From the NCBI RefSeq assembly GCF_022682495.2, contig NW_026527265.1, positions 1-64,000 of the forward strand: a DNA stretch of 64,000 nt. Reading direction: 5' to 3'. Shown here one piece after another: positions 1 through 64,000 of the stretch; the stretch's first letter is position 1, and each line of letters opens with the position of its first letter. Both the position numbers and the translations under genes were made by a program. This DNA comes from Desmodus rotundus. Lineage: Eukaryota; Chordata; Mammalia; Chiroptera; Phyllostomidae. The notes below the pieces were generated by a model, which was not told the origin of the DNA, searched no databases, and saw only the letters and a program-made list of their open reading frames with translations.

Positions 1-1854
1 GCCCGAAACCGGCCAGCCGCGGCTCTGACAAAAGCCATCTCCTGGGGGCCTCCCCCCTGTCCTTCGCAGTTGGGCGGTCGGGACGGAGGGGTCTGCGCCT
101 TTCCAGCCACTTAGCCCAGTGACCCGCAGCCCGGCCCCAGAGTTCCAAGCTCCACGGAGGCAGGGGGCCTCTTATCACGGGAGGCAGGTGTCTCGCGGGG
201 CTCAAGGGACGGCGTGGGCACTCTCCAGGCGAGAGAGGGTGCCCGTGCCCCGAGAGAGCCCCGGGGAGAGCCCGAGGCCTGGCCGCAGAGGCTGCCATTG
301 CCTCCCCGGGCTCCTACCATGGGGCCTGGCCCTGCTCGCCCGAGGCCCAGGTTCACCGCAGGTGAATGCCTTTTGCGGACGCCGAGGACAGGAGGCCGCC
401 GATTCCCTCACAGAGGTGGGGCTTCGAGCTCTGGGGGACTGAGGTCGCAGCGGTCACACTCCATTTTTGGGTGGTTCCGCACAGACTGGAGGGTTGAAGC
501 GGCTGGGTCCAAGTCTGCCGCCTTGTGGCAGGGTGGGGGCGTTGCAGGCGAAGCAAGGCTCTTAGCCTCCCAGGCGGGGCACAGGGCCAGACTCCCCACG
601 GGAGAACCGGTCCGTGGACGAGGGTCCCGCCCGCCCGCCCGCCCGCCCGGACCCGCTCCACCTGGCGCGGAGCCGTGGCCGGCTCCTCTTCCCGGCCCCA
701 GGTCCCTAGTTCTTCCCTGGCACTCTGCCTCGGCGGGGGTGGGAGAGCTGCTGGGAAGTGTGGTCCACGGGAAAACGCGCGGTCCTCTGGGGTGGCAGTG
801 AGGGCTTCCCTTAACTCTGACACCGGCCCAGGGACCCTGTGAACCTGGCCTGATATCTCAAGGGGTGGGGGGGCACGTTGCCCGGAGGGATGCTCTTGGG
901 GTGGGGCCTGCTTGCGCCTGCGCGGCCCCCGCCTCCTGGCCCGAAACCACCCAGCCGCGGCTCGGACAAAAGCCATCTCCTGGGGGCCTCCCCCCTGTTC
1001 TTCCATCCGTAAAGGGGGACCCCTTTACGGATGGAAGAACAGGGGGATCTTCGCAGTGGTGGGGACGGGACGGAGGGGTCTGCGGGGTTTGCCGCCACGT
1101 AGGCCAGTTGCTCGCACCCCGGCCCCATGGTGTCCCGGCTCCATGGAGGAGTTGGGCCGCTTATGGCGGGATGCAGGCGTCCTGCGGGGGTCAAGGGACG
1201 GCGTGGGCACTCCCCGGGCGAGAGAGGGCGCCTGGGACCCGAGAGAGCACCCGGGAAAATGCCCAGCCCTGGCCCCCATGGCTCCAGTGGCCTCCCCAGG
1301 CTCCTGCCGCGGGGCCTGGTCCCGCTCACCTGGGCCCAGGTTCTCCGCAGGTGAATGCCTTTTGCGGACACCAAGGACCACAGGCCGCGGATCCCTTCAC
1401 GGGGAGGGGGGGGTTCGAGCTCTGTGGGACCCAGGTCGCATCGCACACGGTCCCTTCTCGCAAAGTTCAGCCCAGACTTTAGAGAGTAGAAGCGTCTCGG
1501 TGCAAGTTTACCGCCTCGGGGCAGGGTGGGGCCGTTTGAGCCGAGAAAGACTCTTAGCCCCCCAGGCAGGTCTCAGGCCCAAGACCCCCCCGCGAGACCC
1601 GGTCCCTGGGCGTGGGTCCGGCCTGCCCGGGCCCCCCCCCCCGCCCCCCGCCCCCCCCCCCCCCCGCCTGGCCCGGAACCGTGGCCGGCCCCTCTTCCCG
1701 GCCCCAGGTCCCTAGTTCTTCCCCGGCACTCTGCCTCCGGCGGGGTGGGAGACGGGCTGGCAAGTGTGGTCCACGGGAAAAGGATCGGACCTCTGGGTGG
1801 CGGGGAGAGCTTCCAGTTCCACGGGACACGACCCCAGGGACCCTGTGAAGCAGG
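1..1854 (+). repeat. Unit U1 (5'-truncated by window)
   Basis: The first 87 bp of the unit lie outside the window. Half A 1-848, half B 849-1854, palindrome 991-1046, C tract C11/C6/C15 at 1632-1665, (CCCG)6. It has four single-base insertions absent from nearly all other units: a G at about 788-792, a C at about 927-931, a G at 1084-1087 and a G at 1129-1130. Confidence 0.95.
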
Positions 1855-2010
1855 CCTGATATGTCCGGGGTGGGGCCCGTTGCCCCGAGGGAGGCTTCTG
1901 GTGGGGCTGCCTGCCCTGAGCCTGCCGGGTCCCGCGTCTTGGCCCGAAACCGGCCAGCCGCGGCTCTGACAAAAGCCATCTCCTGGGGGCCTCCCCCCTG
2001 TCCTTCGCAG

Positions 2011-2302
2011 TTGGGCGGTCGGGACGGAGGGGTCTGCGCCTTTCCAGCCACTTAGCCCAGTGACCCGCAGCCCGGCCCCAGAGTTCCAAGCTCCACGGAG
2101 GCAGGGGGCCTCTTATCACGGGAGGCAGGTGTCTCGCGGGGCTCAAGGGACGGCGTGGGCACTCTCAAGGCGAGAGAGGGTGCCCGTGCCCCGAGAGAGC
2201 CCCGGGGAGAGCCCGAGGCCTGGCCGCAGAGGCTGCCATTGCCTCCCCGGGCTCCTACCATGGGGCCTGGCCCTGCTCGCCCGAGGCCCAGGTTCACCGC
2301 AG
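2011..2302 (+). other. Splice-signal-bracketed 292-bp segment, half A
   Basis: A pyrimidine-rich stretch ending TCCTTCGCAG (2010) resembles a 3' splice site. The segment ends CGCAG followed by GTGAAT (from 2303), which resembles a 5' splice site. The equivalent segment in U1 is 70-361. The same arrangement and the same 292-bp length occur in half B (2997-3288). The donor-like site is altered in U14 (25456) and in U17, U20 and U26. No transcript evidence is available; in a GC-rich repeat this could be chance. Confidence 0.25.
2098..2112 (+). promoter_or_regulatory. CTCF-core-like motif, half A only
   Basis: GAGGCAGGGGGCCTC matches the information-rich middle of the CTCF consensus (S-Y-A-G-R-K-G-G-C, nine of nine positions) but not the preceding CCA or the following GCT. 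It recurs once per unit at the same half-A position, for example 157-171 in U1. The half-B counterpart is not conserved. Repeated CTCF sites are known in the DXZ4 and D4Z4 macrosatellites, but a partial match by eye is weak evidence. Confidence 0.25.
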
Positions 2303-2567
2303 GTGAATGCCTTTTGCGGACGCCGAGGACAGGAGGCCGCCGATTCCCTCACAGAGGTGGGGCTTCGAGCTCTGGGGGACTGAGGTCGCAGCGGTCACAC
2401 TCCATTTTTGGGTGGTTCCGCACAGACTGGAGGGTTGAAGCGGCTGGGTCCAAGTCTGCCGCCTTGTGGCAGGGTGGGGGGCGTTGCAGGCGAAGCAAGG
2501 CTCTTAGCCTCCCAGGCGGGGCACAGGGCCAGACTCCCCACGGGAGAACCGGTCCGTGGACGAGGGT

Positions 2568-2591
2568 CCCGCCCGCCCGCCCGCCCGCCCG
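2568..2591. repeat. (CCCG)n microsatellite in half A
   Basis: Six tandem CCCG copies in U1-U4 and five in later units. U8 has an extra C inside its array, near 14163-14167. The copy number separates the first four units from the rest. The tract is CpG-rich, and its complementary G-rich strand could form G-quadruplexes. Confidence 0.9.
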
Positions 2592-2930
2592 GACCCGCTC
2601 CACCTGGCGCGGAGCCGTGGCCGGCTCCTCTTCCCGGCCCCAGGTCCCTAGTTCTTCCCTGGCACTCTGCCTCGGCGGGGGTGGGAGAGCTGCTGGGAAG
2701 TGTGGTCCACGGGAAAACGCGCGGTCCTCTGGGTGGCAGTGAGGGCTTCCCTTAACTCTGACACCGGCCCAGGGACCCTGTGAACCTGGCCTGATATCTC
2801 AAGGGGTGGGGGGGCACGTTGCCCGGAGGGATGCTCTTGGGGTGGGGCCTGCTTGCGCCTGCGCGGCCCCGCCTCCTGGCCCGAAACCACCCAGCCGCGG
2901 CTCGGACAAAAGCCATCTCCTGGGGGCCTC

Positions 2931-2986
2931 CCCCCTGTTCTTCCATCCGTAAAGGGGGACCCCTTTACGGATGGAAGAACAGGGGG
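2931..2986. repeat. Perfect 56-bp inverted repeat (27-bp arms), once per unit
   Basis: Left arm 2931-2957, 2-bp centre (GA) 2958-2959, right arm 2960-2986; the arms are exact reverse complements. It is present in every half B, unchanged in each copy I read. Starts: 991, 2931, 4871, 6811, 8722, 10651, 12584, 14514, 16427, 18356, 20286, 22219, 24150, 26079, 27991, 29921, 31849, 33782, 35712, 37640, 39553, 41476, 43411, 45345, 47275, 49203, 51116, 53045, 54974, 56905, 58835, 60765, 62696. The homologous place in half A has only CCCCCCTGTCCTTCGCAG, so about 50 bp was added in half B. It could extrude as a cruciform or fold as an RNA hairpin. It is rather short for a canonical pre-miRNA, and no function is established. 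Confidence 0.97.
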
Positions 2987-2996
2987 ATCTTCGCAG

Positions 2997-3288
2997 TGGT
3001 GGGGACGGGACGGAGGGGTCTGCGGGTTTGCCGCCACGTAGGCCAGTTGCTCGCACCCCGGCCCCATGTGTCCCGGCTCCATGGAGGAGTTGGGCCGCTT
3101 ATGGCGGGATGCAGGCGTCCTGCGGGGGTCAAGGGACGGCGTGGGCACTCCCCGGGCGAGAGAGGGCGCCTGGGACCCGAGAGAGCACCCGGGAAAATGC
3201 CCAGCCCTGGCCCCCATGGCTCCAGTGGCCTCCCCAGGCTCCTGCCGCGGGGCCTGGTCCCGCTCACCTGGGCCCAGGTTCTCCGCAG
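2997..3288 (+). other. Splice-signal-bracketed 292-bp segment, half B
   Basis: Collinear with the half-A segment and the same length. The acceptor-like CTTCGCAG is kept, but its pyrimidine tract is interrupted by the purine-rich right arm of the palindrome, which should weaken it. The donor-like CGCAG/GTGAAT is intact. If the repeat is transcribed on the plus strand, half A is the better candidate exon. Confidence 0.2.
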
Positions 3289-3570
3289 GTGAATGCCTTT
3301 TGCGGACACCAAGGACCACAGGCCGCGGATCCCTTCACGGGGAGGGGGGGGGTTCGAGCTCTGTGGGACCCAGGTCGCATCGCACACGGTCCCTTCTCGC
3401 AAAGTTCAGCCCAGACTTTAGAGAGTAGAAGCGTCTCGGTGCAAGTTTACCGCCTCGGGGCAGGGTGGGGCCGTTTGAGCCGAGAAAGACTCTTAGCCCC
3501 CCAGGCAGGTCTCAGGCCCAAGACCCCCCCGCGAGACCCGGTCCCTGGGCGTGGGTCCGGCCTGCCCGGG

Positions 3571-3606
3571 CCCCCCCCCCCGCCCCCCGCCCCCCCCCCC
3601 CCCCCC
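3571..3606. repeat. Length-variable C tract in half B (C11-G-C6-G-C17 here)
   Basis: The tract keeps the pattern C-run, G, C6, G, C-run in most units. The first run is 10-12 and the last 11-18 bases. Variants are C-T-C8 in U5, C6-T-C3 in U18 and U24, and C11-GG-C7 in U22. It accounts for most length differences between units. The minus strand is therefore a long interrupted G run with strong G-quadruplex potential. Exact lengths should be treated with caution because homopolymers are error-prone in assembly. Confidence 0.88.
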
Positions 3607-3795
3607 GCCTGGCCCGGAACCGTGGCCGGCCCCTCTTCCCGGCCCCAGGTCCCTAGTTCTTCCCCGGCACTCTGCCTCCGGCGGGGTGGGAGACGGGCTG
3701 GCAAGTGTGGTCCACGGGAAAAGGATCGGACCTCTGGGTGGCGGGGAGAGCTTCCAGTTCCACGGGACACGACCCCAGGGACCCTGTGAAGCAGG

Positions 3796-5735
3796 CCTGA
3801 TATGTCCGGGGTGGGGCCCGTTGCCCCGAGGGAGGCTTCTGGTGGGGCTGCCTGCCCTGAGCCTGCCGGGTCCCGCGTCTTGGCCCGAAACCGGCCAGCC
3901 GCGGCTCTGACAAAAGCCATCTCCTGGGGGCCTCCCCCCTGTCCTTCGCAGTTGGGCGGTCGGGACGGAGGGGTCTGCGCCTTTCCAGCCACTTAGCCCA
4001 GTGACCCGCAGCCCGGCCCCAGAGTTCCAAGCTCCACGGAGGCAGGGGGCCTCTTATCACGGGAGGCAGGTGTCTCGCGGGGCTCAAGGGACGGCGTGGG
4101 CACTCTCCAGGCGAGAGAGGGTGCCCGTGCCCCGAGAGAGCCCCGGGGAGAGCCCGAGGCCTGGCCGCAGAGGCTGCCATTGCCTCCCCGGGCTCCTACC
4201 ATGGGGCCTGGCCCTGCTCGCCCGAGGCCCAGGTTCACCGCAGGTGAATGCCTTTTGCGGACGCCGAGGACAGGAGGCCGCCGATTCCCTCACAGAGGTG
4301 GGGCTTCGAGCTCTGGGGGACTGAGGTCGCAGCGGTCACACTCCATTTTTGGGTGGTTCCGCACAGACTGGAGGGTTGAAGCGGCTGGGTCCAAGTCTGC
4401 CGCCTTGTGGCAGGGTGGGGGCGTTGCAGGCGAAGCAAGGCTCTTAGCCTCCCAGGCGGGGCACAGGGCCAGACTCCCCACGGGAGAACCGGTCCGTGGA
4501 CGAGGGTCCCGCCCGCCCGCCCGCCCGCCCGGACCCGCTCCACCTGGCGCGGAGCCGTGGCCGGCTCCTCTTCCCGGCCCCAGGTCCCTAGTTCTTCCCT
4601 GGCACTCTGCCTCGGCGGGGGTGGGAGAGCTGCTGGGAAGTGTGGTCCACGGGAAAACGCGCGGTCCTCTGGGTGGCAGTGAGGGCTTCCCTTAACTCTG
4701 ACACCGGCCCAGGGACCCTGTGAACCTGGCCTGATATCTCAAGGGGTGGGGGGGCACGTTGCCCGGAGGGATGCTCTTGGGGTGGGGCCTGCTTGCGCCT
4801 GCGCGGCCCCGCCTCCTGGCCCGAAACCACCCAGCCGCGGCTCGGACAAAAGCCATCTCCTGGGGGCCTCCCCCCTGTTCTTCCATCCGTAAAGGGGGAC
4901 CCCTTTACGGATGGAAGAACAGGGGGATCTTCGCAGTGGTGGGGACGGGACGGAGGGGTCTGCGGGTTTGCCGCCACGTAGGCCAGTTGCTCGCACCCCG
5001 GCCCCATGTGTCCCGGCTCCATGGAGGAGTTGGGCCGCTTATGGCGGGATGCAGGCGTCCTGCGGGGGTCAAGGGACGGCGTGGGCACTCCCCGGGCGAG
5101 AGAGGGCGCCTGGGACCCGAGAGAGCACCCGGGAAAATGCCCAGCCCTGGCCCCCATGGCTCCAGTGGCCTCCCCAGGCTCCTGCCGCGGGGCCTGGTCC
5201 CGCTCACCTGGGCCCAGGTTCTCCGCAGGTGAATGCCTTTTGCGGACACCAAGGACCACAGGCCGCGGATCCCTTCACGGGGAGGGGGGGGTTCGAGCTC
5301 TGTGGGACCCAGGTCGCATCGCACACGGTCCCTTCTCGCAAAGTTCAGCCCAGACTTTAGAGAGTAGAAGCGTCTCGGTGCAAGTTTACCGCCTCGGGGC
5401 AGGGTGGGGCCGTTTGAGCCGAGAAAGACTCTTAGCCCCCCAGGCAGGTCTCAGGCCCAAGACCCCCCCGCGAGACCCGGTCCCTGGGCGTGGGTCCGGC
5501 CTGCCCGGGCCCCCCCCCCCGCCCCCCGCCCCCCCCCCCCCCCCCCGCCTGGCCCGGAACCGTGGCCGGCCCCTCTTCCCGGCCCCAGGTCCCTAGTTCT
5601 TCCCCGGCACTCTGCCTCCGGCGGGGTGGGAGACGGGCTGGCAAGTGTGGTCCACGGGAAAAGGATCGGACCTCTGGGTGGCGGGGAGAGCTTCCAGTTC
5701 CACGGGACACGACCCCAGGGACCCTGTGAAGCAGG
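3796..5735 (+). repeat. Unit U3
   Basis: 1,940 bp. Half B from 4730, palindrome 4871. C tract C11/C6/C18, the longest in the window. (CCCG)6 subfamily, with the ancestral-looking G in GCAGAGGCTGCC. Confidence 0.96.
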
Positions 5736-7651
5736 CCTGATATGTCCGGGGTGGGGCCCGTTGCCCCGAGGGAGGCTTCTGGTGGGGCTGCCTGCCCTGA
5801 GCCTGCCGGGTCCCGCGTCTTGGCCCGAAACCGGCCAGCCGCGGCTCTGACAAAAGCCATCTCCTGGGGGCCTCCCCCCTGTCCTTCGCAGTTGGGCGGT
5901 CGGGACGGAGGGGTCTGCGCCTTTCCAGCCACTTAGCCCAGTGACCCGCAGCCCGGCCCCAGAGTTCCAAGCTCCACGGAGGCAGGGGGCCTCTTATCAC
6001 GGGAGGCAGGTGTCTCGCGGGGCTCAAGGGACGGCGTGGGCACTCTCCAGGCGAGAGAGGGTGCCCGTGCCCCGAGAGAGCCCCGGGGAGAGCCCGAGGC
6101 CTGGCCGCAGAGGCTGCCATTGCCTCCCCGGGCTCCTACCATGGGGCCTGGCCCTGCTCGCCCGAGGCCCAGGTTCACCGCAGGTGAATGCCTTTTGCGG
6201 ACGCCGAGGACAGGAGGCCGCCGATTCCCTCACAGAGGTGGGGCTTCGAGCTCTGGGGGACTGAGGTCGCAGCGGTCACACTCCATTTTTGGGTGGTTCC
6301 GCACAGACTGGAGGGTTGAAGCGGCTGGGTCCAAGTCTGCCGCCTTGTGGCAGGGTGGGGGCGTTGCAGGCGAAGCAAGGCTCTTAGCCTCCCAGGCGGG
6401 GCACAGGGCCAGACTCCCCACGGGAGAACCGGTCCGTGGACGAGGGTCCCGCCCGCCCGCCCGCCCGCCCGGACCCGCTCCACCTGGCGCGGAGCCGTGG
6501 CCGGCTCCTCTTCCCGGCCCCAGGTCCCTAGTTCTTCCCTGGCACTCTGCCTCGGCGGGGGTGGGAGAGCTGCTGGGAAGTGTGGTCCACGGGAAAACGC
6601 GCGGTCCTCTGGGTGGCAGTGAGGGCTTCCCTTAACTCTGAAACCGGCCCAGGGACCCTGTGAACCTGGCCTGATATCTCAAGGGGTGGGGGGGCACGTT
6701 GCCCGGAGGGATGCTCTTGGGGTGGGGCCTGCTTGCGCCTGCGCGGCCCCGCCTCCTGGCCCGAAACCATCCAGCCGCGGCTCGGACAAAAGCCATCTCC
6801 TGGGGGCCTCCCCCCTGTTCTTCCATCCGTAAAGGGGGACCCCTTTACGGATGGAAGAACAGGGGGATCTTCGCAGTGGTGGGGACGGGACGGAGGGGTC
6901 TGCGGGTTTGCCGCCACGTAGGCCAGTTGCTCGCACCCCGGCCCCATGTGTCCCGGCTCCATGGAGGAGTTGGGCCGCTTATGGCGGGATGCAGGCGTCC
7001 TGCGGGGGTCAAGGGACGGCGTGGGCACTCCCCGGGCGAGAGAGGGCGCCTGGGACCCGAGAGAGCACCCGGGAAAATGCCCAGCCCTGGCCCCCATGGC
7101 TCCAGTGGCCTCCCCAGGCTCCTGCCGCGGGGCCTGGTCCCGCTCACCTGGGCCCAGGTTCTCCGCAGGTGAATGCCTTTTGCGGACACCAAGGACCACA
7201 GGCCGCGGATCCCTTCACGGGGAGGGGGGGGTTCGAGCTCTGTGGGACCCAGGTCGCATCGCACACGGTCCCTTCTCGCAAAGTTCAGCCCAGACTTTAG
7301 AGAGTAGAAGCGTCTCGGTGCAAGTTTACCGCCTCGGGGCAGGGTGGGGCCGTTTGAGCCGAGAAAGACTCTTAGCCCCCCAGGCAGGTCTCAGGCCCAA
7401 GACCCCCCAGGGAGACCCGGTCCCTGGGCCCGGGTCCAGCCTGCCCGGGGCCGCCCCCCCCCACCTGGCCCGGAAACATGGCCGGCCCCTCTTCCCGGCC
7501 CCAGGTCCCTAGTTCTTCCCCGGCACTCTGCCTCCGGCGGGGTGGGAGACGGGCTGGCAAGTGTGGTCCACGGGAAAAGGATCGGACCTCTGGGTGGCGG
7601 GGAGAGCTTCCAGTTCCACGGGACACGACCCCAGGGACCCTGTGAAGCAGG
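5736..7651 (+). repeat. Unit U4 (short allele, subtype S1)
   Basis: 1,916 bp. Half B from 6670 is only 982 bp. At 7401-7480 the long C tract is replaced by a short-allele segment with linked substitutions (GGGCCCGGGTCCAGCC, CCGGGGCCG then C9, GGAAACATGG). Last unit with (CCCG)6. Private substitutions at 6642 (A) and 6770 (T). Confidence 0.96.
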
Positions 7652-9580
7652 CCTGATATGTCCGGGGTGGGGCCCGTTGCCCCGAGGGAGGCTTCTGGTG
7701 GGGCTGCCTGCCCTGAGCCTGCCGGGTCCCGCGTCTTGGCCCGAAACCGGCCAGCCGCGGCTCTGACAAAAGCCATCTCCTGGGGGCCTCCCCCCTGTCC
7801 TTCGCAGTTGGGCGGTCGGGACGGAGGGGTCTGCGCCTTTCCAGCCACTTAGCCCAGTGACCCGCAGCCCGGCCCCAGAGTTCCAAGCTCCACGGAGGCA
7901 GGGGGCCTCTTATCACGGGAGGCAGGTGTCTCGCGGGGCTCAAGGGACGGCGTGGGCACTCTCCAGGCGAGAGAGGGTGCCCGTGCCCCGAGAGAGCCCC
8001 GGGGAGAGCCCGAGGCCTGGCCGCAGAGACTGCCATTGCCTCCCCGGGCTCCTACCATGGGGCCTGGCCCTGCTCGCCCGAGGCCCAGGTTCACCGCAGG
8101 TGAATGCCTTTTGCGGACGCCGAGGACAGGAGGCCGCCGATTCCCTCACAGAGGTGGGGCTTCGAGCTCTGGGGGACTGAGGTCGCAGCGGTCACACTCC
8201 ATTTTTGGGTGGTTCCGCACAGACTGGAGGGTTGAAGCGGCTGGGTCCAAGTCTGCCGCCTTGTGGCAGGGTGGGGGCGTTGCAGGCGAAGCAAGGCTCT
8301 TAGCCTCCCAGGCGGGGCACAGGGCCAGACTCCCCACGGGAGAACCGGTCCGTGGACGAGGGTCCCGCCCGCCCGCCCGCCCGGACCCGCTCCACCTGGC
8401 GCGGAGCCGTGGCCGGCTCCTCTTCCCGGCCCCAGGTCCCTAGTTCTTCCCTGGCACTCTGCCTCGGCGGGGTGGGAGAGCTGCTGGGAAGTGTGGTCCA
8501 CGGGAAAACGCGCGGTCCTCTGGGTGGCAGTGAGGGCTTCCCTTAACTCTGACACCGGCCCAGGGACCCTGTGAACCTGGCCTGATATCTCAAGGGGTGG
8601 GGGGGCACGTTGCCCGGAGGGATGCTCTTGGGGTGGGGCCTGCTTGCGCCTGCGCGGCCCCGCCTCCTGGCCCGAAACCACCCAGCCGCGGCTCGGACAA
8701 AAGCCATCTCCTGGGGGCCTCCCCCCTGTTCTTCCATCCGTAAAGGGGGACCCCTTTACGGATGGAAGAACAGGGGGATCTTCGCAGTGGTGGGGACGGG
8801 ACGGAGGGGTCTGCGGGTTTGCCGCCACGTAGGCCAGTTGCTCGCACCCCGGCCCCATGTGTCCCGGCTCCATGGAGGAGTTGGGCCGCTTATGGCGGGA
8901 TGCAGGCGTCCTGCGGGGGTCAAGGGACGGCGTGGGCACTCCCCGGGCGAGAGAGGGCGCCTGGGACCCGAGAGAGCACCCGGGAAAATGCCCAGCCCTG
9001 GCCCCCATGGCTCCAGTGGCCTCCCCAGGCTCCTGCCGCGGGGCCTGGTCCCGCTCACCTGGGCCCAGGTTCTCCGCAGGTGAATGCCTTTTGCGGACAC
9101 CAAGGACCACAGGCCGCGGATCCCTTCACGGGGAGGGGGGGGTTCGAGCTCTGTGGGACCCAGGTCGCATCGCACACGGTCCCTTCTCGCAAAGTTCAGC
9201 CCAGACTTTAGAGAGTAGAAGCGTCTCGGTGCAAGTTTACCGCCTCGGGGCAGGGTGGGGCCGTTTGAGCCGAGAAAGACTCTTAGCCCCCCAGGCAGGT
9301 CTCAGGCCCAAGACCCCCCCGCGAGACCCGGTCCCTGGGCGTGGGTCCGGCCTGCCCGGGCTCCCCCCCCGCCCCCCGCCCCCCCCCCCCCGCCTGGCCC
9401 GGAACCGTGGCCGGCCCCTCTTCCCGGCCCCAGGTCCCTAGTTCTTCCCCGGCACTCTGCCTCCGGCGGGGTGGGAGACGGGCTGGCAAGTGTGGTCCAC
9501 GGGAAAAGGATCGGACCTCTGGGTGGCGGGGAGAGCTTCCAGTTCCACGGGACACGACCCCAGGGACCCTGTGAAGCAGG
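7652..9580 (+). repeat. Unit U5
   Basis: First unit with (CCCG)5 and with A in GCAGAGACTGCC. Half B from 8581, palindrome 8722. C tract C-T-C8/C6/C13. One G is missing in the half-A run CGGCGGGGTGGG, a variant shared with U15 and U31. Confidence 0.95.
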
Positions 9581-11512
9581 CCTGATATGTCCGGGGTGGG
9601 GCCCGTTGCCCCGAGGGAGGCTTCTGGTGGGGCTGCCTGCCCTGAGCCTGCCGGGTCCCGCGTCTTGGCCCGAAACCGGCCAGCCGCGGCTCTGACAAAA
9701 GCCATCTCCTGGGGGCCTCCCCCCTGTCCTTCGCAGTTGGGCGGTCGGGACGGAGGGGTCTGCGCCTTTCCAGCCACTTAGCCCAGTGACCCGCAGCCCG
9801 GCCCCAGAGTTCCAAGCTCCACGGAGGCAGGGGGCCTCTTATCACGGGAGGCAGGTGTCTCGCGGGGCTCAAGGGACGGCGTGGGCACTCTCCAGGCGAG
9901 AGAGGGTGCCCGTGCCCCGAGAGAGCCCCGGGGAGAGCCCGAGGCCTGGCCGCAGAGACTGCCATTGCCTCCCCGGGCTCCTACCATGGGGCCTGGCCCT
10001 GCTCGCCCGAGGCCCAGGTTCACCGCAGGTGAATGCCTTTTGCGGACGCCGAGGACAGGAGGCCGCCGATTCCCTCACAGAGGTGGGGCTTCGAGCTCTG
10101 GGGGACTGAGGTCGCAGCGGTCACACTCCATTTTTGGGTGGTTCCGCACAGACTGGAGGGTTGAAGCGGCTGGGTCCAAGTCTGCCGCCTTGTGGCAGGG
10201 TGGGGGCGTTGCAGGCGAAGCAAGGCTCTTAGCCTCCCAGGCGGGGCACAGGGCCAGACTCCCCACGGGAGAACCGGTCCGTGGACGAGGGTCCCGCCCG
10301 CCCGCCCGCCCGGACCCGCTCCACCTGGCGCGGAGCCGTGGCCGGCTCCTCTTCCCGGCCCCAGGTCCCTAGTTCTTCCCTGGCACTCTGCCTCGGCTGG
10401 GTGGGAGAGCTGCTGGGAAGTGTGGTCCACGGGAAAACGCGCGGTCCTCTGGGTGGCAGTGAGGGCTTCCCTTAACTCTGACACCGGCCCAGGGACCCTG
10501 TGAACCTGGCCTGATATCTCAAGGGGTGGGGGGGCACGTTGCCCGGAGGGATGCTCTTGGGGTGGGGCCTGCTTGCGCCTGCGCGGCCCCGCCTCCTGGC
10601 CCGAAACCACCCAGCCGCGGCTCGGACAAAAGCCATCTCCTGGGGGCCTCCCCCCTGTTCTTCCATCCGTAAAGGGGGACCCCTTTACGGATGGAAGAAC
10701 AGGGGGATCTTCGCAGTGGTGGGGACGGGACGGAGGGGTCTGCGGGTTTGCCGCCACGTAGGCCAGTTGCTCGCACCCCGGCCCCATGTGTCCCGGCTCC
10801 ATGGAGGAGTTGGGCCGCTTATGGCGGGATGCAGGCGTCCTGCGGGGGTCAAGGGACGGCGTGGGCACTCCCCGGGCGAGAGAGGGCGCCTGGGACCCGA
10901 GAGAGCACCCGGGAAAATGCCCAGCCCTGGCCCCCATGGCTCCAGTGGCCTCCCCAGGCTCCTGCCGCGGGGCCTGGTCCCGCTCACCTGGGCCCAGGTT
11001 CTCCGCAGGTGAATGCCTTTTGCGGACACCAAGGACCACAGGCCGCGGATCCCTTCACGGGGAGGGGGGGGTTCGAGCTCTGTGGGACCCAGGTCGCATC
11101 GCACACGGTCCCTTCTCGCAAAGTTCAGCCCAGACTTTAGAGAGTAGAAGCGTCTCGGTGCAAGTTTACCGCCTCGGGGCAGGGTGGGGCCGTTTGAGCC
11201 GAGAAAGACTCTTAGCCCCCCAGGCAGGTCTCAGGCCCAAGACCCCCCCGCGAGACCCGGTCCCTGGGCGTGGGTCCGGCCTGCCCGGGCCCCCCCCCCC
11301 GCCCCCCGCCCCCCCCCCCCCCCGCCTGGCCCGGAACCGTGGCCGGCCCCTCTTCCCGGCCCCAGGTCCCTAGTTCTTCCCCGGCACTCTGCCTCCGGCG
11401 GGGTGGGAGACGGGCTGGCAAGTGTGGTCCACGGGAAAAGGATCGGACCTCTGGGTGGCGGGGAGAGCTTCCAGTTCCACGGGACACGACCCCAGGGACC
11501 CTGTGAAGCAGG
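9581..11512 (+). repeat. Unit U6
   Basis: Half B from 10510, palindrome 10651. C tract C11/C6/C15. The half-A run reads CGGCTGGGTGGG, i.e. one G shorter plus a private T at 10398. Confidence 0.95.
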
Positions 11513-13441
11513 CCTGATATGTCCGGGGTGGGGCCCGTTGCCCCGAGGGAGGCTTCTGGTGGGGCTGCCTGCCCTGAGCCTGCCGGGTCCCGCGTCTTGG
11601 CCCGAAACCGGCCAGCCGCGGCTCTGACAAAAGCCATCTCCTGGGGGCCTCCCCCCTGTCCTTCGCAGTTGGGCGGTCGGGACGGAGGGGTCTGCGCCTT
11701 TCCAGCCACTTAGCCCAGTGACCCGCAGCCCGGCCCCAGAGTTCCAAGCTCCACGGAGGCAGGGGGCCTCTTATCACGGGAGGCAGGTGTCTCGCGGGGC
11801 TCAAGGGACGGCGTGGGCACTCTCCAGGCGAGAGAGGGTGCCCGTGCCCCGAGAGAGCCCCGGGGAGAGCCCGAGGCCTGGCCGCAGAGACTGCCATTGC
11901 CTCCCCGGGCTCCTACCATGGGGCCTGGCCCTGCTCGCCCGAGGCCCAGGTTCACCGCAGGTGAATGCCTTTTGCGGACGCCGAGGACAGGAGGCCGCCG
12001 ATTCCCTCACAGAGGTGGGGCTTCGAGCTCTGGGGGACTGAGGTCGCAGCGGTCACACTCCATTTTTGGGTGGTTCCGCACAGACTGGAGGGTTGAAGCG
12101 GCTGGGTCCAAGTCTGCCGCCTTGTGGCAGGGTGGGGGCGTTGCAGGCGAAGCAAGGCTCTTAGCCTCCCAGGCGGGGCACAGGGCCAGACTCCCCACGG
12201 GAGAACCGGTCCGTGGACGAGGGTCCCGCCCGCCCGCCCGCCCGGACCCGCTCCACCTGGCGCGGAGCCGTGGCCGGCTCCTCTTCCCGGGCCCAGGTCC
12301 CTAGTTCTTCCCTGGCACTCTGCCTCGGCGGGGGTGGGAGAGCTGCTGGGAAGTGTGGTCCACGGGAAAACGCGCGGTCCTCTGGGTGGCAGTGAGGGCT
12401 TCCCTTAACTCTGACACCGGCCCAGGGACCCTGTGAACCTGGCCTGATATCTCAAGGGGTGGGGGGGCACGTTGCCCGGAGGGATGCTCTTGGGGTGGGG
12501 CCTGCTTGCGCCTGCGCGGCCCCGCCTCCTGGCCCGAAACCACCCAGCCGCGGCTCGGACAAAAGCCATCTCCTGGGGGCCTCCCCCCTGTTCTTCCATC
12601 CGTAAAGGGGGACCCCTTTACGGATGGAAGAACAGGGGGATCTTCGCAGTGGTGGGGACGGGACGGAGGGGTCTGCGGGTTTGCCGCCACGTAGGCCAGT
12701 TGCTCGCACCCCGGCCCCATGTGTCCCGGCTCCATGGAGGAGTTGGGCCGCTTATGGCGGGATGCAGGCGTCCTGCGGGGGTCAAGGGACGGCGTGGGCA
12801 CTCCCCGGGCGAGAGAGGGCGCCTGGGACCCGAGAGAGCACCCGGGAAAATGCCCAGCCCTGGCCCCCATGGCTCCAGTGGCCTCCCCAGGCTCCTGCCG
12901 CGGGGCCTGGTCCCGCTCACCTGGGCCCAGGTTCTCCGCAGGTGAATGCCTTTTGCGGACACCAAGGACCACAGGCCGCGGATCCCTTCACGGGGAGGGG
13001 GGGGTTCGAGCTCTGTGGGACCCAGGTCGCATCGCACACGGTCCCTTCTCGCAAAGTTCAGCCCAGACTTTAGAGAGTAGAAGCGTCTCGGTGCAAGTTT
13101 ACCGCCTCGGGGCAGGGTGGGGCCGTTTGAGCCGAGAAAGACTCTTAGCCCCCCAGGCAGGTCTCAGGCCCAAGACCCCCCCGCGAGACCCGGTCCCTGG
13201 GCGTGGGTCCGGCCTGCCCGGGCCCCCCCCCCCGCCCCCCGCCCCCCCCCCCGCCTGGCCCGGAACCGTGGCCGGCCCCTCTTCCCGGCCCCAGGTCCCT
13301 AGTTCTTCCCCGGCACTCTGCCTCCGGCGGGGTGGGAGACGGGCTGGCAAGTGTGGTCCACGGGAAAAGGATCGGACCTCTGGGTGGCGGGGAGAGCTTC
13401 CAGTTCCACGGGACACGACCCCAGGGACCCTGTGAAGCAGG
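11513..13441 (+). repeat. Unit U7
   Basis: Half B from 12443, palindrome 12584. C tract C11/C6/C11. First unit with the GGGCCCAGGTCCC variant (others have GGCCCCAGGTCCC) in half A. Confidence 0.95.
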
Positions 13442-15355
13442 CCTGATATGTCCGGGGTGGGGCCCGTTGCCCCGAGGGAGGCTTCTGGTGGGGCTGCCTG
13501 CCCTGAGCCTGCCGGGTCCCGCGTCTTGGCCCGAAACCGGCCAGCCGCGGCTCTGACAAAAGCCATCTCCTGGGGGCCTCCCCCCTGTCCTTCGCAGTTG
13601 GGCGGTCGGGACGGAGGGGTCTGCGCCTTTCCAGCCACTTAGCCCAGTGACCCGCAGCCCGGCCCCAGAGTTCCAAGCTCCACGGAGGCAGGGGGCCTCT
13701 TATCACGGGAGGCAGGTGTCTCGCGGGGCTCAAGGGACGGCGTGGGCACTCTCCAGGCGAGAGAGGGTGCCCGTGCCCCGAGAGAGCCCCGGGGAGAGCC
13801 CGAGGCCTGGCCGCAGAGACTGCCATTGCCTCCCCGGGCTCCTACCATGGGGCCTGGCCCTGCTCGCCCGAGGCCCAGGTTCACCGCAGGTGAATGCCTT
13901 TTGCGGACGCCGAGGACAGGAGGCCGCCGATTCCCTCACAGAGGTGGGGCTTCGAGCTCTGGGGGACTGAGGTCGCAGCGGTCACACTCCATTTTTGGGT
14001 GGTTCCGCACAGACTGGAGGGTTGAAGCGGCTGGGTCCAAGTCTGCCGCCTTGTGGCAGGGTGGGGGCGTTGCAGGCGAAGCAAGGCTCTTAGCCTCCCA
14101 GGCGGGGCACAGGGCCAGACTCCCCACGGGAGAACCGGTCCGTGGACGAGGGTCCCGCCCGCCCCGCCCGCCCGGACCCGCTCCACCTGGCGCGGAGCCT
14201 TGGCCGGCTCCTCTTCCCGGCCCCAGGTCCCTAGTTCTTCCCTGGCACTCTCCCTCGGCGGGGGTGGGAGAGCTGCTGGGAAGTGTGGTCCACGGGAAAA
14301 CGCGCGGTCCTCTGGGTGGCAGTGAGGGCTTCCCTTAACTCTGACACCGGCCCAGGGACCCTGTGAACCTGGCCTGATATCTCAAGGGGTGGGGGGGCAC
14401 GTTGCCCGGAGGGATGCTCTTGGGGTGGGGCCTGCTTGCGTCTGCGCGGCCCCGCCTCCTGGCCCGAAACCACCCAGCCGCGGCTCGGACAAAAGCCATC
14501 TCCTGGGGGCCTCCCCCCTGTTCTTCCATCCGTAAAGGGGGACCCCTTTACGGATGGAAGAACAGGGGGATCTTCGCAGTGGTGGGGACGGGACGGAGGG
14601 GTCTGCGGGTTTGCCGCCACGTAGGCCAGTTGCTCGCACCCCGGCCCCATGTGTCCCGGCTCCATGGAGGAGTTGGGCCGCTTATGGCGGGATGCAGGCG
14701 TCCTGCGGGGGTCAAGGGACGGCGTGGGCACTCCCCGGGCGAGAGAGGGCGCCTGGGACCCGAGAGAGCACCCGGGAAAATGCCCAGCCCTGGCCCCCAT
14801 GGCTCCAGTGGCCTCCCCAGGCTCCTGCCGCGGGGCCTGGTCCCGCTCACCTGGGCCCAGGTTCTCCGCAGGTGAATGCCTTTTGCGGACACCAAGGACC
14901 ACAGGCCGCGGATCCCTTCACGGGGAGGGGGGGGGTTCGAGCTCTGTGGGACCCAGGTCGCATCGCACACGGTCCCTTCTCGCAAAGTTCAGCCCAGACT
15001 TTAGAGAGTAGAAGTGTCTCGGTGCAAGTTTACCGCCTCGGGGCAGGGTGGGGCCGTTTGAGCCGAGAAAGACTCTTAGCCCCCCAGGCAGGTCTCAGGC
15101 CCAAGACCCCCCAGGGAGACCCGGTCCCTGGGCCCGGGTCCAGCCTACCCGGGGCCTCCCCCCCCCACCTGGCCCGGAAACATGGCCGGCCCCTCTTCCC
15201 GGCCCCAGGTCCCTAGTTCTTCCCCGGCACTCTGCCTCCGGCGGGGTGGGAGACGGGCTGGCAAGTGTGGTCCACGGGAAAAGGATCGGACCTCTGGGTG
15301 GCGGGGAGAGCTTCCAGTTCCACGGGACACGACCCCAGGGACCCTGTGAAGCAGG
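13442..15355 (+). repeat. Unit U8 (short allele, subtype S2; starts hexamer 1)
   Basis: 1,914 bp. Half B from 14373 is 983 bp, palindrome 14514. Short-allele segment 15105-15184 has the S2 form (CCTACCCGGGGCCT then C9). It also has GAGCCTTGGCC, ACTCTCCCTCGG, CTTGCGTCTGCG and GAAGTGTCTCGG, a linked haplotype seen again in U20 and U26. Extra C in the CCCG array; 9-G run. Confidence 0.95.
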
Positions 15356-17284
15356 CCTGATATGTCCGGGGTGGGGCCCGTTGCCCCGAGGGAGGCTTCT
15401 GGTGGGGCTGCCTGCCCTGAGCCTGCCGGGTCCCGCGTCTTGGCCCGAAACCGGCCAGCCGCGGCTCTGACAAAAGCCATCTCCTGGGGGCCTCCCCCCT
15501 GTCCTTCGCAGTTGGGCGGTCGGGACGGAGGGGTCTGCGCCTTTCCAGCCACTTAGCCCAGTGACCCGCAGCCCGGCCCCAGAGTTCCAAGCTCCACGGA
15601 GGCAGGGGGCCTCTTATCACGGGAGGCAGGTGTCTCGCGGGGCTCAAGGGACGGCGTGGGCACTCTCCAGGCGAGAGAGGGTGCCCGTGCCCCGAGAGAG
15701 CCCCGGGGAGAGCCCGAGGCCTGGCCGCAGAGACTGCCATTGCCTCCCCGGGCTCCTACCATGGGGCCTGGCCCTGCTCGCCCGAGGCCCAGGTTCACCG
15801 CAGGTGAATGCCTTTTGCGGACGCCGAGGACAGGAGGCCGCCGATTCCCTCACAGAGGTGGGGCTTCGAGCTCTGGGGGACTGAGGTCGCAGCGGTCACA
15901 CTCCATTTTTGGGTGGTTCCGCACAGACTGGAGGGTTGAAGCGGCTGGGTCCAAGTCTGCCGCCTTGTGGCAGGGTGGGGGCGTTGCAGGCGAAGCAAGG
16001 CTCTTAGCCTCCCAGGCGGGGCACAGGGCCAGACTCCCCACGGGAGAACCGGTCCGTGGACGAGGGTCCCGCCCGCCCGCCCGCCCGGACCCGCTCCACC
16101 TGGCGCGGAGCCGTGGCCGGCTCCTCTTCCCGGGCCCAGGTCCCTAGTTCTTCCCTGGCACTCTGCCTCGGCGGGGGTGGGAGAGCTGCTGGGAAGTGTG
16201 GTCCACGGGAAAACGCGCGGTCCTCTGGGTGGCAGTGAGGGCTTCCCTTAACTCTGACACCGGCCCAGGGACCCTGTGAACCTGGCCTGATATCTCAAGG
16301 GGTGGGGGGGCACGTTGCCCGGAGGGATGCTCTTGGGGTGGGGCCTGCTTGCGCCTGCGCGGCCCCGCCTCCTGGCCCGAAACCACCCAGCCGCGGCTCG
16401 GACAAAAGCCATCTCCTGGGGGCCTCCCCCCTGTTCTTCCATCCGTAAAGGGGGACCCCTTTACGGATGGAAGAACAGGGGGATCTTCGCAGTGGTGGGG
16501 ACGGGACGGAGGGGTCTGCGGGTTTGCCGCCACGTAGGCCAGTTGCTCGCACCCCGGCCCCATGTGTCCCGGCTCCATGGAGGAGTTGGGCCGCTTATGG
16601 CGGGATGCAGGCGTCCTGCGGGGGTCAAGGGACGGCGTGGGCACTCCCCGGGCGAGAGAGGGCGCCTGGGACCCGAGAGAGCACCCGGGAAAATGCCCAG
16701 CCCTGGCCCCCATGGCTCCAGTGGCCTCCCCAGGCTCCTGCCGCGGGGCCTGGTCCCGCTCACCTGGGCCCAGGTTCTCCGCAGGTGAATGCCTTTTGCG
16801 GACACCAAGGACCACAGGCCGCGGATCCCTTCACGGGGAGGGGGGGGTTCGAGCTCTGTGGGACCCAGGTCGCATCGCACACGGTCCCTTCTCGCAAAGT
16901 TCAGCCCAGACTTTAGAGAGTAGAAGCGTCTCGGTGCAAGTTTACCGCCTCGGGGCAGGGTGGGGCCGTTTGAGCCGAGAAAGACTCTTAGCCCCCCAGG
17001 CAGGTCTCAGGCCCAAGACCCCCCCGCGAGACCCGGTCCCTGGGCGTGGGTCCGGCCTGCCCGGGCCCCCCCCCCGCCCCCCGCCCCCCCCCCCCGCCTG
17101 GCCCGGAACCGTGGCCGGCCCCTCTTCCCGGCCCCAGGTCCCTAGTTCTTCCCCGGCACTCTGCCTCAGGCGGGGTGGGAGACGGGCTGGCAAGTGTGGT
17201 CCACGGGAAAAGGATCGGACCTCTGGGTGGCGGGGAGAGCTTCCAGTTCCACGGGACACGACCCCAGGGACCCTGTGAAGCAGG
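15356..17284 (+). repeat. Unit U9
   Basis: Half B from 16286, palindrome 16427. C tract C10/C6/C12. GGGCCCAGG variant. Private A at 17168 (CTGCCTCAGG). Confidence 0.95.
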
Positions 17285-19214
17285 CCTGATATGTCCGGGG
17301 TGGGGCCCGTTGCCCCGAGGGAGGCTTCTGGTGGGGCTGCCTGCCCTGAGCCTGCCGGGTCCCGCGTCTTGGCCCGAAACCGGCCAGCCGCGGCTCTGAC
17401 AAAAGCCATCTCCTGGGGGCCTCCCCCCTGTCCTTCGCAGTTGGGCGGTCGGGACGGAGGGGTCTGCGCCTTTCCAGCCACTTAGCCCAGTGACCCGCAG
17501 CCCGGCCCCAGAGTTCCAAGCTCCACGGAGGCAGGGGGCCTCTTATCACGGGAGGCAGGTGTCTCGCGGGGCTCAAGGGACGGCGTGGGCACTCTCCAGG
17601 CGAGAGAGGGTGCCCGTGCCCCGAGAGAGCCCCGGGGAGAGCCCGAGGCCTGGCCGCAGAGACTGCCATTGCCTCCCCGGGCTCCTACCATGGGGCCTGG
17701 CCCTGCTCGCCCGAGGCCCAGGTTCACCGCAGGTGAATGCCTTTTGCGGACGCCGAGGACAGGAGGCCGCCGATTCCCTCACAGAGGTGGGGCTTCGAGC
17801 TCTGGGGGACTGAGGTCGCAGCGGTCACACTCCATTTTTGGGTGGTTCCGCACAGACTGGAGGGTTGAAGCGGCTGGGTCCAAGTCTGCCGCCTTGTGGC
17901 AGGGTGGGGGCGTTGCAGGCGAAGCAAGGCTCTTAGCCTCCCAGGCGGGGCACAGGGCCAGACTCCCCACGGGAGAACCGGTCCGTGGACGAGGGTCCCG
18001 CCCGCCCGCCCGCCCGGACCCGCTCCACCTGGCGCGGAGCCGTGGCCGGCTCCTCTTCCCGGGCCCAGGTCCCTAGTTCTTCCCTGGCACTCTGCCTCGG
18101 CGGGGGTGGGAGAGCTGCTGGGAAGTGTGGTCCACGGGAAAACGCGCGGTCCTCTGGGTGGCAGTGAGGGCTTCCCTTAACTCTGACACCGGCCCAGGGA
18201 CCCTGTGAACCTGGCCTGATATCTCAAGGGGTGGGGGGGCACGTTGCCCGGAGGGATGCTCTTGGGGTGGGGCCTGCTTGCGCCTGCGCGGCCCCGCCTC
18301 CTGGCCCGAAACCACCCAGCCGCGGCTCGGACAAAAGCCATCTCCTGGGGGCCTCCCCCCTGTTCTTCCATCCGTAAAGGGGGACCCCTTTACGGATGGA
18401 AGAACAGGGGGATCTTCGCAGTGGTGGGGACGGGACGGAGGGGTCTGCGGGTTTGCCGCCACGTAGGCCAGTTGCTCGCACCCCGGCCCCATGTGTCCCG
18501 GCTCCATGGAGGAGTTGGGCCGCTTATGGCGGGATGCAGGCGTCCTGCGGGGGTCAAGGGACGGCGTGGGCACTCCCCGGGCGAGAGAGGGCGCCTGGGA
18601 CCCGAGAGAGCACCCGGGAAAATGCCCAGCCCTGGCCCCCATGGCTCCAGTGGCCTCCCCAGGCTCCTGCCGCGGGGCCTGGTCCCGCTCACCTGGGCCC
18701 AGGTTCTCCGCAGGTGAATGCCTTTTGCGGACACCAAGGACCACAGGCCGCGGATCCCTTCACGGGGAGGGGGGGGTTCGAGCTCTGTGGGACCCAGGTC
18801 GCATCGCACACGGTCCCTTCTCGCAAAGTTCAGCCCAGACTTTAGAGAGTAGAAGCGTCTCGGTGCAAGTTTACCGCCTCGGGGCAGGGTGGGGCCGTTT
18901 GAGCCGAGAAAGACTCTTAGCCCCCCAGGCAGGTTCTCAGGCCCAAGACCCCCCCGCGAGACCCGGTCCCTGGGCGTGGGTCCGGCCTGCCCGGGCCCCC
19001 CCCCCGCCCCCCGCCCCCCCCCCCCGCCTGGCCCGGAACCGTGGCCGGCCCCTCTTCCCGGCCCCAGGTCCCTAGTTCTTCCCCGGCACTCTGCCTCCGG
19101 CGGGGTGGGAGACGGGCTGGCAAGTGTGGTCCACGGGAAAAGGATCGGACCTCTGGGTGGCGGGGAGAGCTTCCAGTTCCACGGGACACGACCCCAGGGA
19201 CCCTGTGAAGCAGG
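17285..19214 (+). repeat. Unit U10
   Basis: Half B from 18215, palindrome 18356. C tract C10/C6/C12. GGGCCCAGG variant. Private one-base T insertion near 18934 (AGGTTCTCAG). Confidence 0.95.
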
Positions 19215-21147
19215 CCTGATATGTCCGGGGTGGGGCCCGTTGCCCCGAGGGAGGCTTCTGGTGGGGCTGCCTGCCCTGAGCCTGCCGGGTCCCGCGTCTT
19301 GGCCCGAAACCGGCCAGCCGCGGCTCTGACAAAAGCCATCTCCTGGGGGCCTCCCCCCTGTCCTTCGCAGTTGGGCGGTCGGGACGGAGGGGTCTGCGCC
19401 TTTCCAGCCACTTAGCCCAGTGACCCGCAGCCCGGCCCCAGAGTTCCAAGCTCCACGGAGGCAGGGGGCCTCTTATCACGGGAGGCAGGTGTCTCGCGGG
19501 GCTCAAGGGACGGCGTGGGCACTCTCCAGGCGAGAGAGGGTGCCCGTGCCCCGAGAGAGCCCCGGGGAGAGCCCGAGGCCTGGCCGCAGAGACTGCCATT
19601 GCCTCCCCGGGCTCCTACCATGGGGCCTGGCCCTGCTCGCCCGAGGCCCAGGTTCACCGCAGGTGAATGCCTTTTGCGGACGCCGAGGACAGGAGGCCGC
19701 CGATTCCCTCACAGAGGTGTGGCTTCGAGCTCTGGGGGACTGAGGTCGCAGCGGTCACACTCCATTTTTGGGTGGTTCCGCACAGACTGGAGGGTTGAAG
19801 CGGCTGGGTCCAAGTCTGCCGCCTTGTGGCAGGGTGGGGGCGTTGCAGGCGAAGCAAGGCTCTTAGCCTCCCAGGCGGGGCACAGGGCCAGACTCCCCAC
19901 GGGAGAACCGGTCCGTGGACGAGGGTCCCGCCCGCCCGCCCGCCCGGACCCGCTCCACCTGGCGCGGAGCCGTGGCCGGCTCCTCTTCCCGGGCCCAGGT
20001 CCCTAGTTCTTCCCTGGCACTCTGCCTCGGCGGGGGTGGGAGAGCTGCTGGGAAGTGTGGTCCACGGGAAAACGCGCGGTCCTCTGGGTGGCAGTGAGGG
20101 CTTCCCTTAACTCTGACACCGGCCCAGGGACCCTGTGAACCTGGCCTGATATCTCAAGGGGTGGGGGGGCACGTTGCCCGGAGGGATGCTCTTGGGGTGG
20201 GGCCTGCTTGCGCCTGCGCGGCCCCGCCTCCTGGCCCGAAACCACCCAGCCGCGGCTCGGACAAAAGCCATCTCCTGGGGGCCTCCCCCCTGTTCTTCCA
20301 TCCGTAAAGGGGGACCCCTTTACGGATGGAAGAACAGGGGGATCTTCGCAGTGGTGGGGACGGGACGGAGGGGTCTGCGGGTTTGCCGCCACGTAGGCCA
20401 GTTGCTCGCACCCCGGCCCCATGTGTCCCGGCTCCATGGAGGAGTTGGGCCGCTTATGGCGGGATGCAGGCGTCCTGCGGGGGTCAAGGGACGGCGTGGG
20501 CACTCCCCGGGCGAGAGAGGGCGCCTGGGACCCGAGAGAGCACCCGGGAAAATGCCCAGCCCTGGCCCCCATGGCTCCAGTGGCCTCCCCAGGCTCCTGC
20601 CGCGGGGCCTGGTCCCGCTCACCTGGGCCCAGGTTCTCCGCAGGTGAATGCCTTTTGCGGACACCAAGGACCACAGGCCGCGGATCCCTTCACGGGGAGG
20701 GGGGGGGTTCGAGCTCTGTGGGACCCAGGTCGCATCGCACACGGTCCCTTCTCGCAAAGTTCAGCCCAGACTTTAGAGAGTAGAAGCGTCTCGGTGCAAG
20801 TTTACCGCCTCGGGGCAGGGTGGGGCCGTTTGAGCCGAGAAAGACTCTTAGCCCCCCAGGCAGGTCTCAGGCCCAAGACCCCCCCGCGAGACCCGGTCCC
20901 TGGGCGTGGGTCCGGCCTGCCCGGGCCCCCCCCCCCGCCCCCCGCCCCCCCCCCCCCCGCCTGGCCCGGAACCGTGGCCGGCCCCTCTTCCCGGCCCCAG
21001 GTCCCTAGTTCTTCCCCGGCACTCTGCCTCCGGCGGGGTGGGAGACGGGCTGGCAAGTGTGGTCCACGGGAAAAGGATCGGACCTCTGGGTGGCGGGGAG
21101 AGCTTCCAGTTCCACGGGACACGACCCCAGGGACCCTGTGAAGCAGG
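19215..21147 (+). repeat. Unit U11
   Basis: Half B from 20145, palindrome 20286. C tract C11/C6/C14. GGGCCCAGG variant, T at 19720 (GAGGTGTGGC), and a 9-G run. Its closest counterparts are U23 and U29. Confidence 0.95.
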
Positions 21148-23078
21148 CCTGATATGTCTGGGGTGGGGCCCGTTGCCCCGAGGGAGGCTTCTGGTGGGGC
21201 TGCCTGCCCTGAGCCTGCCGGGTCCCGCGTCTTGGCCCGAAACCGGCCAGCCGCGGCTCTGACAAAAGCCATCTCCTGGGGGCCTCCCCCCTGTCCTTCG
21301 CAGTTGGGCGGTCGGGACGGAGGGGTCTGCGCCTTTCCAGCCACTTAGCCCAGTGACCCGCAGCCCGGCCCCAGAGTTCCAAGCTCCACGGAGGCAGGGG
21401 GCCTCTTATCACGGGAGGCAGGTGTCTCGCGGGGCTCAAGGGACGGCGTGGGCACTCTCCAGGCGAGAGAGGGTGCCCGTGCCCCGAGAGAGCCCCGGGG
21501 AGAGCCCGAGGCCTGGCCGCAGAGACTGCCATTGCCTCCCCGGGCTCCTACCATGGGGCCTGGCCCTGCTCGCCCGAGGCCCAGGTTCACCGCAGGTGAA
21601 TGCCTTTTGCGGACGCCGAGGACAGGAGGCCGCCGATTCCCTCACAGAGGTGGGGCTTCGAGCTCTGGGGGACTGAGGTCGCAGCGGTCACACTCCATTT
21701 TTGGGTGGTTCCGCACAGACTGGAGGGTTGAAGCGGCTGGGTCCAAGTCTGCCGCCTTGTGGCAGGGTGGGGGCGTTGCAGGCGAAGCAAGGCTCTTAGC
21801 CTCCCAGGCGGGGCACAGGGCCAGACTCCCCACGGGAGAACCGGTCCGTGGACGAGGGTCCCGCCCGCCCGCCCGCCCGGACCCGCTCCACCTGGCGCGG
21901 AGCCGTGGCCGGCTCCTCTTCCCGGCCCCAGGTCCCTAGTTCTTCCCTGGCACTCTGCCTCGGCGGGGGTGGGAGAGCTGCTGGGAAGTGTGGTCCACGG
22001 GAAAACGCGCGGTCCTCTGGGTGGCAGTGAGGGCTTCCCTTAACTCTGACACCGGCCCAGGGACCCTGTGAACCTGGCCTGATATCTCAAGGGGTGGGGG
22101 GGCACGTTGCCCGGAGGGATGCTCTTGGGGTGGGGCCTGCTTGCGCCTGCGCGGCCCCGCCTCCTGGCCCGAAACCACCCAGCCGCGGCTCGGACAAAAG
22201 CCATCTCCTGGGGGCCTCCCCCCTGTTCTTCCATCCGTAAAGGGGGACCCCTTTACGGATGGAAGAACAGGGGGATCTTCGCAGTGGTGGGGACGGGACG
22301 GAGGGGTCTGCGGGTTTGCCGCCACGTAGGCCAGTTGCTCGCACCCCGGCCCCATGTGTCCCGGCTCCATGGAGGAGTTGGGCCGCTTATGGCGGGATGC
22401 AGGCGTCCTGCGGGGGTCAAGGGACGGCGTGGGCACTCCCCGGGCGAGAGAGGGCGCCTGGGACCCGAGAGAGCACCCGGGAAAATGCCCAGCCCTGGCC
22501 CCCATGGCTCCAGTGGCCTCCCCAGGCTCCTGCCGCGGGGCCTGGTCCCGCTCACCTGGGCCCAGGTTCTCCGCAGGTGAATGCCTTTTGCGGACACCAA
22601 GGACCACAGGCCGCGGATCCCTTCACGGGGAGGGGGGGGTTCGAGCTCTGTGGGACCCAGGTCGCATCGCACACGGTCCCTTCTCGCAAAGTTCAGCCCA
22701 GACTTTAGAGAGTAGAAGCGTCTCGGTGCAAGTTTACCGCCTCGGGGCAGGGTGGGGCCGTTTGAGCCGAGAAAGACTCTTAGCCCCCCAGGCAGGTCTC
22801 AGGCCCAAGACCCCCCCGCGAGACCCGGTCCCTGGGCGTGGGTCCGGCCTGCCCGGGCCCCCCCCCCCCGCCCCCCGCCCCCCCCCCCCGCCTGGCCCGG
22901 AACCGTGGCCGGCCCCTCTTCCCGGCCCCAGGTCCCTAGTTCTTCCCCGGCACTCTGCCTCCGGCGGGGTGGGAGACGGGCTGGCAAGTGTGGTCCACGG
23001 GAAAAGGATCGGACCTCTGGGTGGCGGGGAGAGCTTCCAGTTCCACGGGACACGACCCCAGGGACCCTGTGAAGCAGG
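21148..23078 (+). repeat. Unit U12
   Basis: Half B from 22078, palindrome 22219. C tract C12/C6/C12. T at 21159 (ATATGTCTGGGG). Both the tract and the T recur only in U30, exactly 34,686 bp downstream. Confidence 0.95.
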
Positions 23079-25007
23079 CCTGATATGTCCGGGGTGGGGC
23101 CCGTTGCCCCGAGGGAGGCTTCTGGTGGGGCTGCCTGCCCTGAGCCTGCCGGGTCCCGCGTCTTGGCCCGAAACCGGCCAGCCGCGGCTCTGACAAAAGC
23201 CATCTCCTGGGGGCCTCCCCCCTGTCCTTCGCAGTTGGGCGGTCGGGACGGAGGGGTCTGCGCCTTTCCAGCCACTTAGCCCAGTGACCCGCAGCCCGGC
23301 CCCAGAGTTCCAAGCTCCACGGAGGCAGGGGGCCTCTTATCACGGGAGGCAGGTGTCTCGCGGGGCTCAAGGGACGGCGTGGGCACTCTCCAGGCGAGAG
23401 AGGGTGCCCGTGCCCCGAGAGAGCCCCGGGGAGAGCCCGAGGCCTGGCCGCAGAGACTGCCATTGCCTCCCCGGGCTCCTACCATGGGGCCTGGCCCTGC
23501 TCGCCCGAGGCCCAGGTTCACCGCAGGTGAATGCCTTTTGCGGACGCCGAGGACAGGAGGCCGCCGATTCCCTCACAGAGGTGGGGCTTCGAGCTCTGGG
23601 GGACTGAGGTCGCAGCGGTCACACTCCATTTTTGGGTGGTTCCGCACAGACTGGAGGGTTGAAGCGGCTGGGTCCAAGTCTGCCGCCTTGTGGCAGGGTG
23701 GGGGCGTTGCAGGCGAAGCAAGGCTCTTAGCCTCCCAGGCGGGGCACAGGGCCAGACTCCCCACGGGAGAACCGGTCCGTGGACGAGGGTCCCGCCCGCC
23801 CGCCCGCCCGGACCCGCTCCACCTGGCGCGGAGCCGTGGCCGGCTCCTCTTCCCGGCCCCAGGTCCCTAGTTCTTCCCTGGCACTCTGCCTCGGCGGGGG
23901 TGGGAGAGCTGCTGGGAAGTGTGGTCCACGGGAAAACGCGCGGTCCTCTGGGTGGCAGTGAGGGCTTCCCTTAACTCTGACACCGGCCCAGGGACCCTGT
24001 GAACCTGGCCTGATATCTCAAGGGGTGGGGGGGCACGTTGCCCGGAGGGATGCTCTTGGGGTGGGGCCTGCTTGCGCCTGCGCGGCCCCGCCTCCTGGCC
24101 CGAAACCACCCAGCCGCGGCTCGGACAAAAGCCATCTCCTGGGGGCCTCCCCCCTGTTCTTCCATCCGTAAAGGGGGACCCCTTTACGGATGGAAGAACA
24201 GGGGGATCTTCGCAGTGGTGGGGACGGGACGGAGGGGTCTGCGGGTTTGCCGCCACGTAGGCCAGTTGCTCGCACCCCGGCCCCATGTGTCCCGGCTCCA
24301 TGGAGGAGTTGGGCCGCTTATGGCGGGATGCAGGCGTCCTGCGGGGGTCAAGGGACGGCGTGGGCACTCCCCGGGCGAGAGAGGGCGCCTGGGACCCGAG
24401 AGAGCACCCGGGAAAATGCCCAGCCCTGGCCCCCATGGCTCCAGTGGCCTCCCCAGGCTCCTGCCGCGGGGCCTGGTCCCGCTCACCTGGGCCCAGGTTC
24501 TCCGCAGGTGAATGCCTTTTGCGGACACCAAGGACCACAGGCCGCGGATCCCTTCACGGGGAGGGGGGGGTTCGAGCTCTGTGGGACCCAGGTCGCATCG
24601 CACACGGTCCCTTCTCGCAAAGTTCAGCCCAGACTTTAGAGAGTAGAAGCGTCTCGGTGCAAGTTTACCGCCTCGGGGCAGGGTGGGGCCGTTTGAGCCG
24701 AGAAAGACTCTTAGCCCCCCAGGCAGGTCTCAGGCCCAAGACCCCCCCGCGAGACCCGGTCCCTGGGCGTGGGTCCGGCCTGCCCGGGCCCCCCCCCCCG
24801 CCCCCCGCCCCCCCCCCCGCCTGGCCCGGAACCGTGGCCGGCCCCTCTTCCCGGCCCCAGGTCCCTAGTTCTTCCCCGGCACTCTGCCTCCGGCGGGGTG
24901 GGAGACGGGCTGGCAAGTGTGGTCCACGGGAAAAGGATCGGACCTCTGGGTGGCGGGGAGAGCTTCCAGTTCCACGGGACACGACCCCAGGGACCCTGTG
25001 AAGCAGG
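23079..25007 (+). repeat. Unit U13
   Basis: Half B from 24009, palindrome 24150. C tract C11/C6/C11. No private change noticed. Confidence 0.95.
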
Positions 25008-26920
25008 CCTGATATGTCCGGGGTGGGGCCCGTTGCCCCGAGGGAGGCTTCTGGTGGGGCTGCCTGCCCTGAGCCTGCCGGGTCCCGCGTCTTGGCCCGA
25101 AACCGGCCAGCCGCGGCTCTGACAAAAGCCATCTCCTGGGGGCCTCCCCCCTGTCCTTCGCAGTTGGGCGGTCGGGACGGAGGGGTCTGCGCCTTTCCAG
25201 CCACTTAGCCCAGTGACCCGCAGCCCGGCCCCAGAGTTCCAAGCTCCACGGAGGCAGGGGGCCTCTTATCACGGGAGGCAGGTGTCTCGCGGGGCTCAAG
25301 GGACGGCGTGGGCACTCTCCAGGCGAGAGAGTGTGCCCGTGCCCCGAGAGAGCCCCGGGGAGAGCCCGAGGCCTGGCCGCAGAGGCTGCCATTGCCTCCC
25401 CGGGCTCCTACCATGGGGCCTGGCCCTGCTCGCCCGAGGCCCAGGTTCACCGCAGTTGAATGCCTTTTGCGGACGCCGAGGACAGGAGGCCGCCGATTCC
25501 CTCACAGAGGTGTGGCTTCGAGCTCTGGGGGACTGAGGTCGCAGCGGTCACACTCCATTTTTGGGTGGTTCCGCACAGACTGGAGGGTTGAAGCGGCTGG
25601 GTCCAAGTCTGCCGCCTTGTGGCAGGGTGGGGGCGTTGCAGGCGAAGCAAGGCTCTTAGCCTCCCAGGCGGGGCACAGGGCCAGACTCCCCACGGGAGAA
25701 CCGGTCCGTGGACGAGGGTCCCGCCCGCCCGCCCGCCCGGACCCGCTCCACCTGGCGCGGAGCCGTGGCCGGCTCCTCTTCCCGGGCCCAGGTCCCTAGT
25801 TCTTCCCTGGCACTCTGCCTCGGCGGGGGTGGGAGAGCTGCTGGGAAGTGTGGTCCACGGGAAAACGCGCGGTCCTCTGGGTGGCAGTGAGGGCTTCCCT
25901 TAACTCTGACACCGGCCCAGGGACCCTGTGAACCTGGCCTGATATCTCAAGGGGTGGGGGGGCACGTTGCCCGGAGGGATGCTCTTGGGGTGGGGCCTGC
26001 TTGCGCCTGCGCGGCCCCGCCTCCTGGCCCGAAACCACCCAGCCGCGGCTCGGACAAAAGCCATCTCCTGGGGGCCTCCCCCCTGTTCTTCCATCCGTAA
26101 AGGGGGACCCCTTTACGGATGGAAGAACAGGGGGATCTTCGCAGTGGTGGGGACGGGACGGAGGGGTCTGCGGGTTTGCCGCCACGTAGGCCAGTTGCTC
26201 GCACCCCGGCCCCATGTGTCCCGGCTCCATGGAGGAGTTGGGCCGCTTATGGCGGGATGCAGGCGTCCTGCGGGGGTCAAGGGACGGCGTGGGCACTCCC
26301 CGGGCGAGAGAGGGCGCCTGGGACCCGAGAGAGCACCCGGGAAAATGCCCAGCCCTGGCCCCCATGGCTCCAGTGGCCTCCCCAGGCTCCTGCCGCGGGG
26401 CCTGGTCCCGCTCACCTGGGCCCAGGTTCTCCGCAGGTGAATGCCTTTTGCGGACACCAAGGACCACAGGCCGCGGATCCCTTCACGGGGAGGGGGGGGG
26501 TTCGAGCTCTGTGGGACCCAGGTCGCATCGCACACGGTCCCTTCTCGCAAAGTTCAGCCCAGACTTTAGAGAGTAGAAGCGTCTCGGTGCAAGTTTACCG
26601 CCTCGGGGCAGGGTGGGGCCGTTTGAGCCGAGAAAGACTCTTAGCCCCCCAGGCAGGTCTCAGGCCCAAGACCCCCCAGGGAGACCCGGTCCCTGGGCCC
26701 GGGTCCAGCCTGCCCGGGGCCGCCCCCCCCCACCTGGCCCGGAAACATGGCCGGCCCCTCTTCCCGGCCCCAGGTCCCTAGTTCTTCCCCGGCACTCTGC
26801 CTCCGGCGGGGTGGGAGACGGGCTGGCAAGTGTGGTCCACGGGAAAAGGATCGGACCTCTGGGTGGCGGGGAGAGCTTCCAGTTCCACGGGACACGACCC
26901 CAGGGACCCTGTGAAGCAGG
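25008..26920 (+). repeat. Unit U14 (short allele, S1; starts hexamer 2)
   Basis: 1,913 bp. Half B from 25938 is 983 bp, palindrome 26079, short-allele segment 26670-26749 of the U4-like S1 form. It keeps the U1-U4-type G at 25385 although it has (CCCG)5. Three G-to-T changes: 25332, 25456 (in the donor-like CAGGTGAAT) and 25513. GGGCCCAGG variant; 9-G run. It is a mosaic of older and younger markers. Confidence 0.95.
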
Positions 26921-28849
26921 CCTGATATGTCCGGGGTGGGGCCCGTTGCCCCGAGGGAGGCTTCTGGTGGGGCTGCCTGCCCTGAGCCTGCCGGGTCCCG
27001 CGTCTTGGCCCGAAACCGGCCAGCCGCGGCTCTGACAAAAGCCATCTCCTGGGGGCCTCCCCCCTGTCCTTCGCAGTTGGGCGGTCGGGACGGAGGGGTC
27101 TGCGCCTTTCCAGCCACTTAGCCCAGTGACCCGCAGCCCGGCCCCAGAGTTCCAAGCTCCACGGAGGCAGGGGGCCTCTTATCACGGGAGGCAGGTGTCT
27201 CGCGGGGCTCAAGGGACGGCGTGGGCACTCTCCAGGCGAGAGAGGGTGCCCGTGCCCCGAGAGAGCCCCGGGGAGAGCCCGAGGCCTGGCCGCAGAGACT
27301 GCCATTGCCTCCCCGGGCTCCTACCATGGGGCCTGGCCCTGCTCGCCCGAGGCCCAGGTTCACCGCAGGTGAATGCCTTTTGCGGACGCCGAGGACAGGA
27401 GGCCGCCGATTCCCTCACAGAGGTGGGGCTTCGAGCTCTGGGGGACTGAGGTCGCAGCGGTCACACTCCATTTTTGGGTGGTTCCGCACAGACTGGAGGG
27501 TTGAAGCGGCTGGGTCCAAGTCTGCCGCCTTGTGGCAGGGTGGGGGCGTTGCAGGCGAAGCAAGGCTCTTAGCCTCCCAGGCGGGGCACAGGGCCAGACT
27601 CCCCACGGGAGAACCGGTCCGTGGACGAGGGTCCCGCCCGCCCGCCCGCCCGGACCCGCTCCACCTGGCGCGGAGCCGTGGCCGGCTCCTCTTCCCGGCC
27701 CCAGGTCCCTAGTTCTTCCCTGGCACTCTGCCTCGGCGGGGTGGGAGAGCTGCTGGGAAGTGTGGTCCACGGGAAAACGCGCGGTCCTCTGGGTGGCAGT
27801 GAGGGCTTCCCTTAACTCTGACACCGGCCCAGGGACCCTGTGAACCTGGCCTGATATCTCAAGGGGTGGGGGGGCACGTTGCCCGGAGGGATGCTCTTGG
27901 GGTGGGGCCTGCTTGCGCCTGCGCGGCCCCGCCTCCTGGCCCGAAACCACCCAGCCGCGGCTCGGACAAAAGCCATCTCCTGGGGGCCTCCCCCCTGTTC
28001 TTCCATCCGTAAAGGGGGACCCCTTTACGGATGGAAGAACAGGGGGATCTTCGCAGTGGTGGGGACGGGACGGAGGGGTCTGCGGGTTTGCCGCCACGTA
28101 GGCCAGTTGCTCGCACCCCGGCCCCATGTGTCCCGGCTCCATGGAGGAGTTGGGCCGCTTATGGCGGGATGCAGGCGTCCTGCGGGGGTCAAGGGACGGC
28201 GTGGGCACTCCCCGGGCGAGAGAGGGCGCCTGGGACCCGAGAGAGCACCCGGGAAAATGCCCAGCCCTGGCCCCCATGGCTCCAGTGGCCTCCCCAGGCT
28301 CCTGCCGCGGGGCCTGGTCCCGCTCACCTGGGCCCAGGTTCTCCGCAGGTGAATGCCTTTTGCGGACACCAAGGACCACAGGCCGCGGATCCCTTCATGG
28401 GGAGGGGGGGGTTCGAGCTCTGTGGGACCCAGGTCGCATCGCACACGGTCCCTTCTCGCAAAGTTCAGCCCAGACTTTAGAGAGTAGAAGCGTCTCGGTG
28501 CAAGTTTACCGCCTCGGGGCAGGGTGGGGCCGTTTGAGCCGAGAAAGACTCTTAGCCCCCCAGGCAGGTCTCAGGCCCAAGACCCCCCCGCGAGACCCGG
28601 TCCCTGGGCGTGGGTCCGGCCTGCCCGGGCCCCCCCCCCGCCCCCCGCCCCCCCCCCCCCGCCTGGCCCGGAACCGTGGCCGGCCCCTCTTCCCGGCCCC
28701 AGGTCCCTAGTTCTTCCCCGGCACTCTGCCTCCGGCGGGGTGGGAGACGGGCTGGCAAGTGTGGTCCACGGGAAAAGGATCGGACCTCTGGGTGGCGGGG
28801 AGAGCTTCCAGTTCCACGGGACACGACCCCAGGGACCCTGTGAAGCAGG
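26921..28849 (+). repeat. Unit U15
   Basis: Half B from 27850, palindrome 27991. C tract C10/C6/C13. One G missing in CGGCGGGGTGGG, as in U5 and U31. Private T at 28398. Confidence 0.95.
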
Positions 28850-30777
28850 CCTGATATGTCCGGGGTGGGGCCCGTTGCCCCGAGGGAGGCTTCTGGTGGG
28901 GCTGCCTGCCCTGAGCCTGCCGGGTCCCGCGTCTTGGCCCGAAACCGGCCAGCCGCGGCTCTGACAAAAGCCATCTCCTGGGGGCCTCCCCCCTGTCCTT
29001 CGCAGTTGGGCGGTCGGGACGGAGGGGTCTGCGCCTTTCCAGCCACTTAGCCCAGTGACCCGCAGCCCGGCCCCAGAGTTCCAAGCTCCACGGAGGCAGG
29101 GGGCCTCTTATCACGGGAGGCAGGTGTCTCGCGGGGCTCAAGGGACGGCGTGGGCACTCTCCAGGCGAGAGAGGGTGCCCGTGCCCCGAGAGAGCCCCGG
29201 GGAGAGCCCGAGGCCTGGCCGCAGAGACTGCCATTGCCTCCCCGGGCTCCTACCATGGGGCCTGGCCCTGCTCGCCCGAGGCCCAGGTTCACCGCAGGTG
29301 AATGCCTTTTGCGGACGCCGAGGACAGGAGGCCGCCGATTCCCTCACAGAGGTGGGGCTTCGAGCTCTGGGGGACTGAGGTCGCAGCGGTCACACTCCAT
29401 TTTTGGGTGGTTCCGCACAGACTGGAGGGTTGAAGCGGCTGGGTCCAAGTCTGCCGCCTTGTGGCAGGGTGGGGGCGTTGCAGGCGAAGCAAGGCTCTTA
29501 GCCTCCCAGGCGGGGCACAGGGCCAGACTCCCCACGGGAGAACCGGTCCGTGGACGAGGGTCCCGCCCGCCCGCCCGCCCGGACCCGCTCCACCTGGCGC
29601 GGAGCCGTGGCCGGCTCCTCTTCCCGGCCCCAGGTCCCTAGTTCTTCCCTGGCACTCTGCCTCGGCGGGGGTGGGAGAGCTGCTGGGAAGTGTGGTCCAC
29701 GGGAAAACGCGCGGTCCTCTGGGTGGCAGTGAGGGCTTCCCTTAACTCTGACACCGGCCCAGGGACCCTGTGAACCTGGCCTGATATCTCAAGGGGTGGG
29801 GGGGCACGTTGCCCGGAGGGATGCTCTTGGGGTGGGGCCTGCTTGCGCCTGCGCGGCCCCGCCTCCTGGCCCGAAACCACCCAGCCGCGGCTCGGACAAA
29901 AGCCATCTCCTGGGGGCCTCCCCCCTGTTCTTCCATCCGTAAAGGGGGACCCCTTTACGGATGGAAGAACAGGGGGATCTTCGCAGTGGTGGGGACGGGA
30001 CGGAGGGGTCTGCGGGTTTGCCGCCACGTAGGCCAGTTGCTCGCACCCCGGCCCCATGTGTCCCGGCTCCATGGAGGAGTTGGGCCGCTTATGGCGGGAT
30101 GCAGGCGTCCTGCGGGGGTCAAGGGACGGCGTGGGCACTCCCCGGGCGAGAGAGGGCGCCTGGGACCCGAGAGAGCACCCGGGAAAATGCCCAGCCCTGG
30201 CCCCCATGGCTCCAGTGGCCTCCCCAGGCTCCTGCCGCGGGGCCTGGTCCCGCTCACCTGGGCCCAGGTTCTCCGCAGGTGAATGCCTTTTGCGGACACC
30301 AAGGACCACAGGCCGCGGATCCCTTCACGGGGAGGGGGGGGTTCGAGCTCTGTGGGACCCAGGTCGCATCGCACACGGTCCCTTCTCGCAAAGTTCAGCC
30401 CAGACTTTAGAGAGTAGAAGCGTCTCGGTGCAAGTTTACCGCCTCGGGGCAGGGTGGGGCCGTTTGAGCCGAGAAAGACTCTTAGCCCCCCAGGCAGGTC
30501 TCAGGCCCAAGACCCCCCCGCGAGACCCGGTCCCTGGGCGTGGGTCCGGCCTGCCCGGGCCCCCCCCCCGCCCCCCGCCCCCCCCCCCGCCTGGCCCGGA
30601 ACCGTGGCCGGCCCCTCTTCCCGGCCCCAGGTCCCTAGTTCTTCCCCGGCACTCTGCCTCCGGCGGGGTGGGAGACGGGCTGGCAAGTGTGGTCCACGGG
30701 AAAAGGATCGGACCTCTGGGTGGCGGGGAGAGCTTCCAGTTCCACGGGACACGACCCCAGGGACCCTGTGAAGCAGG
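28850..30777 (+). repeat. Unit U16
   Basis: Half B from 29780, palindrome 29921. C tract C10/C6/C11, the same as in U19 and U25, which also immediately precede units carrying the CCGTTGAAT haplotype. Confidence 0.95.
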
Positions 30778-32710
30778 CCTGATATGTCCGGGGTGGGGCC
30801 CGTTGCCCCGAGGGAGGCTTCTGGTGGGGCTGCCTGCCCTGAGCCTGCCGGGTCCCGCGTCTTGGCCCGAAACCGGCCAGCCGCGGCTCTGACAAAAGCC
30901 ATCTCCTGGGGGCCTCCCCCCTGTCCTTCGCAGTTGGGCGGTCGGGACGGAGGGGTCTGCGCCTTTCCAGCCACTTAGCCCAGTGACCCGCAGCCCGGCC
31001 CCAGAGTTCCAAGCTCCACGGAGGCAGGGGGCCTCTTATCACGGGAGGCAGGTGTCTCGCGGGGCTCAAGGGACGGCGTGGGCACTCTCCAGGCGAGAGA
31101 GGGTGCCCGTGCCCCGAGAGAGCCCCGGGGAGAGCCCGAGGCCTGGCCGCAGAGACTGCCATTGCCTCCCCGGGCTCCTACCATGGGGCCTGGCCCTGCT
31201 CGCCCGAGGCCCAGGTTCACCGCCGTTGAATGCCTTTTGCGGACGCCGAGGACAGGAGGCCGCCGATTCCCTCACAGAGGTGGGGCTTCGAGCTCTGGGG
31301 GACTGAGGTCGCAGCGGTCACACTCCATTTTTGGGTGGTTCCGCACAGACTGGAGGGTTGAAGCGGCTGGGTCCAAGTCTGCCGCCTTGTGGCAGGGTGG
31401 GGGCATTGCAGGCGAAGCAAGGCTCTTAGCCTCCCAGGCGGGGCACAGGGCCAGACTCCCCACGGGAGAACCGGTCCGTGGACGAGGGTCCCGCCCGCCC
31501 GCCCGCCCGGACCCGCTCCACCTGGCGCGGAGCCTTGGCCGGCTCCTCTTCCCGGCCCCAGGTCCCTAGTTCTTCCCTGGCACTCTCCCTTGGCGGGGGT
31601 GGGAGAGCTGCTGGGAAGTGTGGTCCACGGGAAAACGCGCGGTCCTCTGGGTGGCAGTGAGGGCTTCCCTTAACTCTGACACCGGCCCAGGGACCCTGTG
31701 AACCTGGCCTGATATCTCAAGGGGTGGGGGGGCACGTTGCCCGGAGGGATGCTCTTGGGGTGGGGCCTGCTTGCGCCTGCGCGGCCCCGCCTCCTGGCCC
31801 GAAACCACCCAGCCGCGGCTCGGACAAAAGCCATCTCCTGGGGGCCTCCCCCCTGTTCTTCCATCCGTAAAGGGGGACCCCTTTACGGATGGAAGAACAG
31901 GGGGATCTTCGCAGTGGTGGGGACGGGACGGAGGGGTCTGCGGGTTTGCCGCCACGTAGGCCAGTTGCTCGCACCCCGGCCCCATGTGTCCCGGCTCCAT
32001 GGAGGAGTTGGGCCGCTTATGGCGGGATGCAGGCGTCCTGCGGGGGTCAAGGGACGGCGTGGGCACTCCCCGGGCGAGAGAGGGCGCCTGGGACCCGAGA
32101 GAGCACCCGGGAAAATGCCCAGCCCTGGCCCCCATGGCTCCAGTGGCCTCCCCAGGCTCCTGCCGCGGGGCCTGGTCCCGCTCACCTGGGCCCAGGTTCT
32201 CCGCAGGTGAATGCCTTTTGCGGACACCAAGGACCACAGGCCGCGGATCCCTTCACGGGGAGGGGGGGGTTCGAGCTCTGTGGGACCCAGGTCGCATCGC
32301 ACACGGTCCCTTCTCGCAAAGTTCAGCCCAGACTTTAGAGAGTAGAAGCGTCTCGGTGCAAGTTTACCGCCTCGGGGCAGGGTGGGGCCGTTTGAGCCGA
32401 GAAAGACTCTTAGCCCCCCAGGCAGGTCTCAGGCCCAAGACCCCCCCGCGAGACCCGGTCCCTGGGCGTGGGTCCGGCCTGCCCGGGCCCCCCCCCCGCC
32501 CCCCGCCCCCCCCCCCCCCCCGCCTGGCCCGGAACCGTGGCCGGCCCCTCTTCCCGGCCCCAGGTCCCTAGTTCTTCCCCGGCACTCTGCCTCCGGCGGG
32601 GTGGGAGACGGGCTGGCAAGTGTGGTCCACGGGAAAAGGATCGGACCTCTGGGTGGCGGGGAGAGCTTCCAGTTCCACGGGACACGACCCCAGGGACCCT
32701 GTGAAGCAGG
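30778..32710 (+). repeat. Unit U17 (recombinant half A)
   Basis: Half B from 31708, palindrome 31849. C tract C10/C6/C16. Half A carries the U20/U26 haplotype (CCGCCGTTGAA at about 31220-31230, A at 31405, T at 31535, CTCTCCC near 31585), but half B is the long-tract type with CTTGCGCCTGCG. This places a switch of haplotype between about 31590 and 31775. Confidence 0.94.
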
Positions 32711-34640
32711 CCTGATATGTCCGGGGTGGGGCCCGTTGCCCCGAGGGAGGCTTCTGGTGGGGCTGCCTGCCCTGAGCCTGCCGGGTCCCGCGTCTTGGCC
32801 CGAAACCGGCCAGCCGCGGCTCTGACAAAAGCCATCTCCTGGGGGCCTCCCCCCTGTCCTTCGCAGTTGGGCGGTCGGGACGGAGGGGTCTGCGCCTTTC
32901 CAGCCACTTAGCCCAGTGACCCGCAGCCCGGCCCCAGAGTTCCAAGCTCCACGGAGGCAGGGGGCCTCTTATCACGGGAGGCAGGTGTCTCGCGGGGCTC
33001 AAGGGACGGCGTGGGCACTCTCCAGGCGAGAGAGGGTGCCCGTGCCCCGAGAGAGCCCTGGGGAGAGCCCGAGGCCTGGCCGCAGAGACTGCCATTGCCT
33101 CCCCGGGCTCCTACCATGGGGCCTGGCCCTGCTCGCCCGAGGCCCAGGTTCACCGCAGGTGAATGCCTTTTGCGGACGCCGAGGACAGGAGGCCGCCGAT
33201 TCCCTCACAGAGGTGGGGCTTCGAGCTCTGGGGGACTGAGGTCGCAGCGGTCACACTCCATTTTTGGGTGGTTCCGCACAGACTGGAGGGTTGAAGCGGC
33301 TGGGTCCAAGTCTGCCGCCTTGTGGCAGGGTGGGGGCGTTGCAGGCGAAGCAAGGCTCTTAGCCTCCCAGGCGGGGCACAGGGCCAGACTCCCCACGGGA
33401 GAACCGGTCCGTGGACGAGGGTCCCGCCCGCCCGCCCGCCCGGACCCGCTCCACCTGGCGCGGAGCCGTGGCCGGCTCCTCTTCCCGGCCCCAGGTCCCT
33501 AGTTCTTCCCTGGCACTCTGCCTCGGCGGGGGTGGGAGAGCTGCTGGGAAGTGTGGTCCACGGGAAAACGCGCGGTCCTCTGGGTGGCAGTGAGGGCTTC
33601 CCTTAACTCTGACACCGGCCCAGGGACCCTGTGAACCTGGCCTGATATCTCAAGGGGTGGGGGGGCACGTTGCCCGGAGGGATGCTCTTGGGGTGGGGCC
33701 TGCTTGCGCCTGCGCGGCCCCGCCTCCTGGCCCGAAACCACCCAGCCGCGGCTCGGACAAAAGCCATCTCCTGGGGGCCTCCCCCCTGTTCTTCCATCCG
33801 TAAAGGGGGACCCCTTTACGGATGGAAGAACAGGGGGATCTTCGCAGTGGTGGGGACGGGACGGAGGGGTCTGCGGGTTTGCCGCCACGTAGGCCAGTTG
33901 CTCGCACCCCGGCCCCATGTGTCCCGGCTCCATGGAGGAGTTGGGCCGCTTATGGCGGGATGCAGGCGTCCTGCGGGGGTCAAGGGACGGCGTGGGCACT
34001 CCCCGGGCGAGAGAGGGCGCCTGGGACCCGAGAGAGCACCCGGGAAAATGCCCAGCCCTGGCCCCCATGGCTCCAGTGGCCTCCCCAGGCTCCTGCCGCG
34101 GGGCCTGGTCCCGCTCACCTGGGCCCAGGTTCTCCGCAGGTGAATGCCTTTTGCGGACACCAAGGACCACAGGCCGCGGATCCCTTCACGGGGAGGGGGG
34201 GGTTCGAGCTCTGTGGGACCCAGGTCGCATCGCACACGGTCCCTTCTCGCAAAGTTCAGCCCAGACTTTAGAGAGTAGAAGCGTCTCGGTGCAAGTTTAC
34301 CGCCTCGGGGCAGGGTGGGGCCGTTTGAGCCGAGAAAGACTCTTAGCCCCCCAGGCAGGTCTCAGGCCCAAGACCCCCCCGCGAGACCCGGTCCCTGGGC
34401 GTGGGTCCGGCCTGCCCGGGCCCCCCTCCCGCCCCCCGCCCCCCCCCCCCCGCCTGGCCCGGAACCGTGGCCGGCCCCTCTTCCCGGCCCCAGGTCCCTA
34501 GTTCTTCCCCGGCACTCTGCCTCCGGCGGGGTGGGAGACGGGCTGGCAAGTGTGGTCCACGGGAAAAGGATCGGACCTCTGGGTGGCGGGGAGAGCTTCC
34601 AGTTCCACGGGACACGACCCCAGGGACCCTGTGAAGCAGG
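32711..34640 (+). repeat. Unit U18
   Basis: Half B from 33641, palindrome 33782. C tract C6-T-C3/C6/C13 (T at 34427). T at 33059 (GAGCCCTGGGGAG). Both changes recur only in U24, each exactly 11,563 bp downstream. Confidence 0.95.
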
Positions 34641-36568
34641 CCTGATATGTCCGGGGTGGGGCCCGTTGCCCCGAGGGAGGCTTCTGGTGGGGCTGCCTGC
34701 CCTGAGCCTGCCGGGTCCCGCGTCTTGGCCCGAAACCGGCCAGCCGCGGCTCTGACAAAAGCCATCTCCTGGGGGCCTCCCCCCTGTCCTTCGCAGTTGG
34801 GCGGTCGGGACGGAGGGGTCTGCGCCTTTCCAGCCACTTAGCCCAGTGACCCGCAGCCCGGCCCCAGAGTTCCAAGCTCCACGGAGGCAGGGGGCCTCTT
34901 ATCACGGGAGGCAGGTGTCTCGCGGGGCTCAAGGGACGGCGTGGGCACTCTCCAGGCGAGAGAGGGTGCCCGTGCCCCGAGAGAGCCCCGGGGAGAGCCC
35001 GAGGCCTGGCCGCAGAGACTGCCATTGCCTCCCCGGGCTCCTACCATGGGGCCTGGCCCTGCTCGCCCGAGGCCCAGGTTCACCGCAGGTGAATGCCTTT
35101 TGCGGACGCCGAGGACAGGAGGCCGCCGATTCCCTCACAGAGGTGGGGCTTCGAGCTCTGGGGGACTGAGGTCGCAGCGGTCACACTCCATTTTTGGGTG
35201 GTTCCGCACAGACTGGAGGGTTGAAGCGGCTGGGTCCAAGTCTGCCGCCTTGTGGCAGGGTGGGGGCGTTGCAGGCGAAGCAAGGCTCTTAGCCTCCCAG
35301 GCGGGGCACAGGGCCAGACTCCCCACGGGAGAACCGGTCCGTGGACGAGGGTCCCGCCCGCCCGCCCGCCCGGACCCGCTCCACCTGGCGCGGAGCCGTG
35401 GCCGGCTCCTCTTCCCGGCCCCAGGTCCCTAGTTCTTCCCTGGCACTCTGCCTCGGCGGGGGTGGGAGAGCTGCTGGGAAGTGTGGTCCACGGGAAAACG
35501 CGCGGTCCTCTGGGTGGCAGTGAGGGCTTCCCTTAACTCTGACACCGGCCCAGGGACCCTGTGAACCTGGCCTGATATCTCAAGGGGTGGGGGGGCACGT
35601 TGCCCGGAGGGATGCTCTTGGGGTGGGGCCTGCTTGCGCCTGCGCGGCCCCGCCTCCTGGCCCGAAACCACCCAGCCGCGGCTCGGACAAAAGCCATCTC
35701 CTGGGGGCCTCCCCCCTGTTCTTCCATCCGTAAAGGGGGACCCCTTTACGGATGGAAGAACAGGGGGATCTTCGCAGTGGTGGGGACGGGACGGAGGGGT
35801 CTGCGGGTTTGCCGCCACGTAGGCCAGTTGCTCGCACCCCGGCCCCATGTGTCCCGGCTCCATGGAGGAGTTGGGCCGCTTATGGCGGGATGCAGGCGTC
35901 CTGCGGGGGTCAAGGGACGGCGTGGGCACTCCCCGGGCGAGAGAGGGCGCCTGGGACCCGAGAGAGCACCCGGGAAAATGCCCAGCCCTGGCCCCCATGG
36001 CTCCAGTGGCCTCCCCAGGCTCCTGCCGCGGGGCCTGGTCCCGCTCACCTGGGCCCAGGTTCTCCGCAGGTGAATGCCTTTTGCGGACACCAAGGACCAC
36101 AGGCCGCGGATCCCTTCACGGGGAGGGGGGGGTTCGAGCTCTGTGGGACCCAGGTCGCATCGCACACGGTCCCTTCTCGCAAAGTTCAGCCCAGACTTTA
36201 GAGAGTAGAAGCGTCTCGGTGCAAGTTTACCGCCTCGGGGCAGGGTGGGGCCGTTTGAGCCGAGAAAGACTCTTAGCCCCCCAGGCAGGTCTCAGGCCCA
36301 AGACCCCCCCGCGAGACCCGGTCCCTGGGCGTGGGTCCGGCCTGCCCGGGCCCCCCCCCCGCCCCCCGCCCCCCCCCCCGCCTGGCCCGGAACCGTGGCC
36401 GGCCCCTCTTCCCGGCCCCAGGTCCCTAGTTCTTCCCCGGCACTCTGCCTCCGGCGGGGTGGGAGACGGGCTGGCAAGTGTGGTCCACGGGAAAAGGATC
36501 GGACCTCTGGGTGGCGGGGAGAGCTTCCAGTTCCACGGGACACGACCCCAGGGACCCTGTGAAGCAGG
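34641..36568 (+). repeat. Unit U19
   Basis: Half B from 35571, palindrome 35712. C tract C10/C6/C11. Same length (1,928 bp) and tract as U16 and U25. Confidence 0.95.
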
Positions 36569-38481
36569 CCTGATATGTCCGGGGTGGGGCCCGTTGCCCC
36601 GAGGGAGGCTTCTGGTGGGGCTGCCTGCCCTGAGCCTGCCGGGTCCCGCGTCTTGGCCCGAAACCGGCCAGCCGCGGCTCTGACAAAAGCCATCTCCTGG
36701 GGGCCTCCCCCCTGTCCTTCGCAGTTGGGCGGTCGGGACGGAGGGGTCTGCGCCTTTCCAGCCACTTAGCCCAGTGACCCGCAGCCCGGCCCCAGAGTTC
36801 CAAGCTCCACGGAGGCAGGGGGCCTCTTATCACGGGAGGCAGGTGTCTCGCGGGGCTCAAGGGACGGCGTGGGCACTCTCCAGGCGAGAGAGGGTGCCCG
36901 TGCCCCGAGAGAGCCCCGGGGAGAGCCCGAGGCCTGGCCGCAGAGACTGCCATTGCCTCCCCGGGCTCCTACCATGGGGCCTGGCCCTGCTCGCCCGAGG
37001 CCCAGGTTCACCGCCGTTGAATGCCTTTTGCGGACGCCGAGGACAGGAGGCCGCCGATTCCCTCACAGAGGTGGGGCTTCGAGCTCTGGGGGACTGAGGT
37101 CGCAGCGGTCACACTCCATTTTTGGGTGGTTCCGCACAGACTGGAGGGTTGAAGCGGCTGGGTCCAAGTCTGCCGCCTTGTGGCAGGGTGGGGGCATTGC
37201 AGGCGAAGCAAGGCTCTTAGCCTCCCAGGCGGGGCACAGGGCCAGACTCCCCACGGGAGAACCGGTCCGTGGACGAGGGTCCCGCCCGCCCGCCCGCCCG
37301 GACCCGCTCCACCTGGCGCGGAGCCTTGGCCGGCTCCTCTTCCCGGCCCCAGGTCCCTAGTTCTTCCCTGGCACTCTCCCTCGGCGGGGGTGGGAGAGCT
37401 GCTGGGAAGTGTGGTCCACGGGAAAACGCGCGGTCCTCTGGGTGGCAGTGAGGGCTTCCCTTAACTCTGACACCGGCCCAGGGACCCTGTGAACCTGGCC
37501 TGATATCTCAAGGGGTGGGGGGGCACGTTGCCCGGAGGGATGCTCTTGGGGTGGGGCCTGCTTGCGTCTGCGCGGCCCCGCCTCCTGGCCCGAAACCACC
37601 CAGCCGCGGCTCGGACAAAAGCCATCTCCTGGGGGCCTCCCCCCTGTTCTTCCATCCGTAAAGGGGGACCCCTTTACGGATGGAAGAACAGGGGGATCTT
37701 CGCAGTGGTGGGGACGGGACGGAGGGGTCTGCGGGTTTGCCGCCACGTAGGCCAGTTGCTCGCACCCCGGCCCCATGTGTCCCGGCTCCATGGAGGAGTT
37801 GGGCCGCTTATGGCGGGATGCAGGCGTCCTGCGGGGGTCAAGGGACGGCGTGGGCACTCCCCGGGCGAGAGAGGGCGCCTGGGACCCGAGAGAGCACCCG
37901 GGAAAATGCCCAGCCCTGGCCCCCATGGCTCCAGTGGCCTCCCCAGGCTCCTGCCGCGGGGCCTGGTCCCGCTCACCTGGGCCCAGGTTCTCCGCAGGTG
38001 AATGCCTTTTGCGGACACCAAGGACCACAGGCCGCGGATCCCTTCACGGGGAGGGGGGGGGTTCGAGCTCTGTGGGACCCAGGTCGCATCGCACACGGTC
38101 CCTTCTCGCAAAGTTCAGCCCAGACTTTAGAGAGTAGAAGTGTCTCGGTGCAAGTTTACCGCCTCGGGGCAGGGTGGGGCCGTTTGAGCCGAGAAAGACT
38201 CTTAGCCCCCCAGGCAGGTCTCAGGCCCAAGACCCCCCAGGGAGACCCGGTCCCTGGGCCCGGGTCCAGCCTACCCGGGGCCTCCCCCCCCCACCTGGCC
38301 CGGAAACATGGCCGGCCCCTCTTCCCGGCCCCAGGTCCCTAGTTCTTCCCCGGCACTCTGCCTCCGGCGGGGTGGGAGACGGGCTGGCAAGTGTGGTCCA
38401 CGGGAAAAGGATCGGACCTCTGGGTGGCGGGGAGAGCTTCCAGTTCCACGGGACACGACCCCAGGGACCCTGTGAAGCAGG
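36569..38481 (+). repeat. Unit U20 (short allele, S2; starts hexamer 3)
   Basis: 1,913 bp. Half B from 37499 is 983 bp, palindrome 37640, short-allele segment 38231-38310. CCGCCGTTGAA, CTTGCGTCTGCG and GTGTCTCGG markers are all present; 9-G run. I saw no difference from U26. Confidence 0.95.
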
Positions 38482-40410
38482 CCTGATATGTCCGGGGTGG
38501 GGCCCGTTGCCCCGAGGGAGGCTTCTGGTGGGGCTGCCTGCCCTGAGCCTGCCGGGTCCCGCGTCTTGGCCCGAAACCGGCCAGCCGCGGCTCTGACAAA
38601 AGCCATCTCCTGGGGGCCTCCCCCCTGTCCTTCGCAGTTGGGCGGTCGGGACGGAGGGGTCTGCGCCTTTCCAGCCACTTAGCCCAGTGACCCGCAGCCC
38701 GGCCCCAGAGTTCCAAGCTCCACGGAGGCAGGGGGCCTCTTATCACGGGAGGCAGGTGTCTCGCGGGGCTCAAGGGACGGCGTGGGCACTCTCCAGGCGA
38801 GAGAGGGTGCCCGTGCCCCGAGAGAGCCCCGGGGAGAGCCCGAGGCCTGGCCGCAGAGACTGCCATTGCCTCCCCGGGCTCCTACCATGGGGCCTGGCCC
38901 TGCTCGCCCGAGGCCCAGGTTCACCGCAGGTGAATGCCTTTTGCGGACGCCGAGGACAGGAGGCCGCCGATTCCCTCACAGAGGTGGGGCTTCGAGCTCT
39001 GGGGGACTGAGGTCGCAGCGGTCACACTCCATTTTTGGGTGGTTCCGCACAGACTGGAGGGTTGAAGCGGCTGGGTCCAAGTCTGCCGCCTTGTGGCAGG
39101 GTGGGGGCGTTGCAGGCGAAGCAAGGCTCTTAGCCTCCCAGGCGGGGCACAGGGCCAGACTCCCCACGGGAGAACCGGTCCGTGGACGAGGGTCCCGCCC
39201 GCCCGCCCGCCCGGACCCACTCCACCTGGCGCGGAGCCGTGGCCGGCTCCTCTTCCCGGGCCCAGGTCCCTAGTTCTTCCCTGGCACTCTGCCTCGGCGG
39301 GGGTGGGAGAGCTGCTGGGAAGTGTGGTCCACGGGAAAACGCGCGGTCCTCTGGGTGGCAGTGAGGGCTTCCCTTAACTCTGACACCGGCCCAGGGACCC
39401 TGTGAACCTGGCCTGATATCTCAAGGGGTGGGGGGGCACGTTGCCCGGAGGGATGCTCTTGGGGTGGGGCCTGCTTGCGCCTGCGCGGCCCCGCCTCCTG
39501 GCCCGAAACCACCCAGCCGCGGCTCGGACAAAAGCCATCTCCTGGGGGCCTCCCCCCTGTTCTTCCATCCGTAAAGGGGGACCCCTTTACGGATGGAAGA
39601 ACAGGGGGATCTTCGCAGTGGTGGGGACGGGACGGAGGGGTCTGCGGGTTTGCCGCCACGTAGGCCAGTTGCTCGCACCCCGGCCCCATGTGTCCCGGCT
39701 CCATGGAGGAGTTGGGCCGCTTATGGCGGGATGCAGGCGTCCTGCGGGGGTCAAGGGACGGCGTGGGCACTCCCCGGGCGAGAGAGGGCGCCTGGGACCC
39801 GAGAGAGCACCCGGGAAAATGCCCAGCCCTGGCCCCCATGGCTCCAGTGGCCTCCCCAGGCTCCTGCCGCGGGGCCTGGTCCCGCTCACCTGGGCCCAGG
39901 TTCTCCGCAGGTGAATGCCTTTTGCGGACACCAAGGACCACAGGCCGCGGATCCCTTCACGGGGAGGGGGGGGTTCGAGCTCTGTGGGACCCAGGTCGCA
40001 TCGCACACGGTCCCTTCTCGCAAAGTTCAGCCCAGACTTTAGAGAGTAGAAGCGTCTCGGTGCAAGTTTACCGCCTCGGGGCAGGGTGGGGCCGTTTGAG
40101 CCGAGAAAGACTCTTAGCCCCCCAGGCAGGTCTCAGGCCCAAGACCCCCCCGCGAGACCCGGTCCCTGGGCGTGGGTCCGGCCTGCCCGGGCCCCCCCCC
40201 CGCCCCCCGCCCCCCCCCCCCGCCTGGCCCGGAACCGTGGCCGGCCCCTCTTCCCGGCCCCAGGTCCCTAGTTCTTCCCCGGCACTCTGCCTCCGGCGGG
40301 GTGGGAGACGGGCTGGCAAGTGTGGTCCACGGGAAAAGGATCGGACCTCTGGGTGGCGGGGAGAGCTTCCAGTTCCACGGGACACGACCCCAGGGACCCT
40401 GTGAAGCAGG
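38482..40410 (+). repeat. Unit U21
   Basis: Half B from 39412, palindrome 39553. C tract C10/C6/C12. GGGCCCAGG variant. A at 39219 (GGACCCACTCC), shared only with U27 at 50782. Confidence 0.95.
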
Positions 40411-42339
40411 CCTGATATGTCCGGGGTGGGGCCCGTTGCCCCGAGGGAGGCTTCTGGTGGGGCTGCCTGCCCTGAGCCTGCCGGGTCCCGCGTCTTGGCC
40501 CGAAACCGGCCAGCCGCGGCTCTGACAAAAGCCATCTCCTGGGGGCCTCCCCCCTGTCCTTCGCAGTTGGGCGGTCGGGACGGAGGGGTCTGCGCCTATC
40601 CAGCCACTTAGCCCAGTGACCCGCAGCCCGGCCCCAGAGTTCCAAGCTCCACGGAGGCAGGGGGCCTCTTATCACGGGAGGCAGGTGTCTCGCGGGGCTC
40701 AAGGGACGGCGTGGGCACTCTCCAGGCGAGAGAGGGTGCCCGTGCCCCGAGAGAGCCCCGGGGAGAGCCCGAGGCCTGGCCGCAGAGACTGCCATTGCCT
40801 CCCCGGGCTCCTACCATGGGGCCTGGCCCTGCTCGCCCGAGGCCCAGGTTCACCGCAGGTGAATGCCTTTTGCGGACGCCGAGGACAGGAGGCCGCCGAT
40901 TCCCTCACAGAGGTGGGGCTGGGGGACTGAGGTCGCAGCGGTCACACTCCATTTTTGGGTGGTTCCGCACAGACTGGAGGGTTGAAGCGGCTGGGTCCAA
41001 GTCTGCCGCCTTGTGGCAGGGGTGGGGGCGTTGCAGGCGAAGCAAGGCTCTTAGCCTCCCAGGCGGGGCACAGGGCCAGACTCCCCACGGGAGAACCGGT
41101 CCGTGGACGAGGGTCCCGCCCGCCCGCCCGCCCGGACCCGCTCCACCTGGCGCGGAGCCGTGGCCGGCTCCTCTTCCCGGGCCCAGGTCCCTAGTTCTTC
41201 CCTGGCACTCTGCCTCGGCGGGGGTGGGAGAGCTGCTGGGAAGTGTGGTCCACGGGAAAACGCGGCGGTCCTCTGGGTGGCAGTGAGGGCTTCCCTTAAC
41301 TCTGACACCGGCCCAGGGACCCTGTGAACCTGGCCTGATATCTCAAGGGGTGGGGGGGCACGTTGCCCGGAGGGATGCTCTTGGGGTGGGGCCTGCTTGC
41401 GCCTGCGCGGGCCCCGCCTCCTGGCCCGAAACCACCCAGCCGCGGCTCGGACAAAAGCCATCTCCTGGGGGCCTCCCCCCTGTTCTTCCATCCGTAAAGG
41501 GGGACCCCTTTACGGATGGAAGAACAGGGGGATCTTCGCAGTGGTGGGGACGGGACGGAGGGGGTCTGCGGGTTTGCCGCCACGTAGGCCAGTTGCTCGC
41601 ACCCCGGCCCCATGTGTCCCGGCTCCATGGAGGAGTTGGGCCGCTTATGGCGGGATGCAGGCGTCCTGCGGGGGTCAAGGGACGGCGTGGGCACTCCCCG
41701 GGCGAGAGAGGGCGCCTGGGACCCGAGAGAGCACCCGGGAAAATGCCCAGCCCTGGCCCCCATGGCTCCAGTGGCCTCCCCAGGCTCCTGCCGCGGGGGC
41801 CTGGTCCCGCTCACCTGGGCCCAGGTTCTCCGCAGGTGAATGCCTTTTGCGGACACCAAGGACCACAGGCCGCGGATCCCTTCACGGGGAGGGGGGGGGT
41901 TCGAGCTCTGTGGGACCCAGGTCGCATCGCACACGGTCCCTTCTCGCAAAGTTCAGCCCAGACTTTAGAGAGTAGAAGCGTCTCGGTGCAAGTTTACCGC
42001 CTCGGGGCAGGGTGGGGCCGTTTGAGCCGAGAAAGACTCTTAGCCCCCCAGGCAGGTCTCAGGCCCAAGACCCCCCCGCGAGACCCGGTCCCTGGGCGTG
42101 GGTCCGGCCTGCCCGGGCCCCCCCCCCCGGCCCCCCCGCCCCCCCCCCCCGCCTGGCCCGGAACCGTGGCCGGCCCCTCTTCCCGGCCCCAGGTCCCTAG
42201 TTCTTCCCCGGCACTCTGCCTCCGGCGGGGTGGGAGACGGGCTGGCAAGTGTGGTCCACGGGAAAAGGATCGGACCTCTGGGTGGCGGGGAGAGCTTCCA
42301 GTTCCACGGGACACGACCCCAGGGACCCTGTGAAGCAGG
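40411..42339 (+). repeat. Unit U22 (indel-rich copy)
   Basis: Half A 40411-41333 (923 bp), half B 41334-42339 (1,006 bp), palindrome 41476. A at 40598 is shared with U28 and U33. A 9-bp deletion lies at 40920/40921. Single G/C gains occur near 41020, 41265, 41411, 41561, 41797 and 41891, and the C tract reads C11-GG-C7-G-C12. Losses (-7) and gains (+7) between the halves cancel, so the unit is still 1,929 bp. Consensus error is a serious possibility. Confidence 0.94.
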
Positions 42340-44273
42340 CCTGATATGTCCGGGGTGGGGCCCGTTGCCCCGAGGGAGGCTTCTGGTGGGGCTGCCTGCC
42401 CTGAGCCTGCCGGGTCCCGCGTCTTGGCCCGAAACCGGCCAGCCGCGGCTCTGACAAAAGCCATCTCCTGGGGGCCTCCCCCCTGTCCTTCGCAGTTGGG
42501 CGGTCGGGACGGAGGGGTCTGCGCCTTTCCAGCCACTTAGCCCAGTGACCCGCAGCCCGGCCCCAGAGTTCCAAGCTCCACGGAGGCAGGGGGCCTCTTA
42601 TCACGGGAGGCAGGTGTCTCGCGGGGCTCAAGGGACGGCGTGGGCACTCTCCAGGCGAGAGAGGGTGCCCGTGCCCCGAGAGAGCCCCGGGGAGAGCCCG
42701 AGGCCTGGCCGCAGAGACTGCCATTGCCTCCCCGGGCTCCTACCATGGGGCCTGGCCCTGCTCGCCCGAGGCCCAGGTTCACCGCAGGTGAATGCCTTTT
42801 GCGGACGCCGAGGACAGGAGGCCGCCGATTCCCTCACAGAGGTGTGGCTTCGAGCTCTGGGGGACTGAGGTCGCAGCGGTCACACTCCATTTTTGGGTGG
42901 TTCCGCACAGACTGGAGGGTTGAAGCGGCTGGGTCCAAGTCTGCCGCCTTGTGGCAGGGTGGGGGCGTTGCAGGCGAAGCAAGGCTCTTAGCCTCCCAGG
43001 CGGGGCACAGGGCCAGACTCCCCACGGGAGAACCGGTCCGTGGACGAGGGTCCCGCCCGCCCGCCCGCCCGGACCCGCTCCACCTGGCGCGGAGCCGTGG
43101 CCGGCTCCTCTTCCCGGGCCCAGGTCCCTAGTTCTTCCCTGGCACTCTGCCTCGGCGGGGGTGGGAGAGCTGCTGGGAAGTGTGGTCCACGGGAAAACGC
43201 GCGGTCCTCTGGGTGGCAGTGAGGGCTTCCCTTAACTCTGACACCGGCCCAGGGACCCTGTGAACCTGGCCTGATATCTCAAGGGGTGGGGGGGCACGTT
43301 GCCCGGAGGGATGCTCTTGGGGTGGGGCCTGCTTGCGCCTGCGCGGCCCCGCCTCCTGGCCCGAAACCACCCAGCCGCGGCTCGGACAAAAGCCATCTCC
43401 TGGGGGCCTCCCCCCTGTTCTTCCATCCGTAAAGGGGGACCCCTTTACGGATGGAAGAACAGGGGGATCTTCGCAGTGGTGGGGACGGGACGGAGGGGTC
43501 TGCGGGTTTGCCGCCACGTAGGCCAGTTGCTCGCACCCCGGCCCCATGTGTCCCGGCTCCATGGAGGAGTTGGGCCGCTTATGGCGGGATGCAGGCGTCC
43601 TGCGGGGGTCAAGGGACGGCGTGGGCACTCCCCGGGCGAGAGAGGGCGCCTGGGACCCGAGAGAGCACCCGGGAAAATGCCCAGCCCTGGCCCCCATGGC
43701 TCCAGTGGCCTCCCCAGGCTCCTGCCGCGGGGCCTGGTCCCGCTCACCTGGGCCCAGGTTCTCCGCAGGTGAATGCCTTTTGCGGACACCAAGGACCACA
43801 GGCCGCGGATCCCTTCACGGGGAGGGGGGGGTTCGAGCTCTGTGGGACCCAGGTCGCATCGCACACGGTCCCTTCTCGCAAAGTTCAGCCCAGACTTTAG
43901 AGAGTAGAAGCGTCTCGGTGCAAGTTTACCGCCTCGGGGCAGGGTGGGGCCGTTTGAGCCGAGAAAGACTCTTAGCCCCCCAGGCAGGTCTCAGGCCCAA
44001 GACCCCCCCGCGAGACCCGGTCCCTGGGCGTGGGTCCGGCCTGCCCGGGCCCCCCCCCCCGCCCCCCGCCCCCCCCCCCCCCCCGCCTGGCCCGGAACCG
44101 TGGCCGGCCCCTCTTCCCGGCCCCAGGTCCCTAGTTCTTCCCCGGCACTCTGCCTCCGGCGGGGTGGGAGACGGGCTGGCAAGTGTGGTCCACGGGAAAA
44201 GGATCGGACCTCTGGGTGGCGGGGAGAGCTTCCAGTTCCACGGGACACGACCCCAGGGACCCTGTGAAGCAGG
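42340..44273 (+). repeat. Unit U23
   Basis: 1,934 bp. Half B from 43270, palindrome 43411. C tract C11/C6/C16. T at 42845 (GAGGTGTGGC) and GGGCCCAGG variant. The half A matches U29, but half B differs from U29 in the C tract and the 8-G versus 9-G run. Confidence 0.95.
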
Positions 44274-46203
44274 CCTGATATGTCCGGGGTGGGGCCCGTT
44301 GCCCCGAGGGAGGCTTCTGGTGGGGCTGCCTGCCCTGAGCCTGCCGGGTCCCGCGTCTTGGCCCGAAACCGGCCAGCCGCGGCTCTGACAAAAGCCATCT
44401 CCTGGGGGCCTCCCCCCTGTCCTTCGCAGTTGGGCGGTCGGGACGGAGGGGTCTGCGCCTTTCCAGCCACTTAGCCCAGTGACCCGCAGCCCGGCCCCAG
44501 AGTTCCAAGCTCCACGGAGGCAGGGGGCCTCTTATCACGGGAGGCAGGTGTCTCGCGGGGCTCAAGGGACGGCGTGGGCACTCTCCAGGCGAGAGAGGGT
44601 GCCCGTGCCCCGAGAGAGCCCTGGGGAGAGCCCGAGGCCTGGCCGCAGAGACTGCCATTGCCTCCCCGGGCTCCTACCATGGGGCCTGGCCCTGCTCGCC
44701 CGAGGCCCAGGTTCACCGCAGGTGAATGCCTTTTGCGGACGCCGAGGACAGGAGGCCGCCGATTCCCTCACAGAGGTGGGGCTTCGAGCTCTGGGGGACT
44801 GAGGTCGCAGCGGTCACACTCCATTTTTGGGTGGTTCCGCACAGACTGGAGGGTTGAAGCGGCTGGGTCCAAGTCTGCCGCCTTGTGGCAGGGTGGGGGC
44901 GTTGCAGGCGAAGCAAGGCTCTTAGCCTCCCAGGCGGGGCACAGGGCCAGACTCCCCACGGGAGAACCGGTCCGTGGACGAGGGTCCCGCCCGCCCGCCC
45001 GCCCGGACCCGCTCCACCTGGCGCGGAGCCGTGGCCGGCTCCTCTTCCCGGCCCCAGGTCCCTAGTTCTTCCCTGGCACTCTGCCTCGGCGGGGGTGGGA
45101 GAGCTGCTGGGAAGTGTGGTCCACGGGAAAACGCGCGGTCCTCTGGGTGGCAGTGAGGGCTTCCCTTAACTCTGACACCGGCCCAGGGACCCTGTGAACC
45201 TGGCCTGATATCTCAAGGGGTGGGGGGGCACGTTGCCCGGAGGGATGCTCTTGGGGTGGGGCCTGCTTGCGCCTGCGCGGCCCCGCCTCCTGGCCCGAAA
45301 CCACCCAGCCGCGGCTCGGACAAAAGCCATCTCCTGGGGGCCTCCCCCCTGTTCTTCCATCCGTAAAGGGGGACCCCTTTACGGATGGAAGAACAGGGGG
45401 ATCTTCGCAGTGGTGGGGACGGGACGGAGGGGTCTGCGGGTTTGCCGCCACGTAGGCCAGTTGCTCGCACCCCGGCCCCATGTGTCCCGGCTCCATGGAG
45501 GAGTTGGGCCGCTTATGGCGGGATGCAGGCGTCCTGCGGGGGTCAAGGGACGGCGTGGGCACTCCCCGGGCGAGAGAGGGCGCCTGGGACCCGAGAGAGC
45601 ACCCGGGAAAATGCCCAGCCCTGGCCCCCATGGCTCCAGTGGCCTCCCCAGGCTCCTGCCGCGGGGCCTGGTCCCGCTCACCTGGGCCCAGGTTCTCCGC
45701 AGGTGAATGCCTTTTGCGGACACCAAGGACCACAGGCCGCGGATCCCTTCACGGGGAGGGGGGGGTTCGAGCTCTGTGGGACCCAGGTCGCATCGCACAC
45801 GGTCCCTTCTCGCAAAGTTCAGCCCAGACTTTAGAGAGTAGAAGCGTCTCGGTGCAAGTTTACCGCCTCGGGGCAGGGTGGGGCCGTTTGAGCCGAGAAA
45901 GACTCTTAGCCCCCCAGGCAGGTCTCAGGCCCAAGACCCCCCCGCGAGACCCGGTCCCTGGGCGTGGGTCCGGCCTGCCCGGGCCCCCCTCCCGCCCCCC
46001 GCCCCCCCCCCCCCGCCTGGCCCGGAACCGTGGCCGGCCCCTCTTCCCGGCCCCAGGTCCCTAGTTCTTCCCCGGCACTCTGCCTCCGGCGGGGTGGGAG
46101 ACGGGCTGGCAAGTGTGGTCCACGGGAAAAGGATCGGACCTCTGGGTGGCGGGGAGAGCTTCCAGTTCCACGGGACACGACCCCAGGGACCCTGTGAAGC
46201 AGG
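44274..46203 (+). repeat. Unit U24
   Basis: Half B from 45204, palindrome 45345. C tract C6-T-C3/C6/C13 (T at 45990). T at 44622. Counterpart of U18. Confidence 0.95.
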
Positions 46204-48131
46204 CCTGATATGTCCGGGGTGGGGCCCGTTGCCCCGAGGGAGGCTTCTGGTGGGGCTGCCTGCCCTGAGCCTGCCGGGTCCCGCGTCTTGGCCCGAAACC
46301 GGCCAGCCGCGGCTCTGACAAAAGCCATCTCCTGGGGGCCTCCCCCCTGTCCTTCGCAGTTGGGCGGTCGGGACGGAGGGGTCTGCGCCTTTCCAGCCAC
46401 TTAGCCCAGTGACCCGCAGCCCGGCCCCAGAGTTCCAAGCTCCACGGAGGCAGGGGGCCTCTTATCACGGGAGGCAGGTGTCTCGCGGGGCTCAAGGGAC
46501 GGCGTGGGCACTCTCCAGGCGAGAGAGGGTGCCCGTGCCCCGAGAGAGCCCCGGGGAGAGCCCGAGGCCTGGCCGCAGAGACTGCCATTGCCTCCCCGGG
46601 CTCCTACCATGGGGCCTGGCCCTGCTCGCCCGAGGCCCAGGTTCACCGCAGGTGAATGCCTTTTGCGGACGCCGAGGACAGGAGGCCGCCGATTCCCTCA
46701 CAGAGGTGGGGCTTCGAGCTCTGGGGGACTGAGGTCGCAGCGGTCACACTCCATTTTTGGGTGGTTCCGCACAGACTGGAGGGTTGAAGCGGCTGGGTCC
46801 AAGTCTGCCGCCTTGTGGCAGGGTGGGGGCGTTGCAGGCGAAGCAAGGCTCTTAGCCTCCCAGGCGGGGCACAGGGCCAGACTCCCCACGGGAGAACCGG
46901 TCCGTGGACGAGGGTCCCGCCCGCCCGCCCGCCCGGACCCGCTCCACCTGGCGCGGAGCCGTGGCCGGCTCCTCTTCCCGGCCCCAGGTCCCTAGTTCTT
47001 CCCTGGCACTCTGCCTCGGCGGGGGTGGGAGAGCTGCTGGGAAGTGTGGTCCACGGGAAAACGCGCGGTCCTCTGGGTGGCAGTGAGGGCTTCCCTTAAC
47101 TCTGACACCGGCCCAGGGACCCTGTGAACCTGGCCTGATATCTCAAGGGGTGGGGGGGCACGTTGCCCGGAGGGATGCTCTTGGGGTGGGGCCTGCTTGC
47201 GCCTGCGCGGCCCCGCCTCCTGGCCCGAAACCACCCAGCCGCGGCTCGGACAAAAGCCATCTCCTGGGGGCCTCCCCCCTGTTCTTCCATCCGTAAAGGG
47301 GGACCCCTTTACGGATGGAAGAACAGGGGGATCTTCGCAGTGGTGGGGACGGGACGGAGGGGTCTGCGGGTTTGCCGCCACGTAGGCCAGTTGCTCGCAC
47401 CCCGGCCCCATGTGTCCCGGCTCCATGGAGGAGTTGGGCCGCTTATGGCGGGATGCAGGCGTCCTGCGGGGGTCAAGGGACGGCGTGGGCACTCCCCGGG
47501 CGAGAGAGGGCGCCTGGGACCCGAGAGAGCACCCGGGAAAATGCCCAGCCCTGGCCCCCATGGCTCCAGTGGCCTCCCCAGGCTCCTGCCGCGGGGCCTG
47601 GTCCCGCTCACCTGGGCCCAGGTTCTCCGCAGGTGAATGCCTTTTGCGGACACCAAGGACCACAGGCCGCGGATCCCTTCACGGGGAGGGGGGGGTTCGA
47701 GCTCTGTGGGACCCAGGTCGCATCGCACACGGTCCCTTCTCGCAAAGTTCAGCCCAGACTTTAGAGAGTAGAAGCGTCTCGGTGCAAGTTTACCGCCTCG
47801 GGGCAGGGTGGGGCCGTTTGAGCCGAGAAAGACTCTTAGCCCCCCAGGCAGGTCTCAGGCCCAAGACCCCCCCGCGAGACCCGGTCCCTGGGCGTGGGTC
47901 CGGCCTGCCCGGGCCCCCCCCCCGCCCCCCGCCCCCCCCCCCGCCTGGCCCGGAACCGTGGCCGGCCCCTCTTCCCGGCCCCAGGTCCCTAGTTCTTCCC
48001 CGGCACTCTGCCTCCGGCGGGGTGGGAGACGGGCTGGCAAGTGTGGTCCACGGGAAAAGGATCGGACCTCTGGGTGGCGGGGAGAGCTTCCAGTTCCACG
48101 GGACACGACCCCAGGGACCCTGTGAAGCAGG
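46204..48131 (+). repeat. Unit U25
   Basis: 1,928 bp. Half B from 47134, palindrome 47275. C tract C10/C6/C11. Counterpart of U19. Confidence 0.95.
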
Positions 48132-50044
48132 CCTGATATGTCCGGGGTGGGGCCCGTTGCCCCGAGGGAGGCTTCTGGTGGGGCTGCCTGCCCTGAGCCT
48201 GCCGGGTCCCGCGTCTTGGCCCGAAACCGGCCAGCCGCGGCTCTGACAAAAGCCATCTCCTGGGGGCCTCCCCCCTGTCCTTCGCAGTTGGGCGGTCGGG
48301 ACGGAGGGGTCTGCGCCTTTCCAGCCACTTAGCCCAGTGACCCGCAGCCCGGCCCCAGAGTTCCAAGCTCCACGGAGGCAGGGGGCCTCTTATCACGGGA
48401 GGCAGGTGTCTCGCGGGGCTCAAGGGACGGCGTGGGCACTCTCCAGGCGAGAGAGGGTGCCCGTGCCCCGAGAGAGCCCCGGGGAGAGCCCGAGGCCTGG
48501 CCGCAGAGACTGCCATTGCCTCCCCGGGCTCCTACCATGGGGCCTGGCCCTGCTCGCCCGAGGCCCAGGTTCACCGCCGTTGAATGCCTTTTGCGGACGC
48601 CGAGGACAGGAGGCCGCCGATTCCCTCACAGAGGTGGGGCTTCGAGCTCTGGGGGACTGAGGTCGCAGCGGTCACACTCCATTTTTGGGTGGTTCCGCAC
48701 AGACTGGAGGGTTGAAGCGGCTGGGTCCAAGTCTGCCGCCTTGTGGCAGGGTGGGGGCATTGCAGGCGAAGCAAGGCTCTTAGCCTCCCAGGCGGGGCAC
48801 AGGGCCAGACTCCCCACGGGAGAACCGGTCCGTGGACGAGGGTCCCGCCCGCCCGCCCGCCCGGACCCGCTCCACCTGGCGCGGAGCCTTGGCCGGCTCC
48901 TCTTCCCGGCCCCAGGTCCCTAGTTCTTCCCTGGCACTCTCCCTCGGCGGGGGTGGGAGAGCTGCTGGGAAGTGTGGTCCACGGGAAAACGCGCGGTCCT
49001 CTGGGTGGCAGTGAGGGCTTCCCTTAACTCTGACACCGGCCCAGGGACCCTGTGAACCTGGCCTGATATCTCAAGGGGTGGGGGGGCACGTTGCCCGGAG
49101 GGATGCTCTTGGGGTGGGGCCTGCTTGCGTCTGCGCGGCCCCGCCTCCTGGCCCGAAACCACCCAGCCGCGGCTCGGACAAAAGCCATCTCCTGGGGGCC
49201 TCCCCCCTGTTCTTCCATCCGTAAAGGGGGACCCCTTTACGGATGGAAGAACAGGGGGATCTTCGCAGTGGTGGGGACGGGACGGAGGGGTCTGCGGGTT
49301 TGCCGCCACGTAGGCCAGTTGCTCGCACCCCGGCCCCATGTGTCCCGGCTCCATGGAGGAGTTGGGCCGCTTATGGCGGGATGCAGGCGTCCTGCGGGGG
49401 TCAAGGGACGGCGTGGGCACTCCCCGGGCGAGAGAGGGCGCCTGGGACCCGAGAGAGCACCCGGGAAAATGCCCAGCCCTGGCCCCCATGGCTCCAGTGG
49501 CCTCCCCAGGCTCCTGCCGCGGGGCCTGGTCCCGCTCACCTGGGCCCAGGTTCTCCGCAGGTGAATGCCTTTTGCGGACACCAAGGACCACAGGCCGCGG
49601 ATCCCTTCACGGGGAGGGGGGGGGTTCGAGCTCTGTGGGACCCAGGTCGCATCGCACACGGTCCCTTCTCGCAAAGTTCAGCCCAGACTTTAGAGAGTAG
49701 AAGTGTCTCGGTGCAAGTTTACCGCCTCGGGGCAGGGTGGGGCCGTTTGAGCCGAGAAAGACTCTTAGCCCCCCAGGCAGGTCTCAGGCCCAAGACCCCC
49801 CAGGGAGACCCGGTCCCTGGGCCCGGGTCCAGCCTACCCGGGGCCTCCCCCCCCCACCTGGCCCGGAAACATGGCCGGCCCCTCTTCCCGGCCCCAGGTC
49901 CCTAGTTCTTCCCCGGCACTCTGCCTCCGGCGGGGTGGGAGACGGGCTGGCAAGTGTGGTCCACGGGAAAAGGATCGGACCTCTGGGTGGCGGGGAGAGC
50001 TTCCAGTTCCACGGGACACGACCCCAGGGACCCTGTGAAGCAGG
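48132..50044 (+). repeat. Unit U26 (short allele, S2; starts hexamer 4)
   Basis: 1,913 bp. Half B from 49062, palindrome 49203, short-allele segment 49794-49873. CCGCCGTTGAA at about 48574-48584. Counterpart of U20. Confidence 0.95.
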
Positions 50045-51973
50045 CCTGATATGTCCGGGGTGGGGCCCGTTGCCCCGAGGGAGGCTTCTGGTGGGGCTGC
50101 CTGCCCTGAGCCTGCCGGGTCCCGCGTCTTGGCCCGAAACCGGCCAGCCGCGGCTCTGACAAAAGCCATCTCCTGGGGGCCTCCCCCCTGTCCTTCGCAG
50201 TTGGGCGGTCGGGACGGAGGGGTCTGCGCCTTTCCAGCCACTTAGCCCAGTGACCCGCAGCCCGGCCCCAGAGTTCCAAGCTCCACGGAGGCAGGGGGCC
50301 TCTTATCACGGGAGGCAGGTGTCTCGCGGGGCTCAAGGGACGGCGTGGGCACTCTCCAGGCGAGAGAGGGTGCCCGTGCCCCGAGAGAGCCCCGGGGAGA
50401 GCCCGAGGCCTGGCCGCAGAGACTGCCATTGCCTCCCCGGGCTCCTACCATGGGGCCTGGCCCTGCTCGCCCGAGGCCCAGGTTCACCGCAGGTGAATGC
50501 CTTTTGCGGACGCCGAGGACAGGAGGCCGCCGATTCCCTCACAGAGGTGGGGCTTCGAGCTCTGGGGGACTGAGGTCGCAGCGGTCACACTCCATTTTTG
50601 GGTGGTTCCGCACAGACTGGAGGGTTGAAGCGGCTGGGTCCAAGTCTGCCGCCTTGTGGCAGGGTGGGGGCGTTGCAGGCGAAGCAAGGCTCTTAGCCTC
50701 CCAGGCGGGGCACAGGGCCAGACTCCCCACGGGAGAACCGGTCCGTGGACGAGGGTCCCGCCCGCCCGCCCGCCCGGACCCACTCCACCTGGCGCGGAGC
50801 CGTGGCCGGCTCCTCTTCCCGGGCCCAGGTCCCTAGTTCTTCCCTGGCACTCTGCCTCGGCGGGGGTGGGAGAGCTGCTGGGAAGTGTGGTCCACGGGAA
50901 AACGCGCGGTCCTCTGGGTGGCAGTGAGGGCTTCCCTTAACTCTGACACCGGCCCAGGGACCCTGTGAACCTGGCCTGATATCTCAAGGGGTGGGGGGGC
51001 ACGTTGCCCGGAGGGATGCTCTTGGGGTGGGGCCTGCTTGCGCCTGCGCGGCCCCGCCTCCTGGCCCGAAACCACCCAGCCGCGGCTCGGACAAAAGCCA
51101 TCTCCTGGGGGCCTCCCCCCTGTTCTTCCATCCGTAAAGGGGGACCCCTTTACGGATGGAAGAACAGGGGGATCTTCGCAGTGGTGGGGACGGGACGGAG
51201 GGGTCTGCGGGTTTGCCGCCACGTAGGCCAGTTGCTCGCACCCCGGCCCCATGTGTCCCGGCTCCATGGAGGAGTTGGGCCGCTTATGGCGGGATGCAGG
51301 CGTCCTGCGGGGGTCAAGGGACGGCGTGGGCACTCCCCGGGCGAGAGAGGGCGCCTGGGACCCGAGAGAGCACCCGGGAAAATGCCCAGCCCTGGCCCCC
51401 ATGGCTCCAGTGGCCTCCCCAGGCTCCTGCCGCGGGGCCTGGTCCCGCTCACCTGGGCCCAGGTTCTCCGCAGGTGAATGCCTTTTGCGGACACCAAGGA
51501 CCACAGGCCGCGGATCCCTTCACGGGGAGGGGGGGGTTCGAGCTCTGTGGGACCCAGGTCGCATCGCACACGGTCCCTTCTCGCAAAGTTCAGCCCAGAC
51601 TTTAGAGAGTAGAAGCGTCTCGGTGCAAGTTTACCGCCTCGGGGCAGGGTGGGGCCGTTTGAGCCGAGAAAGACTCTTAGCCCCCCAGGCAGGTCTCAGG
51701 CCCAAGACCCCCCCGCGAGACCCGGTCCCTGGGCGTGGGTCCGGCCTGCCCGGGCCCCCCCCCCGCCCCCCGCCCCCCCCCCCCGCCTGGCCCGGAACCG
51801 TGGCCGGCCCCTCTTCCCGGCCCCAGGTCCCTAGTTCTTCCCCGGCACTCTGCCTCCGGCGGGGTGGGAGACGGGCTGGCAAGTGTGGTCCACGGGAAAA
51901 GGATCGGACCTCTGGGTGGCGGGGAGAGCTTCCAGTTCCACGGGACACGACCCCAGGGACCCTGTGAAGCAGG
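50045..51973 (+). repeat. Unit U27
   Basis: Half B from 50975, palindrome 51116. C tract C10/C6/C12. GGGCCCAGG variant, A at 50782. Counterpart of U21. Confidence 0.95.
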
Positions 51974-53902
51974 CCTGATATGTCCGGGGTGGGGCCCGTT
52001 GCCCCGAGGGAGGCTTCTGGTGGGGCTGCCTGCCCTGAGCCTGCCGGGTCCCGCGTCTTGGCCCGAAACCGGCCAGCCGCGGCTCTGACAAAAGCCATCT
52101 CCTGGGGGCCTCCCCCCTGTCCTTCGCAGTTGGGCGGTCGGGACGGAGGGGTCTGCGCCTATCCAGCCACTTAGCCCAGTGACCCGCAGCCCGGCCCCAG
52201 AGTTCCAAGCTCCACGGAGGCAGGGGGCCTCTTATCACGGGAGGCAGGTGTCTCGCGGGGCTCAAGGGACGGCGTGGGCACTCTCCAGGCGAGAGAGGGT
52301 GCCCGTGCCCCGAGAGAGCCCCGGGGAGAGCCCGAGGCCTGGCCGCAGAGACTGCCATTGCCTCCCCGGGCTCCTACCATGGGGCCTGGCCCTGCTCGCC
52401 CGAGGCCCAGGTTCACCGCAGGTGAATGCCTTTTGCGGACGCCGAGGACAGGAGGCCGCCGATTCCCTCACAGAGGTGGGGCTTCGAGCTCTGGGGGACT
52501 GAGGTCGCAGCGGTCACACTCCATTTTTGGGTGGTTCCGCACAGACTGGAGGGTTGAAGCGGCTGGGTCCAAGTCTGCCGCCTTGTGGCAGGGTGGGGGC
52601 GTTGCAGGCGAAGCAAGGCTCTTAGCCTCCCAGGCGGGGCACAGGGCCAGACTCCCCACGGGAGAACCGGTCCGTGGACGAGGGTCCCGCCCGCCCGCCC
52701 GCCCGGACCCGCTCCACCTGGCGCGGAGCCGTGGCCGGCTCCTCTTCCCGGGCCCAGGTCCCTAGTTCTTCCCTGGCACTCTGCCTCGGCGGGGGTGGGA
52801 GAGCTGCTGGGAAGTGTGGTCCACGGGAAAACGCGCGGTCCTCTGGGTGGCAGTGAGGGCTTCCCTTAACTCTGACACCGGCCCAGGGACCCTGTGAACC
52901 TGGCCTGATATCTCAAGGGGTGGGGGGGCACGTTGCCCGGAGGGATGCTCTTGGGGTGGGGCCTGCTTGCGCCTGCGCGGCCCCGCCTCCTGGCCCGAAA
53001 CCACCCAGCCGCGGCTCGGACAAAAGCCATCTCCTGGGGGCCTCCCCCCTGTTCTTCCATCCGTAAAGGGGGACCCCTTTACGGATGGAAGAACAGGGGG
53101 ATCTTCGCAGTGGTGGGGACGGGACGGAGGGGTCTGCGGGTTTGCCGCCACGTAGGCCAGTTGCTCGCACCCCGGCCCCATGTGTCCCGGCTCCATGGAG
53201 GAGTTGGGCCGCTTATGGCGGGATGCAGGCGTCCTGCGGGGGTCAAGGGACGGCGTGGGCACTCCCCGGGCGAGAGAGGGCGCCTGGGACCCGAGAGAGC
53301 ACCCGGGAAAATGCCCAGCCCTGGCCCCCATGGCTCCAGTGGCCTCCCCAGGCTCCTGCCGCGGGGCCTGGTCCCGCTCACCTGGGCCCAGGTTCTCCGC
53401 AGGTGAATGCCTTTTGCGGACACCAAGGACCACAGGCCGCGGATCCCTTCACGGGGAGGGGGGGGTTCGAGCTCTGTGGGACCCAGGTCGCATCGCACAC
53501 GGTCCCTTCTCGCAAAGTTCAGCCCAGACTTTAGAGAGTAGAAGCGTCTCGGTGCAAGTTTACCGCCTCGGGGCAGGGTGGGGCCGTTTGAGCCGAGAAA
53601 GACTCTTAGCCCCCCAGGCAGGTCTCAGGCCCAAGACCCCCCCGCGAGACCCGGTCCCTGGGCGTGGGTCCGGCCTGCCCGGGCCCCCCCCCCGCCCCCC
53701 GCCCCCCCCCCCCGCCTGGCCCGGAACCGTGGCCGGCCCCTCTTCCCGGCCCCAGGTCCCTAGTTCTTCCCCGGCACTCTGCCTCCGGCGGGGTGGGAGA
53801 CGGGCTGGCAAGTGTGGTCCACGGGAAAAGGATCGGACCTCTGGGTGGCGGGGAGAGCTTCCAGTTCCACGGGACACGACCCCAGGGACCCTGTGAAGCA
53901 GG
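51974..53902 (+). repeat. Unit U28
   Basis: Half B from 52904, palindrome 53045. C tract C10/C6/C12. A at 52161 (GCGCCTATCC), shared with U22 and U33. It is the clean counterpart of U22 and lacks all of that unit's indels. Confidence 0.95.
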
Positions 53903-55833
53903 CCTGATATGTCCGGGGTGGGGCCCGTTGCCCCGAGGGAGGCTTCTGGTGGGGCTGCCTGCCCTGAGCCTGCCGGGTCCCGCGTCTTGGCCCGAAACCG
54001 GCCAGCCGCGGCTCTGACAAAAGCCATCTCCTGGGGGCCTCCCCCCTGTCCTTCGCAGTTGGGCGGTCGGGACGGAGGGGTCTGCGCCTTTCCAGCCACT
54101 TAGCCCAGTGACCCGCAGCCCGGCCCCAGAGTTCCAAGCTCCACGGAGGCAGGGGGCCTCTTATCACGGGAGGCAGGTGTCTCGCGGGGCTCAAGGGACG
54201 GCGTGGGCACTCTCCAGGCGAGAGAGGGTGCCCGTGCCCCGAGAGAGCCCCGGGGAGAGCCCGAGGCCTGGCCGCAGAGACTGCCATTGCCTCCCCGGGC
54301 TCCTACCATGGGGCCTGGCCCTGCTCGCCCGAGGCCCAGGTTCACCGCAGGTGAATGCCTTTTGCGGACGCCGAGGACAGGAGGCCGCCGATTCCCTCAC
54401 AGAGGTGTGGCTTCGAGCTCTGGGGGACTGAGGTCGCAGCGGTCACACTCCATTTTTGGGTGGTTCCGCACAGACTGGAGGGTTGAAGCGGCTGGGTCCA
54501 AGTCTGCCGCCTTGTGGCAGGGTGGGGGCGTTGCAGGCGAAGCAAGGCTCTTAGCCTCCCAGGCGGGGCACAGGGCCAGACTCCCCACGGGAGAACCGGT
54601 CCGTGGACGAGGGTCCCGCCCGCCCGCCCGCCCGGACCCGCTCCACCTGGCGCGGAGCCGTGGCCGGCTCCTCTTCCCGGGCCCAGGTCCCTAGTTCTTC
54701 CCTGGCACTCTGCCTCGGCGGGGGTGGGAGAGCTGCTGGGAAGTGTGGTCCACGGGAAAACGCGCGGTCCTCTGGGTGGCAGTGAGGGCTTCCCTTAACT
54801 CTGACACCGGCCCAGGGACCCTGTGAACCTGGCCTGATATCTCAAGGGGTGGGGGGGCACGTTGCCCGGAGGGATGCTCTTGGGGTGGGGCCTGCTTGCG
54901 CCTGCGCGGCCCCGCCTCCTGGCCCGAAACCACCCAGCCGCGGCTCGGACAAAAGCCATCTCCTGGGGGCCTCCCCCCTGTTCTTCCATCCGTAAAGGGG
55001 GACCCCTTTACGGATGGAAGAACAGGGGGATCTTCGCAGTGGTGGGGACGGGACGGAGGGGTCTGCGGGTTTGCCGCCACGTAGGCCAGTTGCTCGCACC
55101 CCGGCCCCATGTGTCCCGGCTCCATGGAGGAGTTGGGCCGCTTATGGCGGGATGCAGGCGTCCTGCGGGGGTCAAGGGACGGCGTGGGCACTCCCCGGGC
55201 GAGAGAGGGCGCCTGGGACCCGAGAGAGCACCCGGGAAAATGCCCAGCCCTGGCCCCCATGGCTCCAGTGGCCTCCCCAGGCTCCTGCCGCGGGGCCTGG
55301 TCCCGCTCACCTGGGCCCAGGTTCTCCGCAGGTGAATGCCTTTTGCGGACACCAAGGACCACAGGCCGCGGATCCCTTCACGGGGAGGGGGGGGGTTCGA
55401 GCTCTGTGGGACCCAGGTCGCATCGCACACGGTCCCTTCTCGCAAAGTTCAGCCCAGACTTTAGAGAGTAGAAGCGTCTCGGTGCAAGTTTACCGCCTCG
55501 GGGCAGGGTGGGGCCGTTTGAGCCGAGAAAGACTCTTAGCCCCCCAGGCAGGTCTCAGGCCCAAGACCCCCCCGCGAGACCCGGTCCCTGGGCGTGGGTC
55601 CGGCCTGCCCGGGCCCCCCCCCCGCCCCCCGCCCCCCCCCCCCCGCCTGGCCCGGAACCGTGGCCGGCCCCTCTTCCCGGCCCCAGGTCCCTAGTTCTTC
55701 CCCGGCACTCTGCCTCCGGCGGGGTGGGAGACGGGCTGGCAAGTGTGGTCCACGGGAAAAGGATCGGACCTCTGGGTGGCGGGGAGAGCTTCCAGTTCCA
55801 CGGGACACGACCCCAGGGACCCTGTGAAGCAGG
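53903..55833 (+). repeat. Unit U29
   Basis: Half B from 54833, palindrome 54974. C tract C10/C6/C13. T at 54408 and GGGCCCAGG variant. 9-G run in half B, as in U11. Confidence 0.95.
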
Positions 55834-57764
55834 CCTGATATGTCTGGGGTGGGGCCCGTTGCCCCGAGGGAGGCTTCTGGTGGGGCTGCCTGCCCTGAGC
55901 CTGCCGGGTCCCGCGTCTTGGCCCGAAACCGGCCAGCCGCGGCTCTGACAAAAGCCATCTCCTGGGGGCCTCCCCCCTGTCCTTCGCAGTTGGGCGGTCG
56001 GGACGGAGGGGTCTGCGCCTTTCCAGCCACTTAGCCCAGTGACCCGCAGCCCGGCCCCAGAGTTCCAAGCTCCACGGAGGCAGGGGGCCTCTTATCACGG
56101 GAGGCAGGTGTCTCGCGGGGCTCAAGGGACGGCGTGGGCACTCTCCAGGCGAGAGAGGGTGCCCGTGCCCCGAGAGAGCCCCGGGGAGAGCCCGAGGCCT
56201 GGCCGCAGAGACTGCCATTGCCTCCCCGGGCTCCTACCATGGGGCCTGGCCCTGCTCGCCCGAGGCCCAGGTTCACCGCAGGTGAATGCCTTTTGCGGAC
56301 GCCGAGGACAGGAGGCCGCCGATTCCCTCACAGAGGTGGGGCTTCGAGCTCTGGGGGACTGAGGTCGCAGCGGTCACACTCCATTTTTGGGTGGTTCCGC
56401 ACAGACTGGAGGGTTGAAGCGGCTGGGTCCAAGTCTGCCGCCTTGTGGCAGGGTGGGGGCGTTGCAGGCGAAGCAAGGCTCTTAGCCTCCCAGGCGGGGC
56501 ACAGGGCCAGACTCCCCACGGGAGAACCGGTCCGTGGACGAGGGTCCCGCCCGCCCGCCCGCCCGGACCCGCTCCACCTGGCGCGGAGCCGTGGCCGGCT
56601 CCTCTTCCCGGCCCCAGGTCCCTAGTTCTTCCCTGGCACTCTGCCTCGGCGGGGGTGGGAGAGCTGCTGGGAAGTGTGGTCCACGGGAAAACGCGCGGTC
56701 CTCTGGGTGGCAGTGAGGGCTTCCCTTAACTCTGACACCGGCCCAGGGACCCTGTGAACCTGGCCTGATATCTCAAGGGGTGGGGGGGCACGTTGCCCGG
56801 AGGGATGCTCTTGGGGTGGGGCCTGCTTGCGCCTGCGCGGCCCCGCCTCCTGGCCCGAAACCACCCAGCCGCGGCTCGGACAAAAGCCATCTCCTGGGGG
56901 CCTCCCCCCTGTTCTTCCATCCGTAAAGGGGGACCCCTTTACGGATGGAAGAACAGGGGGATCTTCGCAGTGGTGGGGACGGGACGGAGGGGTCTGCGGG
57001 TTTGCCGCCACGTAGGCCAGTTGCTCGCACCCCGGCCCCATGTGTCCCGGCTCCATGGAGGAGTTGGGCCGCTTATGGCGGGATGCAGGCGTCCTGCGGG
57101 GGTCAAGGGACGGCGTGGGCACTCCCCGGGCGAGAGAGGGCGCCTGGGACCCGAGAGAGCACCCGGGAAAATGCCCAGCCCTGGCCCCCATGGCTCCAGT
57201 GGCCTCCCCAGGCTCCTGCCGCGGGGCCTGGTCCCGCTCACCTGGGCCCAGGTTCTCCGCAGGTGAATGCCTTTTGCGGACACCAAGGACCACAGGCCGC
57301 GGATCCCTTCACGGGGAGGGGGGGGTTCGAGCTCTGTGGGACCCAGGTCGCATCGCACACGGTCCCTTCTCGCAAAGTTCAGCCCAGACTTTAGAGAGTA
57401 GAAGCGTCTCGGTGCAAGTTTACCGCCTCGGGGCAGGGTGGGGCCGTTTGAGCCGAGAAAGACTCTTAGCCCCCCAGGCAGGTCTCAGGCCCAAGACCCC
57501 CCCGCGAGACCCGGTCCCTGGGCGTGGGTCCGGCCTGCCCGGGCCCCCCCCCCCCGCCCCCCGCCCCCCCCCCCCGCCTGGCCCGGAACCGTGGCCGGCC
57601 CCTCTTCCCGGCCCCAGGTCCCTAGTTCTTCCCCGGCACTCTGCCTCCGGCGGGGTGGGAGACGGGCTGGCAAGTGTGGTCCACGGGAAAAGGATCGGAC
57701 CTCTGGGTGGCGGGGAGAGCTTCCAGTTCCACGGGACACGACCCCAGGGACCCTGTGAAGCAGG
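55834..57764 (+). repeat. Unit U30
   Basis: Half B from 56764, palindrome 56905. C tract C12/C6/C12. T at 55845. Counterpart of U12, 18 units upstream. Confidence 0.95.
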
Positions 57765-59693
57765 CCTGATATGTCCGGGGTGGGGCCCGTTGCCCCGAGG
57801 GAGGCTTCTGGTGGGGCTGCCTGCCCTGAGCCTGCCGGGTCCCGCGTCTTGGCCCGAAACCGGCCAGCCGCGGCTCTGACAAAAGCCATCTCCTGGGGGC
57901 CTCCCCCCTGTCCTTCGCAGTTGGGCGGTCGGGACGGAGGGGTCTGCGCCTTTCCAGCCACTTAGCCCAGTGACCCGCAGCCCGGCCCCAGAGTTCCAAG
58001 CTCCACGGAGGCAGGGGGCCTCTTATCACGGGAGGCAGGTGTCTCGCGGGGCTCAAGGGACGGCGTGGGCACTCTCCAGGCGAGAGAGGGTGCCCGTGCC
58101 CCGAGAGAGCCCCGGGGAGAGCCCGAGGCCTGGCCGCAGAGACTGCCATTGCCTCCCCGGGCTCCTACCATGGGGCCTGGCCCTGCTCGCCCGAGGCCCA
58201 GGTTCACCGCAGGTGAATGCCTTTTGCGGACGCCGAGGACAGGAGGCCGCCGATTCCCTCACAGAGGTGGGGCTTCGAGCTCTGGGGGACTGAGGTCGCA
58301 GCGGTCACACTCCATTTTTGGGTGGTTCCGCACAGACTGGAGGGTTGAAGCGGCTGGGTCCAAGTCTGCCGCCTTGTGGCAGGGTGGGGGCGTTGCAGGC
58401 GAAGCAAGGCTCTTAGCCTCCCAGGCGGGGCACAGGGCCAGACTCCCCACGGGAGAACCGGTCCGTGGACGAGGGTCCCGCCCGCCCGCCCGCCCGGACC
58501 CGCTCCACCTGGCGCGGAGCCGTGGCCGGCTCCTCTTCCCGGCCCCAGGTCCCTAGTTCTTCCCTGGCACTCTGCCTCGGCGGGGTGGGAGAGCTGCTGG
58601 GAAGTGTGGTCCACGGGAAAACGCGCGGTCCTCTGGGTGGCAGTGAGGGCTTCCCTTAACTCTGACACCGGCCCAGGGACCCTGTGAACCTGGCCTGATA
58701 TCTCAAGGGGTGGGGGGGCACGTTGCCCGGAGGGATGCTCTTGGGGTGGGGCCTGCTTGCGCCTGCGCGGCCCCGCCTCCTGGCCCGAAACCACCCAGCC
58801 GCGGCTCGGACAAAAGCCATCTCCTGGGGGCCTCCCCCCTGTTCTTCCATCCGTAAAGGGGGACCCCTTTACGGATGGAAGAACAGGGGGATCTTCGCAG
58901 TGGTGGGGACGGGACGGAGGGGTCTGCGGGTTTGCCGCCACGTAGGCCAGTTGCTCGCACCCCGGCCCCATGTGTCCCGGCTCCATGGAGGAGTTGGGCC
59001 GCTTATGGCGGGATGCAGGCGTCCTGCGGGGGTCAAGGGACGGCGTGGGCACTCCCCGGGCGAGAGAGGGCGCCTGGGACCCGAGAGAGCACCCGGGAAA
59101 ATGCCCAGCCCTGGCCCCCATGGCTCCAGTGGCCTCCCCAGGCTCCTGCCGCGGGGCCTGGTCCCGCTCACCTGGGCCCAGGTTCTCCGCAGGTGAATGC
59201 CTTTTGCGGACACCAAGGACCACAGGCCGCGGATCCCTTCACGGGGAGGGGGGGGTTCGAGCTCTGTGGGACCCAGGTCGCATCGCACACGGTCCCTTCT
59301 CGCAAAGTTCAGCCCAGACTTTAGAGAGTAGAAGCGTCTCGGTGCAAGTTTACCGCCTCGGGGCAGGGTGGGGCCGTTTGAGCCGAGAAAGACTCTTAGC
59401 CCCCCAGGCAGGTCTCAGGCCCAAGACCCCCCCGCGAGACCCGGTCCCTGGGCGTGGGTCCGGCCTGCCCGGGCCCCCCCCCCCGCCCCCCGCCCCCCCC
59501 CCCCGCCTGGCCCGGAACCGTGGCCGGCCCCTCTTCCCGGCCCCAGGTCCCTAGTTCTTCCCCGGCACTCTGCCTCCGGCGGGGTGGGAGACGGGCTGGC
59601 AAGTGTGGTCCACGGGAAAAGGATCGGACCTCTGGGTGGCGGGGAGAGCTTCCAGTTCCACGGGACACGACCCCAGGGACCCTGTGAAGCAGG
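57765..59693 (+). repeat. Unit U31
   Basis: Half B from 58694, palindrome 58835. C tract C11/C6/C12. One G missing in CGGCGGGGTGGG, as in U5 and U15. Confidence 0.95.
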
Positions 59694-61624
59694 CCTGATA
59701 TGTCCGGGGTGGGGCCCGTTGCCCCGAGGGAGGCTTCTGGTGGGGCTGCCTGCCCTGAGCCTGCCGGGTCCCGCGTCTTGGCCCGAAACCGGCCAGCCGC
59801 GGCTCTGACAAAAGCCATCTCCTGGGGGCCTCCCCCCTGTCCTTCGCAGTTGGGCGGTCGGGACGGAGGGGTCTGCGCCTTTCCAGCCACTTAGCCCAGT
59901 GACCCGCAGCCCGGCCCCAGAGTTCCAAGCTCCACGGAGGCAGGGGGCCTCTTATCACGGGAGGCAGGTGTCTCGCGGGGCTCAAGGGACGGCGTGGGCA
60001 CTCTCCAGGCGAGAGAGGGTGCCCGTGCCCCGAGAGAGCCCCGGGGAGAGCCCGAGGCCTGGCCGCAGAGACTGCCATTGCCTCCCCGGGCTCCTACCAT
60101 GGGGCCTGGCCCTGCTCGCCCGAGGCCCAGGTTCACCGCAGGTGAATGCCTTTTGCGGACGCCGAGGACAGGAGGCCGCCGATTCCCTCACAGAGGTGGG
60201 GCTTCGAGCTCTGGGGGACTGAGGTCGCAGCGGTCACACTCCATTTTTGGGTGGTTCCGCACAGACTGGAGGGTTGAAGCGGCTGGGTCCAAGTCTGCCG
60301 CCTTGTGGCAGGGTGGGGGCGTTGCAGGCGAAGCAAGGCTCTTAGCCTCCCAGGCGGGGCACAGGGCCAGACTCCCCACGGGAGAACCGGTCCGTGGACG
60401 AGGGTCCCGCCCGCCCGCCCGCCCGGACCCGCTCCACCTGGCGCGGAGCCGTGGCCGGCTCCTCTTCCCGGGCCCAGGTCCCTAGTTCTTCCCTGGCACT
60501 CTGCCTCGGCGGGGGTGGGAGAGCTGCTGGGAAGTGTGGTCCACGGGAAAACGCGCGGTCCTCTGGGTGGCAGTGAGGGCTTCCCTTAACTCTGACACCG
60601 GCCCAGGGACCCTGTGAACCTGGCCTGATATCTCAAGGGGTGGGGGGGCACGTTGCCCGGAGGGATGCTCTTGGGGTGGGGCCTGCTTGCGCCTGCGCGG
60701 CCCCGCCTCCTGGCCCGAAACCACCCAGCCGCGGCTCGGACAAAAGCCATCTCCTGGGGGCCTCCCCCCTGTTCTTCCATCCGTAAAGGGGGACCCCTTT
60801 ACGGATGGAAGAACAGGGGGATCTTCGCAGTGGTGGGGACGGGACGGAGGGGTCTGCGGGTTTGCCGCCACGTAGGCCAGTTGCTCGCACCCCGGCCCCA
60901 TGTGTCCCGGCTCCATGGAGGAGTTGGGCCGCTTATGGCGGGATGCAGGCGTCCTGCGGGGGTCAAGGGACGGCGTGGGCACTCCCCGGGCGAGAGAGGG
61001 CGCCTGGGACCCGAGAGAGCACCCGGGAAAATGCCCAGCCCTGGCCCCCATGGCTCCAGTGGCCTCCCCAGGCTCCTGCCGCGGGGCCTGGTCCCGCTCA
61101 CCTGGGCCCAGGTTCTCCGCAGGTGAATGCCTTTTGCGGACACCAAGGACCACAGGCCGCGGATCCCTTCACGGGGAGGGGGGGGTTCGAGCTCTGTGGG
61201 ACCCAGGTCGCATCGCACACGGTCCCTTCTCGCAAAGTTCAGCCCAGACTTTAGAGAGTAGAAGCGTCTCGGTGCAAGTTTACCGCCTCGGGGCAGGGTG
61301 GGGCCGTTTGAGCCGAGAAAGACTCTTAGCCCCCCAGGCAGGTCTCAGGCCCAAGACCCCCCCGCGAGACCCGGTCCCTGGGCGTGGGTCCGGCCTGCCC
61401 GGGCCCCCCCCCCCGCCCCCCGCCCCCCCCCCCCCGCCTGGCCCGGAACCGTGGCCGGCCCCTCTTCCCGGCCCCAGGTCCCTAGTTCTTCCCCGGCACT
61501 CTGCCTCCGGCGGGGTGGGAGACGGGCTGGCAAGTGTGGTCCACGGGAAAAGGATCGGACCTCTGGGTGGCGGGGAGAGCTTCCAGTTCCACGGGACACG
61601 ACCCCAGGGACCCTGTGAAGCAGG
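59694..61624 (+). repeat. Unit U32
   Basis: Half B from 60624, palindrome 60765. C tract C11/C6/C13. GGGCCCAGG variant. A short-allele unit would be expected here if the hexamer continued, but this is a long-tract unit, so the six-unit order breaks at 59694. Confidence 0.95.
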
Positions 61625-63553
61625 CCTGATATGTCCGGGGTGGGGCCCGTTGCCCCGAGGGAGGCTTCTGGTGGGGCTGCCTGCCCTGAGCCTGCCGGGT
61701 CCCGCGTCTTGGCCCGAAACCGGCCAGCCGCGGCTCTGACAAAAGCCATCTCCTGGGGGCCTCCCCCCTGTCCTTCGCAGTTGGGCGGTCGGGACGGAGG
61801 GGTCTGCGCCTATCCAGCCACTTAGCCCAGTGACCCGCAGCCCGGCCCCAGAGTTCCAAGCTCCACGGAGGCAGGGGGCCTCTTATCACGGGAGGCAGGT
61901 GTCTCGCGGGGCTCAAGGGACGGCGTGGGCACTCTCCAGGCGAGAGAGGGTGCCCGTGCCCCGAGAGAGCCCCGGGGAGAGCCCGAGGCCTGGCCGCAGA
62001 GACTGCCATTGCCTCCCCGGGCTCCTACCATGGGGCCTGGCCCTGCTCGCCCGAGGCCCAGGTTCACCGCAGGTGAATGCCTTTTGCGGACGCCGAGGAC
62101 AGGAGGCCGCCGATTCCCTCACAGAGGTGGGGCTTCGAGCTCTGGGGGACTGAGGTCGCAGCGGTCACACTCCATTTTTGGGTGGTTCCGCACAGACTGG
62201 AGGGTTGAAGCGGCTGGGTCCAAGTCTGCCGCCTTGTGGCAGGGTGGGGGCGTTGCAGGCGAAGCAAGGCTCTTAGCCTCCCAGGCGGGGCACAGGGCCA
62301 GACTCCCCACGGGAGAACCGGTCCGTGGACGAGGGTCCCGCCCGCCCGCCCGCCCGGACCCGCTCCACCTGGCGCGGAGCCGTGGCCGGCTCCTCTTCCC
62401 GGGCCCAGGTCCCTAGTTCTTCCCTGGCACTCTGCCTCGGCGGGGGTGGGAGAGCTGCTGGGAAGTGTGGTCCACGGGAAAACGCGCGGTCCTCTGGGTG
62501 GCAGTGAGGGCTTCCCTTAACTCTGACACCGGCCCAGGGACCCTGTGAACCTGGCCTGATATCTCAAGGGGTGGGGGGGCACGTTGCCCGGAGGGATGCT
62601 CTTGGGGTGGGGCCTGCTTGCGCCTGCGCGGCCCCGCCTCCTGGCCCGAAACCACCCAGCCGCGGCTCGGACAAAAGCCATCTCCTGGGGGCCTCCCCCC
62701 TGTTCTTCCATCCGTAAAGGGGGACCCCTTTACGGATGGAAGAACAGGGGGATCTTCGCAGTGGTGGGGACGGGACGGAGGGGTCTGCGGGTTTGCCGCC
62801 ACGTAGGCCAGTTGCTCGCACCCCGGCCCCATGTGTCCCGGCTCCATGGAGGAGTTGGGCCGCTTATGGCGGGATGCAGGCGTCCTGCGGGGGTCAAGGG
62901 ACGGCGTGGGCACTCCCCGGGCGAGAGAGGGCGCCTGGGACCCGAGAGAGCACCCGGGAAAATGCCCAGCCCTGGCCCCCATGGCTCCAGTGGCCTCCCC
63001 AGGCTCCTGCCGCGGGGCCTGGTCCCGCTCACCTGGGCCCAGGTTCTCCGCAGGTGAATGCCTTTTGCGGACACCAAGGACCACAGGCCGCGGATCCCTT
63101 CACGGGGAGGGGGGGGTTCGAGCTCTGTGGGACCCAGGTCGCATCGCACACGGTCCCTTCTCGCAAAGTTCAGCCCAGACTTTAGAGAGTAGAAGCGTCT
63201 CGGTGCAAGTTTACCGCCTCGGGGCAGGGTGGGGCCGTTTGAGCCGAGAAAGACTCTTAGCCCCCCAGGCAGGTCTCAGGCCCAAGACCCCCCCGCGAGA
63301 CCCGGTCCCTGGGCGTGGGTCCGGCCTGCCCGGGCCCCCCCCCCCGCCCCCCGCCCCCCCCCCCGCCTGGCCCGGAACCGTGGCCGGCCCCTCTTCCCGG
63401 CCCCAGGTCCCTAGTTCTTCCCCGGCACTCTGCCTCCGGCGGGGTGGGAGACGGGCTGGCAAGTGTGGTCCACGGGAAAAGGATCGGACCTCTGGGTGGC
63501 GGGGAGAGCTTCCAGTTCCACGGGACACGACCCCAGGGACCCTGTGAAGCAGG
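61625..63553 (+). repeat. Unit U33
   Basis: Half B from 62555, palindrome 62696. C tract C11/C6/C11. GGGCCCAGG variant; A at 61812, as in U22 and U28, so U32-U33 look like hexamer positions 2-3. Confidence 0.95.
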
Positions 63554-64000
63554 CCTGATATGTCCGGGGTGGGGCCCGTTGCCCCGAGGGAGGCTTCTGG
63601 TGGGGCTGCCTGCCCTGAGCCTGCCGGGTCCCGCGTCTTGGCCCGAAACCGGCCAGCCGCGGCTCTGACAAAAGCCATCTCCTGGGGGCCTCCCCCCTGT
63701 CCTTCGCAGTTGGGCGGTCGGGACGGAGGGGTCTGCGCCTTTCCAGCCACTTAGCCCAGTGACCCGCAGCCCGGCCCCAGAGTTCCAAGCTCCACGGAGG
63801 CAGGGGGCCTCTTATCACGGGAGGCAGGTGTCTCGCGGGGCTCAAGGGACGGCGTGGGCACTCTCCAGGCGAGAGAGGGTGCCCGTGCCCCGAGAGAGCC
63901 CCGGGGAGAGCCCGAGGCCTGGCCGCAGAGACTGCCATTGCCTCCCCGGGCTCCTACCATGGGGCCTGGCCCTGCTCGCCCGAGGCCCAGGTTCACCGCA
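63554..64000 (+). repeat. Unit U34 (3'-truncated by window)
   Basis: Only the first 447 bp of half A are present. It matches the (CCCG)5-era consensus with GCAGAGACTGCC. The window ends at CACCGCA, inside the donor-like element, so the array continues beyond it. Confidence 0.95.

Follow-up and report, generated by a model that had tools for sequence, protein, structure and literature searches.

The 64-kb stretch of DNA analyzed here (hereafter the window) is one uninterrupted head-to-tail array of a GC-rich repeat, in which each unit of about 1.93 kb consists of two diverged halves. We favor, with somewhat better than even confidence, its interpretation as a noncoding mammalian macrosatellite of heterochromatin, the mammal most likely being a mustelid, and within the mustelids most likely as the 1.9-kb BamHI repeat of Mustela or a close cousin; this family assignment rests on length, GC content and one restriction site, not on a comparison of sequences. 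Mammalian origin as such is suggested by the kind of sequence together with the match to the literature. The periodicity and the two-half structure of the window are far beyond chance, and the strict alternation of the halves, with about 79% identity between halves and 99% between units, fits the vertebrate-type macrosatellite that an earlier note, made from the letters alone, had proposed.

Anchor-based segmentation resolved the window from end to end into 33 units of 1,913–1,941 bp followed by 363 bp of a 34th (table 1), in agreement with the 33 uninterrupted intervals of 1.91–1.94 kb counted previously. The unit boundaries were set by an anchor present in both halves, and in the chosen phase the first unit is 3 bases short. 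Autocorrelation over the whole window peaks at 1,929 bp, and again near multiples of this value. As the array runs past both ends of the window, 33 units represent a lower bound on the total copy number. The units are highly homogeneous: Their mean pairwise identity is 99.08% (range 97.27–100%, gaps counted, 528 pairs), the mean number of differences per pair is 11.1 (range 0–28), and seven of the 528 pairs are identical. Overall GC content is 69.7% and remains flat along the window (69.0–70.4% in 2-kb steps), with a CpG observed/expected ratio of 0.60.

Table 1. Coordinates of the array, its example units and the elements discussed in the text, as positions in the window
Feature	Coordinates	Strand	Remarks
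Tandem array	1..64000	+	33 units plus 363 bp of a 34th; the array continues past the window on either side
Example unit (unit 2)	1939..3879	+	1,941 bp, from segmentation
Half A of unit 2	1939..2875	+	937 bp; without palindrome and without BamHI site
Half B of unit 2	2876..3879	+	1,004 bp; contains the palindrome and a BamHI site
Palindrome, half B of unit 2	2931..2986	.	56 bp: 27-bp arms, 2-bp center
BamHI site of unit 2	3327..3332	.	Single site of the unit, in half B; half A has CGATTC there
C-rich tract, half B of unit 2	3570..3609	+	Length varies among units
Short unit type, example	13526..15439	+	Linked differences clustered at alignment columns 1602–1695
Exact duplication, copy 1	32488..40920	+	8,433 bp; lag 11,563 bp, equal to six units
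Exact duplication, copy 2	44051..52483	+	8,433 bp

Each unit comprises a half A followed by a half B, and this ABAB order is kept strictly over all 67 halves (34 A and 33 B). The two halves of unit 2 match at 737 of 930 aligned positions (79.2%) and have GC contents of 69.8% and 70.1%, so that the two diverged, collinear halves per unit described in the earlier note are confirmed; its figure of about 0.95 kb per half holds as an average of what are in fact unequal halves, their lengths across the array being 926–938 and 980–1,004 bp by anchor spacing. The strand complementary to the C-rich tract of half B carries G-quadruplex-like runs. Computed BamHI sites occur once per unit and only in half B (n = 33, spacing 1,911–1,940 bp); by a hand estimate, about 0.65 sites would be expected by chance in a unit of this size at 70% GC, and one site per unit is thus a weak clue when taken alone.

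Both strands contain long frames free of stops, as a GC content of 70% predicts, and the repeat appears to be noncoding in the ORFs examined. None of ten longer ORFs from units 2 and 3 matched Pfam at the cut-off (best E = 0.29), substitutions between A and B are spread evenly over the codon positions (61, 68, and 64), and nine of the ten indels between the halves break the frame, not being multiples of three. No tRNA gene and no Rfam family at gathering score was found in the window. Protein searches nevertheless recovered relatives, strong hits among them: Part of a half-B ORF retrieved 50 clusters, a half-A ORF 11, and a 16-member alignment, for which scoring covered the 7,992 candidates with the most shared words, at least 78. 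The distinct clusters number at least 82, and all derive from ENA contigs. All 82 related proteins match the translated unit (E up to 1), and 38 of them require two or more frames to do so, a count taken at the permissive E of 1, where some of the switches may be due to chance; together this argues for a large family of related repeats in those contigs, which presumably represent animal host DNA. Six of the 82, including P0005 and P0053 with weak matches, match both strands of the unit, to which misassembled contigs may contribute. When ten of the related ENA proteins were compared with Pfam, nine yielded nothing at E ≤ 0.1. For P0034 there was one weak match, at E = 0.0077 and with 16.8 bits against a cut-off of 23, to a T-antigen domain of viruses; it overlaps a tail outside the repeat and was taken as chance. 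Given the lack of Pfam matches at the cut-off, the frame-breaking indels and the frame-jumping relatives, we reject protein coding, and the related "proteins" are most simply explained as chance ORFs on repeat DNA. By the criteria applied here, a half-to-half junction is spanned by just ten of the 82 related ORFs, in mixed order (two clearly A-to-B, three clearly B-to-B, five unclear), and we therefore draw little from them on dimer order in the relatives.

The main structural difference between the halves is a 56-bp palindrome, which is unchanged in 33 of 33 B halves and missing from half A. Its single strand is predicted to form a far better fold than shuffled sequences do (z = −6.65). Its left arm contains the motif TCTTC, a second copy of which lies one base past the 3' end of the palindrome; in the alignment, removing 49 bp, from the first TCTTC up to the second, yields the half A form save for one base. 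Among the 82 related proteins, 26 were caught by a pattern matching the 5' flank of the palindrome and read by eye: Both arms, imperfect ones included, are kept in 16, the palindrome is partly deleted in six, and it is cleanly gone in four. Outside this pattern, it is lost in P0015 and kept in some form in P0029, P0031, P0032, and P0043, which also span the site. The right arm is retained in four A-like relatives (P0062–P0065), indicating that half A probably lacks the palindrome through loss; a conversion from B into A would leave the same picture. An apparent reduction of variation around the palindrome was not robust (27 merged events, p = 0.013; 60 sites, p = 0.16) and was dropped. It is conceivable, if improbable, that the palindrome plays an active part in the satellite: As a site of breakage through cruciform formation, it would be excised or trimmed time and again in some copies while staying exact in others, and it would drive the unequal exchange through which monomers gave way to the AB dimer.

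Signs of turnover are also seen at the level of whole units. A six-unit lag separates two exact copies of a block of 8,433 bp (table 1), with units 18–21 identical to units 24–27, and further, shorter exact repeats (2,954 bp) occur at other lags. The short units 4, 8, 14, 20, and 26 (1,913–1,916 bp) have in common a dense cluster of differences, along with a deletion within the C-rich tract. The duplicated blocks may well be the trace of recent unequal block exchange. An assembler that had expanded a shorter array could likewise leave an exact duplication over 8,433 bp; we consider such an artifact very improbable, as most units differ from one another by the margins given above and as related repeats are present in many other contigs, and it could affect the copy number of the repeat, not its existence. 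GC-rich kilobase tandem repeats are also known from the terminal repeats of rhadinovirus-like viruses. The proposal that the window is such a viral array, for which this resemblance speaks, is scarcely credible given 64 kb of repeat alone, a dimer of diverged halves, and three scans of viral contigs that yielded no relative in a collection that may cover animal herpesviruses incompletely; one viral-contig scan gave 44 pattern matches, none of which was confirmed.

The unit could instead belong to a regulatory macrosatellite comparable to DXZ4 or D4Z4, in which the array binds CTCF or bears genes and has a defined role on its chromosome. Its kilobase length, high GC content and CpG ratio would suit this reading, as would two CTCF-like 12-mers that recur in almost all halves (132 matches, with 69.9 expected from shuffled sequence), but all 132 lie one mismatch away from the CTCF core, and the excess reduces to two sequences copied along with the array. 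Arrays of the D4Z4/DUX kind carry a double-homeobox ORF in each unit, and RS447 has a 4.7-kb unit with a USP17 ORF; the ten ORFs of units 2 and 3 gave no Pfam match above the cut-off, neither to a homeodomain nor to a peptidase, and the present unit of 1.93 kb sets RS447 aside. The CTCF motif of DXZ4, as given in the available part of its description (PMC8662614), reaches a best score of 17 of 34 in unit 2, which is at shuffle level (16–20 in 40 base-composition shuffles), and we regard the regulatory reading as quite unlikely. Nor does the CENP-B box core TTCGNNNNANNCGGG occur as an exact match in the 64 kb (0.74 expected by chance); unit 2 holds one match with a single mismatch. An undescribed GC-rich macrosatellite from a different mammal, which would resemble the mustelid repeats in no more than size, GC content and BamHI periodicity, is a possibility that we hold tentatively and well short of even chances. 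It would accord with the absence of any match to the repeat among the plasmids, phages, viral contigs and prokaryote genome contigs searched, with the failure to find six oligomers of the unit in the literature searched, and with the restriction of the 82 related clusters to ENA contigs. These DNA collections contain no mammalian genomes, and their lack of a match accordingly says little. Against an undescribed family stands the coincidence of length, GC content, monomer size and BamHI periodicity, all four, with published mustelid repeats.

Assuming a mustelid BamHI repeat, its history might be pictured as follows. An ancestral monomer of about 1 kb with a BamHI site and a palindrome would have been duplicated, and the copies would have diverged into A and B. 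Half A would then have lost its BamHI site and, in the array of the window, also the palindrome, either because the two TCTTC copies slipped against each other or through conversion; loss of the site from half A would convert a ladder of about 1 kb into one of 1.9 kb. The AB dimer may subsequently have spread, its uniformity being kept through unequal exchange and gene conversion, as suggested by the exact six-unit duplication. The sequence of duplication, divergence and amplification as a dimer had already been put forward in the earlier note; the ABAB order and the identities of 79% between halves and 99% between units fit it, whereas the temporal order itself, duplicated first and amplified later, is our inference. 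The repeat would serve as bulk heterochromatin, pericentromeric or on short arms, and not as a gene; both the heterochromatic state and the chromosomal location are drawn from what is published on the presumed relative and not from the sequence of the window. Since the DXZ4 CTCF motif does not rise above shuffles and the CENP-B core is absent, no functional motif backs a more specific role, and bulk heterochromatin represents the default.

Should the assignment to the mustelid BamHI repeat be correct, the window would resolve to the base, over 64 kb, the structure of a satellite which the accessible parts of the literature describe from restriction and hybridization work of the 1980s. It would also suggest why the BamHI length is 1.9 kb: A site once present in each monomer of about 1 kb has been lost from half A. 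A uniform array with an invariant palindrome, which is present, trimmed or lost in relatives, also offers a natural system for the behavior of palindromes in satellite turnover. The earlier note had called the repeat an unrecognized, distinct family. This is not supported and its unrecognized status is doubtful, as a 1.9-kb BamHI repeat of mink and Martes macrosatellites of about 1 kb and about 70% GC are on record, all compared here by description from the available parts of the sources; the window is otherwise ordinary satellite DNA, apparently without genes. Beyond the cited papers, no 1.93-kb unit of this kind appeared in those portions of the literature that were accessible to the search.

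According to the accessible text of the sources, the 1.9-kb BamHI repeats of the European mink lie in pericentromeric heterochromatin and in additional arms (PMC7696698, citing Lushnikova et al. 1989). In the stone marten, S18H (1,041 bp, 70.61% GC) shows homology to a BamHI repeat of 1,080 bp from Mustela putorius and is located on two centromeres, and S22H (986 bp, 69.68% GC) is found at centromeres, on one short arm and on Yq (PMC9957230, available part). Two observations in the same part of that study count against the mustelid reading: The Martes macrosatellites investigated did not map to the GC-enriched heterochromatin near some short-arm ends, and four tested probes, S22H included, gave no signal in cat (PMC9957230).

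Set beside known tandem repeats, the window fits none of the cervid satellites as given in the accessible part of their description, satI, satIII, and satIV having 44–55% GC and satII 60–68% GC with a unit of about 0.7 kb (PMC7288315). With DXZ4 it shares a GC-rich kilobase tandem unit, which measures 3.0 kb in human and about 4.6 kb in felids in the available text (PMC8662614) as opposed to 1.93 kb here. Judged from a title cited in PMC7763226, the BamHI-dimer of Bsp repeats of the fox is a carnivore tandem repeat described as a BamHI dimer. S18H, S22H, and the 1,080-bp repeat of M. putorius resemble the window, by description only, in their tandem units of about 1 kb and their GC content of about 70%; S18H and S22H are reported in the accessible text as monomers of about 1 kb, whereas the window is built of a 1.93-kb dimer (PMC9957230). 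Consensus sequences for this group are deposited in GenBank as OQ261720–OQ261730. The European mink repeat, again by description only and from the available part of the source, has the same BamHI fragment length of 1.9 kb as the array analyzed here (PMC7696698).

The linked differences of the short unit type (units 4, 8, 14, 20, and 26) are clustered in a patch of ~95 bp, alignment columns 1602–1695, which in these units is accompanied by a deletion in the C-rich, length-variable tract of half B. The patch looks as if it had been copied from a diverged relative; judged by eye, it is more than a plain copy of half A.

Example of a short unit carrying the divergent patch
Feature	Position
Unit with the ~95-bp patch	13526-15439

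Among the ENA protein clusters, most simply chance ORFs on related repeat DNA, P0003, P0029, and P0036 start out resembling half B and come to resemble half A at roughly one common place, which suggests that recombinants between the half types exist among the relatives. P0027, P0029, P0035, and P0049 each have some parts matching one strand of the unit and other parts matching the complementary one, a pattern that inverted copies or misassembled contigs would give. The repeat similarity of two further clusters, P0031 and P0034, stops at an identical point, beyond which both continue with a lysine-rich and then an unrelated reading; this is perhaps a retroposon insertion or an array edge. The terminal reading of P0043 resembles a translated Illumina/Nextera adapter, pointing to short-read contigs.

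Between halves A and B of unit 2 (1939-3879), 53 of the 193 substitutions are C/G swaps and 73 are transitions, a transition share below the usual level for mammalian DNA.
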